IMG/VR virus record: IMGVR_UViG_3300025778_000024
Coordinates: 1 to 45,475 of that record
Origin: a virus
DNA: 45,475 nt
Reading direction: 5' to 3' (one strand)
The position numbers and the translations under genes are program-made. Within the stretch, counting starts at the first letter, position 1, and every line of letters starts with the position of its first letter. This document shows positions 1-45,475 of the stretch, piece by piece. Below the pieces are notes generated by a model, which saw only the letters and a list, made by a program, of their open reading frames with translations, was not told the DNA's origin and searched no databases.

Positions 1-132
1 AACGGTCAGATAATCAATTCTAATACTAAATTGCTTGCCCCCAGTGACAGGTTTCAAGTCAACAACAGGATCATTGTTGATTTTATTGGCTAATATTTTA
101 ACGTATGAAGGATCGTGCGTTAACGGGTTCAT
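1..132 (-). CDS. Hypothetical protein, 3' end off window
   Basis: This reading frame starts with ATG at 132-130 and stays open for 44 codons to the window edge. It begins MNPLTHDPSYVKILANKINN. The start overlaps the stop of the preceding gene as TGATG, the same coupling seen through this whole minus-strand cluster, which supports it as a real gene cut by the window end. I do not recognise the family. Confidence 0.6.
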   Translation of the reverse strand, partial: MNPLTHDPSYVKILANKINNDPVVDLKPVTGGKQFSIRIDYLTV

Positions 133-371
133 CACTCACCCTCCTTCAATGCGGCATCAGAGATAATTCCTAATCCATTGGCTAATATTAAAGCAACAAC
201 GCCAAGTTGGTCGTCTAATTCTTGCCCATTCTCTTTCCAAATTTCAGCAGCATGATGCATTGCTTGGTACATATTGCTGCGTAACCGCTCAATCTCATCT
301 ATTGCATCAACAACAACTTCATAATCTTCATTGCTTAAGCGCAATGATCCTAAGCGTTCTACAATATCCAT
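132..371 (-). CDS. Hypothetical protein, DIVERL/EIERLR type
   Basis: This 79-aa acidic protein has an N-terminal DIVERL motif and an EIERLR helix near residues 26-31, a pattern common in small phage proteins of unknown role. The gene at 3221-3442 has the same DIV-(E/K)-RL opening and an IEQLREE helix, so the two look like distant paralogues at opposite ends of the operon. The ATG at 371 is chosen because it forms a TGATG overlap with the upstream stop; a GTG one codon earlier is also open. No function can be assigned. Confidence 0.7.
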   Translation of the reverse strand: MDIVERLGSLRLSNEDYEVVVDAIDEIERLRSNMYQAMHHAAEIWKENGQELDDQLGVVALILANGLGIISDAALKEGE

Positions 372-619
372 CACTTACCCTCCTTCAGTGCGGCAAGTTT
401 TTTCTGATAGTATTGCCCTTGCTTAATATACATGGCGCATATCTTTTTGTTTGCTTCCATTTTCATAACGTCTAATTTCAATTTGTGATATTCTTCTAAA
501 TCTTTTGTTTGTTTGTACAAACCTATTGCAAACGCAATTAGCGGGCCAATACCAAATATAATGTAAAACAAAATTGGCAAATAATCACCATAGCCTGTTG
601 TTCTAAGCCATTCTTCCAT
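371..619 (-). CDS. Small membrane protein with coiled-coil tail
   Basis: This 82-aa protein has one clear hydrophobic segment (about residues 15-36, with YLPILFYIIFGIGPLIAFAI) followed by a charged, helical, probably coiled-coil C-terminal half rich in Lys and Glu. Together these suggest a single-pass inner-membrane protein. The ATG at 619 gives a TGATG overlap with the 39-aa gene upstream, so two earlier in-frame GTG codons are rejected as starts. A holin-like or anti-holin role is possible but rests only on topology; the main lysis genes lie elsewhere, at 29.9-31.0 kb. Confidence 0.7.
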   Translation of the reverse strand: MEEWLRTTGYGDYLPILFYIIFGIGPLIAFAIGLYKQTKDLEEYHKLKLDVMKMEANKKICAMYIKQGQYYQKKLAALKEGK

Positions 620-738
620 CACCACTGCACCTCCCCGTTAATCACGATCTGCACGTACCAGCGGTCGCCGTTGTCGTTCTCCCACAGCGCAGATATGTTG
701 TCGCCGTCCCGCTCATGGCGGACTATCCACTTTCTCAT
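619..738 (-). CDS. Hypothetical 39-aa protein
   Basis: This very short gene begins MRKWIVRHERDGDNISALWE and ends with the dipeptide QW. Its start overlaps the upstream stop as ATGA and its stop overlaps the downstream start as TGATG, so it fills the gap between two genes exactly. It looks richer in G and C than its neighbours. The family is unknown. Confidence 0.6.
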   Translation of the reverse strand: MRKWIVRHERDGDNISALWENDNGDRWYVQIVINGEVQW

Positions 739-977
739 TTTGTTGGCTCCGCTTTACTAAACAAATCTATCAACATTGTATTTCTGGCCTCATACATTGA
801 ATCCATCAACATACGCCGTGTCATTTCCCGTTTCGTTATTCCGCCCTTTATAGGAAACCTATGAACTGCCCAACCATATTCGCCGCCAACCCAACGCTTT
901 TCTGGCTCAACACATTTGTTTTCGTTAACATTGCCAATTATGCTATAAGAGAAGCCAACGGCTTTGTGTTCAGTCAT
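735..977 (-). CDS. Hypothetical protein
   Basis: This 80-aa protein is not recognised. It has a GGEYGWAVHRFPIKGG segment near residues 31-46 and a basic helix (TKREMTRRM). Its last residues (AEPTK) and their DNA resemble the 3' ends of the genes at 1129 and 1431, which end PLPEPPK. It is joined by ATGA overlaps to both neighbours, which supports translation. Confidence 0.65.
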   Translation of the reverse strand: MTEHKAVGFSYSIIGNVNENKCVEPEKRWVGGEYGWAVHRFPIKGGITKREMTRRMLMDSMYEARNTMLIDLFSKAEPTK

Positions 978-1132
978 TTTGGTATCCTCTTAATAACCCA
1001 ATGCGCCACTTGTGATACGCCATCAGGCAAATCATTTACCCATTCCCAATCAGGCATACTGGCGGTCTTGTAACGTGACCACACCAAGTAGGTTGCTGTG
1101 ACAGACTGCATACCGCCAAGAAAATGGATCAT
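974..1132 (-). CDS. Hypothetical 52-aa protein
   Basis: This short gene begins MIHFLGGMQSVTATYLVWSR and contains a WEWV aromatic cluster. It has ATGA overlaps with the genes on both sides (stop of the upstream gene at 1131-1129, start of the downstream gene at 977). That arrangement is the main reason to accept it. No family is recognised. Confidence 0.6.
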   Translation of the reverse strand: MIHFLGGMQSVTATYLVWSRYKTASMPDWEWVNDLPDGVSQVAHWVIKRIPK

Positions 1133-1434
1133 TTTGGCGGCTCCGGTAATGGAGGTAAATTAAATTCATTTAGAATTTCGTTGCATAACAATCGTAACTT
1201 TGATTGCAAGTTTCCCTTATACTTTTCCTTGCGGATGTCTTCTGGTGTAAACAGAACGCGCCATCCTCCAATTAACGGTTTATAAGACACCCAAAAACCA
1301 AAATGCAAATTGCCATCTTCTTTTAATTGAATGTCAGTTTCTGCATTTTCCCCCAACGCTGGCTTTAAGTGAAAATATTCAAAACCTCTTACACCCGGTA
1401 AAATTAAATCTTTTATTTCTTGCATTGTTTTCAT
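1129..1434 (-). CDS. Hypothetical protein ending PLPEPPK
   Basis: This 101-aa protein begins MKTMQEIKDLILPGVRGFEY and has a middle section rich in aromatic residues (HFGFWVSYKPLIGGW). Its last seven residues, PLPEPPK, are also the last seven of the DUF551-like protein encoded just upstream, and 24 bp of DNA at the two 3' ends are identical. The ATG at 1434 gives an ATGA overlap with the upstream stop; an earlier in-frame ATG at 1461 would lie inside the neighbour. Function is unknown. Confidence 0.7.
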   Translation of the reverse strand: MKTMQEIKDLILPGVRGFEYFHLKPALGENAETDIQLKEDGNLHFGFWVSYKPLIGGWRVLFTPEDIRKEKYKGNLQSKLRLLCNEILNEFNLPPLPEPPK

Positions 1435-1652
1435 TTTGGCGGCTCCGGTAATGGCATCCAACGATTGAATTGTTTTTTAAACACATCTTTTTCAAGACAT
1501 TTTTTCTTTAACCCATCAGGACAATTATAACCCACAATTTCCCATTGGAGAGTTAAAATATTGAAACATGCCATCATCACACAGGAATCTTTTAATTGAA
1601 CCAAAATTGGTTTGTCGTGTGGCGCTGTTTCTATTGGTTGCCATTTAGTCAT
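1431..1652 (-). CDS. DUF551-like phage protein
   Basis: This 73-aa protein opens MTKWQPIETAPHDKPILV and closes with WMPLPEPPK. That is the layout of DUF551, a small domain common in phages, where a WxPIExxP start and a W-M/V-P-L-P-E-P-P end flank a short beta-rich core. No biochemical role is known for the family. The ATG at 1652 sits 7 bases after a GGGAGG ribosome-binding site, so the longer in-frame start at 1682 is rejected. Confidence 0.75.
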   Translation of the reverse strand: MTKWQPIETAPHDKPILVQLKDSCVMMACFNILTLQWEIVGYNCPDGLKKKCLEKDVFKKQFNRWMPLPEPPK

Positions 1653-1665
1653 AACACGCCTCCCA

Positions 1666-1842
1666 TCAAAAAGTTGACCCAAACAAAATTACGGAAATAA
1701 GTTCCAGCAACATTGTCCATGAGATAAAAATTCCAAGAGCGGCAGCTGGGACCACAAGTCCAATAAACATTATAGTGACAAAAATTGCTTGTGGCTTGTC
1801 CTCGTAAAACTCTTTCAAGAAGTATTGATAAACAGATTTCAT
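1666..1842 (-). CDS. Small membrane protein
   Basis: This 58-aa protein begins MKSVYQYFLKEFYEDKPQAI and continues as an almost unbroken hydrophobic stretch (residues 20-56), enough for one or two transmembrane helices. Its start forms an ATGA overlap with the stop of the gene upstream. A longer frame at 1649-1981 covers the same DNA but is rejected because it has no coupling signal at its start. The role is unknown; small phage membrane proteins of this shape include holin-like and host-takeover factors. Confidence 0.6.
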   Translation of the reverse strand: MKSVYQYFLKEFYEDKPQAIFVTIMFIGLVVPAAALGIFISWTMLLELISVILFGSTF

Positions 1843-2078
1843 GACCGCACCATGCCGCAGTAGCCGTGGGTTGTGCTATTCCGCCATATTTTATCTTGAA
1901 GGAAAGGCGCGTTTTCGCATTCCACCAATTCTTTTCCCCACCGCCAAGCCATGCACGTTTCGCCAATGCAAGCAGCGGCAAATTCTGGCCTATTCATACT
2001 CATGCAGCATCCCATTTTTTCAGCCTCTTCAGGCGTCACATAGTGTGGGTTGTCAATCGTACTTTGGTTTATCGTCAT
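1839..2078 (-). CDS. Cysteine-rich hypothetical protein (CMAWRW motif)
   Basis: This 79-aa protein has cysteines in CC, C and C-M-A-W-R-W settings near residues 24-45, followed by a single Cys near the C-terminus. The spacing suggests metal binding. Short proteins with a Cys pair and a C-x-A-W-R-W motif recur in phages of proteobacteria without a known function. The start overlaps the upstream gene by 26 bp; a shorter product cannot be excluded. Confidence 0.6.
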   Translation of the reverse strand: MTINQSTIDNPHYVTPEEAEKMGCCMSMNRPEFAAACIGETCMAWRWGKELVECENAPFLQDKIWRNSTTHGYCGMVRS

Positions 2079-2244
2079 CGTCGTTCTCGTTGATTGATAT
2101 GGTTAAGTTTGTTATCTGTGAGTAGGCAAATATTATGGCTTCCATTTTATCTATTTGCGCAATTGATTGGGCGCACTCACGCTCAAGCATTTCTATTCTG
2201 TCTTTTAATACGTCAACGTATCGCATTACTGGATCGTCACTCAT
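2053..2244 (-). CDS. Hypothetical coiled-coil protein
   Basis: This 63-aa protein is mostly helical, with heptad-like Ile/Leu/Met spacing from residues 9 to 42, and ends in an acidic NENDDDDKP tail. It starts in an ATGA overlap with the upstream stop. No family is recognised. Confidence 0.6.
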   Translation of the reverse strand: MSDDPVMRYVDVLKDRIEMLERECAQSIAQIDKMEAIIFAYSQITNLTISINENDDDDKPKYD

Positions 2245-2480
2245 TGCACTGGTGCCTCTGGCTGGCTTTTGCTTTCCATAATGACAGATGCAAATACCAT
2301 AGCGGCTTTACTGCGTTCTGGTTCATCTAACTGGTCTAAAACCGTCGCAGAAAATACTGACAAGATGTGCAAGATGGTTCCTATGCTCATGCCATCAACA
2401 GCCGCGCCAATGGCATCATATGCCTTAATGTGGCGTTCCTGCTTTTTCTTTTCCATGTGTTCGTTAAGGTCTATGGTCAT
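2241..2480 (-). CDS. Hypothetical protein
   Basis: This 79-aa protein has a charged N-terminus (MEKKKQERHIK), then a more hydrophobic helical core (GAAVDGMSIGTILHILSVFS) and a Pro/Ala-rich end. The start at 2480 follows a GAGGAAG ribosome-binding site and overlaps the upstream gene by 17 bp. Its function is unknown. Confidence 0.6.
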   Translation of the reverse strand: MTIDLNEHMEKKKQERHIKAYDAIGAAVDGMSIGTILHILSVFSATVLDQLDEPERSKAAMVFASVIMESKSQPEAPVQ

Positions 2481-2748
2481 TTAACTTCCTCATTCTTTCA
2501 TTTTGACGTTCTACGTATTCTCTGGCTTCGCGCATTTGTTCTTTGCAAAATTCAGGAAGGTCTTCTTGGTTCTCAAACCGTTCCAACCATTTCATATAAA
2601 ACTCATCGTATTTGATTTGATGTTCTAATTCCGCCTTGTTTTTGTCTGCCCACGCCCTTTTAAATTCTTTTTCAGTCTTTATGTCTTCTTTCACGGATGG
2701 GTGGTCAGGGATGTATGGTTCTATGGGGAATATATTTTCTGTGGTCAT
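2464..2748 (-). CDS. Hypothetical charged helical protein
   Basis: This 94-aa protein opens MTTENIFPIEPYIPDHPSV and continues as a strongly charged, probably helical region rich in Lys, Glu and Arg. The ATG at 2748 makes an ATGA overlap with the upstream stop, so an in-frame ATG four codons earlier is not used here. I do not recognise the family. Confidence 0.65.
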   Translation of the reverse strand: MTTENIFPIEPYIPDHPSVKEDIKTEKEFKRAWADKNKAELEHQIKYDEFYMKWLERFENQEDLPEFCKEQMREAREYVERQNERMRKLNDHRP

Positions 2749-3224
2749 ATCATCTCCCAAGGGTTACGAATTGGCCCGGCGCTATCAAATTGAGTTGTGC
2801 AGGAAGTATCTGGCCCAACGGTACCGTAGATAGTCCACGCAGGATCATCCAGCCAAGCTTTGCGTTGCTGTTCTTGTTTAAGGATACGGTCTGCTATGAT
2901 TTGGTCTACGGTACGGTCATCCAAACCAACCGTTCCTTGCCAATGATTGGATTTAGGTAACATATCTCTACTTGGAACACCGTAATCCCACGATGTAACC
3001 CGCACCATGTTGGCAAACTCTTGCGTACCCGCAAACAGATTGGCGTTAATTGGTTCCCAAAACTTATGAATAACTGTCTGGCCGGACAAATCCAATCCTG
3101 TGACGGTAGCAAATGGTGTAGCTTGTGCTGCATTAACAGCCATAACACCAGAGTAACGAATCACAGCAGGTGTAGCTACAAGTGCAGTTAAGCCAGTAAG
3201 GAACTTACGACGGGATATGGTCAT
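2745..3224 (-). CDS. Putative Tat-exported hypothetical protein
   Basis: This 159-aa protein begins MTISRRKFLTGLTALVATPA. The S-R-R-K-F-L box followed by a hydrophobic stretch and small residues is a classic twin-arginine signal peptide, which sends folded proteins across the inner membrane through the host Tat system. The mature part (from about residue 33) is not recognised; it has tryptophans at several spaced positions and a single Cys near the end. ATGA overlaps join it to both neighbours. A Tat substrate is unusual in a phage, so either a periplasmic role during infection or a host-derived protein is possible. Confidence 0.7.
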   Translation of the reverse strand: MTISRRKFLTGLTALVATPAVIRYSGVMAVNAAQATPFATVTGLDLSGQTVIHKFWEPINANLFAGTQEFANMVRVTSWDYGVPSRDMLPKSNHWQGTVGLDDRTVDQIIADRILKQEQQRKAWLDDPAWTIYGTVGPDTSCTTQFDSAGPIRNPWEMI

Positions 3225-3442
3225 GCTTGTGGTTCCTTTGGTTTAAGCACAGTTAACGCGGCGGTTGCCATTGAAGTTAAACACTCAAGATATTGTTTGT
3301 TTTCTTCGCGCAGTTGCTCAATGTAGTCAGCGGCTTCTGGGCCATCTGGATTTACAGGAACCTGAAGATAAACCAATTCCTGACCAATAGTGGCAGTTTC
3401 TTCTTCAGTGTGGCGTAATCGTTTTACAATATCTATGGTCAT
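3221..3442 (-). CDS. Hypothetical protein, DIVKRLR type; first gene of the left operon
   Basis: This 73-aa protein opens MTIDIVKRLRHTEEETATIG and has an AADYIEQLREENKQYLE helix, the DIV-x-RLR/IE-x-LRxE pattern shared with the gene at 132-371. It is the promoter-proximal gene of the left minus-strand operon. Its start follows the leader AACGGAGACAAC, the same leader seen before many genes at 6.3-9.8 kb on the other strand. The role is unknown. Confidence 0.7.
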   Translation of the reverse strand: MTIDIVKRLRHTEEETATIGQELVYLQVPVNPDGPEAADYIEQLREENKQYLECLTSMATAALTVLKPKEPQA

Positions 3443-3471
3443 GTTGTCTCCGTTATGGTTAAGGTAGCAAC

Positions 3472-3500
3472 TTGTAAAGTTTCATGGCTTAATACGACAA
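3472..3500 (-). promoter_or_regulatory. Candidate sigma70 promoter for the left operon
   Basis: Reading the minus strand, a TTGTCG -35-like element (3500-3495) lies 17 bp from a TTACAA -10-like element (3477-3472), about 30 bp upstream of the first gene of the left operon. It overlaps the inverted repeat GTAAAGTTT/AAACTTTAC (3474-3482, 3518-3526), which could serve as an operator. The elements are imperfect and the call rests on position and spacing. Confidence 0.4.
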
Positions 3501-3619
3501 AACTCATAGGAGTAACCAAACTTTACCTTGTAGTGCCTTCAGGACGCCAAGAAAGGAAGGCGCTACCCCTTACACTTGCCCGTTGTTGCTGCGGCTGCAG
3601 GAGAGACCCTCCTATGAGT
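3474..3619. repeat. Nested inverted repeats, possible structured RNA or DNA element
   Basis: Three perfect or near-perfect inverted repeats overlap in 146 bp. GTAAAGTTT (3474-3482) pairs with AAACTTTAC (3518-3526). GTAGTGCCTTC (3530-3540) pairs with GAAGGCGCTAC (3556-3566) through 11 positions, one of them G-U, around a 15-nt loop. ACTCATAGGAG (3502-3512) pairs with CTCCTATGAGT (3609-3619). The last encloses the second, while the first and third interlock and could be alternatives. No known RNA family is recognised. Confidence 0.55.
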
Positions 3620-4017
3620 AACTGATACAGTTTGCATAGCGTGTAAAATATCACAGGTCAAGTACCGGAGTCCCAAGACTGTGTGTAAGTTATACAGGGG
3701 TAGGGTCTACTAATGAAACCCCACCCGCCCCCATGCGACGGAAATATTATGGTGTCCGTTGCCTACACAATAGGTAGACACCCAACTAAGCCTCACACGG
3801 AATCAACATGAGGGGGCCACAGGATACGCCGCCAGCGACAGACCACCAGCCATTGTCCTGCATTAGCGTAGACTACTCAAGCTACAAGAACACCCAAGCG
3901 AGGCAGCCATGTAGCAAATCACGCATTGCCCTACAAGGAATATTTTGTTGGGCAATAACTACCACAGGGATGTCAGTTAGGGGCGGCTTAGGGCGCCAAG
4001 TGATACAGGGGTGGCAG

Positions 4018-4137
4018 TTATACCAAAGTACACCGGGGGAGGGGGTGATTATACCAAACAGGGGGTTAGGTATAGTCAAAGGGTTTTAGGGGTATACGGG
4101 AGTGCGTATAAGGGGCGGATATACGGGAGGGCGTATA
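4018..4137. repeat. G-rich tract with paired TATACG dyad sites
   Basis: TTATACCAAA occurs at 4018-4027 and again at 4049-4058. Between and after these copies the plus strand has G-runs of 3 to 5 that could form G-quadruplexes. At 4093-4110 and 4120-4137 there are two 18-bp elements, each with arms TATACG and CGTATA around a 6-bp centre, starting 27 bp apart and differing at one base. Two matched dyads look like binding sites for a dimeric protein. Nothing in the window identifies that protein. Confidence 0.5.
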
Positions 4138-4480
4138 GCGTCCAGTATAGTGAACACTAGCAGGGTTAACGTGCAGGGTAGTGGACAGTAAGTACTCATG
4201 CGGGTGGGGCGCTACTCCCACTGGAACCTCAACGATGTATGGTAATTGCCATCCGCCATAACATAGCTTTACCATTAGCCGTATGGACTTGGGACGTGTA
4301 GGCGCTCGTAACTGGTTCCTGTTTACCTACAAATTGTTGCGTGTCTGCTTCCACGCCGCCGCATGAGTAAGTCCCATATAGGGATGTTTGCGTGAGATGT
4401 AAAGAGGTGGTTTAGGGGAATTTTGGGGATATCCGTGAGATGCAAGGGCGCATCCGTATCCGGGCCTCGCCCAATAGCGG

Positions 4481-4498
4481 GGGGGTGCCGCCACCCCC
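4481..4498. other. Short GC-rich hairpin
   Basis: GGGGGTG (4481-4487) and CACCCCC (4492-4498) form a 7-bp stem with a 4-nt loop. No T-run follows on either strand, so it is not a standard intrinsic terminator. Confidence 0.4.
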
Positions 4499-4510
4499 AC
4501 CGGCCCCCAT

Positions 4511-4569
4511 GTTTACGGTTTGTTCTGGGTCTGTTTACGGTTTGTTCCTCCGCGTTCTCCGGTGAGAAC
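4511..4569. repeat. 15-bp direct repeats spaced 22 bp, plus palindrome
   Basis: GTTTACGGTTTGTTC occurs at 4511-4525 and 4533-4547, exactly 22 bp apart, so both copies face the same side of the helix. The palindrome GTTCTC-CGGT-GAGAAC follows at 4554-4569. GAACAAAAGGTGAA starts in this palindrome (4566-4579) and recurs at 4875-4888, so a direct repeat brackets the site array between. These features resemble iteron or partition-site architecture; no protein is linked to them by the sequence alone. Confidence 0.55.
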
Positions 4570-4606
4570 AAAAGGTGAACAAAGCAGAAACGCTGACGTT
4601 ACGGTT

Positions 4607-4813
4607 ACGTAAGCTTGACCATACTGTAACGTAAGCTTCAGCATGACCATTGGTAAGCATGAGCAAGCGGGCCTTGGGTTTCCGTTACTGTTGCGTAAGC
4701 TTTACCATGCTGTAACGTAAGCACTAGCATGACGCACGTAAGCTTGACCATACTGTAACGTAAGCTTGACCATACGTAGCTTCAGCATGACGCACGTAAG
4801 CTGTAGCATGACG
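4607..4813. repeat. Phased operator/iteron array, about eight sites at ~21-22 bp
   Basis: Sites related to ACGTAAGCTTCAGCATGAC begin at 4607, 4629, 4693, 4715, 4736, 4758, 4774 and 4794, with a weaker copy near 4652. Most steps are 20-22 bp, close to two helical turns. Two versions occur: one with core AAGCTTGACCATACTGTA and one with AAGCTTCAGCATGACGC. The second version contains the 10-mer found in the early promoters. All copies point the same way. Possible roles are replication iterons, a partition site, a pac site next to the terminase small subunit gene, or a repressor sink. Confidence 0.7.
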
Positions 4814-4838
4814 CATGGTGATGCTTGCATGCTCGTGC

Positions 4839-4867
4839 TTGCGTGGTGAAGCTTATATTCCTATTAT
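4839..4867 (+). promoter_or_regulatory. Candidate promoter leaving the array toward the terminase gene
   Basis: TTGCGT (4839-4844), a 17-bp spacer and TATTAT (4862-4867) make a good sigma70-like promoter on the plus strand. The spacer contains GAAGCTT, the core of the array sites, as in the early promoters. It reads into the 3' end of the minus-strand terminase small subunit gene, so its transcript would be antisense to that gene or serve as a primer or regulatory RNA. No plus-strand gene follows directly. Confidence 0.45.
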
Positions 4868-4974
4868 GGAAACGGAACAAAAGGTGAAAACGTCACCAGT
4901 GGCAAACATCAGCATGTGATGATACAAGGTGGCCCAGAACAAGCAAAGCCTGTGTGCGGCCTTCTCTGTGGCTT

Positions 4975-5583
4975 CTAGAGGTCGTCTTCTTCAGGGCTTG
5001 GCAAAGCAATCTGCTCAAGCATCACCTGTAACTGCTCTCTCTGGTCATAGTCCAATTGACCAACATCAACAGGCTTAAGGTCAACCTGCCCAGAGATTTG
5101 CACCTGCTGCTTGTCGCTATAGTACTGATTCCACTTACCAATCAGCCTTATGCGCGCGTCTATCATGATGCGCTTGTCAGCAGGATCCAGTTCAGGATCG
5201 TCAGCAATCCCAATGCATTGGTCAGCCAAGTAATGCGTGCCAATTTCGCGTGCGTGCGCGGTGGCTTCAGCAAAATCGCTGTGGCGCATAATCCATTTCC
5301 AAACCGTGTCAAAGCTTGGCATGTTCTCAATCTGACATATGTCAACCATTGGTATGCCGTTTGCGAGCAGTATGCAGATAAAGTCCCGCATGTTCTCGCT
5401 ATACATTGTTGGGCGACCTTTGCCTCGTGGTCCTTGCAACTCTGGCTTGGTCCAATCCATGAGATGCATGAGCGAGTTAATGACAGCCTGCCTTTGCGCT
5501 TGCAGTTTTGTGTGAGCGTTGGCCTTGCGCTCCTGCAACTCAGCGTCTCTGTCTTCCTTGCTTTTCTTCTCTGCCTTGGCCAT
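4975..5583 (-). CDS. Terminase small subunit
   Basis: This 202-aa protein would recognise phage DNA and recruit the large terminase for packaging. After a Lys/Glu-rich N-terminus (residues 1-30) it has a G-R-P-T-M-Y segment (56-61) and a helix-turn-helix-like region (about 64-100, with GIPMVDICQIENMPSFDTVW). A central helical part with H-Y-L-A-D-Q-C and K-R-I-M-I-D-A-R-x-R-L-I-G-K-W motifs follows, the layout of Sf6 gp1-like small terminases. The acidic tail (PSPEEDDL) may contact the large subunit. No large subunit gene is in the window, so the two are separated by many kilobases. The repeat array begins about 160 bp downstream, a plausible packaging-recognition position. Confidence 0.8.
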   Translation of the reverse strand: MAKAEKKSKEDRDAELQERKANAHTKLQAQRQAVINSLMHLMDWTKPELQGPRGKGRPTMYSENMRDFICILLANGIPMVDICQIENMPSFDTVWKWIMRHSDFAEATAHAREIGTHYLADQCIGIADDPELDPADKRIMIDARIRLIGKWNQYYSDKQQVQISGQVDLKPVDVGQLDYDQREQLQVMLEQIALPSPEEDDL

Positions 5584-5647
5584 GTGTGATCTTTGCTGTT
5601 GTGCTTGTGGTTACTGGGAAGGTGAAGCTTGCTTGCGTAGGTTATGC

Positions 5648-5905
5648 TTAAGCTGCACTGTCTGGGTCTTCGTCGTCTTCCTCATCTGTAAGGCTTTCCC
5701 AATCCTCAGTCTCCATCATGTCTTCCACGTAGACCAATGTCTCATCTAGGACATCCATTGCCTGAAGCAGTATGCTTTGCTGTTCTGTCCACTCTAACAG
5801 GTCAAACTCGTCTGCCCAATCAACCGACACAATCACTTCATCGTCAGCATCCTTGTGAATGCTAAACGTCAGCATAGGCACTGCATCATCTGCTACTTCA
5901 CTCAT
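5648..5905 (-). CDS. Acidic hypothetical protein
   Basis: This 85-aa protein is strongly acidic, ending TDEEDDEDPDSAA, and contains an IVSVDWADEFDLLEWTEQQ segment. It overlaps the upstream gene by 4 bp (ATGA) and precedes the terminase small subunit gene, so the three probably form one operon. A box (ATGCTTAAGC, 5644-5653) one base off the early-promoter motif lies at its 3' end. Strong negative charge could mean DNA mimicry, but nothing else supports that. Confidence 0.65.
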   Translation of the reverse strand: MSEVADDAVPMLTFSIHKDADDEVIVSVDWADEFDLLEWTEQQSILLQAMDVLDETLVYVEDMMETEDWESLTDEEDDEDPDSAA

Positions 5906-6117
5906 GGCATTTCCCTCAAGTTCTTCAAGTGGATCACGTTACTAGCTTCAGCATCAACCTCGTATTCAACGACTTCCTCGCCCACGATCTCTTGCACTAA
6001 GTCAGATAAGGCCACCAACAGGTTAGCCTTCACATCATCAGACCACTCAGTTGGCTCCCCGCGAAATTTCATGGAAACAGACCCATCTACGTTACTGCTG
6101 AACCACAAAAACTGCAT
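5902..6117 (-). CDS. Hypothetical protein
   Basis: From the ATG at 6117 the product is 71 aa and begins MQFLWFSSNVDGSVSMKFRG. A GTG at 6159 would add 14 residues; the ATG is preferred for its GGCAGG element a few bases upstream. The protein has a beta-like first half and an acidic second half (VGEEVVEYEVDAEA). An exact copy of GCTTCAGCAT lies inside the gene at 5945-5954. It is the first gene of the terminase operon. The family is unknown. Confidence 0.6.
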   Translation of the reverse strand: MQFLWFSSNVDGSVSMKFRGEPTEWSDDVKANLLVALSDLVQEIVGEEVVEYEVDAEASNVIHLKNLREMP

Positions 6118-6192
6118 TTGCCTGCCTGAAATATGAAAATCATGTGACGAATCAATCACATAGCTAATCTACCACGACTCACAAACCTAGCC

Positions 6193-6268
6193 AAGCTTAG
6201 CCATGCGTTTTAGACATACCAGATATGCTAAAGTTTATGTTGCAATAAGCATCAGCATGTGAGACAAA
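6193..6268. promoter_or_regulatory. Divergent control region: promoter plus three operator-like boxes
   Basis: On the plus strand TTGCAA (6240-6245), 17 bp and GACAAA (6263-6268) fit the promoter pattern used before the following early genes. The spacer holds AAGCATCAGCAT (6247-6258), one base from the standard box. Two further box-like sites, AAGCTTAGCCAT (6193-6204) and ATGCTAAAGTTT (6225-6236), lie on the side of the minus-strand terminase operon. The region separates divergent genes and may control both directions. Confidence 0.55.
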
Positions 6269-6300
6269 CAATCATCAACAACGCAAACGGAGTAACCAAC

Positions 6301-6600
6301 ATGGACCTCATTTCAGATCTCACGGCTCGCATTGAAGCTTACCGCGCAACCAACAAGCAGCCTTGCAAAAACTACGCAACCCGCGAAGCAGCAGAAAAGG
6401 CAACCGCGAAGATGGCACACGATGCCGCTGTCTATTTTGCAGTTGACGGTTCTTTAATCACGAAGCCTGCTCGTTACGTCGTGTTCTTCAACGAAGCTTG
6501 GGGCCGTTGGGTTGGCGCGATTGACCTGACTGAATTGCTCAACCGCCCAACAAGCACAGGAGGCTATGTTGGCTTCTGCACTGGGTTTTACACCTACTAA
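6301..6600 (+). CDS. Conserved hypothetical phage protein
   Basis: This 99-aa protein begins MDLISDLTARIEAYRATNKQ and has a C-terminal half with FFNEAWGRWVGAIDLTELL and GGYVGFCTGFYTY. Proteins with this GRWVGxIDLTELL ending recur in small early regions of phages; no function is known to me. The ATG at 6301 follows the shared leader AACGCAAACGGAG, so an in-frame ATG at 6259, inside the promoter, is rejected. Its own operator-bearing promoter precedes it. Confidence 0.7.
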   Translation: MDLISDLTARIEAYRATNKQPCKNYATREAAEKATAKMAHDAAVYFAVDGSLITKPARYVVFFNEAWGRWVGAIDLTELLNRPTSTGGYVGFCTGFYTY

Positions 6601-6604
6601 AAAG

Positions 6605-6657
6605 TTATCCACAGGCTTCAGCATGTGGTTGACATATGCTGAAGCTTCCTCTACAGT
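6605..6657 (+). promoter_or_regulatory. Promoter with perfect DnaA box and inverted operator pair
   Basis: TTATCCACA (6605-6613) is an exact consensus DnaA box. GCTTCAGCAT (6615-6624) follows, then TTGACA (6629-6634), a 17-bp spacer containing ATGCTGAAGC (6636-6645), and TACAGT (6652-6657). The two operator copies are perfect inverted repeats starting 21 bp apart, one upstream of and one inside the promoter. The gene at 6684 starts shortly downstream behind the usual AACAACGGAG leader. Confidence 0.7.
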
Positions 6658-6683
6658 GTTTATATCAACAACGGAGATAACAG

Positions 6684-6881
6684 ATGACAAAGACCTACAA
6701 TGTAGCAGATTACGCAATGCACACCGGAACACAGCTTGTCATCATCCTTGACCACCTCTCATGGTCTCCTGACAATGTTTGGGTTCACTTTGTCCACAAC
6801 AATGGCGACCACAATGGCCTGATGCGCCTCGTGCGCAAGGCAGACTTGTCAAACTACCGCACTGCAGACCTGTTGGCATAA
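6684..6881 (+). CDS. Hypothetical protein
   Basis: This 65-aa protein begins MTKTYNVADYAMHTGTQLVI and contains WVHFVHNNGDHNGLMRLVRK. It is probably a small mixed alpha/beta protein. It starts 9 bases after the GGAG of the shared leader and is directly controlled by the promoter at 6629-6657. The family is unknown. Confidence 0.65.
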   Translation: MTKTYNVADYAMHTGTQLVIILDHLSWSPDNVWVHFVHNNGDHNGLMRLVRKADLSNYRTADLLA

Positions 6882-6892
6882 GGAGATTTACC

Positions 6893-7156
6893 ATGCGTCA
6901 GATCGTAAAAGATATGCTCAAATGCGAAGAACTCTTCCACGTCTTCAACAATCAGCTATGCGTGGACGACAACAAAACACCTGACGAGTACTCTGATCAG
7001 GACATCATTGAAGAGGCCAAGTATCAGCTATCCCTTTATTACGAGAGTGGCACGACCAACAACGAGATGTTCACAGGCGAGCATACCCCAGAAGAGCAAG
7101 CACAGGCAAAGCGCGAAGTCCAACAGATCAAACGCTTCCTTGCAAAATACGCATAG
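6893..7156 (+). CDS. Hypothetical acidic helical protein
   Basis: This 87-aa protein begins MRQIVKDMLKCEELFHVFNN and is largely helical and acidic, with a Lys/Gln-rich C-terminal helix. The ATG at 6893 is chosen because AAGGAG (6880-6885) lies just upstream. Only 11 bp separate it from the stop of the gene before, so it is probably co-transcribed from the promoter at 6629. The family is unknown. Confidence 0.65.
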   Translation: MRQIVKDMLKCEELFHVFNNQLCVDDNKTPDEYSDQDIIEEAKYQLSLYYESGTTNNEMFTGEHTPEEQAQAKREVQQIKRFLAKYA

Positions 7157-7173
7157 CAGGTATGCAAACAAAC

Positions 7174-7215
7174 ATGCTAAAGCTTGTTGACACCTAGCAA
7201 ACTTTAGCATACAAC
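7174..7215 (+). promoter_or_regulatory. Operator-bearing early promoter
   Basis: TTGACA (7187-7192), a 17-bp spacer and TACAAC (7210-7215) form the promoter. ATGCTAAAGCTT (7174-7185) lies just upstream, and the spacer ends in the inverted partner AACTTTAGCAT (7200-7210), which runs into the -10 element. The leader AACAACGGAG follows, before the gene at 7242. Confidence 0.65.
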
Positions 7216-7241
7216 AGAGACATCAACAACGGAGCGACAAC

Positions 7242-7433
7242 ATGACCAAAGATTTTGAGATTGACCTAGCCTTCTACGCCAACATCAACAACGCGAAAGA
7301 ATGGCAAGCCCTTACTGACAAATACGTGTTTTGCATTGACCTTCTTGGCATCTCTGCGTGGGATCGTGATGCTGATGATAAGGTTAACGCCCTTGAGGAT
7401 GCCTTTGAAGCCATCCTTGCCACCGCTAATTGA
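7242..7433 (+). CDS. Hypothetical small acidic protein
   Basis: This 63-aa acidic protein begins MTKDFEIDLAFYANINNAKE and contains ISAWDRDADDKVNALEDAFE. It starts behind the shared leader and its own operator-bearing promoter. It is followed after 11 bp by a 54-aa gene. The family is unknown. Confidence 0.6.
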   Translation: MTKDFEIDLAFYANINNAKEWQALTDKYVFCIDLLGISAWDRDADDKVNALEDAFEAILATAN

Positions 7434-7444
7434 GGAGCATGAGC

Positions 7445-7609
7445 ATGACACTGGTCAAATCAGAGGGTCTCGCTACCCTGCACCGCAAGGAAGGCTTTGG
7501 CGGACGTTGCACGGCTCGCGTTGAGTGGGTCGTGTCCTACAATGGCCGCATCGTTGCCACCTACAACACCAAGCGCGAAGCTTTGGCCATGTTCGCAGCC
7601 CACGCATAA
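7445..7609 (+). CDS. Hypothetical 54-aa basic protein
   Basis: This short gene begins MTLVKSEGLATLHRKEGFGG and ends KREALAMFAAHA. The ATG at 7445 is 7 bases after GGAG; an ATG at 7439 lies too close to that site. It is a compact, basic, probably beta-alpha protein. The family is unknown. It shares the promoter at 7187 with the gene upstream. Confidence 0.55.
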   Translation: MTLVKSEGLATLHRKEGFGGRCTARVEWVVSYNGRIVATYNTKREALAMFAAHA

Positions 7610-7636
7610 TTGCATAACAGCCATGCAAAATAATAC

Positions 7637-7665
7637 TTTACACAAGCTTCAGCATATGCGATAAA
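7637..7665 (+). promoter_or_regulatory. Operator-bearing early promoter
   Basis: TTTACA (7637-7642), a 17-bp spacer and GATAAA (7660-7665) form the promoter, with AAGCTTCAGCAT (7644-7655) filling most of the spacer. An ACAACAGGAG leader lies downstream, before the gene at 7692. Confidence 0.65.
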
Positions 7666-7691
7666 CAGACATCAACAACAGGAGCAACAAC

Positions 7692-8030
7692 ATGAAACAC
7701 ACACCCGCACCTTGGTCTTTCTATTGTGAAGAAGATAGCCACGACAGTTGGATCGTTCAGAATGACGGCACCCAAGACAGTGACCGTGTTATCTGCCGCA
7801 TGGAACGCAACAAGCGTGTCAAGCATGAAGACAAGCGCAAATCAGACGATTACCGCATAGCCGCTGAAGAGGTCGCCAATGCCCGTCTGATGTCCTGCGC
7901 ACCTGAACTGCTAGACATGCTTCAGCGCCTGCGTCAGGTCATTGCTGAGCAACCATATCAAAGCGAGAACGAGGCGCTACATGTTACGCTATCGCAGTGT
8001 GATGCTTTGATTGACAAAGCTATCGCATAA
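7692..8030 (+). CDS. Conserved phage protein, HTPxPW / NARLxxxAPELL type
   Basis: This 112-aa protein opens MKHTPAPWSFYCEED and has EVANARLMSCAPELLDMLQRL near residues 60-80. That is the hallmark of a widespread small phage family that starts HTPGPW and ends with ANARLIAAAPELLEAL. The function of the family is unknown. The C-terminal helix (HVTLSQCDALIDKAIA) is also typical. It has its own operator-bearing promoter and the shared leader. Confidence 0.75.
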   Translation: MKHTPAPWSFYCEEDSHDSWIVQNDGTQDSDRVICRMERNKRVKHEDKRKSDDYRIAAEEVANARLMSCAPELLDMLQRLRQVIAEQPYQSENEALHVTLSQCDALIDKAIA

Positions 8031-8032
8031 CA

Positions 8033-8056
8033 GCTTCAGCATATATTTATCATATT
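8033..8056 (+). promoter_or_regulatory. Operator box with weak promoter
   Basis: GCTTCAGCAT (8033-8042) is followed by an AT-rich stretch with -10-like TCATAT (8050-8055) and then the leader AACAACGGAG before the gene at 8074. The best -35 at 17 bp is ATAACA (8027-8032), which is poor. The box itself is exact; the promoter is less certain than its siblings. Confidence 0.45.
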
Positions 8057-8073
8057 AACAACGGAGACCCAAC

Positions 8074-8364
8074 ATGACAAATCTTGTCACCCCAACAATC
8101 CACAACAACGGTACTGACGGACATGAACTGCTATTCCAAGTGCAACGTGTCTTGGCCTCATTGGCCCTTGTGCAAGCCGCAATGCGCGAAGCAAGCCCTC
8201 ATGCCAGAGATTACTACCCGCAAGGCTCTAATGCCACTGAGGAGGCCCGCAAGGCTTATTATGAGCGGTATGCTGAGGTTAATGTAATGCTAGAAGAATT
8301 TCAGGCATTGGCCTTCGCAATAGATGCCCAGAACGAGGCGCGCGCAGAAAGGTCAGCAGCATGA
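8074..8364 (+). CDS. Conserved hypothetical phage protein
   Basis: This 96-aa protein begins MTNLVTPTIHNNGTDGHELL and contains HARDYYPQG near residues 43-51, then a helical C-terminal half. Short proteins with the PTIHxNGT opening and the RDYYPQG motif are common in phage early regions, with no known role. It starts behind the shared leader and overlaps the next gene by 4 bp (ATGA). Confidence 0.75.
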   Translation: MTNLVTPTIHNNGTDGHELLFQVQRVLASLALVQAAMREASPHARDYYPQGSNATEEARKAYYERYAEVNVMLEEFQALAFAIDAQNEARAERSAA

Positions 8365-8468
8365 TCCGTGCAATAATTGACGACCTCATTGCCATTGTTT
8401 GCCTGTCAGCTTTCATGATGTGCATTTACGTATGGTCAACTGAAATAGGCGCATTTTTCTACGATTGA
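8361..8468 (+). CDS. Tiny membrane protein, 35 aa
   Basis: This gene begins MIRAIIDDLIAIVCLSAFMM and is nearly all one hydrophobic helix (residues 8-27), with a short polar end. The ATGA overlap with the gene before supports translation. Early phage membrane microproteins of this size often act on host membrane or superinfection, but no function can be claimed here. Confidence 0.5.
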   Translation: MIRAIIDDLIAIVCLSAFMMCIYVWSTEIGAFFYD

Positions 8469-8506
8469 GCCATGCAATAAAACATAGCAGGCATGCAAAA
8501 ACATGC

Positions 8507-8535
8507 TTGCAACATGCTAAAGCTTATGCAATAAA
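8507..8535 (+). promoter_or_regulatory. Operator-bearing early promoter
   Basis: TTGCAA (8507-8512), a 17-bp spacer and AATAAA (8530-8535) form the promoter, with ATGCTAAAGCTT (8514-8525) in the spacer. The upstream sequence CATAGCAGGCATGCAAA nearly matches that before the promoter at 7187, so a second upstream element may be shared. The leader downstream carries an insert with GCGCTGAGGCGC, a small hairpin. Confidence 0.65.
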
Positions 8536-8580
8536 CAGTCATCAACAACGCGCTGAGGCGCAAACAAACGGAGCAAGACA

Positions 8581-8997
8581 ATGGGTTACCTTTCCAACGA
8601 ACTTAAAGCCACCATCAAGGCCAATGTAAAGAATGTGTGCGCAAAGCATGGCATCAAGGCAACTGTTAGTGTTGAAGGCGGCATGACCCCAGTACTCAAT
8701 GTGAATATCAAATCAGGTGCAATTGATTTCATTAATAATTACAATGAAACTTATAACTCAAAATTGCACGGCCACAATCCTTTGTGGTCACCCGCAGAAG
8801 ATTACATTGATGTGAACACTTACCATTTTACCAACCACTTTAATGGCAAGGCATTAGATTTTCTGCGTGAACTGAATACGGTAATCAACGAAGGCAACCA
8901 CGACAACAGCGACAGCCAATCTGATTACTTTGATGTTGGTTGGTATTCCCGTATTCATGTAGGCCATTGGCACAAACCATACCAATTAGCAGCATAA
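8581..8997 (+). CDS. Conserved hypothetical phage protein
   Basis: This 138-aa protein begins MGYLSNELKATIKANVKNVC. Its first half has KHGIKATVSVEGGMTPVLNV, then IKSGAIDFINNYN. The second half has NHFNGKALDFLRELNTVINE, a GNHDNSDSQSDYFDVGWY stretch and a final HVGHWHKPY. I recall similar phage proteins ending with this DYFDVGWY-x-G-x-W-KPY block, all of unknown function. It follows its own operator-bearing promoter and a GGAG site. Confidence 0.7.
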   Translation: MGYLSNELKATIKANVKNVCAKHGIKATVSVEGGMTPVLNVNIKSGAIDFINNYNETYNSKLHGHNPLWSPAEDYIDVNTYHFTNHFNGKALDFLRELNTVINEGNHDNSDSQSDYFDVGWYSRIHVGHWHKPYQLAA

Positions 8998-8999
8998 CA

Positions 9000-9017
9000 G
9001 AGGGGCTTTGGCCCCTC
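9000..9017 (+). terminator. Hairpin after the 138-aa gene, possible terminator
   Basis: GAGGGGC (9000-9006) and GCCCCTC (9011-9017) form a 7-bp stem with a TTTG loop, two bases after the stop codon at 8995-8997. Only a weak T-poor sequence follows (ACTTACC), so it may attenuate or protect the RNA 3' end rather than fully terminate. The next gene, at 9042, has a leader but no clear operator promoter of its own. Confidence 0.45.
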
Positions 9018-9041
9018 ACTTACCAACAACGGAGAAAACAC

Positions 9042-9239
9042 ATGGACGCATACTTTCCCAATTCAGCAGAACGCGCAGACTTCCACGCTTGGCTTCGCGC
9101 CATCTTGCGTAACCCAGACGGTTACGTTGTGCGGTGGGCAAACTTCTTAATCAGTCAGCATGACTGGTCGTCAAGCAAGCGCATTGAGATCAGCCGCCAT
9201 CAAACCAAAAGCGGCAACCCAGAATTTTACACTTTCTAA
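9042..9239 (+). CDS. Hypothetical protein
   Basis: This 65-aa protein begins MDAYFPNSAERADFHAWLRA and ends SGNPEFYTF. It starts after the shared AACAACGGAG leader; an in-frame ATG at 8940 lies inside the previous gene and is rejected. It is probably helical at the N-terminus and beta at the end. The family is unknown. Confidence 0.65.
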   Translation: MDAYFPNSAERADFHAWLRAILRNPDGYVVRWANFLISQHDWSSSKRIEISRHQTKSGNPEFYTF

Positions 9240-9251
9240 CGGAGAAAACAC

Positions 9252-9452
9252 ATGTACATCCTTACTGACGTTTCATTACCACAAGCCAACGTAGTCCTTG
9301 CAGAGACCTCATCTGTGGCGGATGCCATCGCTGCGGCCTCAGAGTTTGGCAAGATTTATCTTGTGGAGGAAGATGAAGCCTACCCTGACCACTACGACCT
9401 GATCTCATGGAAGGGTAGCCTGTTCACCATTCAACCAAAGAAAGCGCGCTAA
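9252..9452 (+). CDS. Hypothetical protein
   Basis: This 66-aa protein begins MYILTDVSLPQANVVLAETS and is predicted as a small alpha/beta fold with an acidic centre (VEEDEAYPDHYD). The leader AACGGAGAAAACAC precedes it, nearly the same as before the gene at 9042. The family is unknown. Confidence 0.65.
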   Translation: MYILTDVSLPQANVVLAETSSVADAIAAASEFGKIYLVEEDEAYPDHYDLISWKGSLFTIQPKKAR

Positions 9453-9453
9453 C

Positions 9454-9690
9454 ATGAACCAAGAACTTGATCCCCTTGATCCTACTGGCCTTACCTTTGA
9501 TGGACACGGATCACGATACGGCCACCGGACCCGTCAATTCACCGTTACAGGGTTTCGCGACCGTGACCACGCAGTTGCATGGTCAGAGGCTTATTACAAG
9601 CGCGCAATGGGCTATGGTCCTTCCATGCGCATCCAAGACACGGAAGACGGTTACATAATTGATGTTAATGAAATGACATCCTGCGACTAA
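9454..9690 (+). CDS. Hypothetical protein
   Basis: This 78-aa protein begins MNQELDPLDPTGLTFDGHGS. It has two Arg/His-rich patches (SRYGHRTRQF and RDRDHAVAWSE) and ends VNEMTSCD. It starts one base after the previous stop and is translated with it. The family is unknown. Confidence 0.6.
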   Translation: MNQELDPLDPTGLTFDGHGSRYGHRTRQFTVTGFRDRDHAVAWSEAYYKRAMGYGPSMRIQDTEDGYIIDVNEMTSCD

Positions 9691-9697
9691 ATGACGC

Positions 9698-9726
9698 TTG
9701 ACACAAGCTTCAGCATCTGAAATAAC
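9698..9726 (+). promoter_or_regulatory. Operator-bearing early promoter
   Basis: TTGACA (9698-9703) is a perfect -35, followed by a 17-bp spacer with AAGCTTCAGCAT (9705-9716) and AATAAC (9721-9726). The leader AACGCAAACAACGGAG follows, before the gene at 9762. It is the last member of the series. Confidence 0.7.
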
Positions 9727-9761
9727 ACTCACACCAACAACGCAAACAACGGAGATAACAC

Positions 9762-10085
9762 ATGATCCCTTCAGTAGACTTCATTGGCATGTCAGATGCC
9801 GCACTTGTTGACGAAGCAGCCAAGCTTAATGCCCTTGCTGATGCCATCAAGGTCAAGCTTGACGAGGCCAAGGCCATCCTGCGCTCGCGTGGTGCAGGTG
9901 ACATTTTTGGTGACGCATACAAAGCCACCATTGGCAAGGAAAGCGTTTCGTGGTTGCTTAACAAAGACCTGATCACAAAAGACATGGGCGAGGCTTGGGT
10001 AATCAAGCATTCCAAGCAGGTGGTCAGCGCAGGCCGCGTGACCTTCAAGCCTCACGTTACATTGGGCGACATCAAGGTAGCATGA
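9762..10085 (+). CDS. Hypothetical protein
   Basis: This 107-aa protein begins MIPSVDFIGMSDAALVDEAA. The N-terminal half is a long helix with repeated Ala/Leu/Lys, probably a coiled coil (residues 10-45). The rest contains GDAYKATIGKESVSWLLNKD and VSAGRVTFKPHVTLG, plausibly a small beta domain. The layout resembles phage proteins that accompany recombination genes, but I cannot name the family. It has its own operator-bearing promoter. Confidence 0.65.
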   Translation: MIPSVDFIGMSDAALVDEAAKLNALADAIKVKLDEAKAILRSRGAGDIFGDAYKATIGKESVSWLLNKDLITKDMGEAWVIKHSKQVVSAGRVTFKPHVTLGDIKVA

Positions 10086-10252
10086 TCCTACCTTGGCCCA
10101 CCAAAAAGAAGAAAGCGCGAGACCTTAGCGGGCCTCGCGTTCGCATGTGGCTTATGATGCGTGACCCACCTGTTGCGTGTAACCCCGCCACTTTAGTAGT
10201 AATCAACATCACAAAGGATAAATCACATGGCTATCAAAACAGCACCAATTGA
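10082..10252 (+). CDS. Hypothetical basic 56-aa protein
   Basis: This small protein begins MILPWPTKKKKARDLSGPRV and is highly basic at the N-terminus. It starts in an ATGA overlap with the previous gene and overlaps the next by 26 bp. The coupling supports translation, but composition alone is not decisive. Confidence 0.5.
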   Translation: MILPWPTKKKKARDLSGPRVRMWLMMRDPPVACNPATLVVINITKDKSHGYQNSTN

Positions 10253-10553
10253 ACCAATCGCACCCATAACTAAGCAACCCCGTAAAGCCACAAAGAAGCC
10301 CGCTAAGGCCGTGCCTGCAAGCATCAGCATGCCAAGTAGCCCAGAGCCTGTTGTGGAGGCTGTGGAGGCTCCCAGTGGACGCAAGCGTTCTGGCTTCGCT
10401 TCCATGTCTAAGGATGTTCACCGTCAGGCCTCCGCAAGGGGTGGCGCAGCGCAGCCCGCAGACAAGCGTTACTTCGCACTGAATAAGGACGCAGCCCGCC
10501 TTGCCGGATCAAAGGGTGGAAAACACAGCCCAAAGAAGGATGCCGCACAATGA
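10227..10553 (+). CDS. Basic protein with KGG/GGxA-type motifs
   Basis: This 108-aa protein has a Pro/Ala/Lys-rich, probably disordered N-terminus (residues 1-48). It then has GFASMSKDVHRQASARGG, KRYFALNKDAARLAGSKGGK and a Lys-rich tail. The paired 'GFASM...R..A..GG' and 'A...AG.KGG' motifs resemble the short KGG (stress-induced, GsiB/con-10-like) repeat, which is also common in small phage proteins. It could be a nucleic-acid-binding or desiccation-type disordered protein; no function is proven. It is ATGA-coupled to the next gene. AAGCATCAGCAT, an operator variant, lies inside at 10319-10330. Confidence 0.7.
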   Translation: MAIKTAPIEPIAPITKQPRKATKKPAKAVPASISMPSSPEPVVEAVEAPSGRKRSGFASMSKDVHRQASARGGAAQPADKRYFALNKDAARLAGSKGGKHSPKKDAAQ

Positions 10554-10864
10554 CTGGCTATCAAAGCAAAAAGAAAAGCGCGCAGATCCGGTGGCTTGGC
10601 CCATATGCACCTGATGACCGACACGCTGATGACGTGACACTTGAATACATCATTGCCCTCCGCAATAAGGTTGCCATGCTAGAGGATGCCTTGCGTCAGG
10701 CTACTGTCCAGTTAAGTGAAGCCACGATGAAGGGTATTGTCCTTAAAAAGGGCATTCAGGATATTATGGACTTTTATTACACTCAAGACCCCAGTAGCCT
10801 GAACAACATAGAAACCATCCTGCGCTTGCGTGGTGCGATAGATGCAATGAGGCAAACCCCATGA
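10550..10864 (+). CDS. Hypothetical coiled-coil protein
   Basis: This 104-aa protein begins MTGYQSKKKSAQIRWLGPYA, and from residue 28 on it is a long helix with heptad-like spacing (YIIALRNKVAMLEDALRQAT). ATGA overlaps join it to both neighbours in a five-gene run ending at the GcrA-like gene. The family is unknown. Confidence 0.65.
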   Translation: MTGYQSKKKSAQIRWLGPYAPDDRHADDVTLEYIIALRNKVAMLEDALRQATVQLSEATMKGIVLKKGIQDIMDFYYTQDPSSLNNIETILRLRGAIDAMRQTP

Positions 10865-11091
10865 CGGAAATAAGGAAACCAATAAAAGCAGGTCCGTATA
10901 TGGCACGTTCTGCATCAGATAAGACAGAGGATTATCCCCTTTGGTATGTTGCCGGACCAGACGGAATACAAAACTATTTAACTGATCTTGGTGGCTGGAG
11001 AGAGGATAGGTCATCGCCCATGTTTGTCTCAAAAGAATTTGCTATTGCGCTTGCGGATAAATGGAATACCACATTAAAGGAGGGTGAGTGA
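10861..11091 (+). CDS. Hypothetical protein
   Basis: This 76-aa protein begins MTEIRKPIKAGPYMARSASD and ends ALADKWNTTLKEGE. The middle (LWYVAGPDGIQNYLTDLGGW) is typical of small phage proteins that substitute into a beta-hairpin fold. Its last residues, LKEGE, and the start overlap that follows mirror the gene end at 132-134 on the other side of the window. The function is unknown. Confidence 0.65.
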   Translation: MTEIRKPIKAGPYMARSASDKTEDYPLWYVAGPDGIQNYLTDLGGWREDRSSPMFVSKEFAIALADKWNTTLKEGE

Positions 11092-11291
11092 TGGGAAACG
11101 AAGATTTAATTAAACGCGTGACCGGTTTATCTCACGATTTAGAGAACCCGCAACAGGTCATCACCCTCATGATGGTGCTTGATGAACTGGACCGCCTTTA
11201 CAAAGTTGAACGAGGCGTTTGCCCCTGCAAAAAGCGCGATGCTGAATTGGAGCAAATGTTCGCCTACTTTGAGGAGGAACGCTCATGCTAA
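11091..11291 (+). CDS. Hypothetical protein with CPC motif
   Basis: This 66-aa protein begins MGNEDLIKRVTGLSHDLENP and has two helices plus a C-P-C pair (about residues 44-46) and a C-terminal Cys. The ATG at 11091 forms a TGATG overlap with the previous stop, so the GTG just before it is not needed. The family is unknown. Confidence 0.65.
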   Translation: MGNEDLIKRVTGLSHDLENPQQVITLMMVLDELDRLYKVERGVCPCKKRDAELEQMFAYFEEERSC

Positions 11292-11821
11292 TGCCGCGAG
11301 CCTTTAGTAAACGTGAGCATGAGGAATTGCTGCGCATGTGGCAAGAGGGTGTCCCTGCATCCACTATTGCGGCGACACTGGGCGAGGGTAGGACACGCAA
11401 CAGCATCTTGGGCTATGTTTACCGTCTCAGGCGAACTATGCCGGAATTGCAACGCATGCCCACCCCAAAGCGCACACGGTCTGGCAATCCTGCATCGCCT
11501 CGCGTACCAAAGCCACAAAGGCCTAAACCCATCCCTGTGGTGCAGGTTAATATCTTCACGCCCATCATTGAGGAGCCACCGCCAGAGGGTGGAGTGCCTT
11601 ATTTTGAGACCCGCCTATTCCAATGTAAATACATCCTCAACACGTCTAAGGATGCCCACAATATTAAGTGCTGCGGTGGCACCGTCCACAGGGGAAGTTC
11701 GTGGTGCCGCAAGCATTACGAGGAAGTTTTCACAGGACGTACTGACCACGAAACACAGGCCGTCCGTTTATTGTCTGGCAAAATTCCGGTGGCATCAAAG
11801 TTCCAGTTTCGTCAAAGGTAA
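11285..11821 (+). CDS. GcrA-family cell-cycle regulator homologue
   Basis: This 178-aa protein matches GcrA layout. Residues 6-50 form the helix-turn-helix with W-x-E-G-V-x-A-x-x-I-A-A-x-L-G and T-R-N-S-I-L-G-Y-V-Y-R-L. A Pro/Lys linker follows, and residues 112-148 carry the C-terminal module with C114, C129/C130, C141 and H144 (F-Q-C-K-Y-I, W-C-R-K-H-Y). In Caulobacter, GcrA binds sigma70 and CcrM-methylated promoters and sets S-phase genes. A phage copy could redirect host RNA polymerase. The ATG at 11285 is 7 bases after GAGGAGG. It overlaps the convergent metallophosphoesterase gene by 92 bp. It is the last gene of the early plus-strand block. Confidence 0.8.
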   Translation: MLMPRAFSKREHEELLRMWQEGVPASTIAATLGEGRTRNSILGYVYRLRRTMPELQRMPTPKRTRSGNPASPRVPKPQRPKPIPVVQVNIFTPIIEEPPPEGGVPYFETRLFQCKYILNTSKDAHNIKCCGGTVHRGSSWCRKHYEEVFTGRTDHETQAVRLLSGKIPVASKFQFRQR

Positions 11822-12677
11822 GCACGACGAAGCCTTGATGCGCACGATTTGGCGCACCCTCACCATATTGGAAAGCTTTGTGGTTAGGGTCGCCCAACAT
11901 GCCAGTCTCAACACCCCAATGCGATCCACGACGATTGCGCACTGCCGTTAGCTGTTGGGCATGCGTGTGGTTAGTTACCGTAGTCCATCCTGATACCTGC
12001 GCATTGTTGTAAGCCGCGTGAATACCCGCGCGAAACCTGTGCCGGATTTCCACATCGTCATTCAAATGAAGCGAATAAGAAAATTCCCACATTGGGAAAC
12101 GGTCAGCCAATCGCCCTGCATATTCTTCCAATTCAGCCGCCTGATTTGCGAGATAGTTATCGACCCGCATGTCATGATTACCTATGGTAAAGATGCGGCG
12201 CCTGCATTTAGGGAATTGATCCATCCACTTTTTGGCGGCGTCAATCTCAGCAGAGACTTTAGGAGCGGCTGACCCTAGCGTAGCCCCGTGACGACTTACT
12301 CTGGCCCCGTCAATGATATCACCATTAAGACATATAATTTGCGGCTTCAATTGCTTTGCAAGCTTAATGAAAGCTTTCATCATAACAGTTTCAACACCCG
12401 GCCAAATATGGGCATCTCCGCCAATAATGATACAGCCGTCAATAATTTCATCCGTCAAAACTTGCGCGTATAGCCATTGCGAACCTACACCGTCATTTTC
12501 TTTTTCATATCTTTCCCACAACTCTGGGAAACGTCTTTGGATCATGTCTAGTCTGGCTTGAACTGTTGAGGCGGGCATCGTCAGCACTCGCCCCGTAGCC
12601 CTTACAATTTTATTTTGGCGGTAATATTCTTTTAGTGTCTCTTCTAACACTTCTTTGGATAATGCGGGCATTGCCAT
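11730..12677 (-). CDS. Metallophosphoesterase (calcineurin-like) with HTH-like N-terminus
   Basis: This 315-aa protein has the metal-binding motifs of the calcineurin-like phosphoesterase fold in order: G-D-A-H (87-90), N-G-D-I-I-D (118-123), G-N-H-D (166-169), a conserved His around 220, and N-H-T-H (236-239). Family members hydrolyse phosphomono- or diesters, including nucleic acids and 2',3'-cyclic phosphates. Residues 1-60 look like a helix-turn-helix with TGRVLTMPASTVQARLDMI, which suggests targeting to DNA. The start at 12677 has a GAGGA site upstream. The gene is transcribed against its neighbours. A DNA or RNA processing role is likely; the substrate is unknown. Confidence 0.8.
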   Translation of the reverse strand: MAMPALSKEVLEETLKEYYRQNKIVRATGRVLTMPASTVQARLDMIQRRFPELWERYEKENDGVGSQWLYAQVLTDEIIDGCIIIGGDAHIWPGVETVMMKAFIKLAKQLKPQIICLNGDIIDGARVSRHGATLGSAAPKVSAEIDAAKKWMDQFPKCRRRIFTIGNHDMRVDNYLANQAAELEEYAGRLADRFPMWEFSYSLHLNDDVEIRHRFRAGIHAAYNNAQVSGWTTVTNHTHAQQLTAVRNRRGSHWGVETGMLGDPNHKAFQYGEGAPNRAHQGFVVLTFDETGTLMPPEFCQTINGRPVFRGQYVL

Positions 12678-12761
12678 TTTTAAACATCCTCATTTGACGT
12701 TGGACGCAAAATACACAATATCAGCGTTATGACAAGGGTTTGACGAAACAGGGTTAATGAC
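12678..12761. promoter_or_regulatory. Divergent intergenic region
   Basis: This 84-bp AT-rich segment lies between the metallophosphoesterase gene (minus) and a small HTH gene (plus). Minus-strand TTGTCA with TATTTT at 16 bp, and plus-strand TTGACG with CAATAT at 16 bp, are the best promoter candidates; they overlap each other. No exact GCTTCAGCAT box is present. The HTH protein encoded alongside could act here. Confidence 0.4.
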
Positions 12762-12998
12762 ATGACTGCTGATGAATTTACTGCGTTTGTGAATTACGTG
12801 AAGGAAGAGTTTGGCGCTTGGGAATACCAACTCGCCAAATCAATGGGCGTGACACGCCAGACAGTTGCGCAATGGAAGCTTAAGGGGTCACCCGCTTGGG
12901 CTGACCTTGTGGCGGCTGCCGTGGTCAACGGGCTTGATCCTTGGAAACCTGAGCCAGAACATCTGCCCAATCCTGCCCTACGGTCTCAGGGAACATAA
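12762..12998 (+). CDS. Small HTH protein, Cro/YdaS-like
   Basis: This 78-aa protein has a helix-turn-helix at about residues 18-45 (YQLAKSMGVTRQTVAQWKLK), with the short 'V-T-R-Q-T-V-A-Q-W' recognition helix typical of Cro and YdaS-type regulators. A hydrophobic helix follows (WADLVAAAVVNG). It is transcribed alone and its last 74 bp overlap the convergent primase gene. It is a candidate early/late switch regulator; its operators are unknown. Confidence 0.65.
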   Translation: MTADEFTAFVNYVKEEFGAWEYQLAKSMGVTRQTVAQWKLKGSPAWADLVAAAVVNGLDPWKPEPEHLPNPALRSQGT

Positions 12999-13848
12999 CC
13001 GTCACATCAAGCTTGCGCTGAAGCTTCAAGCGTCTGGCCAATGAATATGATGCGGCATGGCCAGTGAAGCTTTCGTCGTTATCACCAAAAACTATAACAC
13101 TCCGTGCTACAGGTGGCGGCTCCCACTTGGCTAGGTTGTGGGCATTGATGGCTGACCACACGGGTATGCCATGCATCACGGAGGCTGCTATAGCTGTCTC
13201 AATGCCTTCAGCAATGCCCATGATATCATCTGCCGGAGCAAGCCTGATGGCAGACCCCGCAGGCACCTTGCCGGACATGATCCGTTTGGGCGTGTCAATT
13301 TTGGCACGGAATCCATTGTGGTCCAAATAGGTCAAGTGGACATTGTGAGCCTTGTTGTCTGGCCCCACAATCTGGCTGACCATCAGGCAGTGGTTCCGGC
13401 CAATAAACTCCCTGACCGATTTAGAAGCCCACACAAGGCCAAGGCGCCTCTGTAGGTACTTCGCCACTGGCCCATCCTTGGAAGGCCTTCCAGAGGTCTC
13501 CCAAATGCGTTTAATGGCCTGACGGTGGACTTCCTCCTGCTCCCTGTCTTTGGGGGATAGGACAGGCCTTTCGCCCATGATGGATGCCACCTGCTTTGCA
13601 ACCTGAGCAAAAGTCTGCCCAGTCACCATTTGCGCAAGCTTGAAACCATCATTAGAGCCACACACGGAACAGATGTAAACCCCATCTCCGTTGCGGTCTG
13701 TAAACCGGAAACGATCCTTGCCTCCACACATTGGGCAAGGGGTATGCTTACCCGTCAGATACTTTGCATCAACGCCAAACTGCGGAAGAAGTTCCCGCCA
13801 GTGGCCCCGCGCTATATCCGCTGTTTGTCGTTCTTGATTGTTTTTCAC
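12925..13848 (-). CDS. DNA primase with Zn ribbon and Toprim domain
   Basis: This 307-aa protein would make RNA primers at the phage fork. Residues 38-63 form a CHC2-type zinc ribbon with C-P-M-C-G (38-42) and C-S-V-C (60-63) around K-D-R-F-R-F. Residues 205-300 form a Toprim domain with E-G-I-E-T-A (214-219, catalytic Glu) and G-D-N-D (255-258, metal-binding acids). It has no helicase domain of its own; the SF2 helicase gene lies directly upstream in the same operon and its 3' end overlaps this start by 80 bp. The N-terminal ARGHWRELLPQFG is typical of the start of phage primases, so the overlapping start is accepted. Confidence 0.85.
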   Translation of the reverse strand: MKNNQERQTADIARGHWRELLPQFGVDAKYLTGKHTPCPMCGGKDRFRFTDRNGDGVYICSVCGSNDGFKLAQMVTGQTFAQVAKQVASIMGERPVLSPKDREQEEVHRQAIKRIWETSGRPSKDGPVAKYLQRRLGLVWASKSVREFIGRNHCLMVSQIVGPDNKAHNVHLTYLDHNGFRAKIDTPKRIMSGKVPAGSAIRLAPADDIMGIAEGIETAIAASVMHGIPVWSAINAHNLAKWEPPPVARSVIVFGDNDESFTGHAASYSLARRLKLQRKLDVTVMFPETVGQDWADVLAQVSKDQAR

Positions 13849-15307
13849 GTTGCTTTGCCTTCACAATGTTGCGGTGCCTAATCCAACTCAACGTAGCCGC
13901 AGACGGCGAGAGGGCGATGCCCTTAAACGAGTTGGCGGGTCCAACGCCAAATTTATCCTTGTAGGCCCAATAAGCCCACCCGTCTTTAAATCCTTTTGTA
14001 ACCGCGTAGCCACGCAGTTCTCCGTAGAATGTTTCCTTTTCCTTCGTGGTATAAGCTGAGACTTGCTTTTTTCCGTCTCTACTAAGTTCAGCGAGTGTAC
14101 CTGTAACACTTGCAACCTTATCAACAGCCTCAGCCTTGAAACCACATGATGGGCATGTCTGCGTACGCGGGGGCTTGAGAAATGTGCATTTTGGGCAAGC
14201 CTTGGGAAGGGGGATGGCTTTTTCACGTTGCGCTGTACCACGTCCGGCTCCGTCATCAAGTTTGTCGTAAATGATATCCGTAACAAAGCCCAACCTAAGC
14301 GTAGTATCGCTGTGGTCAAGCACAAGGCAGTGATCCTTGCCCTCAGCCGTCCGCAAGCCACGGCCAATCATTTGCGTGTACAAAATTTCAGACTTGGTTG
14401 GGCGGGCCAAAATAATGCAACGCACATCCCAATCTACACCCGTGGTTAACACGCCCACGTTGCAGACCACCCGTAAATCGCCGTCCGCGAATTGTTTGGC
14501 GATTATTGCGCGTTCATCCAAATCTGTGTAGGCATCCATATATCCCGTTGGAACGCCCGCCTCCAAAAACAAGTTTTGAATGTGCTTTGCGTGGGTGCGG
14601 TTGACTGCAAAGCAAATCGTTGACCTGTTATCGCCTTTCTCCATCCATGTTGACACGATGTCAGCCACGAGCGGCGCCTTGTCCATTGCCTTGCCAAGCT
14701 GATGCTTGTTGTAGTCACCCGCCACAGTGCCAACACCGGACAGGTCAGGCGATGCCGGAGCAAACACCTTGAAGTCAGACAGGTGCTTCAAATCAATCAA
14801 TTCTTGAGTCGTGGTGCCAATGATCAAATCATCATACAGGCGCCCCATGCCTTTGGCCCACGGTGTGGCCGTCAAACCTACAACTGGAACGTCTTTCCAT
14901 TCCTCGCTGTTAAACCACGTTTCGTAAAACTTAAACAGGATGTGGCACTCGTCCACGATAACCAAATCCGCTGCAGGAATTTTCCGGCGGGCCAAAGTCT
15001 GCACAGAACAAACCTGAACAGGCTGACTGGCATCCGTCCGCTCATGCATGGCCTGAATGACGCCAATTTCCCAAATGTCGTGCCGCTCAAACTTCTCAAC
15101 CGTCTGGTCAATCAAGCTGATGCTTGGTACGCAAAACAGGACGCGATTTCCTTTTGCCCTCGCCATACGCACGATTTCAGCCGCCGCAATGGTCTTGCCC
15201 GCGCCTGTGGGCATCTGAACCACGGGACGTTTGTGGCCTGCTGAAAGTGACTTGCGCAACTTAGCTATAGCATCTGTTTGGTAGTCTCTTAGGACTGCTT
15301 TAGTCAT
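13769..15307 (-). CDS. SF2 DEAD/DEAH-box helicase with C-terminal zinc ribbon
   Basis: This 512-aa protein carries the SF2 helicase motifs. P-T-G-A-G-K-T (33-39) is Walker A, D-E-C-H (119-122) is Walker B, T-A-T (146-148) is motif III and Q-M-I-G-R-G-L-R (312-319) is motif VI. Four cysteines (C371, C374, C385, C388) then form a zinc ribbon. Helicases of this type unwind or remodel DNA in phage replication and recombination. The gene is followed by the primase gene with an 80-bp overlap. An AT-rich promoter-like region lies just upstream (15319-15357). Residues after about 440 are a poorly conserved tail. Confidence 0.85.
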   Translation of the reverse strand: MTKAVLRDYQTDAIAKLRKSLSAGHKRPVVQMPTGAGKTIAAAEIVRMARAKGNRVLFCVPSISLIDQTVEKFERHDIWEIGVIQAMHERTDASQPVQVCSVQTLARRKIPAADLVIVDECHILFKFYETWFNSEEWKDVPVVGLTATPWAKGMGRLYDDLIIGTTTQELIDLKHLSDFKVFAPASPDLSGVGTVAGDYNKHQLGKAMDKAPLVADIVSTWMEKGDNRSTICFAVNRTHAKHIQNLFLEAGVPTGYMDAYTDLDERAIIAKQFADGDLRVVCNVGVLTTGVDWDVRCIILARPTKSEILYTQMIGRGLRTAEGKDHCLVLDHSDTTLRLGFVTDIIYDKLDDGAGRGTAQREKAIPLPKACPKCTFLKPPRTQTCPSCGFKAEAVDKVASVTGTLAELSRDGKKQVSAYTTKEKETFYGELRGYAVTKGFKDGWAYWAYKDKFGVGPANSFKGIALSPSAATLSWIRHRNIVKAKQREKQSRTTNSGYSAGPLAGTSSAVWR

Positions 15308-15308
15308 T

Positions 15309-15357
15309 ATGTTACCTGTAATGTTATATATATTATATTATACTACTAATGTTACCT
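15309..15357 (-). promoter_or_regulatory. AT-rich promoter-like region upstream of the helicase gene
   Basis: Reading the minus strand, a run with GTATAATATAATATATATA contains two overlapping TATAAT -10 elements just before the helicase start. ATGTTACCT repeats at 15309-15317 and 15350-15358 (plus-strand reading) flank it. No good -35 is seen at 17 bp, so an activator or an upstream element may be needed. Confidence 0.45.
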
Positions 15358-15401
15358 TCTTGTGTAGGTTTGTTAATCGCGCGCGACTTACTTAGGAAAG
15401 A

Positions 15402-15433
15402 ACCCGCCTCCAAGCGGGAGGCCAGAGGCGGGT
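15402..15433 (-). terminator. Hairpin terminator or attenuator before the helicase gene
   Basis: ACCCGCCTC (15402-15410) and GAGGCGGGT (15425-15433) form a 9-bp GC-rich stem. On the minus strand it is followed by TTCTTT, as in intrinsic terminators. A second stem, GCCTCC with GGAGGC, shares its bases with the first, so the two are mutually exclusive. It lies between the DnaA-like gene and the helicase gene and could end or attenuate transcription there. Confidence 0.5.
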
Positions 15434-15490
15434 CAAGTCACCGTTATCAGCGGGCCTCAAAGGGAGGAGCAGCCCGCGATGTTGTGACTA

Positions 15491-15910
15491 TCACGGATTT
15501 GCACTGGATGCAATTCTTTTTTCATGGCACTTGACGCCATAAATGACCGTGCTGTGGGAAACCTTCAGCATGTTTCCAATTTGGGAAACTCCCATCTTTA
15601 ATTCGTTCTTGGCCCTGTATAAAATTTCCTGTTTAACCTTAATCACGTCTGGCTTGCGTGTTGGGCTTTTGACAATTTCAGGGTCAATTCCATGCATGGC
15701 TGCCACTTCACGCAGCATCCGTGTAAACCTATTTGTTGGAATATTAACATCTAAAACAGGCGATGGGTTGCCCTGCGAATCAATTGCATGCGGCAATTTG
15801 ACGCGAGATAAAGGCACAACACCTGTAGGGCCGGACACGCCACCAAGCCGCTTCTTGACGGCAATGTAGTGCGCCCTCAGTTCATTAAAAGTCGACGGCT
15901 CTGGTTCCAT
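15491..15910 (-). CDS. DnaA domain IV-like DNA-binding protein, no AAA+ domain
   Basis: Residues 65-133 of this 139-aa protein match domain IV of DnaA: R-E-V-A-A-M-H-G-I near 67-75, S-P-T-R-K-P-D-V-I at 82-90, then S-Q-I-G-N-M-L at 109-115 and S-H-S-T-V-I-Y-G at 118-125 (the signature in DnaA is G-R-D-H-T-T-V). This domain binds DnaA boxes. The AAA+ domain that opens the origin is missing, so this protein could only compete at, bridge or mark DnaA boxes. One perfect box lies at 6605-6613. The start codon directly follows ATGCTGAAGC (15920-15911, minus reading). It overlaps the RusA gene end by 34 bp. Confidence 0.75.
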   Translation of the reverse strand: MEPEPSTFNELRAHYIAVKKRLGGVSGPTGVVPLSRVKLPHAIDSQGNPSPVLDVNIPTNRFTRMLREVAAMHGIDPEIVKSPTRKPDVIKVKQEILYRAKNELKMGVSQIGNMLKVSHSTVIYGVKCHEKRIASSANP

Positions 15911-16269
15911 GCTTCAGCATCCTCTTCAAGTCCATAAATCGTAACTATCATTGGAGTGCCGTGGTCTGACCACTCAGCCGCAATCGCGTGGCATTCGCTG
16001 TCATCCTCAACTATTTTGTTCTTCACCAAAAGGTCGCTCGTTGATTTCAGTAGGTTGTCTAAGTCACGCCGCCGCTTGTCCGGCTTTGTGGCGGTTATGT
16101 GGATTATATAGGGGCCAGTGACCTGTTGCTTTGTCTGCGCCTTGATCATCCACCCCGCCTCTTCAAGCCAAGCCGTATATTCCGGCGACTTGTACATGCG
16201 ACCACCCTTGCCAATCTTCCACAGGCGGTTTGTGCTTGGTGCCAATGGTAACTCAAGCCGCACTATCAT
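15877..16269 (-). CDS. rusA: RusA-family Holliday junction resolvase
   Basis: From the ATG at 16269 this 130-aa protein opens MIVRLELPLAPSTNRLWKIG, the RusA start. It has K-P-D-K-R-R-R-D-L-D-N (62-72) with acidic residues D69 and D71, then D-D at 89-90, matching the three catalytic aspartates of RusA in spacing. RusA dimers cut four-way junctions made by recombination or replication. A longer frame starting at 16329 lies inside the XRE gene and is not used; the chosen start overlaps that gene by 17 bp. Confidence 0.8.
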   Translation of the reverse strand: MIVRLELPLAPSTNRLWKIGKGGRMYKSPEYTAWLEEAGWMIKAQTKQQVTGPYIIHITATKPDKRRRDLDNLLKSTSDLLVKNKIVEDDSECHAIAAEWSDHGTPMIVTIYGLEEDAEAWNQSRRLLMN

Positions 16270-16477
16270 TTTCTGCCCAATCAAGGAAAAAATGATGCAA
16301 GGTAATTTCCTTGTTGGTCGCCTGCACAATGCGCACCATCAAAGCCAATGATGGGTCTTGGATGCCACGCTCAACCCGCGAAATGGAGGATGCGGTTGTG
16401 CCTGCCATTTTGGCCAACTCAGATAAAATAATTTTGTTCTTTATACGCCACTGACGTAAGGGGTGATTCTTACTCAT
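16253..16477 (-). CDS. XRE/Cro-CI-type transcriptional regulator
   Basis: This 74-aa protein is one helix-turn-helix domain (residues 14-60): LSELAKMAGTTASSISRVER is the HTH, and G-I-Q-D-P-S-L follows as in Cro/CI-type proteins. It has no oligomerisation or cleavage domain. It lies second in the replication operon and overlaps its neighbours by 8 and 17 bp. It could control its own promoter (16716-16815) or the dispersed GCTTCAGCAT sites; nothing in the sequence decides. Confidence 0.75.
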   Translation of the reverse strand: MSKNHPLRQWRIKNKIILSELAKMAGTTASSISRVERGIQDPSLALMVRIVQATNKEITLHHFFLDWAENDSAA

Positions 16478-16715
16478 TAGGAACTACTCTTGGTCTTTCA
16501 CGAATAACGGGTAGCGGCACTGCGACATTGGGACGCCCCATCGTTACATTGGCTTGCCCACGGACTTCCTTGTTGCTCCAAGTCCAGCACTCGCCATTTT
16601 CGTCTTGAAATACAACCCAAAGCAAGTCATGCTCTGCGCCGTAATCAATCAAAACTTGGGCAAGCCCCTTGCCTTTTGGCGTGATTACCGGAATTGGTGG
16701 ATTTAACTGTAGCAT
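16470..16715 (-). CDS. Conserved phage protein, PKGxGxAxxVIDYGxEHDLLWVVF type
   Basis: This 81-aa protein begins MLQLNPPIPVITPKGKGLAQ and continues with IDYGAEHDLLWVVFQDENGE and WTWSNKEVRGQ. I recognise this block from many phages of proteobacteria, where it appears as an uncharacterised small protein near replication or regulatory genes. It has no known function. It is the first gene of the replication operon, next to a divergent promoter region. Confidence 0.75.
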   Translation of the reverse strand: MLQLNPPIPVITPKGKGLAQVLIDYGAEHDLLWVVFQDENGECWTWSNKEVRGQANVTMGRPNVAVPLPVIRERPRVVPNE

Positions 16716-16815
16716 AAGAACCCCTTGACGACTATTTACATCATGCGTAAATCATCCCCTTGTCGCTGACAACGACAGACAGACGAAATAGACGCATTTT
16801 TTACAAAGGACGCAA
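16716..16815. promoter_or_regulatory. Divergent promoter/operator region of the two replication operons
   Basis: On the plus strand TTGACG (16725-16730), 17 bp and TAAATC (16748-16753) form a good promoter for the recombination operon. An inverted repeat, TTTAC-N6-GTAAA (16736-16740, 16747-16751), overlaps its spacer and -10 element. TGTCG and CGACA arms further downstream are another dyad. On the minus strand the best match is TTGTCA, 17 bp, TACGCA, which is weak. An XRE gene lies in the left operon, so repression of both sides by it is a reasonable inference. Confidence 0.5.
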
Positions 16816-17313
16816 ATGTCAAACAAATACGACATAGATATGCTGAAGCGAACTATTGAGTTGCTTCTTGAAAGATACCCAGAACTGAGGGAAGACGAGG
16901 AACTCAAGGAAGACATGCTTGAGGGATCAACAGATTTCCGCGAAACAATGGAAAGGCTGCTACGTAAAACGCAGGATAGCATTTACCTAGCCAAGGCCTG
17001 CCAAGATGCTGAACGTGACATCCACAACCGCCGCGCGCGATTTGAGAAACGAGTTGAGTTTGGCCGTGAGTTGATGAAGCGACTCATGGAAGCCGCTGAT
17101 GTTCGCAAGCTTGAGTTTCCAACGGCTACCCTGTCCCTAATGAATACGCCGCCACAAGTGGTCGTAACCAACGAGGACGAACTGCCGGAAGAATTTTTCC
17201 GCATTAAAAAAGAACCCAACAAAACATTGATAAAGCAAGCACTGGAGAAAACAGATGTGCGTGGCGCAACGCTCTCCAACGGTGGCACTTCCATCGTCAT
17301 CAGGGGAGCCTAA
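16816..17313 (+). CDS. Siphovirus Gp157-like protein
   Basis: This 165-aa protein is mostly helical: residues 1-95 form a long charged helix bundle. It ends with a beta-rich part (ATLSLMNTPPQVVVTNEDEL, KKEPNKTLIKQAL, RGATLSNGGTSIVI). This arrangement, including the R-x-x-x-x-x-N-x-x-P-x-x-V-V block and the E-x-x-P-x-x-F/Y, is that of the Gp157 family. The family occurs beside ERF or RecT annealases and has been linked to phage resistance in Streptococcus thermophilus. It is the first gene of the recombination operon. ATGCTGAAGC lies inside it at 16840-16849, near the start. Confidence 0.75.
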   Translation: MSNKYDIDMLKRTIELLLERYPELREDEELKEDMLEGSTDFRETMERLLRKTQDSIYLAKACQDAERDIHNRRARFEKRVEFGRELMKRLMEAADVRKLEFPTATLSLMNTPPQVVVTNEDELPEEFFRIKKEPNKTLIKQALEKTDVRGATLSNGGTSIVIRGA

Positions 17314-17317
17314 ACAA

Positions 17318-17992
17318 ATGAGTGCAAAGATTGCAACAGCCCTTCACAACGTGATGGCCAAGGTCACGTATGTGCAAAAGGGAAGCGAGAATAAATTTCA
17401 CGGATACAAGTATGTTTCAGAGGGAGACCTTCTTGAAAAGCTGCGTCCGGCTTTGATTGAGGAAGGCCTAATCCTCATTCCATCCGTGGAAATGGTTCGC
17501 CCAATGGACGAGCATGGCAACACGGTCGTGGATATGCGCTATGAGATTGTTCACAAAGACGGTGACTTTTGGCCTCACCTGATTCGCATTTCTGGTTGCG
17601 GTAATGACCGTGCCAAGAATGGCTCCGTGGGCGACAAGGGAATTTATAAGGCTATCACTGGCGCCAATAAATATTTCCTGTTTAAGCTATTCCAAATTGA
17701 AACAGGCGACGATCCTGAGCGGGATACTGCCCCAGTGGCGCAAGAAGCCCCACAGGCAACGCATGCCCATTGGCCTGATTATACCAAAGACCTATATAGC
17801 TACATGAAAATTTTCCAGACGGCGATTGAGTTGTGCCGGACGGTTAAAGAAGTTCAGGATTTTTGGAAACAGGAGTTAAAGGAAAACTTCACCAAAATGA
17901 ATTTGAACAAGGATGACGAAGATTACGAGGCTTTGCGCTTGCTATGTGCAGAACGCGTAAAAGAAATAAACGCTGAGAAGAAAGGAAAGTAA
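17318..17992 (+). CDS. erf: ERF-family single-strand annealing protein
   Basis: From the ATG at 17318, four bases after the previous stop and behind a GGGGAG site, this 224-aa protein starts MSAKIATALHNVMAKVTYVQ. It shows the ERF core: a conserved Y-V-S-E-G-D-L-L-E-K-L-R helix (near residues 30-41), G-L-I-L-I-P, a Y-E-I-V strand and the G-D-K-G-I-Y-K-A-I-T-G-A-N-K-Y-F block (about 106-121). ERF proteins anneal complementary strands in phage recombination. The C-terminal part is acidic and less conserved. It is followed by the SSB-like gene. Confidence 0.85.
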   Translation: MSAKIATALHNVMAKVTYVQKGSENKFHGYKYVSEGDLLEKLRPALIEEGLILIPSVEMVRPMDEHGNTVVDMRYEIVHKDGDFWPHLIRISGCGNDRAKNGSVGDKGIYKAITGANKYFLFKLFQIETGDDPERDTAPVAQEAPQATHAHWPDYTKDLYSYMKIFQTAIELCRTVKEVQDFWKQELKENFTKMNLNKDDEDYEALRLLCAERVKEINAEKKGK

Positions 17993-17993
17993 G

Positions 17994-18296
17994 ATGGCTT
18001 ACGAACAGCGCGACAATAGCGGCTCCCTATTTAAGAACGACTACAAGAAGACATCTGCGCAACCTGATTATACAGGCAATGGCACGTTCAATGGTGTTGA
18101 GGGTAAAATCAGTGCGTGGATAAAGGATGGCCAACGAGGCAAGTATATGTCGCTTGCCTTCACGCCAAAGGATGAATTGGGCAATAAAAGTGCATCCGCC
18201 CCGGCAACGACTTCCTCACAGAGTAAGACAATGACGAAAGCACCAGTCAAGCGTGAGGTAATTGAGGATGAAATTGACGACGAAATTCCATTCTGA
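17994..18296 (+). CDS. SSB-like protein with DDEIPF tip
   Basis: This 100-aa protein begins MAYEQRDNSGSLFKNDYKKT, then has a short domain with NGVEGKISAWIKDG and KYMSLAFTPKD. A disordered Ala/Thr/Ser/Lys linker follows and the end is acidic, EIDDEIPF. The D-D-E/x-I-P-F tip is the hallmark of bacterial single-stranded DNA-binding proteins, through which SSB recruits partners. The N-terminal domain is much shorter than the usual OB fold (about 110 residues), so it may be a reduced or different ssDNA-binding fold. It sits directly after the ERF annealase gene, which fits a role in strand annealing. Confidence 0.75.
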   Translation: MAYEQRDNSGSLFKNDYKKTSAQPDYTGNGTFNGVEGKISAWIKDGQRGKYMSLAFTPKDELGNKSASAPATTSSQSKTMTKAPVKREVIEDEIDDEIPF

Positions 18297-18504
18297 GAAA
18301 TCCGGCACTGAGTATATTGCCCTAGCCTATCGTACTGATAAGTATGGCCACGTCAGGAAGACAAAACTTGGCCGTGGTTTTACCGGACGCAAGGAAGGGA
18401 CAATTAATATCAACTTTGAGGCAGCCCCGCTTCCCAATCAAGAAGGCGAATGTTGGGTTACCTTAGTTCCGTACGATCCTGACTTTGGTGAGCAATACGA
18501 ATGA
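18262..18504 (+). CDS. Hypothetical protein
   Basis: This 80-aa protein starts inside the SSB-like gene (35-bp overlap) and opens MRMKLTTKFHSEKSGTEYIA; the ATG at 18268 is an alternative start. It has a beta-rich pattern with KLGRGFTGRKEGTININFEA. It ends GEQYE in an ATGA overlap with the next gene. I do not recognise the family. Confidence 0.6.
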   Translation: MRMKLTTKFHSEKSGTEYIALAYRTDKYGHVRKTKLGRGFTGRKEGTININFEAAPLPNQEGECWVTLVPYDPDFGEQYE

Positions 18505-18839
18505 CCAAATTTATATCTGACGACATGATGGAAGAAGCCCTGACGTTTTTAGCGACGCACAGCGCGTTGGGCGCGGAAGCTAGGTCAGATAGGTTCAGAG
18601 CGGAACACGCAAGAAAGAGGATCAGGGCCAACCTGATCCTCACCTCTGAAGAAAAAACGTCCGCCATGAAAGAGGCATGGGCGGAGCAACACGAACGCTA
18701 CGCTGAGGCAGTCAACGACGAGGCTGAGGCAATACGCAACGACGAATACCTACGTGCAGAACGCAATCGCGCTGATGCCGTCATAGAAGCTTGGCGATCT
18801 GAGCAAGCTAATCAACGCGCAGGCAATAGTTTTAAATAA
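18501..18839 (+). CDS. Hypothetical helical protein
   Basis: This 112-aa protein is nearly all helix, rich in Ala, Glu and Arg (for example RAEHARKRIRANLILTSEEK and AEAVNDEAEAIRNDEYLRAE). Proteins of this type are often encoded near ERF/SSB genes in phages without a known role. It is coupled to the genes on both sides (ATGA and TAATG). Confidence 0.7.
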   Translation: MTKFISDDMMEEALTFLATHSALGAEARSDRFRAEHARKRIRANLILTSEEKTSAMKEAWAEQHERYAEAVNDEAEAIRNDEYLRAERNRADAVIEAWRSEQANQRAGNSFK

Positions 18840-19285
18840 TGAGTTCTCCATTCATCCCGTATCAAACGAAAGACGATCTTAACAGAGAAAGTCAGTTCAT
18901 TAACTTCTTGAGCAAGAAGTGGAAGTTTGATTACAAAAAATTAGGTGACTTTAGCGTTTTTGATTTTGAATGCAGCCGCGATGGCAAAACCGTGGCGTTT
19001 GTGGAAGTCAAAAATTACTTTGGTTCAGTTTCAAAGTATCCTACATATATCTGCACCGTGCAGGATGTGGATTACGGTCTTAAACTAACTGAAGAAACTG
19101 GATTGCCTGCATTTCTTGTTGTTAAATGGCCGGAATGCGTTGGATATCTTCGCTTAACACATAATAACTACTTTAAAAGGAAATCAGGACAAAAAAACAG
19201 AAACGACCCAAGAGACTATGACACAATGGTATACCTCATTCCATTGGAGGAATTTAAAATGATTGAGGGATTTGAATATGACTGA
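18839..19285 (+). CDS. Putative PD-(D/E)XK-type nuclease
   Basis: This 148-aa protein contains a strand with D-F-S-V-F-D-F-E (about residues 39-46) and, 9-12 residues later, A-F-V-E-V-K-N (about 56-62). The spacing of the first acidic residue and the E-x-K pair is that of the PD-(D/E)XK nuclease core. A conserved W-P and Y-L-R-L segment follows. Many phages encode such nucleases for recombination or resolution; here it lies between the SSB and HNH genes. The call rests on motifs only. Its start is in a TAATG overlap. Confidence 0.55.
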   Translation: MSSPFIPYQTKDDLNRESQFINFLSKKWKFDYKKLGDFSVFDFECSRDGKTVAFVEVKNYFGSVSKYPTYICTVQDVDYGLKLTEETGLPAFLVVKWPECVGYLRLTHNNYFKRKSGQKNRNDPRDYDTMVYLIPLEEFKMIEGFEYD

Positions 19286-19634
19286 AGACATGGGTACTAC
19301 CGCTCGTGGCTCATTATCAGGCAGGCGAAAGCTTGCCATATGGGAGCGAGAAAAAGGTTGCTGCATGGAATGCGGCGTAAAGTTAATGACTGGCCAATTC
19401 ATATACGAGCATGTACGTGCTTTGGAACTTGGCGGAACAGATACAGATGATAATATAAGGCTTACATGCAAGCCTTGCGCAAAAGAAAAGACAAAAAAGG
19501 ATCATAAAATGGCAGCAAAAGCAAAAAGAGTTAAGCAAAACCATCTTGGCTTAAAACAGTCGCGTTCGCCGATGCCATATGGTAAGATGTCCAAATGGAA
19601 AAAGAAGATGGATGGCACCATCGTACCGCGTTGA
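19278..19634 (+). CDS. HNH endonuclease
   Basis: This 118-aa protein has C-x-x-C at residues 29-32, then E-H (44-45) with H as general base, N59 and C64-x-x-C67, the order of an HNH nuclease with a zinc-binding frame. The tail (residues 70-118) is Lys-rich and may bind DNA. In phages such enzymes help packaging or homing, or act with recombination genes. The ATG at 19278 lies behind GAGGGA and overlaps the previous gene by 8 bp; a TTG at 19263 is less likely. Confidence 0.75.
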   Translation: MTEDMGTTARGSLSGRRKLAIWEREKGCCMECGVKLMTGQFIYEHVRALELGGTDTDDNIRLTCKPCAKEKTKKDHKMAAKAKRVKQNHLGLKQSRSPMPYGKMSKWKKKMDGTIVPR

Positions 19635-19639
19635 GCGTT

Positions 19640-20059
19640 ATGAAGCTGTCCGCCCCACTTCTTGCTGTATTGCTTACTACAGGGTGTGAAACTGTAAGCA
19701 GATCAGCAGAGCCGCCCCTGCACGAGATGATTCGCGCGGCAGCGGTTTCGCACGACATAAGCCCAGAAATTGCGCTTGGTCTAATTGACGTGGAAAGCAC
19801 GTTTAAACCCACAGCTTCAAAAGATGGCAACTACGGATTGATGCAGGTCCGTGTGGCTACTGCGAAGGCTATGGGCTTTAAAGGAAACTTAACTGAACTG
19901 ATGGCGCCTGAAAACAATCTTGAATACGGGATGCGTTACCTCCAGTATTGCCAAGACAAGTATCATGACGTGACACTCATGCTTGGCTGCTACAATGGGT
20001 CAACATCCAGTAAGAACCGCTACCCACGGCGCGTACTTAAGGCATCTAAGAAGTATTAA
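19640..20059 (+). CDS. Signal-bearing lytic transglycosylase (SLT domain)
   Basis: From the ATG at 19640 this 139-aa protein has a hydrophobic signal (residues 4-15) ending LTTGC, a lipobox-like site that would place a lipid on C16. An SLT domain (residues 33-130) follows. Catalytic Glu is E52 in V-E-S, followed by the G-L-M-Q-V segment (66-70) and a late C-Y-N-G-S motif. It cleaves the glycan strand of murein. The lipobox is imperfect (Thr at -3), so secretion without lipid is possible. It ends the recombination operon, far from the holin/endolysin cassette, so an entry or cell-wall-remodelling role is plausible. Confidence 0.75.
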   Translation: MKLSAPLLAVLLTTGCETVSRSAEPPLHEMIRAAAVSHDISPEIALGLIDVESTFKPTASKDGNYGLMQVRVATAKAMGFKGNLTELMAPENNLEYGMRYLQYCQDKYHDVTLMLGCYNGSTSSKNRYPRRVLKASKKY

Positions 20060-22374
20060 GCTGCAAACTGCTTGGCGATGTTAAGAGCCTGCACAATGGC
20101 ATCGTCAGGCATGCTTAACATGTGTTCAGTGTGATCAGAGTAAAGCTTCCTGTTGCGCAATGTTTCATTGACGAGGGCGTCAGCTTTCTTGTCAATGACA
20201 GAACCACCAGTTGCACGTTCAATGCGACCACCTAATGCTTGTCCCTGCTGACCTGAAAAAATATCACTTTGACTCTGACCTTTAAATTCGCCGGATCGTT
20301 TTTCGTTTTCTTTTTCTCCGGCAGCCCAATTGTAAAGATAGGCAGCGGCCTTTCCCGTTTCATTAGCTGCTATAACGGCATTAATCACATTATCTGTACT
20401 TGGGACGCCATATTCCCCACCAACCATTGTTGCCATACTTTTAGTTGCGGCACCAAAAGCATTTGCTGTAGCTTGAGTTGGAGTACGTAAAAATCTTTCG
20501 TAAGCCGTGGCCCAATTTTGAACTGATTGAGACGTAACTGGACGCGACATTACTTCTGAAAAAATTCGTCCCGTACCAACCCCAATAGCAGTTTTAAATG
20601 GCGCATAAGCCAAAGCTAATAATTCTGCTGCACCAATTCCTGTTTTCCCTACATTGCCAGTTTCTTTTCCTGAGATGGCATTCAGTCTATCTATTCGTGA
20701 TGTAATCGTTGCAAAATCATCCAATGCATTACGCATTGCAGGATTCGAAGAATTAGTTCCAAAAAGAACATCTCTACCTTCGTCAGATAATTTGCTATAA
20801 TTTTTGAAGAAATTTCCAATGTTGGACACGTTGCCAGAATCGCGACTTAATGCATCAATCGCTCCTTGCGAAATTTTATCCCAAACTTCAGGCGGTGTAA
20901 CTTGTTGAGCAAGTTTCAGACGAGCAATATCGGCGCCTTTTCCCGCACTTGCATAATTCATTAACTTATTAAAAATAGCTTCACCACCATTTACTGTAGT
21001 GTTAACACCTGTGACTTTTTCCAATGCTTCGCGATTTGCTGCTATTTTTGTTGCCAAACTATTTGCAGAATTAAAGGCATCAAAAGCATCTTGACCGCCA
21101 CTGTTTTTAATTGCGGTTTCAAGATCATTTGTTAACGCACCATAAAGCCTACGCAAACTTGGTTGCGCACTTTTCATTACGTCTGTGGGGTTATCAAGTG
21201 CATTACCGATAGTGGTCCTAAGGGTTTTAATACCTTTATAAGTTAATCCTTCTGGATTTGTCGCCGCAGCCAAAACTTGTTGAACTGCGGGGTCCCAACC
21301 TTCAATATTTGCCGCACCTAACTCATCTTGTATGCTTTGAGCAATGGTCCGTGTTTTAGATAAATCAGTTAATGTCGCTGGATTGGTTATTAAAGAATCA
21401 ATTGCGTCGTAACCTTTATTTACTAAATCTTTTGATCCTTGACCAATCCAACCTTCCAATGCATTTTTTGCTTCAGCACCCGCACTTGCTCGTGTTTCTC
21501 CGCCAGCCAATTCAGTAATTTTTTGGCCTAATTGTTCTGTAGTTGCTTTTGCAGCTTCTTTTAAAGGTGTTCCCACAAAAGGAATTTCTGCCGCAGTACC
21601 CGCCGCTGTAATTAAACCGGGACTTTCAGACGCAACAACTTTAGGAACAGACACTCCAAGGCGTTCAGCAGCAGACGCTACATCACTGGCACTTGGAGCC
21701 GATGCAGGTAATGTCGCTGACGGTTTAGGAACAAACTGTCCAAAAATACCACCCAATAAACCACCAACGGTTCCGCCACCGATAGCACCATAAATGGCAT
21801 TTTTACCCTTTTCAGACCAAGTGTCACCCTCGCCTGAACCTTCAATTGCACCTATGGCTGCCGATGGAACTGCGGCTCGCGTCGCATTTGAAACAAACCC
21901 CGCGCCACCAACAGGGGCGGGAATAAGTTTATTTATGGGATTGATAGTAGCACCCGCAATATTAGAAAGAGCATATGTCGTTGGGTAGGCTTCATGAACT
22001 TCTTTTTGTCTGGCCTTTTCTGCTTCTATTCCTTGCTCATAAGTCTTAGTGGCATTGTTACCAAAATAACTGGGCGCAAGTTTTTCCAAACCCATTTTTA
22101 TTGCCCCAGAAATTATTTGGCTTGGATGTATATAACTTGTTACCTCGCCATCTTCATCTGCGCTTCCGGCGGCACCAAGAGCCGTAGCTTGAGGTAATTG
22201 ATTTAATGATAATCCAGCCCCCATCCCGCGCGCAATTGCTTCACTTTCTGTAACTGGTTGCAAAGGCTTGAAAGCAATACCAGTTTTTTCACCGCCCGTT
22301 GGGATCGGTGTATTTTCTGTTTTTGGAGTTTGTCTTGGTCCAATAAAAGGAATTCCTACGGTTTCATTAGCCAT
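20056..22374 (-). CDS. Large internal virion protein, ejection-type
   Basis: From the ATG at 22374 this 772-aa protein begins MANETVGIPFIGPRQTPKTE. Residues about 190-230 hold glycine-rich zippers (GGGTVGGLLGGIFGQ), suited to membrane insertion. The rest is long and mostly helical, with many Ala, Asn and Gly. It ends with GGRIERATGGSV and a DDAIVQALNIAK helix, endings that recur in phage internal proteins. The size, lack of enzyme motifs and place at the end of the late operon fit proteins ejected with the DNA. Its stop overlaps the convergent transglycosylase gene by 4 bp. It overlaps the next upstream gene by 8 bp. Confidence 0.7.
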   Translation of the reverse strand: MANETVGIPFIGPRQTPKTENTPIPTGGEKTGIAFKPLQPVTESEAIARGMGAGLSLNQLPQATALGAAGSADEDGEVTSYIHPSQIISGAIKMGLEKLAPSYFGNNATKTYEQGIEAEKARQKEVHEAYPTTYALSNIAGATINPINKLIPAPVGGAGFVSNATRAAVPSAAIGAIEGSGEGDTWSEKGKNAIYGAIGGGTVGGLLGGIFGQFVPKPSATLPASAPSASDVASAAERLGVSVPKVVASESPGLITAAGTAAEIPFVGTPLKEAAKATTEQLGQKITELAGGETRASAGAEAKNALEGWIGQGSKDLVNKGYDAIDSLITNPATLTDLSKTRTIAQSIQDELGAANIEGWDPAVQQVLAAATNPEGLTYKGIKTLRTTIGNALDNPTDVMKSAQPSLRRLYGALTNDLETAIKNSGGQDAFDAFNSANSLATKIAANREALEKVTGVNTTVNGGEAIFNKLMNYASAGKGADIARLKLAQQVTPPEVWDKISQGAIDALSRDSGNVSNIGNFFKNYSKLSDEGRDVLFGTNSSNPAMRNALDDFATITSRIDRLNAISGKETGNVGKTGIGAAELLALAYAPFKTAIGVGTGRIFSEVMSRPVTSQSVQNWATAYERFLRTPTQATANAFGAATKSMATMVGGEYGVPSTDNVINAVIAANETGKAAAYLYNWAAGEKENEKRSGEFKGQSQSDIFSGQQGQALGGRIERATGGSVIDKKADALVNETLRNRKLYSDHTEHMLSMPDDAIVQALNIAKQFAA

Positions 22375-25300
22375 TTGCACCACCCGCTAATGGATCAACT
22401 TTATCAAACGAACCAAGATTGCCGCTTGGGTCTTTTAAATTTTTGTTCCAATACAAATCTTGTCCATTGTATCTATATCTCTGCCCATGAACCAATTGAT
22501 CAGCTGTCTCTGGAATTTTTTGACCCTCATAAGTAACATGGCGGGCAACCTCCTTTTGGAATGCCCGCATTTTGTTTTCATCAGCATGAGTTAAATCAAA
22601 ACCAAGCGTTGAAGTGGCAATTTTTCCTTGGTCAGATTGACGCCATTGATTATATTCTTGAGTAAGTTGATCTTGATATTTCAATGCACCAAGAGCGCGA
22701 GTTAAAATGTAAGCATTGGCTTCAGGAGTATTGCCAACGCTGGCACCCGATTTTTGCAAGCCAGATAATTCAGAAACAAGAATACGTCCACCAAGGGCTT
22801 TTGCACTTTCAAATAATTGAGCGTAGGAATCTTTCATAAATTCTAAATATGCAGTTGGATCAATTTGAGCTGATTTTGGAACTTTAAACCCAAGGTCTTC
22901 CATTTTACGGACAAGTTCGTTTCTTTGTGTTGCAAATGCACCAGTTTGAAAATCATGCAAAATATCAAGCATTGAAGAAATACGATTTTCAACATTAACA
23001 CGAGCAGTATAATTTTTTGCTTCCGCCTGATCGTTGGTTATCATAGATTTATAACCTTCAGCAGTCGCCGCTTGGTTAGCTTTATTTTCAATCCAACCCG
23101 GAACAGATTGGAATTGACCATTTAGATATAAACCACCTTGTTCCGTAAGCATTTTACGGTTTGCGTCTGCTTTAGCTTGTTTTTGAGCGGCAATAGTACC
23201 ATAACCCAACGCAGCATCATTTCGTGCATCAGCTTCCAAAACATCTGGGTCCATTTCGTCCGGTAGACCCCACTTAGATTTTGGTTTCTGTTGATCTGGC
23301 TGAGGTTGTGGCGCAGTGGTAGAAGATGGTTGAGGTTGTTCTTTGGTTGTTGCCGTCGTAGAAACAGCGGGCGCCGCAGGAGCAGGTTCAGCTTTTACTG
23401 TAGCTGGTGCGCCAGCAACGGCACTTTGATCCGGTGATACCGCGGGGACGGTAGCGGCTGGGGCAGGGGCTTGCCGCAACACCGCATTGGTTGGGGGAGA
23501 AACTAAACCGCCAGATATGGGTGCGGATGTGCTTGCAGCACCAACGCCACCGGAACGATTAAACATTCGCGTATTGATGGCGTCAATTTGTGACTGTAAA
23601 TCGGGAGGGACTTTCCCGCCCGGAACAGTTAAATAAGCTTGAGCGCGTTGCATTAAATTAGCAAGCAAGGTTTGATCTGCATTTTGCAACGCAATATTTG
23701 CCTCGATGCCTCTATAACCCAAACCTTTTTCTTCGACCTGTACTTTACGTTCTTCCAATGCCTTTTGGGCAAGTTGATTTTCATAGGCGCGTTGGTTTGC
23801 AAGCGCATTATAGTACGTGCCAAGGCCTGCCGTGGCGCCTTCGCCAACGCCAACACCAAAGAATGGCGACTTGCTGCTAAGCATGCCTAATCCGGCGGCT
23901 AGGAGGCCCATGCGGGCGTTATCTGACAAAGGTTGGCCTGACACACGTTCAAACAGAGATTGCGGTTGTTGGTTTGCTTGCGCGTCTTGAACTGCGCCGT
24001 CGCTTGCATATCCATGACGGCCAACTACGCCCCCAGAAGCAAAACGTCCCATCATGCCAGACATAGCATATTGATCAGGATAATTAGTTGATGGAATTAC
24101 ATCCGCAGGGGCAACCGTCCCAAGGCCAAGATTGCTGCGAATTGCTGCAACATTTGATTTCATGTTGGCACGTTGCTCTGGCGTGGCATTAGCCAATTGT
24201 TTAGCCACATCCATCAAGCCACCGTCCTCTTGGGGTTTTGGTGCTTGTGGAATATTTGTTTTACCGCCGGGCTTGTCCGCAAGAAGACCTTGAGAAACGC
24301 GCATTACGTCAGCCAAAGTTAATGGCTTTGTTGAGCCGCCTGAAGGTTGATCTGAGTATGGGATTGCACCGTCAGTGGCGTAATGCGCACGGCCAAGACC
24401 ATCCGCGCCAACTGCGCCGCCCATCCAATCGGGAATTCCACCATGCGCAAAGTGGCCCCGTTGAGCGGCGTGGTTAACTGCCTTTTCGTAGTCAACCATG
24501 CGCATGCCCTCTCCGTCCTTGTGGACTGCATCAGGGTGGTGTTTTTCAACTTCCTGCGCACTGAGGCCAAGCATGGTGTGGCCATCATTCTTATAGTTAA
24601 ACTTGTAAATCTTTTGCCCGTCATACGTCTCGCCAACAGGCTCCATGTTTTCCTTGAGACGCTCATCAGAACCCCAAGGAATAGAAGCCAATGTGGTAAG
24701 ACCGCCAAGAATCTGCGACCCAATATTTGGTCCCGGCGTAGACGTAAGTGCCGTTCCTCCAGATTGGCCACCGATGCCAAGCAACATATTTCCAAGGAAT
24801 TGCGTTGTCTGAAATGGATAAGCTTGAGCAGCTTGGAACTGCTGCTGATTCGCAACGTCCTGTGCCTGCTGCACTGCCTGCTGTTGCGCACCCGCGCCAA
24901 GCTGTGCCTGCGCACCCTGCAAGCCCGCAGCCTGTGCGCCTGTACCCAATTGACCCAATGTGGAACCTGCTTGCAAAGCACGGGTCTGGTCTGCGTTAAA
25001 CTGTCCTAATGCTTGGCCGTAACCGCCTTGCAAGACGTTAGCTAATGTCTGTCCGGTCGCAAGGTTTTGCTGACGAGCCAATTCCGCCTGTGCAATTCCC
25101 GCACGGTCGCCACCAAAGGCACCCTGACTAATTGCATTGCCCAACAATTGTTGCTGTTGTTGGGCATTGGTTTCGCCCAAGTTAGCCATTGTCTGGGATA
25201 CAACGTCATTAATATATGGCGACATATACTGATTAAGCTGTTGCTGCCCAAATGGTGTGGCGGCTTGCTGCACGTAACCTGCGCCTGCGCCGTAATATGG

Positions 25301-25507
25301 CTGTGCTAATCCTGCGGAGGCATTGACATTTTGGATGCCTGCTTCCTGTGTGGGGGTAAGGCCCGCAACCATTTCACCTTGATACTGCTGGAAAGGTGTC
25401 GCCGCCACAGACTTTGCCTGATTGGCTAAAAAGTCATAGTTAGCCTGAACCTGCGGTGGAGGCGAGTAGGTAGAAGTGGATGTTGATGTACCCTTAGAAC
25501 CACACAC
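22367..25507 (-). CDS. Large internal virion protein with central S74 module
   Basis: This 1046-aa protein has a Gln/Ala-rich helical N-terminus (residues 20-240). An S74-like intramolecular chaperone/autoprotease module follows (about 280-345), with S-D-E-R-L-K-E and L-S-A-Q-E-V. The Ser280-Lys285 pair matches the catalytic dyad of this family. After it come HGG- and SGG-type motifs (e.g. HFAHGGIPDWMGG, ASGGVVGRHG), a long Pro/Ala-rich linker (about 640-730) and a helical C-terminus. The module usually sits at the C-terminus of a tail fibre; here it is internal and could split the protein. Proteins of this architecture (QAQ-rich start, internal SDERLKE) are frequent in alphaproteobacterial phages. 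A role in DNA ejection is inferred. Confidence 0.75.
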   Translation of the reverse strand: MCGSKGTSTSTSTYSPPPQVQANYDFLANQAKSVAATPFQQYQGEMVAGLTPTQEAGIQNVNASAGLAQPYYGAGAGYVQQAATPFGQQQLNQYMSPYINDVVSQTMANLGETNAQQQQQLLGNAISQGAFGGDRAGIAQAELARQQNLATGQTLANVLQGGYGQALGQFNADQTRALQAGSTLGQLGTGAQAAGLQGAQAQLGAGAQQQAVQQAQDVANQQQFQAAQAYPFQTTQFLGNMLLGIGGQSGGTALTSTPGPNIGSQILGGLTTLASIPWGSDERLKENMEPVGETYDGQKIYKFNYKNDGHTMLGLSAQEVEKHHPDAVHKDGEGMRMVDYEKAVNHAAQRGHFAHGGIPDWMGGAVGADGLGRAHYATDGAIPYSDQPSGGSTKPLTLADVMRVSQGLLADKPGGKTNIPQAPKPQEDGGLMDVAKQLANATPEQRANMKSNVAAIRSNLGLGTVAPADVIPSTNYPDQYAMSGMMGRFASGGVVGRHGYASDGAVQDAQANQQPQSLFERVSGQPLSDNARMGLLAAGLGMLSSKSPFFGVGVGEGATAGLGTYYNALANQRAYENQLAQKALEERKVQVEEKGLGYRGIEANIALQNADQTLLANLMQRAQAYLTVPGGKVPPDLQSQIDAINTRMFNRSGGVGAASTSAPISGGLVSPPTNAVLRQAPAPAATVPAVSPDQSAVAGAPATVKAEPAPAAPAVSTTATTKEQPQPSSTTAPQPQPDQQKPKSKWGLPDEMDPDVLEADARNDAALGYGTIAAQKQAKADANRKMLTEQGGLYLNGQFQSVPGWIENKANQAATAEGYKSMITNDQAEAKNYTARVNVENRISSMLDILHDFQTGAFATQRNELVRKMEDLGFKVPKSAQIDPTAYLEFMKDSYAQLFESAKALGGRILVSELSGLQKSGASVGNTPEANAYILTRALGALKYQDQLTQEYNQWRQSDQGKIATSTLGFDLTHADENKMRAFQKEVARHVTYEGQKIPETADQLVHGQRYRYNGQDLYWNKNLKDPSGNLGSFDKVDPLAGGANG

Positions 25508-25518
25508 TGGTCGTCTCC

Positions 25519-26088
25519 TTAAGCAGTCAATTCAGCCTCTTCAGGCTGTCCGGTCTTTGCCCCGTAAATGAAGAAAGCACCAGCGGGCATGCCAAAGTGT
25601 TTTTCATACAACTCTACTTTAGCATTTGTTCTTTGATTTGACAAAACCCCAATCATTAGAGGCAAGTCCAAACCATCAGCCGCCTTCTTGGCAAATTCTA
25701 TCATTTTATGGACGCGGGAAATAGTTGCATTTCTGTATTCTGGCCGCACAAATACAGACATTTCTTCAAGGAAAGGCGTGTCTGAATACCAGTTTGTGGC
25801 TACGCGAAGCAGAATCATTGCCTCTAATTCGTCTTTTTTACCTACAACCCCAATAATACCAAGGTGTTTGTAAAGAAGCGGACGTATCATGTTGCGCACT
25901 TTGTCTTCGTTGAGATTGAACATGCCAATCTCTTTGTGAATCAATCGCGCTAAAACCATAATGCCTTCCTCGTCGTCTGGCTGTGCCGTCCTGACAAGTG
26001 GCTCTGTTGTGACGCGCTCGTACTTTGGCATGCGCTTGCGGGCGCTTTTGGAAAGACGGATGCGTTGTTTTTTAAATCCTGAGTCCAT
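25519..26088 (-). CDS. GNAT-family N-acetyltransferase
   Basis: This 189-aa protein has the GNAT layout. A basic N-terminal stretch (residues 1-35) precedes V-R-T-A-Q-P-D-D-E-E, then strands with G-I-I-G-V-V-G and E-A-M-I-L-L-R, an M-S-V-F-V-R-P-E-Y-R motif (the acetyl-CoA segment) near 115-124, and a final fold with L-Y-E-K-H-F-G. Such proteins acetylate amines on proteins or small molecules. In phages of this kind a GNAT gene often stands among virion genes; the substrate is unknown. It is joined to the internal proteins of the late operon. Confidence 0.75.
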   Translation of the reverse strand: MDSGFKKQRIRLSKSARKRMPKYERVTTEPLVRTAQPDDEEGIMVLARLIHKEIGMFNLNEDKVRNMIRPLLYKHLGIIGVVGKKDELEAMILLRVATNWYSDTPFLEEMSVFVRPEYRNATISRVHKMIEFAKKAADGLDLPLMIGVLSNQRTNAKVELYEKHFGMPAGAFFIYGAKTGQPEEAELTA

Positions 26089-26089
26089 G

Positions 26090-26620
26090 TTAATCCTTTT
26101 TGGGGCCGGGAAGTTTTTGGAGGGTCTTGATATGCTTCTTGCGTAATTTCATAACATATTGGTCAAGGATGCGGTGGCCCTTGGCAAGGTCGCCATCGCC
26201 AAGACCCGCTACCGCTGACGGGCGAACAACGTACTCTCCGCCAGCAGCAACAATAGGCACAGGCTCGCCAACATTTGTAAAATGGGGGTCATGGTATTTC
26301 TCTACCCACGCATCAATCGCTTTGAAGCCAGCGAGAGTGTTTCCTTCGCCGATATAAGCCACTTCTTCAGCAGGAATGACATAGGCTCCGGCGGGTACAT
26401 GCATAGGAAGATGATCTGTGCGACCAGCCACGGGGCTATGGATAGGACCAATATGGATAATATTATTCCTATTTCCATGCGAATTTCCTCCATGTGCTTT
26501 TCCTGAACGGGCAATATTCAATGCAGCCGCCACAGCTTGGTCATGCGGATGACCCGCACGGGACATTTCGCTTATGTTCTTGCTGATAGTAGCTTGAGAT
26601 GAACCGTGCTTGAGTGGCAT
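26090..26620 (-). CDS. Late phage protein with [14 protein letters not shown] motif
   Basis: This 176-aa protein begins [20 protein letters not shown] and then has [16 protein letters not shown]. The 'MPL-K-x-GSS-x-x-T-I-S-x-N-I-x-x-x-x-x-x-G-x-P-x-x-Q-A-V-A-x-A-L' opening is a widespread module in small phage proteins near virion genes. Residues 70-170 contain two [29 protein letters not shown]-like repeats, suggesting a duplicated structural unit. The ATG at 26620 overlaps the previous stop as TGATG, so the GTG before it is not used. Function is unknown; a structural role is inferred. Confidence 0.65.
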
Positions 26621-26958
26621 CACGAATATCCTACTGCAATAATGGAACCTGTGCCGGGCGAAAAATACAGCCCCGTCGCAAATGGAACTTGGATTTGATA
26701 AACGCCAAGCGTGTTAGGAACGGCATAAATGCGGCTACCTGATGCGGCAGATGTCGCGTCATAAAGGTAACCCTGCGTGGAACCTGCCACAATAACGCTT
26801 ACCGTAGCCAACCAGCCTGACGACGATTTAATCACTGAAGCAGTGGAAACTTCCTTGCTGTTATAAAAACCAGCATGGGTATTTATGGCGGTAACATAAG
26901 AGTTAATGCCAATAACGCCGTTTTTCTGCGTGGAAAGGATGTCGTCTAAAGATGCGAT
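26620..26958 (-). CDS. Structural protein, apparent ATC start codon
   Basis: The frame opens right after a stop (TAG, 26970-26968) and a strong AGGAGG site (26969-26964). It begins at ATC (26958-26956) as (I)[19 protein letters not shown] and gives 112 aa. No ATG, GTG, TTG or CTG lies near that ribosome-binding site in frame; the first GTG (26835) would discard 41 well-formed residues. Relatives that I recall start M-A-S-L-D-D-L-x-S-x-Q-K-N-G-V, so the ATG may have become ATC. Use of ATC, a base error or a disabled gene are all possible. It lies just downstream of the nozzle-like gene in the late operon. Confidence 0.65.
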
Positions 26959-26970
26959 GGTAGCCTCCTA

Positions 26971-29214
26971 TTAAAATTTGCCGTCTACCTGAAAACGATA
27001 CTTAACCCCCCCCAAACGCCAGAATGTACCAACGTCTTGCGATGATAGTGAAAATGCCATGAAACGCGCCCTAATCCGGCACGAAATGTATTCCGTGGAT
27101 TGCGTCATGGGGAATGTTACTGAACTGACCGTGTTAGACGGTGAGCCAGAATAGTAACTGGTTGACGGCGAGGTGGCTGTGTCAGTGGCGTAGTTGGTAT
27201 AGTAGATGGTTAAGTAAACAGTAGCATTTTGGTTGCCGCTGTACGTACCCCACTTCATGTCCGGCCAAATTTGATCCACAAAAACCAAGTTTTCGCCTTC
27301 AGCCAATTGGAAATAACCTGTCTGGAATGACGACAACATGGCCGTGGTTGTTGTTCCACTGGCGGCATCATTGCCCTTTTCATGCTGATAAATATATGTG
27401 TCGCTACCCGCGCCAATTGGTGGGCCAAGGACGGATTGGTCAATCCACGCAGTTCTGCCTAGTGTGCCAAAATCCCACTGTTGAGTTTGCACGTTATACT
27501 TAACGTAGCTATCGTTTTCAGTGGACGAGGAAGATGGATAATACCACGTAATCTCGTTAAATTGGCTGTTAACGCCACAAGCTACTTTGCTCAAATAATT
27601 TTGGTTAATGTTTTGAAAAATCACGTCAAAGATTGGGCATGGTATTGGCTGTGGGCCTGAACCCATGCTCATGAAAAACTGCCTTTGGGACATCCAGTAC
27701 ACAGCGCCATTTAGCTGACCAACGCAATGTCGTGATACCGCTCCGCAATTAGAACCAATCTTATTGAAGCTGTAAACAAACGGCGTTCCAACATATTGCA
27801 TGGCCCAAAGGTCTAAGTCAGTCCAAAGCAATCCCTGTTGCGGCCCTTGAATACCCGCCACAATCTTAGAACCTGTAGGGATGCGATATGAACCAGCTTG
27901 GTTGGTTGACGAAGCTATCCAATTGGTAAAATCGCCAACGTCACACCACCTGACAAGCATAGGGTCTGCCTGTAGGTTAAACGAAGAACCGTAAGCTACA
28001 ATCTGTCGTTGAGGCATGGCGACAAAAATGCCAGAATTAACGAGCGGGCCACTGCCACCCACAATCTGAGCATTTTGCAACTGCCCGTTAGGATCGTAGT
28101 AATAGATTGCGCCACCTGCAGGACATGCAACTAGATACGAACCAAAGTTATCTAAGGTCCAATCTGTCGCAGTGATTGCTGTGCCGGGAACAGACGGTTG
28201 AGTTGACCCAACACCAAACCCGCCCGTACCAAATCCGCCAACGCCAAACCCAGTACCCGTGGGTTGGGGGCCGATGGCAATGTAAAAATTGGATTGCACA
28301 TTGCCGCTATTTATTGCAGTTGGTCCAGCGGAAGATGTTGCCGTATTTGCGGCTGCAAAAGTAAATGAACTTGCGCTTGGAACTGTTAAAATGGTGTACA
28401 AACCAAAAAGTGCAATACCCCCAACGGTTGTAGATACACCAACATAAAACGTAGAACCTACGGAATACCCGTGGTTATCAAGGTAACATGTAACCGTAGA
28501 CTGCCCATTTGTGGTTTGAAAGGCAGGGACGCCAACTAATTTAGCCGTACCCGTGCCAGAGCCAACACCTGTAGCATTGAATATCACACCAACCGTATTG
28601 GCTGACGCGCCAATTAAGGTGTAGTCAGTTGTGCCAACAGTTACAATTTGATAGGTATCCCCTACCACAAATGACCCAGCCGTTGTGTTGGTTGACGTGT
28701 TGGCTGTTGAGGTTGCAGTACTTGCCGCCGTAATAGAATACGTTGTCCCAGAGGCGGTCAATAATTGATACGGCCCCGATAAAACAATCCCGCCAACAGA
28801 TACGGGCGTTATATAATCAACGTAATCCAGAACGGATGCAGTAATGTTGGAATCCGTTACGTTAACAACTTTTGAACCAGATGTGGTTGAGAATACTGGA
28901 GCCGTGTTGGTTATGCTTGTTTGTGGTGTAATGTTAACAAGGTTATTGCCAGTCAAAACATTAAGAGACGATTCAGCACCAATCCCAAGATGGTTGATGG
29001 CATTAAGATCAGCCCAACCCTTAAGTGCGCGAATCGCGGAACCAATAGCTGAATTATAATACGCCACCCAGCCGCCAAGCTTTTGGGCCAATCCAAATCC
29101 GTTCCGCTCTGGCAAAAAGCGAATCAATTGCGAAGAAGAATACGCTGCTTCATTTAAGGTTGGGGTGACGTTCGTATCGACACCGGGTTTGAGTTTGATC
29201 GTACCAAAGGGCAT
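26971..29214 (-). CDS. Tail nozzle / DNA-stabilisation-like protein
   Basis: This 747-aa protein begins MPFGTIKLKPGVDTNVTPTL and has a LPERNGFGLAQKLGGWVAYY start, as in proteins that close podovirus tails (P22 gp10 and T7 gp12-like nozzles). The first 300 residues include Thr/Ser/Gly-rich inserts resembling immunoglobulin-like or adhesin modules (for example SGTAKLVGVPAFQTTNGQST). Residues about 340-620 have a repeated aromatic pattern typical of a beta-propeller (LVACPAGGAIYYYDPNGQL, FFMSMGSGPQPI). It follows the adaptor-like gene by two bases. The role is inferred from context and architecture rather than from a clear family signature. Confidence 0.65.
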   Translation of the reverse strand: MPFGTIKLKPGVDTNVTPTLNEAAYSSSQLIRFLPERNGFGLAQKLGGWVAYYNSAIGSAIRALKGWADLNAINHLGIGAESSLNVLTGNNLVNITPQTSITNTAPVFSTTSGSKVVNVTDSNITASVLDYVDYITPVSVGGIVLSGPYQLLTASGTTYSITAASTATSTANTSTNTTAGSFVVGDTYQIVTVGTTDYTLIGASANTVGVIFNATGVGSGTGTAKLVGVPAFQTTNGQSTVTCYLDNHGYSVGSTFYVGVSTTVGGIALFGLYTILTVPSASSFTFAAANTATSSAGPTAINSGNVQSNFYIAIGPQPTGTGFGVGGFGTGGFGVGSTQPSVPGTAITATDWTLDNFGSYLVACPAGGAIYYYDPNGQLQNAQIVGGSGPLVNSGIFVAMPQRQIVAYGSSFNLQADPMLVRWCDVGDFTNWIASSTNQAGSYRIPTGSKIVAGIQGPQQGLLWTDLDLWAMQYVGTPFVYSFNKIGSNCGAVSRHCVGQLNGAVYWMSQRQFFMSMGSGPQPIPCPIFDVIFQNINQNYLSKVACGVNSQFNEITWYYPSSSSTENDSYVKYNVQTQQWDFGTLGRTAWIDQSVLGPPIGAGSDTYIYQHEKGNDAASGTTTTAMLSSFQTGYFQLAEGENLVFVDQIWPDMKWGTYSGNQNATVYLTIYYTNYATDTATSPSTSYYSGSPSNTVSSVTFPMTQSTEYISCRIRARFMAFSLSSQDVGTFWRLGGVKYRFQVDGKF

Positions 29215-29216
29215 GA

Positions 29217-29930
29217 TTAACCCCTAGTTGGCGAAGCGGCGGGGGCAGGTGAGTAAGACGACCAAGCAGCAGCCTCATATTTTTTGCGATTCTCCTCAAC
29301 CAACGCACTGGCTTTCAAAGCCTGATATTGGCTTTCGTAGGTCTGGGCCATTTGTGGGTCGTCGTTAATGCGCCCAAAGTTACGTTGGAAAGCGGAGATG
29401 TAAATCATACTTGCCATGATAAACATATCTGGCAGGTACGTTGAAATGTAAGTTGTCGTGTTTGTGGCAGAAAGCGGCGCAGAACGGACAGTGCCAGTTA
29501 TAATAGTACCGTAGTTACTGTCAGGCGTTGGCCCCACAATCATATATTGGCTAGTATTACCTGTAGTAGCAGTATCGCCCCCATAAACAGCAAAATACTG
29601 AGGTACGCCTGTCGTAGAACCTGATCCGTAAACATTCTGTATAAATTCTTTAGTAACTGGCAATAGCGGTGAAGAAACACCGGAATTAACTACTTCAAAC
29701 GTCTGCGGTACAATAAACTGCGACGTAGGTAAAGTTAACGTATTGTTATTTTGGGTAAATGAATAAGCTGTCGTGCTAATTTGAGTAGAAAGAAAGTCTA
29801 AATCACGCTGCATACGCAATTCTGCGTAGCTGATCATTTGGGGCAAAATGATCGTGAAATTGGTATCATTGGACGGAATGACGGCCATTGTGCTAATTTG
29901 CTGCACGTAACTTGAGTATGTTAAGGCCAT
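29217..29930 (-). CDS. Head-tail adaptor-like protein
   Basis: This 237-aa protein begins MALTYSSYVQQISTMAVIPS, with ISYAELRMQRDLDFLSTQIS near residues 34-53 and LPDMFIMASMIYISAFQRNF near 165-184. The pattern of a helical N-terminus, a beta core and a late helix with 'D-P-x-M/Q-A-Q-x-Y-E-x-x-Y-x-x-L' matches adaptors that connect the portal to the tail in SU10/T7-like podoviruses. It is encoded between the endolysin and nozzle-like genes, and is the second adaptor-like protein of the window. Confidence 0.65.
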   Translation of the reverse strand: MALTYSSYVQQISTMAVIPSNDTNFTIILPQMISYAELRMQRDLDFLSTQISTTAYSFTQNNNTLTLPTSQFIVPQTFEVVNSGVSSPLLPVTKEFIQNVYGSGSTTGVPQYFAVYGGDTATTGNTSQYMIVGPTPDSNYGTIITGTVRSAPLSATNTTTYISTYLPDMFIMASMIYISAFQRNFGRINDDPQMAQTYESQYQALKASALVEENRKKYEAAAWSSYSPAPAASPTRG

Positions 29931-29939
29931 AACTTAATC

Positions 29940-30452
29940 CTACGATGCCATGTCAAAGGCAGCCTTTTCCACCGCCGCAACTCTATTTGACCAACCTTTG
30001 CCAAACGTACCATACGTGGGCAAACTTTGCAAAAAGGCTAGTCTTGCTTCACAGACTCCCGTAGCAACTTCACGAGCGTTAGCCGCTTCACAAGCACTAA
30101 TTGTGGCTTGGCCGATTTGTCCGTCCGCACCAACACCAAGTACCTGCTGAAGGGTTTTCGCCGCACGGCCTACCCCACTATTAACAGCCATATCAAAAGT
30201 GGCATAGTCAATGCCAAGAGGAAGTGAGTCGCCACTGATCTTATCCCAATAATTAGCCTTATACAAAGAAGCCACGTCCTGCGGCCCTAAAGCCCTCATT
30301 TCAGCTTCAGTAACATCTCGCTTCACCCAAGATTCCCAAACTTTTTGCGTTACGCCAAGATTTGTACGACCGCCGGGGTCTTTGGGATTATCCGTATACC
30401 CACCTTCAGATTTAAGAACGAGGGCTAAACATTGTTCAAAATTACCGTTCAC
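29940..30452 (-). CDS. Endolysin, GH108 with peptidoglycan-binding domain
   Basis: This 170-aa protein is a phage murein hydrolase. The GH108 domain (residues 6-95) shows the catalytic S-E-G-G-Y (15-19, Glu16) and N-L-G-V-T (31-35) motifs. Residues 96-165 form the PG_binding_3 domain, starting with R-A-A-K-T-L-Q and G-x-D-G-x-I-G. It has no signal peptide, so it needs the holin encoded directly upstream (4-bp ATGA overlap) to reach the wall. Length and order are normal for the family. Confidence 0.9.
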   Translation of the reverse strand: MNGNFEQCLALVLKSEGGYTDNPKDPGGRTNLGVTQKVWESWVKRDVTEAEMRALGPQDVASLYKANYWDKISGDSLPLGIDYATFDMAVNSGVGRAAKTLQQVLGVGADGQIGQATISACEAANAREVATGVCEARLAFLQSLPTYGTFGKGWSNRVAAVEKAAFDMAS

Positions 30453-30979
30453 TGTTTGTTCCCCAAAGAAGCCGTAAGCGCATCAGTCTTTTGTTTCGAA
30501 CCAGCAGAAGAGCCAAAATAAAATCCCATAACGCCAGTCCAAGCAGTTCCAAGCGTCCCAATAAGCATAAGAAGTGCTTCACCACCCGTAGCTGGAAGGC
30601 CAAAATGTAAAATGTAGGCAATGATGCCAAAGAACCCGATTGTCACACCAACAGCCAAAACACGAGGAATCCAATCCCGCGTTGCAATCTGCATTTGACG
30701 GGCTGAATCACGGTCCTGTTCAGAAATCCGCTCCAGATCAATGTCCAAAGATTTCATTTGAACCTTAAAATCTGCGTCAATCTTTTTGAGAGCGGCTAAT
30801 TGGTCGCCATTTGGATTAGCCAAAGCCGACATAATGTCGTCCTCTGTTCCATCTTGATGCCCAAATAAAGCACTGGAAATGGCTTTAACTGCCATACCCC
30901 CTACAGGACCAAGCAATGCCGTCGCTAATGTTGGCGCAACGGATGAAATTAAAGGACCAAAATTTTTCATTAAATCCAT
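30449..30979 (-). CDS. GTA-type 3TM holin
   Basis: This 176-aa protein has a first weak hydrophobic part (residues 8-40), a charged helical middle (residues 45-105) and two strong membrane helices at about 107-128 and 133-153 (FFGIIAYILHFGLP, LLMLIGTLGTAWTGVMGFYFG). The layout is that of holins of the GTA 3TM family, known from gene transfer agents and phages of Alphaproteobacteria. It lets the endolysin through the inner membrane. An ATGA overlap joins it to the endolysin gene. Confidence 0.85.
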   Translation of the reverse strand: MDLMKNFGPLISSVAPTLATALLGPVGGMAVKAISSALFGHQDGTEDDIMSALANPNGDQLAALKKIDADFKVQMKSLDIDLERISEQDRDSARQMQIATRDWIPRVLAVGVTIGFFGIIAYILHFGLPATGGEALLMLIGTLGTAWTGVMGFYFGSSAGSKQKTDALTASLGNKQ

Positions 30980-30980
30980 A

Positions 30981-31454
30981 TTAATTCTCCCATACAGAGA
31001 CGTTCAAGCCTAAATCATTCATTTTTTTAATGAACGAATAGGCATATTGAGCGGCTGATTTCTTAATACCCAATTTATTTGCAAATTCCATTAAAGGAAT
31101 TTTTTCACCGTTTACATTTAAATAACGTGTATTTGTTTTGTTGTTTTGTTGTGTTTTAGGAGAAGCCCAACGGCAATTTTCTGGGCTATAATTTCCATTT
31201 ACATCAATACGATCAATGGACATTCCAATTGGTGGCTCCCCCATATCTTCATAAAAATTCTCAAAAATTTTCCACCTATCACAAACTCTAATGCCGCGAT
31301 CATAATAACGATGTGAATCTTTGTAATTTGGAAGTCCGCGTTCAATCATACCAGCCCAAATTTTATGGATTCTGGTATTTGTCATGCCATGCCGTGCGGA
31401 AAATCCTTTCTGGCCTTTAGCTGAAACAGGTTTCCCAGATTCTATAATGTCCAT
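30981..31454 (-). CDS. HNH/AP2-type homing endonuclease-like protein
   Basis: This 157-aa protein has TRIHKIWAGMIERG at the start, then YDRGIRVCDRWKIFENFYED and P-I-G-M-S-I-D-R-I-D-V-N-G-N-Y-S-P-E-N-C-R-W-A (about 76-98), the HNH motif of free-standing homing endonucleases. An NNKTNTR plus AP2-like DNA-binding stretch follows. Such genes copy themselves into phage genomes. It is A/T-richer than its neighbours and sits between two lysis/virion genes, with the holin gene one base downstream, which fits insertion of a mobile gene. Confidence 0.8.
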   Translation of the reverse strand: MDIIESGKPVSAKGQKGFSARHGMTNTRIHKIWAGMIERGLPNYKDSHRYYDRGIRVCDRWKIFENFYEDMGEPPIGMSIDRIDVNGNYSPENCRWASPKTQQNNKTNTRYLNVNGEKIPLMEFANKLGIKKSAAQYAYSFIKKMNDLGLNVSVWEN

Positions 31455-31455
31455 G

Positions 31456-31923
31456 TTATTTCACCGTCAACATAAGATATAAGCCAATTGCACCAATGCC
31501 TAATACCAGAAAACCCACAATACTGCTAACCATAATCAAATCCTTGCGGTTTTCTTCCTGTTCCTTCAAGGCAGCCGCAGCTTGACGGGCAGCTTCCTTC
31601 CGCATCTCAATGACTGACCGTTGAATACCTTCCCATGCGGCAGGGCCATACTGCCCCACAAACATATTTTTAACGTCCAACTGCATTTGCTGAGCCTTGG
31701 CTTTGGCGGCATAAATCTTAACCGCTTCAGCCTCAAACTCAGCTTGGCTTTGGAATAATTTCTTTTTGCGTGGTGTAGACGCAATAGTAACAATTTGGGC
31801 AACCTTACTGAAAAGATTGCCCACTTTTTCTGCAGTTTCCATTACGTCCTGCCCTGCATCGACGGCGGACTTGATGCTATTATAGATTGCAGTCGCGCCA
31901 GCGATGAGGGTAAACGGGTCCAT
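31456..31923 (-). CDS. Tail-anchored membrane protein near the lysis genes
   Basis: This 155-aa protein has a long helical, Ala/Lys/Gln-rich cytoplasmic part (residues 15-128), with KNMFVGQYGPAAWEGIQRSV, and one C-terminal membrane helix (about 130-152). Proteins with this A-x-V-K-x-M-F-V-G-Q-Y-G core occur in several T7-like and related phages with unknown function. Its place before the holin and endolysin genes, with only the homing gene between, suggests a lysis-linked or membrane-rearranging role. Confidence 0.65.
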   Translation of the reverse strand: MDPFTLIAGATAIYNSIKSAVDAGQDVMETAEKVGNLFSKVAQIVTIASTPRKKKLFQSQAEFEAEAVKIYAAKAKAQQMQLDVKNMFVGQYGPAAWEGIQRSVIEMRKEAARQAAAALKEQEENRKDLIMVSSIVGFLVLGIGAIGLYLMLTVK

Positions 31924-31935
31924 ACTTAGTCCATA

Positions 31936-32133
31936 TTATTCAGCAGGTGGGTTTTCCGGTGCTGGTTCCGCCGCAACAGGCGCAACGGCGGCAGCTTCAA
32001 CTTGAGGCTTTGCCTGACCATGTAGGAGATTAATAAGATCAGCAACTTCAGCATAGACGCCAGCACCAAGATGCTTAAGCACAGTGTTAACGTGAGCAAC
32101 GGTAAGTTTAAGGTCAAGTTCAAGATTATCCAT
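31936..32133 (-). CDS. Small conserved phage protein
   Basis: This 65-aa protein begins MDNLELDLKLTVAHVNTVLK and has GAGVYAEVADLINLLHGQ, then a disordered Ala/Pro/Glu tail. The 'L-E-L-x-L-x-V-x-x-V-N-x-V-L-x-x-L-G-x-x-x-x-x-E-V-x-x-L-I' pattern is common in small proteins of tailed phages near virion genes. The role is unknown. Confidence 0.65.
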   Translation of the reverse strand: MDNLELDLKLTVAHVNTVLKHLGAGVYAEVADLINLLHGQAKPQVEAAAVAPVAAEPAPENPPAE

Positions 32134-32142
32134 TATATCCTC

Positions 32143-32451
32143 TTAAAAAGGTGGTTGTTGGGTTTGTGACGTTGTTTCACCTAGTAGGTTAATTTGTGAA
32201 GCAATTTGTGCCTCAACGCCGGGCATACTAATGCAACCTGATACCCATGCATAGGCCATTTGTTGCGTAATATTTGCATATGGGACAAATTCTGCGGGAT
32301 TTGGCGAACCTAAATTGGCAGTGCCGGATGTTGATGCTGTGTGTGTTCCATCCGTACCCGTGCATACCCAGTTAATGGCTGTAACCACATTGGTCAGGCC
32401 ATCAGAGGATGGGTTTACAATGAATTGGGGAAATTCCCACGTATATTGCAT
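32143..32451 (-). CDS. Phage protein, DUF7936-like
   Basis: From the ATG at 32451 this 102-aa protein begins MQYTWEFPQFIVNPSSDGLT and then has VVTAINWVCTGTDGTHTAS. It ends ASQINLLGETTSQTQQPPF. The Y-x-W-x-F-P-x-F/L opening and V-x-x-I-x-W/Y-x-x-x-x-x-D-G block match small proteins encoded with tail fibres. The start overlaps the adhesin gene stop as TAATG. Function is unknown; a structural role is inferred. Confidence 0.6.
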   Translation of the reverse strand: MQYTWEFPQFIVNPSSDGLTNVVTAINWVCTGTDGTHTASTSGTANLGSPNPAEFVPYANITQQMAYAWVSGCISMPGVEAQIASQINLLGETTSQTQQPPF

Positions 32452-33692
32452 TAGGTGTATTCCCAAATGCGGATCATACCTTGGTAACCATTACCGCCAC
32501 TCAATGCCCCAGCGCCTGTATATGCGTTGTTGTATGCACCGCCGCCGCCAGCGCCCCATCCGTAACCATATGCCCCACTTGTAATTTGGCCTGTGCTTCT
32601 ATTTACCCACCCGCCAATATTAATACTATAAGGAGTGTCTACTGATCCACCAATATAAGCATTTACTGGGTTTACTGGGGAAATCGTATAATCCATATTA
32701 GACGCAGAACCAGTTGTTCCGGCAGTCCCAGCCCCGCCACTTCCGTAACCACCGCCAGTGCCACCTGAAATAGAATATGTTGTTCCACTAATTGTTATGG
32801 AGGTTGTGCCACCTGCCCCACCAGCGCCTGTTCCACCAATCCCCCCTGCACCTATGGCGTAAGTATAGCCAGTGGATGCTGCAACAGTTGCGTATTTAGT
32901 GGCAAACACAGAGCCGCCGCCACCGCCACCATATGTAAGACCACCATAATTTCCTGTGGTTCCACCGCCAGCCCCGCCAGCGCCAATCATTTCAATAAGA
33001 ATATGATTACAACCAGCCGGAGTTGTGTAAGTTCCGCCGCCTGTGCTTGTTAAAACTTGCGGGGCGCGAATTAATGTTCCACCGGATGCCAAGGATGAAG
33101 ATATCCATGTAGTCCCGTTAGATGTAAGCACGTTACCGCTTGTGCCGGGGTCCACAAATTGAACTGCACTGGTTCCGTTACCAAGAATGACATTATTGGC
33201 CGTAAGCGTTGAAGCGCCCGTACCACCGCTTGAAACCGCTAAAACTGACGAAATTAATCCATCATCCGCTTTTTTGACGTTTGTGCCATCGCAATAGACA
33301 AGGATGCTATATCCCTGTGGGCAAGAAACCGTAGTTCCAGCTGCTGCATTGCTGCCGTTATTGGAGCCAAACGTGATAGTAAATGCGCCAGATGTGCTAT
33401 TAGTAACAACCCACATACCCGCTACACTTTGTGGTAAAAGAACGGTCTGGTTAGCGGCTAATGCACCTGTAAGGTTAAACCGCATGGCTTGTGACGTTGA
33501 ACCCGCTGCAGTTGCGCTTGGTGCCGCAATATTGGTGTAAGTGGTAGACCCACCCGTATTTACGGATACAGATGTAGTATTGCCGTACATCTGATCAAGG
33601 ATGGTTGCATTATAGTTAAGCGGCTGATCCCACGTTGGCGACGTGCTATTATACGCTGGTTCGTTCAGGGCAAGGTTTGGTGTCGTACTCAT
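32451..33692 (-). CDS. Gly-rich tail adhesin
   Basis: This 413-aa protein opens MSTTPNLALNEPAYNSTSPT, an N-terminal form common in phage tail proteins. Residues 150-215 carry a GGTGAS-type phage tail repeat, shared in style with the long fibre. From about residue 235 the sequence becomes very Gly-rich (GAGGAGGG, GGGGGGSVFATKY, GAGGIGGTGAGGAGG and others), in blocks separated by aromatic residues. Alternating polyglycine motifs recall the adhesins of T2/S16 (gp38), where polyglycine helices hold receptor-binding loops. It is a good candidate for the host-receptor-binding tip; the Gly-rich loops vary easily. Confidence 0.7.
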   Translation of the reverse strand: MSTTPNLALNEPAYNSTSPTWDQPLNYNATILDQMYGNTTSVSVNTGGSTTYTNIAAPSATAAGSTSQAMRFNLTGALAANQTVLLPQSVAGMWVVTNSTSGAFTITFGSNNGSNAAAGTTVSCPQGYSILVYCDGTNVKKADDGLISSVLAVSSGGTGASTLTANNVILGNGTSAVQFVDPGTSGNVLTSNGTTWISSSLASGGTLIRAPQVLTSTGGGTYTTPAGCNHILIEMIGAGGAGGGTTGNYGGLTYGGGGGGSVFATKYATVAASTGYTYAIGAGGIGGTGAGGAGGTTSITISGTTYSISGGTGGGYGSGGAGTAGTTGSASNMDYTISPVNPVNAYIGGSVDTPYSINIGGWVNRSTGQITSGAYGYGWGAGGGGAYNNAYTGAGALSGGNGYQGMIRIWEYT

Positions 33693-33928
33693 GGCTTGTC
33701 CGCCTTATTGTCAAGTTTGTCGTAGATACGTTGGAACATATCCTCAATGTGCTTCATTCTCTGGTCCAAATCCACCTTGAGGACATATTCCTTTGGCATA
33801 TTGGCTTCCAGTTTATTTAAATCACGTTGCAGTTCTTTGACCGCGCCCCATAGTTCACGCAGGAACCATCCCGCCACCGTCAGGATCGCGCCGCCAACTA
33901 TGTCTATGAGGGTTTGGTAATCAGACAT
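33689..33928 (-). CDS. Small membrane-anchored coiled-coil protein
   Basis: This 79-aa protein has an N-terminal hydrophobic helix (residues 7-24, LIDIVGGAILTVAGWFLREL) and a coiled coil (about 28-75, KELQRDLNKLEANMPKEYVL). Small proteins with this 'G-W-F-x-R-E-L-W-x-A-V-K-x-L' start and a coiled-coil end are frequent next to tail fibre genes in phages. They resemble XhlA-type or holin-associated proteins, but the role is unknown. Confidence 0.65.
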   Translation of the reverse strand: MSDYQTLIDIVGGAILTVAGWFLRELWGAVKELQRDLNKLEANMPKEYVLKVDLDQRMKHIEDMFQRIYDKLDNKADKP

Positions 33929-34175
33929 TTTGTCCCGCCAATGCTTGTATTTGTGCGGTTAATGTAGCCAATTGCGCTTGAAGTTCAGCAAGCGTTGGTG
34001 AAGATAAATTTGCCGCCGCAACCGATGCCATGTGAGCATCAATAATGACTTGAGCATCTTCATCAGAAATTAAAATGCTTTCTGGGTCCATAGTACCAAG
34101 TTCAACCAATTGTTCAAAGGTTTGATCAACGTCAACAAAGGACAAGGTTCCTTTTGGTGTTTTATAATATGCCAT
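33921..34175 (-). CDS. Hypothetical protein next to the fibre gene
   Basis: This 84-aa protein begins MAYYKTPKGTLSFVDVDQTF and has ILISDEDAQVIIDAHMASVA, then a coiled-coil-like end (LAELQAQLATLTAQIQALAG). A small protein with a D-E-D-A/x-x-x-I-x-A motif following a fibre gene often acts in fibre assembly; no more can be said. It overlaps the next gene by 8 bp. Confidence 0.6.
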   Translation of the reverse strand: MAYYKTPKGTLSFVDVDQTFEQLVELGTMDPESILISDEDAQVIIDAHMASVAAANLSSPTLAELQAQLATLTAQIQALAGQNV

Positions 34176-34179
34176 TGAA

Positions 34180-37100
34180 TTACCTCAATTCATAAACTGT
34201 AGCAGTTGGGGCGCTATAACTTAACGTGTATGTTGAACCAGTTGGAACAATTGTAAATCCATATTGGTTTTGACCGCCACCGCCGTTGGATAATGAAACT
34301 GGGGTTGTCGCACCAACAGTAATAGACCCACTTATGCCCCCACCGCCCGTTAAGTTCATTTGAACGGCAATTGGGTTCCCCGTACTATTGGTATATTGGG
34401 TTCCACTTGTCCGTGTTACCAACTGCCAAGTTTGCCCACTACCAAGGCCGCCGCCTGTTGCCGTAGAGCGGAAAAATTTACCCGTGCTGTCTACATATAC
34501 GTTGGCGGCTGTTGCTGATGTACCTGTGTATACTTGTGGAACAACAAGGTTGCCGCTGCCAGATGGCGATGTCGTCGTCCCCACCAGCAGATTGCCGGAG
34601 GAGTCGATGCGGGCGCGTTCTGCGTTATTTGTTCCGTTTGCAGTCCAAAACTGCATTGAATTATTTGAATGATCGTAGCGTATAAGTCCGGTATTTGCAT
34701 CGGTACCATCAACGGTAAAACCTATGCGGTTAATATCAGACGCACCGCCTTTAAGCGCAATTCCTCCGCCAGCTCCATTTACTGTAAGTTGGTAATATGA
34801 AGTAAAAGGACTACTCGTCCCAATACCTACGTTGCCGGAGGAGTCGATACGCATACGTTCTGTGTTATTCGTATAGAACGTCAGAGGGCCGCTAATGGGA
34901 ACATTTAATCTTGTTTCATTTGTATCGCGAAACGCAGATAATCTGAATTGGTAATTAGACGCGTTATATAATTCTAATCCCATTTCAACACCCGCGCCAT
35001 TCGCGGCGGATATGTTGTTAATGCGTTCACCAACAAAACCAGAAACAGAATTACTAATTTCAAGTTTTTGGTTTGGCGAAGTCGTCCCAATACCTACGTT
35101 GCCGGAGGAGTCGATACGCATACGTTCTGTGTTGTTGGTGGCAAAAACTACAGGCGCTGATAAAGTATTTACCAAAGCTATTGCGTCTGTTCCGCCGATA
35201 GCAGTGGAGTTGCTATGCCCGTTCAATCCTAAGTAAGCGGCTGTACTAGAATAATCGCTCCCTAATTGTAAATAAGTAATATTGGAAGAGCCTGCATTGT
35301 AGTTATAAATTCTGGCACCAAAACTTGAATTAACAGTACCCCAAATATCTAACTTTTGCCCCGGCGAACTTGTCCCAATACCCAGATTGCCTGACGTATC
35401 AAGCGTCATTGCTTGGGTGAAAGTGATTGCGTTACCAGCGGTGCCAGAAGGGGCGTTTTGCCAAATATGTTGTCCAGCATTTTGGTAATAACGAGTTGCA
35501 TAATCTGAAGTCAAATAGGTGTAGTTACCTGAAGCGTTTATGTATTGATTAGTCGATAGCGCAGTTAAGTTTGCATTGCTGCGCGTTTCTAAAGCACCGC
35601 TTTGACCTGCTTGTATTACTTTACTAAAACTGTACCAAGAACTTGGCGAAACACCTAAACCAAGATTGCCTGACGTATCCAACTGCATTTTTTGTGCGCC
35701 GTTCGTGTAGAACGATAGCGGCAAATACGTACCCGTGCCGTTAATACCGGACACCAACTGAACGTCCGTGGAGCCGTTCGTCGCAATCAAAATCTTGGAT
35801 GCGTTGGTAGGATCAGCGGCATTGGTTGCTTGCCAAGAAGCAGCCGTGGATGTGCCGTTAGGCAGAGCATAAATGCCCGTTGTGCTGTTGGTCGTGCTTG
35901 TTTGGAAAGCCAAACGGTTTGTGATGGTTGCGTTGGTAAAATCACCAAGAATACGCGCACCAGTTCCAGTAAACGTCTCGTTACCGCTATTGCTAATGCT
36001 GCCCGTCGTCAAAGCCGTAACGGTAGGCGAATTAGACCATGCAGGAGCAACACCAACGCCGCCGGACACAAGAACTGATCCGGTAGCAACGTCAGCCAAT
36101 TTGGACAGCGTTGTGGAGGCAGAAGCGTACAGAAGATCGCCCACTGTGTAGGACGTGATGTTTGTGCCGCCAGAGGCCACAGGAACTACGCCGCCAAGAG
36201 TTGCAAGCGTAACCGTTGTCCAAGATGGAGCGGCAGATGCGCCACCAGACGTTAAGAATTGACCGGACGTGCCGTATGTAGCGCCGCCAATGCCTAACTG
36301 ACCCGCAGGGCCAAAACGGAAGGCTTCAGTCGCAGAGTTGCCGCCTGTAGCAGTCGTAAAGATAGACGCGTATGTTCCTTGCGCCGTATCCGTGAAGTTT
36401 TCAGCAGCAGTAATCGCAAGATAACCTGTAGATGCTGTAGCAAATCCAGTCGCGCCATAACCACGGGCAGTAAACTGCGCTAAGAAGTCGCCTGATTGCG
36501 ATGCCGTTGGAGAAACCGCCGTACCACGGGCTGATCGTGCCGTATATGCACCGTAAGCCCCCGTACCATAAGCATCTTGCGTAATACGGGTGTTTGCGGC
36601 GTTTGCGCCAACAATATACAAATCAGTACCAGCAGGAAGTGAACCTGTTGGCGTGGTCGTTTGCGTATTGGAAACAACCGTCAACTGCGTCTGTGGTGTG
36701 GCGGTGTTGATGCCCAAGCGATTATTGGTGTTATCCCAGAAGAACTTGGCATTGTTCTGGCTGTAAACGCCGGATGCACCCGCAAATACGACAGAGCCAG
36801 TGGTAAATGCCGTTGAAGTACCCGTGCCGCCGTAGCCAACACCAATGGTTGAGCCGTTCCAAACACCCGCAGTAATCGCGCCGCTTGTGCCAATTGTCAT
36901 GGCATCCGTTGCGCCGTTATTTACCACAAAGTGAATGGCATTATTTGTCGTCGTACCGATAGCAAGGTCAGCGGATGTCGCATCAAGATAAACAGTATTA
37001 GGCGCGTTAAATGCGCCCGATCCTGCAAATGTTGAAGAATTCATCCCCAATTCGCCAAAATACGTTGATGACGTACCAAGGTTGTTGGAAACAATGAAAT

Positions 37101-39552
37101 TTGTGGATGCCACGTTGCCAGAGTTGGTGTTTTGAAGCACCATTTCGTTGTAGGTGTTTACGCTATTGGTATAAGACGCAAAGATATTCGTATCGCTATA
37201 GCCAAGCGTACCGTAACTATAAGCACCCGCAGATAATGCGCTGGCAAGCGAACCGTTGGCCGTCACATAGGTAAATGCACCCGTGGAAGGCGTTGTTGCG
37301 CCCACCGTGCCATTGATACCGCTGACCCAAGAGGCAGTCGTGCCATTGGATGTCAGGATTTGTGTATTTGTACCAATGCCCAAGCGGGTTGCACTGTTTG
37401 TGCCGTTCCCAATAATCAAGTCGCCAGTTGTGGTAATTGGCGAAAGCGCATTGAATGCAGCGGATGCAGTCGTCTGGCCCGTGCCGCCAAACGAAATGCC
37501 AACCGTGCTAAGGCCGATGGTATTACCAGTCTTGGTGATTGGGGCAGTAACAGTAATGTTACCAGACGAAGATGTTTGCACCCACACAAGAGCCGTAGAA
37601 CCAACCGTAATTGTGCCAGTGGTGTTCATAACCCATGAGGTTGAACCGTTTGATGTACCGCTATTAACAAATGCCGCAGCACCCGTTTCAATATAATTTG
37701 GACCAGTACCAACTGTGTTAAAGTCAGTAGAACGGGTTAAAACCCAGTTTGTAGAGCCAGAACCTTGGTTAGTGACAACATAAATACCATTTTGCAGACC
37801 GCTTGATTGGTTCTTAACCATAACACGGGTGGCATTGGTAACGTCTGTGGCGGTGAAGGTATAACCATCAATCGTCAACGCAGCCTGTGTGCCAGCGTTT
37901 GTAATTGTAGCGCCAACGCCAGACGTTCCGTTATTGTATGTTACCGTTCCAAGGTCCGATAATGTTGCATAACTAACTGAAGCATGGAATGTCGTGTTGC
38001 TGACTGAGGCAACCTGACCATCAACATATTGTTTGGTGGACAACTGCAATGCGGCAGTTGGGTCTTGCGTTACCGTAACAGTTGTCAAACCAGACAGTGT
38101 GGTTGCTGTAGCACCCAGTGATATAGATGTCGTTCCAAGCGTAATAGAAGAATTGGTTAACCCGGCGTTAGGAATGGTGGCCGATGCCGTAACCGCGCCC
38201 GTGCCGTTACCAAATAGATAGCCACTGAGAGTAGACGCACCCGTGCCGCCATTGGCGACAGGAAGAATGCCAGTCACACCAGTTGTGAGCGGCAAGCTAG
38301 TAGCGTTAGTCAAAATAGCCGCAGATGGCGTACCAAGGGCTGGCGTAATAAGTGTTGGCGAATTTGACAACACTACGGAACCAGTACCCGTGGATGTCGT
38401 TGTTCCCGTACCGCCAGATGCTACAGGCAATGTGCCAGTGGTAAGCACAGACGTGGAAGTTGCATATAAAGCGCCGCCAGAAGTGAACGACGTAAGGCCC
38501 GTACCACCATTGGCCGTGCCAAGCGTACCCGTTACATGAGTAGAAAGACCAATTTTACCCCAAGACGGAGCAACACCGACCCCTCCAGAAATAAGAGCAT
38601 TGCCAGTAGCCACGTCATTAAGACGGGCCAAGGTGGAAGATGACGAAGCATAAAGAATGTCACCCGTCGTATACGATCCATAGCCTGTGCCGCCCTGCGT
38701 TTCAGATAATGGCGTGGTCAGGCCAGAAAGGGATGTGATATCGCTATTTTCGCCGGAAGCCGCCGCACCAAGGTTAGTACGCGCAGCCGATGCCGATGTA
38801 GCGCCCGTACCGCCGTAAGCAACCGCGATAGGCGTACCTTGCCATGTGCCGGAAGAAATTGTGCTGAAATTGGTCGTGCCAGTGGCAGTAAGATTGGTAA
38901 ACGTACCCGCCGCCGCAGTAGTCCCGCCAATCGTGGTTTGGTTGATTGTGCCGCCCGTAATAGCAACAGCATTAGCGTTCTGCGTTGCCATCGTTCCAAG
39001 GCCAGTAATTTGGCTTGTTGGAATCAAAATATTTACGCGAGAAGCAGAGGTTATTTGGCCCTGTGCATTAATTGTGATTTGCGGAACGGCTGTTGCGGTG
39101 CCATAGGTTCCAGAGGTAACGCCCGTTACATCAATTAAAATTGTACCAGATGTCGTTAGTGGGTTTGTGCTTAACGTGGTCAATCCCGTCCCAGCGGTAA
39201 GGGAAGAAATTGTACCCGCACCAATTAATGAGCGGACTTGCGCAGCAGTTAAGTCTTGCGGTTGAGCAGAACCCGCCGTGTTGTTGCCTTTAATTGTATA
39301 GGCAGCCATTTGGGCAAGATAATCATTGGTAACGCCGTTATTGTTAAGGCCAATTGTTCCGGTAGTTGTAATAGTCCCGCCAGAAAGCGGCGATTGAGCC
39401 GTAACAGATGTTACCGTGCCGCCATTAGCATTAAGGTTAGCAATCTGCTGCGCTGTAGCGCGGTAAGATGTACCGTTTTGAACTACCTGAAGTTGAGACG
39501 ACCCACTAAGGCTCGTGACTGACGGCAGATTTGGGATAGTTACGTTGCTCAT
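34180..39552 (-). CDS. Very long tail fibre, beta-structured repeats
   Basis: This 1790-aa protein begins MSNVTIPNLPSVTSLSGSSQ. Its first 1200 residues hold many copies of the 'GGTG(A/L/Q)(T/S)S' tail repeat (for example VAYGGTGATSASAARTNLGA). The second part has the 'R-M-R-I-D-S-S-G-N-V-G-I-G-T' motif, with about five repeats in related forms (MTLDTSGNLGIGTSSP, MRIDSSGNVGIGTTSP). The C-terminus is a short Gly-rich beta region ending TATVYELR. Fibres with that motif usually finish with an S74 chaperone; this one does not. It trails a 4-bp ATGA overlap with the zinc-ribbon virion gene. It is the likely side fibre. Confidence 0.8.
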   Translation of the reverse strand: MSNVTIPNLPSVTSLSGSSQLQVVQNGTSYRATAQQIANLNANGGTVTSVTAQSPLSGGTITTTGTIGLNNNGVTNDYLAQMAAYTIKGNNTAGSAQPQDLTAAQVRSLIGAGTISSLTAGTGLTTLSTNPLTTSGTILIDVTGVTSGTYGTATAVPQITINAQGQITSASRVNILIPTSQITGLGTMATQNANAVAITGGTINQTTIGGTTAAAGTFTNLTATGTTNFSTISSGTWQGTPIAVAYGGTGATSASAARTNLGAAASGENSDITSLSGLTTPLSETQGGTGYGSYTTGDILYASSSSTLARLNDVATGNALISGGVGVAPSWGKIGLSTHVTGTLGTANGGTGLTSFTSGGALYATSTSVLTTGTLPVASGGTGTTTSTGTGSVVLSNSPTLITPALGTPSAAILTNATSLPLTTGVTGILPVANGGTGASTLSGYLFGNGTGAVTASATIPNAGLTNSSITLGTTSISLGATATTLSGLTTVTVTQDPTAALQLSTKQYVDGQVASVSNTTFHASVSYATLSDLGTVTYNNGTSGVGATITNAGTQAALTIDGYTFTATDVTNATRVMVKNQSSGLQNGIYVVTNQGSGSTNWVLTRSTDFNTVGTGPNYIETGAAAFVNSGTSNGSTSWVMNTTGTITVGSTALVWVQTSSSGNITVTAPITKTGNTIGLSTVGISFGGTGQTTASAAFNALSPITTTGDLIIGNGTNSATRLGIGTNTQILTSNGTTASWVSGINGTVGATTPSTGAFTYVTANGSLASALSAGAYSYGTLGYSDTNIFASYTNSVNTYNEMVLQNTNSGNVASTNFIVSNNLGTSSTYFGELGMNSSTFAGSGAFNAPNTVYLDATSADLAIGTTTNNAIHFVVNNGATDAMTIGTSGAITAGVWNGSTIGVGYGGTGTSTAFTTGSVVFAGASGVYSQNNAKFFWDNTNNRLGINTATPQTQLTVVSNTQTTTPTGSLPAGTDLYIVGANAANTRITQDAYGTGAYGAYTARSARGTAVSPTASQSGDFLAQFTARGYGATGFATASTGYLAITAAENFTDTAQGTYASIFTTATGGNSATEAFRFGPAGQLGIGGATYGTSGQFLTSGGASAAPSWTTVTLATLGGVVPVASGGTNITSYTVGDLLYASASTTLSKLADVATGSVLVSGGVGVAPAWSNSPTVTALTTGSISNSGNETFTGTGARILGDFTNATITNRLAFQTSTTNSTTGIYALPNGTSTAASWQATNAADPTNASKILIATNGSTDVQLVSGINGTGTYLPLSFYTNGAQKMQLDTSGNLGLGVSPSSWYSFSKVIQAGQSGALETRSNANLTALSTNQYINASGNYTYLTSDYATRYYQNAGQHIWQNAPSGTAGNAITFTQAMTLDTSGNLGIGTSSPGQKLDIWGTVNSSFGARIYNYNAGSSNITYLQLGSDYSSTAAYLGLNGHSNSTAIGGTDAIALVNTLSAPVVFATNNTERMRIDSSGNVGIGTTSPNQKLEISNSVSGFVGERINNISAANGAGVEMGLELYNASNYQFRLSAFRDTNETRLNVPISGPLTFYTNNTERMRIDSSGNVGIGTSSPFTSYYQLTVNGAGGGIALKGGASDINRIGFTVDGTDANTGLIRYDHSNNSMQFWTANGTNNAERARIDSSGNLLVGTTTSPSGSGNLVVPQVYTGTSATAANVYVDSTGKFFRSTATGGGLGSGQTWQLVTRTSGTQYTNSTGNPIAVQMNLTGGGGISGSITVGATTPVSLSNGGGGQNQYGFTIVPTGSTYTLSYSAPTATVYELR
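34816..35133. repeat. 51-bp exact direct repeat inside the fibre gene
   Basis: The 51 bp at 34816-34866 are repeated exactly at 35083-35133. The copies start 267 bp apart (89 codons), in frame. Each covers the 'N-T-E-R-M-R-I-D-S-S-G-N-V-G-I-G-T' block. Recombination between them would delete or add one 89-residue module without breaking the frame. Confidence 0.8.
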
Positions 39553-40292
39553 GCCAGCGGCCCTGTCTGAGGTATCTGCGAATAATTGTACGGCACACCA
39601 ACTATAGCAGTTTTAACCAGTGTTGTAGACCCCAAGATACTACCAGAAGCTACGTTTTGAGCAACTGTGTAGGTAAATTGCGTCGCTGTGTTTACGGTTA
39701 CGCTATAGAAGCCATCAGTCGCGGCTCCCTTAGTTGTGCCTTGGACTGAAATTTGGTCGTTTGTATTAAGCCCTGTGGAAGCAGAGCATGTTACCGTAAT
39801 GATTGTCCCGCCATTTGCGGTCATAGAAACGACCGGAAGCGTTACGCCATAGGTTACAGTGTTCTGCAACGGCATAATGGCGGCTTGCGTCAATCCTACA
39901 GGCGCACCAATTGGCTGGCTTGTTACATTGTTACCATTTTCATCAACTAGGAATGTTGGATTTGTAACTTGCAAGCCAGTCGTTGGGTCTGTCGTAGCGT
40001 TCAACGACGTAACGGTATAATCCGTCTCATCCGCAGCATACGGCTCCGTGCGGGGGTTCATAACTGGAACCGGATCAGCCGGAAGCACAATAGCGCGAAG
40101 CTGGTTTTGCGGAATATCAGTGCAAGGTTTGCAAACAAGGATGCGTTTATTGATTAAGGACGCGCCACCCCAGTCAAATTGCCAAGCTAAATCAACGTGG
40201 TTGTACCACATGCCACATCGGTCACATACGGCCAGAGCCTGTGGGTTTTTTGATGATACTCTTGCGCGGCCAACTTGTGAGGCATAACCCAT
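39549..40292 (-). CDS. Virion protein with zinc ribbon
   Basis: This 247-aa protein begins MGYASQVGRARVSSKNPQAL. Residues 23-57 form a C-x-x-C...C-x-x-C zinc ribbon (C23, C26, C54, C57) around WYNHVDLAWQFDWGG and NKRILVCKPC. A linker and a beta-rich C-terminal part with Thr/Ser/Val repeats (TVTYGVTLPVVSMTANGGTI) follow. The 'CDRCGxWY-x...WQFDW-x-G...VCxxC' block is common in alphaproteobacterial podophage virion genes; its role is unknown. It precedes the fibre gene with a 4-bp overlap. Confidence 0.7.
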   Translation of the reverse strand: MGYASQVGRARVSSKNPQALAVCDRCGMWYNHVDLAWQFDWGGASLINKRILVCKPCTDIPQNQLRAIVLPADPVPVMNPRTEPYAADETDYTVTSLNATTDPTTGLQVTNPTFLVDENGNNVTSQPIGAPVGLTQAAIMPLQNTVTYGVTLPVVSMTANGGTIITVTCSASTGLNTNDQISVQGTTKGAATDGFYSVTVNTATQFTYTVAQNVASGSILGSTTLVKTAIVGVPYNYSQIPQTGPLA

Positions 40293-40302
40293 TTACGCCT
40301 CC

Positions 40303-40998
40303 TTAATTGCGCCAGTAGCCGGAGACCTGAGGCGACACATACATCTGCACATACTCAACGTCCTGTTGAGCAGCTATTGCATACGACTCATCTGCTTCAG
40401 CTTTAAGCATTTGAACTAATGCAGGGTTCCATATACGGGCTAAACGATACGCCAAGCCATTAGCAAAAGCTTCCAACCAACGATACGGAATATCAACCGT
40501 TTGTCCGCCCGTAAAGTTGCTATCCTGAATTTGTGTCACTGCGTAATATGATAATGTAGACGGCCCGTTAGATGTGTTTGGGACAGGCCAGACAGTCAAT
40601 GTTGGGCTAATAAGACGATCAAACCAGTATATCGTGGTGAAGCCTTGTTGCGTCTTATTGGGATAAGAAGCGTATTCTGTACGGCTAACTGGAAGAATAA
40701 TGCGGTCTATGTTTTGTCCGCTATTGTTAGTCGTGACATACGCATCCAAAACCATGACTACATTTGGATCAACGCTATACGTGGAAGTTCCCGTGACAAG
40801 ATTAACCGTCACAAGTTCAACTTTCCAAAGATTAACGCCTTGGTTGGCCCAGCGAGACAACATTAAGTTAGTCGCCATACGAGCCGATTCCATATGCTCT
40901 TGAGTAAGGGCAGTTGCCCTTACTCCTGCTGTGTTGAAAGCATAAATTGTAAGTTCGCCTAAGCTTGGGGAGAAAGCATATGTATTGCTCGTGGTCAT
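40303..40998 (-). CDS. Head-tail connector, P22 gp4-like
   Basis: This 231-aa protein begins MTTSNTYAFSPSLGELTIYA and then has HMESARMATNLMLSRWANQG (residues 36-55). A beta part with TYSVDPNVVMVLDAYV follows, and a helical end with PYRWLEAFANGLAYRLARIW and QDVEYVQMYV. The 'A-x-R-x-x-N-x-M-L-x-x-W-x-x-x-G' helix and 'P-x-x-W/F-x-x-A-x-x-x-x-L-A' end are typical of gp4-type tail accessory factors that dock to the portal. It is encoded close to the capsid genes. Confidence 0.75.
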   Translation of the reverse strand: MTTSNTYAFSPSLGELTIYAFNTAGVRATALTQEHMESARMATNLMLSRWANQGVNLWKVELVTVNLVTGTSTYSVDPNVVMVLDAYVTTNNSGQNIDRIILPVSRTEYASYPNKTQQGFTTIYWFDRLISPTLTVWPVPNTSNGPSTLSYYAVTQIQDSNFTGGQTVDIPYRWLEAFANGLAYRLARIWNPALVQMLKAEADESYAIAAQQDVEYVQMYVSPQVSGYWRN

Positions 40999-41010
40999 AA
41001 CGACTCCTAA

Positions 41011-41835
41011 TTAGAAGTTCGTGTTAGTAGCATCAGCAATAAGATAACCACCTGCGAAGATTGAACCAACAAATGGACCGCCTGTATTGGACTTCATTTG
41101 GAACTGGATATCCGTTCCGCCGGGGTGTCCCACGGGGACCGTATATGGAATGTTAAAGATTTGCACAAATGGTGACTGCGACAGCAATGTCGTGTTGCCA
41201 TTCAAAGTGTAATTGTATCCGTTTTCTTGGGTTGTGCTGGCAAGATTGAATTTATTATATTCAGCAAAAATCATGTAGTTGCTGGACGTAAATCCGATAC
41301 TTGCGTTGCCTTGAACATATGACAGATAAAACGTGTAACCTTTTGGCACGGTGTAAAGCGACATCTGCGTCTGACCAACACCTGCGTTGATCTGGGCATA
41401 AAGAACAGTAGCAATCTTACCCGTAATAATACCCGCATTAACGCCATTCGTTATAAACATGCCATTAATACGGAAAAACGAATTGGTTGTCGTCGCAGTG
41501 CCTGAACCGTTTAAAGTGACGGCTTCAGAAAGCAAATTGTAGTTTGCATCCAAACCGTTGACCTGAACAATCAAACCAGCATCAGTTGCGCCAGACGCGC
41601 TGAGAAGAACAACAACACCAGCAGTTCCCGGATAGGCATATGCGCCGCCAGATTGCGTTAAGCCTTCCCACAATGGGCCAAGAGCAGTACCCGCAACCTG
41701 TGTGCTGTAACCAAAAATTTCTACGGGCTGGTGGTTGGTAATTAATCCACGGCCTACCTGCAATTCAAATGGCTCATGCTTGCCGTTCTTAGTAATTGAA
41801 TCCCAGATAACGCCGGATTGAGAAATCGTAGCCAT
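41011..41835 (-). CDS. Beta-rich structural protein
   Basis: This 274-aa protein begins MATISQSGVIWDSITKNGKH and continues as beta-rich, Gly/Thr/Asn-rich sequence (LSEAVTLNGSGTATTTNSFF, KGYTFYLSYVQGNASIGF). No enzyme motif is seen. Its position between small head proteins and the connector suggests a minor capsid or decoration protein, possibly a head fibre. The family is not named here. Confidence 0.6.
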   Translation of the reverse strand: MATISQSGVIWDSITKNGKHEPFELQVGRGLITNHQPVEIFGYSTQVAGTALGPLWEGLTQSGGAYAYPGTAGVVVLLSASGATDAGLIVQVNGLDANYNLLSEAVTLNGSGTATTTNSFFRINGMFITNGVNAGIITGKIATVLYAQINAGVGQTQMSLYTVPKGYTFYLSYVQGNASIGFTSSNYMIFAEYNKFNLASTTQENGYNYTLNGNTTLLSQSPFVQIFNIPYTVPVGHPGGTDIQFQMKSNTGGPFVGSIFAGGYLIADATNTNF

Positions 41836-41837
41836 AA

Positions 41838-42002
41838 TTACTTACCTTTTTTCCGTGCCGCAGCGGCGTTGTCGACGAGATTTGGCCAAGGTCTACCCGC
41901 AGCCCTTGCCCTAGCTTTAGCACTTTGTTCCTGCTTATGCGACAAGTGCTTTGTGTGATGGTCTTTGGGCAGTTTAGTTTCCCAAAATGGCTTATCAGAC
42001 AT
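41838..42002 (-). CDS. Small conserved phage protein, 54 aa
   Basis: This short gene encodes a basic 54-aa protein beginning MSDKPFWETKLPKDHHTKHL, with AKARARAAGRPWPNLVDNAA and a KKGK end. The 'FW-E-x-K-x-P...L-S-x-x-Q-x-x-x-A-K-A-R-A-x-A-A-G-R-P-x-P-N-L-V-D' layout occurs in many phages next to DUF6321-like genes; its role is unknown. Its start overlaps the previous stop as TAATG. Confidence 0.7.
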   Translation of the reverse strand: MSDKPFWETKLPKDHHTKHLSHKQEQSAKARARAAGRPWPNLVDNAAAARKKGK

Positions 42003-42244
42003 TAGCAACCCCACTTACGGAGTGATTTATTAATGCGGCTATCTGGATCAGCAGCTTTAGCTGAGCCAGTCATTTTACGGCGCATTCCGGTCATTCTGCT
42101 ACAAAAATTGTCATGACGAGGATTATCTTTATCCTTCGTTGGCGCCTTGAGATTATGGCCTTCTGCTCGTGCAGAAGCGCGTCCCTTGGCGTTTAATCCG
42201 CCGGACGGTGACTTGCCTTCAGAACGTGTCCATGCTGCGGTCAT
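42002..42244 (-). CDS. DUF6321-like phage protein
   Basis: This 80-aa protein begins MTAAWTRSEGKSPSGGLNAK and continues GRASARAEGHNLKAPTKDKD, then CSRMTGMRRKMTGSAKAADP and a final INKSLRKWGC. The 'AWTRSEGKxPxGGLNAKGRAS...R-x-x-F-C-x-R-M...D-x-R-I-N-x-S-L-x-x-W-x-C' layout is that of a common small phage protein family (DUF6321). No function is known; basic composition and position near capsid genes suggest nucleic-acid or packaging contacts. Confidence 0.75.
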   Translation of the reverse strand: MTAAWTRSEGKSPSGGLNAKGRASARAEGHNLKAPTKDKDNPRHDNFCSRMTGMRRKMTGSAKAADPDSRINKSLRKWGC

Positions 42245-42263
42245 ATGGCACCCATGAGAAAGT

Positions 42264-42286
42264 GAGGGGGCTTTTTACACCCCCTC
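42264..42286 (-). terminator. Hairpin terminator after the Lys/His-rich gene
   Basis: On the minus strand, GAGGGGG and CCCCCTC form a 7-bp stem around a 9-nt A-rich loop, 7 bases after the stop of the gene at 42294. The stem is followed by ACTTTCTC, with few T residues. It may end or partly reduce transcription of the capsid block before the DUF6321 gene, since no promoter is seen between them. Confidence 0.5.
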
Positions 42287-42293
42287 GCTTATA

Positions 42294-42701
42294 TTAATCG
42301 TGTTCAGGCTCGTAAGACTTGTGAGCCTTTGGCTCAGTTCCCTTAGCAGCCGTGGAAAGTGGGTGCATGTTTGCACCAATCTCGCCACCATGCTTGCGGG
42401 CCTTACGATCTGCACGATGCTTAGCATGTTCACCATGCATTGCATGCTCTGGGTGAACGTGACCACCACGCTTGCGCTTTGCGCGATGCTCAGCCTTAGG
42501 ATGCTCGTGATGATGCTCCTTGTGCTTTGCATTGTGATGGGCAACATGGCCACCATGCTTGCGCTTGGTGCGACCGCCATGCTTGCGTTCTTGTGCTTCG
42601 TGTTCAGTTGGCGAATTTGCGCCAGCGTACACGTCTTTCACAGCAGCATCAGCGTACATTTCGCCGTGCGTACCGTCTTCTGACTTATGGACCTTCTTCA
42701 T
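42294..42701 (-). CDS. Lys/His-rich protein with KHGG repeats
   Basis: This 135-aa protein is extremely rich in His, Lys, Arg and Gly. It has repeated K-H-G-G or K-R-G-G blocks (ERKHGGRTKRKHGGHVAHHN, AKRKRGGHVHPEHAMHGEHA, DRKARKHGGEIG). Its start (MKKVHKSEDGTHGEMYADAA) is more ordinary. The rest is probably disordered and could bind DNA or metal. It lies directly after the capsid-block protein gene. Similar K/R-x-G-G-rich phage proteins are seen in podoviruses; the function is unknown. Confidence 0.7.
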   Translation of the reverse strand: MKKVHKSEDGTHGEMYADAAVKDVYAGANSPTEHEAQERKHGGRTKRKHGGHVAHHNAKHKEHHHEHPKAEHRAKRKRGGHVHPEHAMHGEHAKHRADRKARKHGGEIGANMHPLSTAAKGTEPKAHKSYEPEHD

Positions 42702-42712
42702 GGCCTATTCCC

Positions 42713-43948
42713 TTAGAAGTTGTAGTACTGGGTAAGACCAAACAAGCCAGTTGCAGACTGGACATTGTAGGCCTGAGGTATCTGGCGGAACACATACTTG
42801 TTCGTGCCAGTAGACGGCGTGAGATTGACGCCCGACGCATTCGCAAGGTCAATCGTGCCACGGACATCGCCCGTTGTGGCGGACGGTGTAGTACGGTCAG
42901 CAGGTAAGAACCCGTTTGCAGCAAAGCCCGTGTTAACCGCTGGTGCAGTCTGAGAGTTACCAGAGTTAACAACAACTTCTGCTGAGGTATCTGAACGGAT
43001 TGGCAAGCCAACAATTGCAGTCGTACCAACAGAGTAAGCGTGGGTCGTATCAGCCGTGCCGCCGGAAAGCACCACAGACTTGATATACTTAAACGCCTTC
43101 TTGCCGTTTACTGCGTTACCCGCTGAAATCGTGATGGCTTCAGACATTGGATATCCGTAGACATCGTAGCCGTTAACCGTCGCGGTTGCATAAGTGGCGC
43201 TGGCTGCTGCAGTAACGCTTACTGCACGGCCAACCATTGCCATTGGGTTCCAAAGCCAAATTGATGGCGTCTGGATGTTTGTTGGGATTGCGCAAGATTG
43301 CACGTTTGGATAGGCCAAAGTAACCGTACCAGACGTGAATGTTACGTTCTGACTTAGCTGATAAGTACCAGTCTGTCCGTTACCAACCGTTGATGAAGTT
43401 CCTGTCGTCGTAATCTGAGAACCGATATAGACGCCAGAAGTTGCACCAAGGGTTCCGCCTGTCACCGTCGTAGAAGAGGACAGAAGAACCATTCCCGGAC
43501 CAATTGGCATGCCACTGTTTGCCGTAACAGTCAGGATACCGTTCGTTGCTGAAGCGGTAACTGAAGCATAGGCATCAAGTGCCAAAACCGTGTCCGTGGC
43601 GCCCGTATCTGACCGGGTAAAGTTGGACGAATAGTAGACGCCAGTAGTAGCGGAGTTAGTCGTAACAAGCGAAAGAGTCGCGCTTGTTGGATTTGCAGAG
43701 GCAACAATTGCTGCCGCTGCGTTTGTGTATGGGACACCCGTGAACGAAACAATGTCACTAAAGCCATACCAGCCAAAGTCTTGAGCGGACTGCGCTTCAC
43801 CCGGAAGGTAGGTGAATGGAAAACGCGGATCAAGGATGCCGCCCCCCGCATAAAATAGCGAGGAGCCTAAGTCAGGGTTGTAGTCCGATGGTTGCGATGG
43901 GTTTTGCCCAAATACAATCAGTGGACCGGAGAATGCTGTATCAGCCAT
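42713..43948 (-). CDS. Structural protein, likely capsid-associated
   Basis: This 411-aa protein begins MADTAFSGPLIVFGQNPSQP and then has DPRFPFTYLPGEAQSAQDFG. Residues about 80-260 are Thr/Ser/Gly-rich and beta-like (TATVNGYDVYGYPMSEAITI and others). The part from residue 260 on contains AVNGKKAFKYIKSVVLSGGT and a final QIPQAYNVQSATGLFGLTQ. No family is named. It is encoded directly after the major capsid gene and probably decorates or joins the head. Confidence 0.65.
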   Translation of the reverse strand: MADTAFSGPLIVFGQNPSQPSDYNPDLGSSLFYAGGGILDPRFPFTYLPGEAQSAQDFGWYGFSDIVSFTGVPYTNAAAAIVASANPTSATLSLVTTNSATTGVYYSSNFTRSDTGATDTVLALDAYASVTASATNGILTVTANSGMPIGPGMVLLSSSTTVTGGTLGATSGVYIGSQITTTGTSSTVGNGQTGTYQLSQNVTFTSGTVTLAYPNVQSCAIPTNIQTPSIWLWNPMAMVGRAVSVTAAASATYATATVNGYDVYGYPMSEAITISAGNAVNGKKAFKYIKSVVLSGGTADTTHAYSVGTTAIVGLPIRSDTSAEVVVNSGNSQTAPAVNTGFAANGFLPADRTTPSATTGDVRGTIDLANASGVNLTPSTGTNKYVFRQIPQAYNVQSATGLFGLTQYYNF

Positions 43949-43960
43949 AGTGCCTTCTCC

Positions 43961-44875
43961 TTACGAGGTTGGGAACGAGCCGTAGATCGCGCGCCAGTTG
44001 TAGTAACCAAACGAGTAACGCTCGTAGCCCTTAACAAGCAAGTTGTCAGTGACAAAATCGACTTGCATGTCTGTTTCGAACTTAATGCGTTCCATATACG
44101 CCAAACCATCAATGTTGGTGAGGAGGAACCAAGCGTAAGCTGAGGTCAAGAAGTCGTTGACCATATAGCCTTCGCTGAGACCACCTGCCGTCATCATGAT
44201 CGCGTTGACGTCGTTGTCCGCAGTACCCGGACGCAATTCAGTCTTCGTGAGACGGATTGCAACTGGTTCCAACTGTGGAGGAACGATTAGTTTGCGGCCA
44301 CGGGCAAAGATTTTCAAGCCAGCCTGATCTTTGAAGTTCGTGCGGACTGCAATCATTGCATTCAGCAAGGTGGCTTCGTTCAAGTCAACCTGAGTCGTTG
44401 GCGTGTTAGCAACCGTACCACCGTCAATAGGATGCGCCGTGGAGCAGAGTGCTACACCGTCACCGCCAACTGCTGCGTTGTACGTCGTTGCCGTGTTGAG
44501 GATGTTCGCGCCATAGATTTCCTTAGTCTGCTGGAAAGATTCCACGAGGCCAAGGTTGGATGGCATGAACTGGGTCTTGTAGAGGTTATCGTCAATCGCC
44601 TTGCGGGTGATTGCGTAACCCAGAGCAATTTCCGTATGCTCTTGGTTCCAGACGAAGCGTTCGCCAGCGTTAGAATCAAAAGCGGTCTGGCCGCCTTCAG
44701 TCTTAAGCTGTGCGAGGCCAAGGTAACGCATTTCTGCCGTGCGTTCCAAAGCCATTTTGGATTCATGCTTCGTGAAGATTTTGTCGTACTGAGATGAAAT
44801 CATCTCGTACTTGCCTTCTACCCCGCGTAGGCCGGGAAGGAGAAGGTCACGGATCTGTGAGAGATTAACAGCCAT
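43961..44875 (-). CDS. Major capsid protein, HK97 fold (gpT-like)
   Basis: This 304-aa protein begins MAVNLSQIRDLLLPGLRGVE. An E-M-I-S-S-Q-Y-D-K-I-F segment follows (about residues 23-33), then GLAQLKTEGGQTAF and a LYKTQFMPSNLGLVESFQQT helix. The later part has L-C-S-T-A-H-P-I-D-G-G (about 140-150) and a long beta region with IFARGRKLIVPPQLEPVAIR and D-N-D-V-N-A-I. This order and the 'A-H-P-x-x-G-G' block match Mu gpT-like HK97-fold capsid proteins. No scaffold or protease gene is visible nearby; a longer N-terminal scaffold region is absent, so a separate scaffold may lie outside the window. Confidence 0.8.
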   Translation of the reverse strand: MAVNLSQIRDLLLPGLRGVEGKYEMISSQYDKIFTKHESKMALERTAEMRYLGLAQLKTEGGQTAFDSNAGERFVWNQEHTEIALGYAITRKAIDDNLYKTQFMPSNLGLVESFQQTKEIYGANILNTATTYNAAVGGDGVALCSTAHPIDGGTVANTPTTQVDLNEATLLNAMIAVRTNFKDQAGLKIFARGRKLIVPPQLEPVAIRLTKTELRPGTADNDVNAIMMTAGGLSEGYMVNDFLTSAYAWFLLTNIDGLAYMERIKFETDMQVDFVTDNLLVKGYERYSFGYYNWRAIYGSFPTS

Positions 44876-44888
44876 AGTACCTTACTCC

Positions 44889-45475
44889 TTAGCTGATGCC
44901 AGTTGGGCCAGCGCCGTTGCTGCGTAGCCATTCGTTGTTGAAGCCAACAATGACGTTGCAGTACTGCGAGGTTGGATCGCCGCCGTTTTGAACACCAACT
45001 TGGTAATCAATGACGACGAATGGGAAGGTTGCAGTCGTCGCAAGCGACGAAAGATATGCACCGGAACGACCCGTGGACGTGTTGCCCGTACCAATGGAGA
45101 ACTGGGCATATTGGCCCTGAACGCCAGAAGTTTGCGTGGAAAGCGTACCCGTGATTGGGAACGACGACGTGCTGGTCTGGACGATGAAACGAGCGTTTGG
45201 ATCATCAATGACGTAAGCTTCTACGTCGCCAGTTGCACCGGAGCCGGGCCAATAGCTGGACCAGACCGTGCGGCCAAGAGATGTGTTGAGGTATTTGCAA
45301 CCAACAAAAATACCCGCGAGGGTCGTTGAGCCGGGCGAAGCCTGAACAATGTAACCGTTGGCGCTGCTTACCGCTGGCATTACTGGATCGCCAGTGTAGA
45401 TAGCACCTGAACTCGACGCAATACGGCGTACGGATTGAGCGAACGTAGGCGCACCACCCGCACCACCCTGATACT
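44889..45475 (-). CDS. Structural protein, 5' end off window
   Basis: The frame is open from the window edge (45473) to its stop at 44889. The visible part begins YQGGAGGAPTFAQSVRRIAS and then has YTGDPVMPAVSSANGYIVQA, IFVGCKYLNTSLGRTVWSSY and AYVIDDPNARFIVQ. An internal ATG at 45380 exists, but the upstream part reads as normal protein with no stop, so the true start is outside. The 'Y-x-G-D-P-V' and 'G-C-x-Y-x-x-x-x-x-x-R-T-V-W-S-x-Y-W-P-G' blocks occur in a family encoded near capsid genes in many podoviruses. A head structural role is inferred. Confidence 0.7.
   Translation of the reverse strand, partial: YQGGAGGAPTFAQSVRRIASSSGAIYTGDPVMPAVSSANGYIVQASPGSTTLAGIFVGCKYLNTSLGRTVWSSYWPGSGATGDVEAYVIDDPNARFIVQTSTSSFPITGTLSTQTSGVQGQYAQFSIGTGNTSTGRSGAYLSSLATTATFPFVVIDYQVGVQNGGDPTSQYCNVIVGFNNEWLRSNGAGPTGIS

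Follow-up and report, generated by a model that had tools for sequence, protein, structure and literature searches.

Genes and repeated sites of the locus

The window, i.e. the whole 45,475-nucleotide stretch of viral DNA analysed here, carries in its left part the gene for the terminase small subunit (terS, 4975-5583, minus strand; PF20901, E 2.7e-23). An array of about nine direct predicted operators (4607-4858, plus strand) was found by matrix scan directly 3' of terS, and terS is its fixed neighbor. A set of small early genes is read rightward beyond terS, followed by the genes of a GcrA-like protein (11285-11821, plus strand; PF07750, E 2.9e-12), a small lambda-repressor-like helix-turn-helix (HTH) protein of 78 aa (12762-12998, plus strand) and an XRE protein (16253-16477). 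The window also encodes a stand-alone DnaA domain IV protein (15491-15910, minus strand; PF08299), which is conserved wherever a relative extends into this region. Two pairs of convergent genes, HTH/primase (12925-12998) and GcrA-like/metallophosphatase (11730-11821), have overlapping 3' ends, and both overlaps are kept in relatives. The long stretch 3443-4607 is without convincing genes and contains repeats, for example GTATACGGGAGTGCGTATA, with partial conservation in the related contigs G003, G010 and G016.

Neither terL nor the portal gene was found in the window. In G003 these two genes, named by position and size, have the small genes on one side and the capsid gene on the other, and the distance from the capsid gene to the genes at the left end is about 13 kb; the window contig is therefore a fragment. 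GANTC sites are depleted in the window (51 versus 111 expected), suggesting that the host, probably an alphaproteobacterium, methylates or cleaves GANTC.

Counts, width and symmetry of the motif

The original prediction described a dispersed regulon built on the 10-mer GCTTCAGCAT. All ten of its exact copies, on either strand, were recovered (4635-4644, 4779-4788, 5945-5954, 6615-6624, 6636-6645, 7646-7655, 8033-8042, 9707-9716, 15911-15920 and 16840-16849). This is the commonest 10-mer across the window, and 100 dinucleotide shuffles of the window gave a mean of 0.15 and a maximum of 2 copies. A window scan bore out the claimed absence of exact copies from 20-45 kb, and the one-mismatch copies reported at 7174, 8514 and 6249 were present. 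When the proposed one-mismatch scan was run with shuffles, the enrichment stood (24 matches versus 3.8 expected), but the late region was not free of such copies and held seven.

The motif is better described as a quasi-palindrome with the consensus AAGCTTNANCAT than as the 10-mer. The wider pattern AAGC[AT]TNAN[CT]AT occurs 14 times in the window versus 0.4 expected, and none of 300 column-permuted control patterns exceeded 3 occurrences. The site had been called asymmetric, which is only partly right: the 16-bp sites agree with their own reverse complements at 8-12 of 16 positions, compared with 3.9 for random 16-mers. A 20-bp matrix scored 16 or higher at 22 places in the window, 20 of them intergenic and between 4607 and 9720 and two in genes (3213 and 10315). 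Intergenic copies served as the training set of the matrix, which makes this split partly circular; counts of the exact pattern are free of this circularity. The matrix scan at this score found no site from 10.4 to 45.5 kb.

Three of the exact copies (5945, 15911 and 16840) lie in reading frames and score weakly on the matrix (12.4, 10.4 and 14.6, respectively), so they are probably chance occurrences. With these genic copies discounted, the actual regulon ends near 9.7 kb and is smaller and tighter than first described. Chance or coding bias, in which runs of Ala/Ser codons produce GCTTCAGCAT, accounts for these three copies and for the late one-mismatch copies in genes. As an explanation of the whole it has next to no probability, as it leaves the intergenic clustering and the conservation in relatives unexplained, and for the intergenic set it is refuted. 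The sites were also considered as an RNA element; no Rfam model matched at the gathering threshold, and the single low-threshold hit was a chance match (E 0.28).

Two sets of operators were distinguished, one forming the 22-bp-phased array 3' of terS and the other lying in the core, i.e. the spacer or the -10 box, of six or seven early promoters.

Putative operators in the early promoters

The promoters, all on the plus strand, were assigned by eye as consensus matches. The promoter of gene 6301 (TTGCAA-17-GACAAA, 6240-6268) has the operator AAGCATCAGCAT in its spacer (6247-6258) and a further minus-strand operator at 6225-6236. That of gene 6684 (TTGACA-17-TACAGT, 6629-6657; 6613-6657 as a feature) has a minus-strand operator in the spacer (6636-6647) and a plus-strand operator upstream of the -35 box (6613-6624), beside which lies one perfect DnaA box, TTATCCACA, at 6605, found also in the relative G008. 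For gene 7242 (TTGACA-17-TACAAC, 7187-7215; feature 7174-7215), one operator overlaps the edge of the -10 box (7199-7210) and a minus-strand operator lies upstream (7174-7185). The operator AAGCTTCAGCAT is in the spacer for both gene 7692 (7644-7655; TTTACA-17-GATAAA, 7637-7665) and gene 9762 (9705-9716; TTGACA-17-AATAAC, 9698-9726), and the latter copy is retained in G008 and G009. Gene 8581 (TTGCAA-17-AATAAA, 8507-8535) has a minus-strand operator in the spacer (8514-8525). Upstream of gene 8074, where the promoter assignment is uncertain, a plus-strand operator (8031-8042) probably overlaps the -10 box (TATATT).

These six or seven promoters are near-identical and share the leader CAACAACGGAG or one close to it, and the genes between the sites form apparent operons without sites. 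Among the six promoters with a -35 box, a -10 box and a 17-bp spacer, the operator covers spacer positions 2-13 of five promoters and positions 7-18 of the remaining one, and both orientations occur. A second conserved palindrome, CATRNCAGNYATGC, lies upstream of the -35 box (6215-6228, plus strand), with further copies at 7152, 7613 and 8483 (4 copies versus 0.00 expected); in three of the four promoters it precedes the presumed start by about 53 bp. It is found upstream of early promoters in relatives too, and is perhaps an activator site.

Bacterial GcrA acts at sites within promoters, and the motif might likewise be an early-promoter element read by RNA polymerase in concert with an activator, for example the GcrA-like protein of the phage. 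The near-fixed position of the spacer sites in most window promoters and the retention of the GcrA-like gene (PF07750) in relatives are in keeping with this idea. We nevertheless consider it improbable, since the register shifts by about 5 bp, the orientation flips, some operators sit on the -35 box, the array lacks promoter geometry, and the recognition helix of GcrA stays the same across differing motifs. The loose register and orientation of the operators, together with the optimal 17-bp spacing and the good -35 boxes, fit steric repression better than activation.

The array beside terS

The 12-mers of the array start at 4611, 4633, 4655, 4697, 4719, 4740, 4762, 4777 and 4798, mostly in steps of 21-22 bp, which equal two helical turns. 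The matrix scan also found three weaker minus-strand copies at about 4815-4854. The first of these covers the -10 box of a leftward promoter-like element at the right edge of the array (TTGTTC-17-TATAAG, 4852-4880, minus strand; assigned by eye), and the block containing this element is conserved in G008, G001, G002, G010 and G014, with variation at the -10 box. Within the window the array sites carry the submotif GACCAT, whereas the promoter sites carry CAGCAT. The array may control the leftward edge promoter, act as a reservoir or be an origin.

Beside the array are GTTC/GAAC-N7 direct-repeat boxes (4511-4580, at 4511, 4533 and 4566; no strand assigned), whose number in the window by itself is not significant; in relatives they are phased at 11 bp, and G014 has as many as seven consecutive boxes. 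GTTC direct repeats are also present on the other side of the array (4867-4890). The boxes resemble alphaproteobacterial LexA boxes, and they could reflect SOS control or another binding protein.

As an origin of the iteron type, the array would be bound by a phage initiator, for which the DnaA domain IV protein and the HTH protein are possible candidates; through the promoter copies as operators this initiator would control early genes too, in the manner of plasmid Rep proteins. The array does consist of tandem, non-coding direct repeats spaced 21-22 bp apart and is flanked on either side by further conserved repeats, the submotifs of array and promoters differ (in L118 by analogy), and a DnaA-domain protein is encoded and accompanied by the box at 6605. 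On the other hand, the neighboring gene is terS rather than an initiator gene, no DnaA box lies in the array and hardly any in the relatives, the cumulative GC-skew has no extreme at the array, the majority of sites are in promoters, and the helix of the DnaA-domain protein does not vary with the motif. An iteron origin therefore appears unlikely to us.

Related phages keep the layout with a changed motif

Searches with TerS, the helicase, the HTH protein and an early gene as queries yielded about 15 useful contigs. An array after terS is present in G007, G008, G001, G014, G002, G003 and L118. G007 and G008 share the motif of the window, and G014 has it in both array (steps of 22, 22, 21, 22 and 22) and promoters. 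The motif is changed in the array and promoter sites of G001, G002, G003 and L118 and in the promoter sites of G011, G004, L119, L121 and L120. It reads AAGCTTRACCAT in G001, partly on the -35 box; AAGCATNAGCAT in G002 and G011, with AAGCATGAGCAT as the operator sequence of the G002 type; and AAGCTTNASTAT in G003 and G004. Each of L118, L119 and L121, whose HTH protein is about 43% identical to that of the window, has three or four early promoters with TAAGCTATGCCAT; in L118 a AAGCTAAACCAT array follows terS, with array and promoter submotifs differing by analogy with the window. In relatives the operator can instead overlap the -10 box (G008, G014 and G011) or the -35 box (G001, G004 and G014).

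No motif type could be assigned to G016, and the type of G010 rests mainly on its array. Three helicase relatives in which no HTH gene was detectable (G017, G018 and G023) had no such spacer operator. Plain 10-mer discovery in the relatives was noisy and overlooked arrays masked by spurious frames. The exact promoter string gave mostly unrelated single matches in IMG/VR, the true relatives being L034 (the same contig as L016) and L024. The motif copies in L033 look like repeats inside a gene and were rejected as operators. MW202675 shares the capsid protein and has different replication genes.

Since the relatives hold the array and the early-promoter sites in the same places with an altered motif, as observed directly in their sequences, the putative operator regulon is conserved across related phages, and its restriction to the left part is more strongly supported than was originally claimed. 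The unchanged layout with a changed word also argues that the protein reading the operators is probably encoded by the phage.

Candidate binding protein

Four proteins had been put forward as possible binders, namely the XRE, HTH, DnaA-like and GcrA-like proteins, and comparison of recognition helices narrowed these to the HTH protein (12762-12998) as the favored candidate. In the alignments its recognition helix starts at T31-R32-Q33; the AlphaFold2 model is confident and has five helices (pLDDT 86), of which the third begins with residues 31-33. The lambda-repressor fold is suggested by weak Foldseek matches, the best being lambda cI and the 434 repressor (E 0.2), and by Pfam matches below the cut-off. 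Among the candidates, the recognition helix of the HTH protein is the only one that is shared by phages of one motif type and changes from type to type. It starts with TRQ where the motif is AAGCTT..CAT (window and G014), HRT with AAGCAT..CAT (G002 and G011), ARQ with AAGCTT..TAT (G003 and G004), SRQ with GCWTGACYAT (G010), SRP with AAGCTATGCC (L118, L119 and L121) and HRV with AGCTRTGCCA (L120).

The three other proposed proteins are disfavored. The XRE helix is nearly identical in the window, G003, G010 and G016 despite differing motifs, the GcrA-like helix RTRNS/A is constant while motifs differ, and the DnaA-domain helix is common to G014 and G002 despite differing motifs. TerS was also considered and was rejected, as its sequence identity and the motif do not go together: it is only 40% identical to the TerS of G008, a contig with the same motif, and 62-72% identical to those of G001-G003, which have other motifs.

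The co-variation of helix and motif is confounded with descent. A core-gene tree groups the genomes as the motif types do, and other proteins have columns that split likewise, e.g. nine columns of the primase; the column test intended to remove phylogeny did not remove it. As unrelated proteins split alike, the case for the HTH protein is one of elimination and plausibility rather than proof. It most likely remains the best candidate. Counting against it as a repressor, the promoter of its own gene has no operator, and the binder could instead be an unlisted or a host protein. No relative of the HTH protein was found in 84,980 prokaryote genomes by a two-pattern scan, and among the named phages searched there was no HTH match and no GcrA-like match at E 1e-5.

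Proposed mechanism

We propose, with a probability of roughly 60%, that a phage-encoded Cro-like repressor, most likely the HTH protein, shuts off the early promoters through the quasi-palindromic operators. The protein would be produced from its own operator-free promoter and would bind AAGCTTNANCAT operators in the -35/-10 region of the six or seven early rightward promoters. Coverage of the core promoter by the repressor would block the host RNA polymerase, so that the small early genes would be switched off jointly as infection proceeds. The same protein would cover the 22-bp-phased array 3' of terS, whose sites would lie on one face of the DNA, and there it would probably restrain the leftward edge promoter or load cooperatively, as at a high-capacity site. 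The sites, where they stand and their conservation in altered form among relatives are observations; that they serve repression, which protein binds them and when shut-off occurs are inferred.

The same sites could form an immunity regulon of a temperate phage, of the L5 or P1 C1 type, in which one repressor silences early and late prophage promoters. The operators are dispersed, the motif types differ among relatives as immunity groups do, and a leftward promoter may lie under the array. However, no match to PF00589, PF00239 or PF13614 (tyrosine integrase, serine recombinase and ParA) was found in the window and seven relatives, most of these eight contigs being incomplete, and the lack of HTH relatives in the two-pattern scan of prokaryote genomes also speaks against lysogeny. 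Immunity is thus quite unlikely, and the lack of these genes in the incomplete contigs favors lytic early shut-off. A more specific and, in our view, doubtful scenario is that this is a non-integrating family in which the helix of one Cro-like protein and about 20 operators have changed together to give five or more specificity types, the array beside terS serving as a counting or titration device that times the early shut-off.

Comparison with known systems

The original prediction likened the sites to the stoperators of mycobacteriophage L5, a reading that our results do not support. As in L5 and cluster A, there are twenty or more near-identical dispersed sites, some in early promoters, and the site consensus shifts in step with the repressor from one related phage to the next (PMC9283540, PMC6550527). 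The L5 sites, however, are asymmetric 13-mers that follow the direction of transcription and for the most part lie outside promoters; they are bound by a monomeric, two-domain repressor of 183 aa from a temperate phage (PMC9283540, PMC6550527). Here the candidate has 78 aa, the sites have a partial dyad, the minus-strand operators at 6636, 7174 and 8514 stand beside rightward genes, the strong sites other than the array are in or beside promoters, and no integration or partition gene was found in the eight mostly incomplete contigs. Elongation may still be blocked within the array.

The circuit shares with Cro and CI of lambda, 434 and P22 a small HTH protein with weak matches to the lambda-repressor fold, and operators that overlap the core of early promoters. 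Those phages have few operators in one or two control regions, whereas about 20 sites, in seven promoters and the array, were found here. In P1, the single repressor C1 acts at many dispersed operators that overlap promoters in either orientation, an arrangement like the one observed here with a presumed single repressor. C1 is a larger protein from a plasmid prophage and is unrelated to the 78-aa candidate, and we know of no tandem array beside terS in P1. Plasmid Rep proteins with autorepression bind iterons, direct repeats of about 22 bp, and a related operator at promoters. Here no Rep protein was found and several promoters instead of one carry the sites.

By analogy, the circuit appears to work like a Cro or P1 C1 operator regulon. 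An uncultured phage group thereby gains a concrete circuit with a candidate repressor, an operator and target promoters, and the differing operators of the relatives offer a natural series on the joint change of specificity in a small HTH protein and many operators. If no lysogeny exists in these phages, the drift of operator types needs an explanation other than immunity.

Follow-up and report, generated by a model that had tools for sequence, protein, structure and literature searches.

The window, by which we denote the whole 45,475-bp stretch analysed, is an IMG/VR virus record that encodes an Sf6-type small terminase, a primase, a helicase, RusA and an Erf-type annealing protein, together with a protein made up of DnaA domain IV and a GcrA-like protein. 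Comparison with a phage reference collection yielded nothing beyond a short 60-80% match within one stretch. The site of CcrM methylation, GANTC, was depleted about twofold in the window (51 observed versus 105 expected) and was missing from a 7.1-kb early region (about 6177-13308), where 16 were expected; several relatives are likewise depleted. The GcrA-like gene and the GANTC depletion fit an alphaproteobacterium with CcrM as the probable host.

Positions 6605-6657 carry a promoter composed of TTGACA (6629-6634), a 17-bp spacer and TACAGT (6652-6657), with 10 of 12 consensus matches. The original prediction of TTATCCACA at 6605-6613, of GCTTCAGCAT on the + strand at 6615-6624 and of the inverted ATGCTGAAGC at 6636-6645, starting 21 bp later, proved exact in every element. 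The description of the region as an early promoter with two operators in inverted orientation, one of them in the spacer, was upheld, and the operators belong to a phage-wide family. TTATCCACA on the + strand is a perfect R-type DnaA box and the sole perfect copy in the window; it satisfies the TTWTNCACA consensus near a promoter, adjoins the operator at 6613-6624 and stands 1 bp off the operator core.

Features of the 6605-6657 promoter, related early promoters and relevant genes (window coordinates).
Feature	Position	Strand	Remarks
Upstream gene, 99 aa	6301-6600	+	Stop codon is the left edge of the cassette common with L013
Perfect R-type DnaA box TTATCCACA	6605-6613	+	About -59 to -51 relative to the inferred start site
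op1, upstream operator AGGCTTCAGCAT	6613-6624	+	L042 counterpart AAGCATGAGCAG at 8069
-35 hexamer TTGACA	6629-6634	+	Aligned with other promoters of the family
op2, spacer operator AAGCTTCAGCAT	6636-6647	-	Inverted relative to op1
-10 hexamer TACAGT	6652-6657	+	
Conserved leader ATCAACAACGGAG.. with ribosome-binding site	6663-6683	+	Common to early promoters (families D2, D4, D7)
Gene driven by the 6629 promoter, 65 aa	6684-6881	+	L002 counterpart behind a different, box-less promoter
Early promoter TTGCAA-17-GACAAA, spacer operator	6240-6268	+	
Early promoter: site B, upstream operator 7174-7185, TTGACA 7187, spacer operator 7199-7210	7151-7215	+	Same layout in L013 and L002
Early promoter: site B 7612-7626, TTTACA 7637, spacer operator 7644-7655	7612-7665	+	
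Early promoter: site-B-like element, TTGCAA 8507, spacer operator 8514-8525	8483-8535	+	
Early promoter TTGACA, spacer operator 9705-9716, without site B	9694-9727	+	
Iteron-like array of the operator motif, about 13 copies mostly 21-22 bp apart, some of the last ones inverted	4611-4915	+	
GcrA-like protein	11285-11821	+	PF07750, 47.7 bits; conserved in L002, L042, L043
DnaA domain-IV-only protein, 139 aa, altered base-contact residues	15491-15910	-	PF08299, 40 bits
Cro-like HTH_3 protein, 74 aa	16253-16477	-	PF01381, E=2.7e-11

The operator motif is spread over the phage far beyond this promoter. With at most one mismatch, AAGCWTNASCAT was found at 44 sites in the window versus 0-5 in 12 first-order Markov resamplings, and GCTTCAGCAT with at most two mismatches gave 116 matches against a shuffle mean of 48.5, a number attained by no shuffle. 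The operator is an imperfect 12-bp palindrome (AAGCTTCAGCAT in the window and in the relatives L013 and L002) and, in most early promoters (6629, 6240, 7187, 7637, 8507 and about 9695), always has the same position within the 17-bp spacer; one more site, at 8031, precedes a gene without a clear promoter. The iteron-like array occupies non-coding DNA next to the small terminase gene and has counterparts in L013 (2417-2705), L002 (6339-6593) and, with a changed motif, L042 (6054-6241). The L042 array carries AAGCATGACCAT and AAGCATGAGCAT and its promoters AAGCATGAGCAT and AAGCATCAGCAT, so that the motif has shifted in the same manner in both, while the promoters of L043 carry AAGCATAAGCAT as operator. 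Such joint change of array and promoters between phages is as expected for one binding protein. Scans with the iteron pattern returned, besides L013 and L002, three unrelated contigs, and scans with the promoter pattern returned known relatives and chance matches and nothing else. With operators at many promoters far above chance, co-variation of the motif and a phage protein of suitable family, the 6605-6657 promoter and its operator pair are, as judged from sequence, members of a phage operator regulon of a known kind.

Many of the early promoters also carry a second conserved element upstream of the -35 hexamer, site B (GCATNNCAGNNATGC), usually 10 or 21 bp from it; the two distances are one helical turn apart, as expected of a site that must face the polymerase. 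Site B was located in the window (7151-7165 and 7612-7626), L013 (4885 and 5998), L002 (7909, 8469 and 9513), L042 (7699), L043 (1171 and 1985) and, reverse-complemented, in L056 (2373) and L060 (959); it is absent at the 6605 promoter. Moreover, the small early genes are reshuffled among the window (6216-9760), L013, L002, L042 and L043 while the promoter segments between them persist, and the promoters may thus serve as recombination joints.

By family membership only, the best candidate for the operator-binding protein is most likely the Cro-like HTH_3 protein. It was the only classical repressor-like protein among the proteins scanned, it is conserved in L002, L042, L043 and L044 and in every relative in which the replication region was inspected for its presence, and its recognition helix is nearly constant in L002, L042 and L043; no clear operator was found at the start of its own operon. 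In the mechanism we propose, a small phage-encoded DNA-binding protein, most likely this one, would bind the palindrome AAGCTTCAGCAT. Since most early promoters have the operator between their -35 and -10 hexamers, the bound protein should exclude RNA polymerase, and the early promoters would be turned off together. At 6605-6657 the second, inverted operator just upstream of the -35 hexamer should provide tighter or cooperative repression. We infer repression rather than activation from the position of the sites.

The DnaA box stands apart from this machinery in its distribution. One perfect box was observed in the window and 0.40-0.41 were expected under a Markov model, so the mere presence of TTATCCACA is not significant. 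The a-priori chance of a box within about 30 bp upstream of the -35 hexamer at any of the seven early promoters is about 0.2%, rising to 0.6% if 90 bp around each of the seven counts, both being post hoc figures that ignore the many other motifs a reader could have noticed. L013, with DNA 84-95% identical to the window, contains the promoter cassette at 4217-4318 (93% identical) with the box intact, flanked on both sides by genes that differ from those of the window; three substitutions lie outside every one of the elements. Retention of the box in L013 was considered as a sign of selection and rejected: three other intergenic promoters common to L013 and the window are 96-99% identical, and the lack of change over nine bases is therefore not informative. 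In L002 the same downstream gene (its protein 94% identical) follows another promoter, which retains the operator in the spacer and lacks the box, and the 35-kb L002 record contains no TTATCCACA. A promoter built alike in L042 has the inverted operator pair at a spacing of 22 bp (21 bp in the window) with an AT-rich stretch and no DnaA box in the place of the box. Among orthologous or like-built promoters, the box thus occurs in L013 only, and is absent from those of L042 and L002.

The records of L042 (53.5 kb), L043 (44.1 kb) and L044 (15.3 kb) contain no TTATNCACA at all, and 15 further records found via the DnaA-domain protein contain no TTATCCACA. Altogether, TTATCCACA was found nowhere in the 19 relative records more distant than L013 (about 511 kb, partly redundant), many of which are fragments, some near-duplicates, with early promoters visible in only some. 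Across the family, perfect DnaA boxes were not significantly depleted (0 observed versus 1.6 expected in 208 kb). A scan of viral contigs for the combination of box and operator returned L013 and otherwise only contigs that show no similarity to the window, the majority representing one repeated sequence context. In the records compared, the operator pair has been retained better than the box. As a sequence the box is real, whereas its role as a conserved control element is unsupported.

The earlier proposal that the phage DnaA-domain protein is the reader of the box, tying early transcription to phage replication, now appears highly improbable. The gene for this protein does lie next to those for RusA, the helicase and the primase, which would suit such coupling. 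However, out of the six residues contacting bases in DnaA (R399, P423, D433, H434, T435 and H439; PMC7561715), five are changed in the window protein (R399K, P423S, D433S, T435S and H439Y) and H434 alone is kept, as mapped by sequence alignment to E. coli DnaA domain IV (1j1v) and phage relatives rather than on a structure, and the protein is therefore an unlikely reader of TTATCCACA. Nor does TTATCCACA occur in the records of those relatives in which the protein is retained. The distant DnaA-domain protein of L044 (5315-5743, + strand) retains DHTTV and the equivalent of R399 where those of closer phages have THSTV or SHSTV, and binding specificity may thus have shifted within this phage group. 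Bacterial genomes searched for relatives of the DnaA-domain protein yielded none.

Host DnaA, the other reader originally put forward, is the likelier of the two. TTATCCACA is a perfect, high-affinity box in E. coli (PMC5043019), and from its sequence the 9-mer at 6605-6613 would probably be bound by host DnaA. Whether such binding modulates the promoter jointly with the phage operator protein on op1, so that the gene follows the DnaA level or the replication state, is another matter, and we regard this as a real if unlikely option. It is suggested by a perfect consensus box placed in a promoter only one bp off an operator core, by the low a-priori chance of that placement and by the intact box in an L013 cassette whose flanking genes both differ. 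There are also precedents: DnaA stimulates lambda pR (PMC7466680), DnaA is a transcription regulator in Caulobacter (PMC3193534), and in Alphaproteobacteria phage promoters come under the control of host CtrA (PMC9437464), this being the host type indicated here by the GcrA-like gene and GANTC depletion. On the other hand, the box is missing from the like-built L042 promoter and occurs neither in L002 nor, L013 apart, in any other relative record, the high identity of most L013 promoters deprives its retention of meaning as a sign of selection, DnaA sites were not unevenly distributed in the alphaproteobacterial phages surveyed in one study (PMC9437464), and a single box with no further boxes makes a weak case. 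Doubtful, too, is that host DnaA, a cell-cycle regulator in Alphaproteobacteria, binds beside the phage repressor and gates one early gene by host replication state, a trait that this phage lineage would have gained recently with a mobile promoter cassette.

Two further explanations concern the operators rather than the box. The inverted pair might be mainly a hairpin, a terminator of the upstream gene joined to the promoter, instead of two protein sites. Its RNA fold is far stronger than that of shuffled sequences (z of -4.3 in the window, -3.8 in L013 and -3.9 in L042), the hairpin begins about 13 nt past the upstream stop codon, the substitution of L013 at 6628 falls in the loop, and in L042 the hairpin is flanked by A- and U-rich tracts in the manner of a terminator. 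But the same 12-mer stands alone in the spacers of other promoters and is directly repeated in the array, settings in which it makes no hairpin, and the hairpin of the window lacks a T-run and was not called a terminator. Since any inverted operator pair would be expected to fold in this way, the hairpin is a possible second role of the operators and no alternative to them, and as the main function it seems quite improbable.

The direct repeats of the operator, which lie in non-coding DNA at a spacing of about 22 bp and are conserved in four phages, resemble the iterons of plasmids, and the array and operators might be bound by a phage replication initiator that also regulates the early promoters, with the DnaA box as companion site. 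Plasmid rep promoters carry inverted iteron copies, and iteron-binding Rep proteins also regulate promoters; the inverted operator copies in the phage promoters resemble this arrangement. Yet no Rep-type protein was present among the proteins scanned, the box lies 1.7 kb away from the array, and there is no DnaA box inside it, all of which makes this reading improbable. GC skew showed no extremum at the array, and neither an initiator nor an AT-rich unwinding region was identified. The array is a possible candidate for an origin of replication or for another kind of multi-copy binding site.

On balance we favour, with some confidence, the view that 6605-6657 belongs to a phage-wide operator regulon as one of its early promoters and is most likely bound by the HTH_3 protein, with the box as an incidental or accessory element; the box would then be a lineage-specific addition at the edge of the promoter cassette, outside the conserved machinery. 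We infer only a small effect for the box, as an element that is most likely incidental or at most accessory. A link to replication control through the box, as claimed in the original prediction, is possible, and on present evidence the box should not be cited as connecting replication and transcription. The operator family, the array and their co-variation form a cleanly testable regulon in a phage group that is uncharacterised and whose hosts are probably Alphaproteobacteria.

Among known systems, phage phiC31 has conserved inverted repeats that constitute a multi-operator repressor regulon. As with these repeats and the stoperators of mycobacteriophages, one short operator recurs in the window, both at many of the early promoters and in other parts of the genome. 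The stoperators, in contrast to the palindrome here, are asymmetric (PMC9283540). The operator described here differs from both systems in being an imperfect 12-bp palindrome inside the -35/-10 spacer that also forms an array with a spacing of about 22 bp, and in having a 74-aa Cro-like protein as its candidate binder. Phage T4 reportedly possesses mobile early-promoter stem-loop cassettes, and the comparison of the window with L013 similarly reveals an inverted-repeat promoter persisting between small early genes while its flanks differ, although here the repeat is a phage operator and only a single clear intact cassette between differing genes was examined. The stimulation of lambda pR by DnaA (PMC7466680) offers a parallel, in that a replication initiator of the host acts on an early promoter of a phage, as might happen here, but the window has a single box, upstream of the -35 hexamer beside an operator and not conserved in the family. 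Phage promoters under CtrA control, associated with lytic deferment, share with the window a site for a host cell-cycle regulator and a probable alphaproteobacterial host; that study tested CtrA binding and found DnaA sites not unevenly distributed in phage genomes (PMC9437464), whereas the window presents one DnaA box known from sequence alone. Should the box be functional, it would show that a phage can respond to the replication initiator of its host through an early promoter, a case to set alongside the known one of CtrA.
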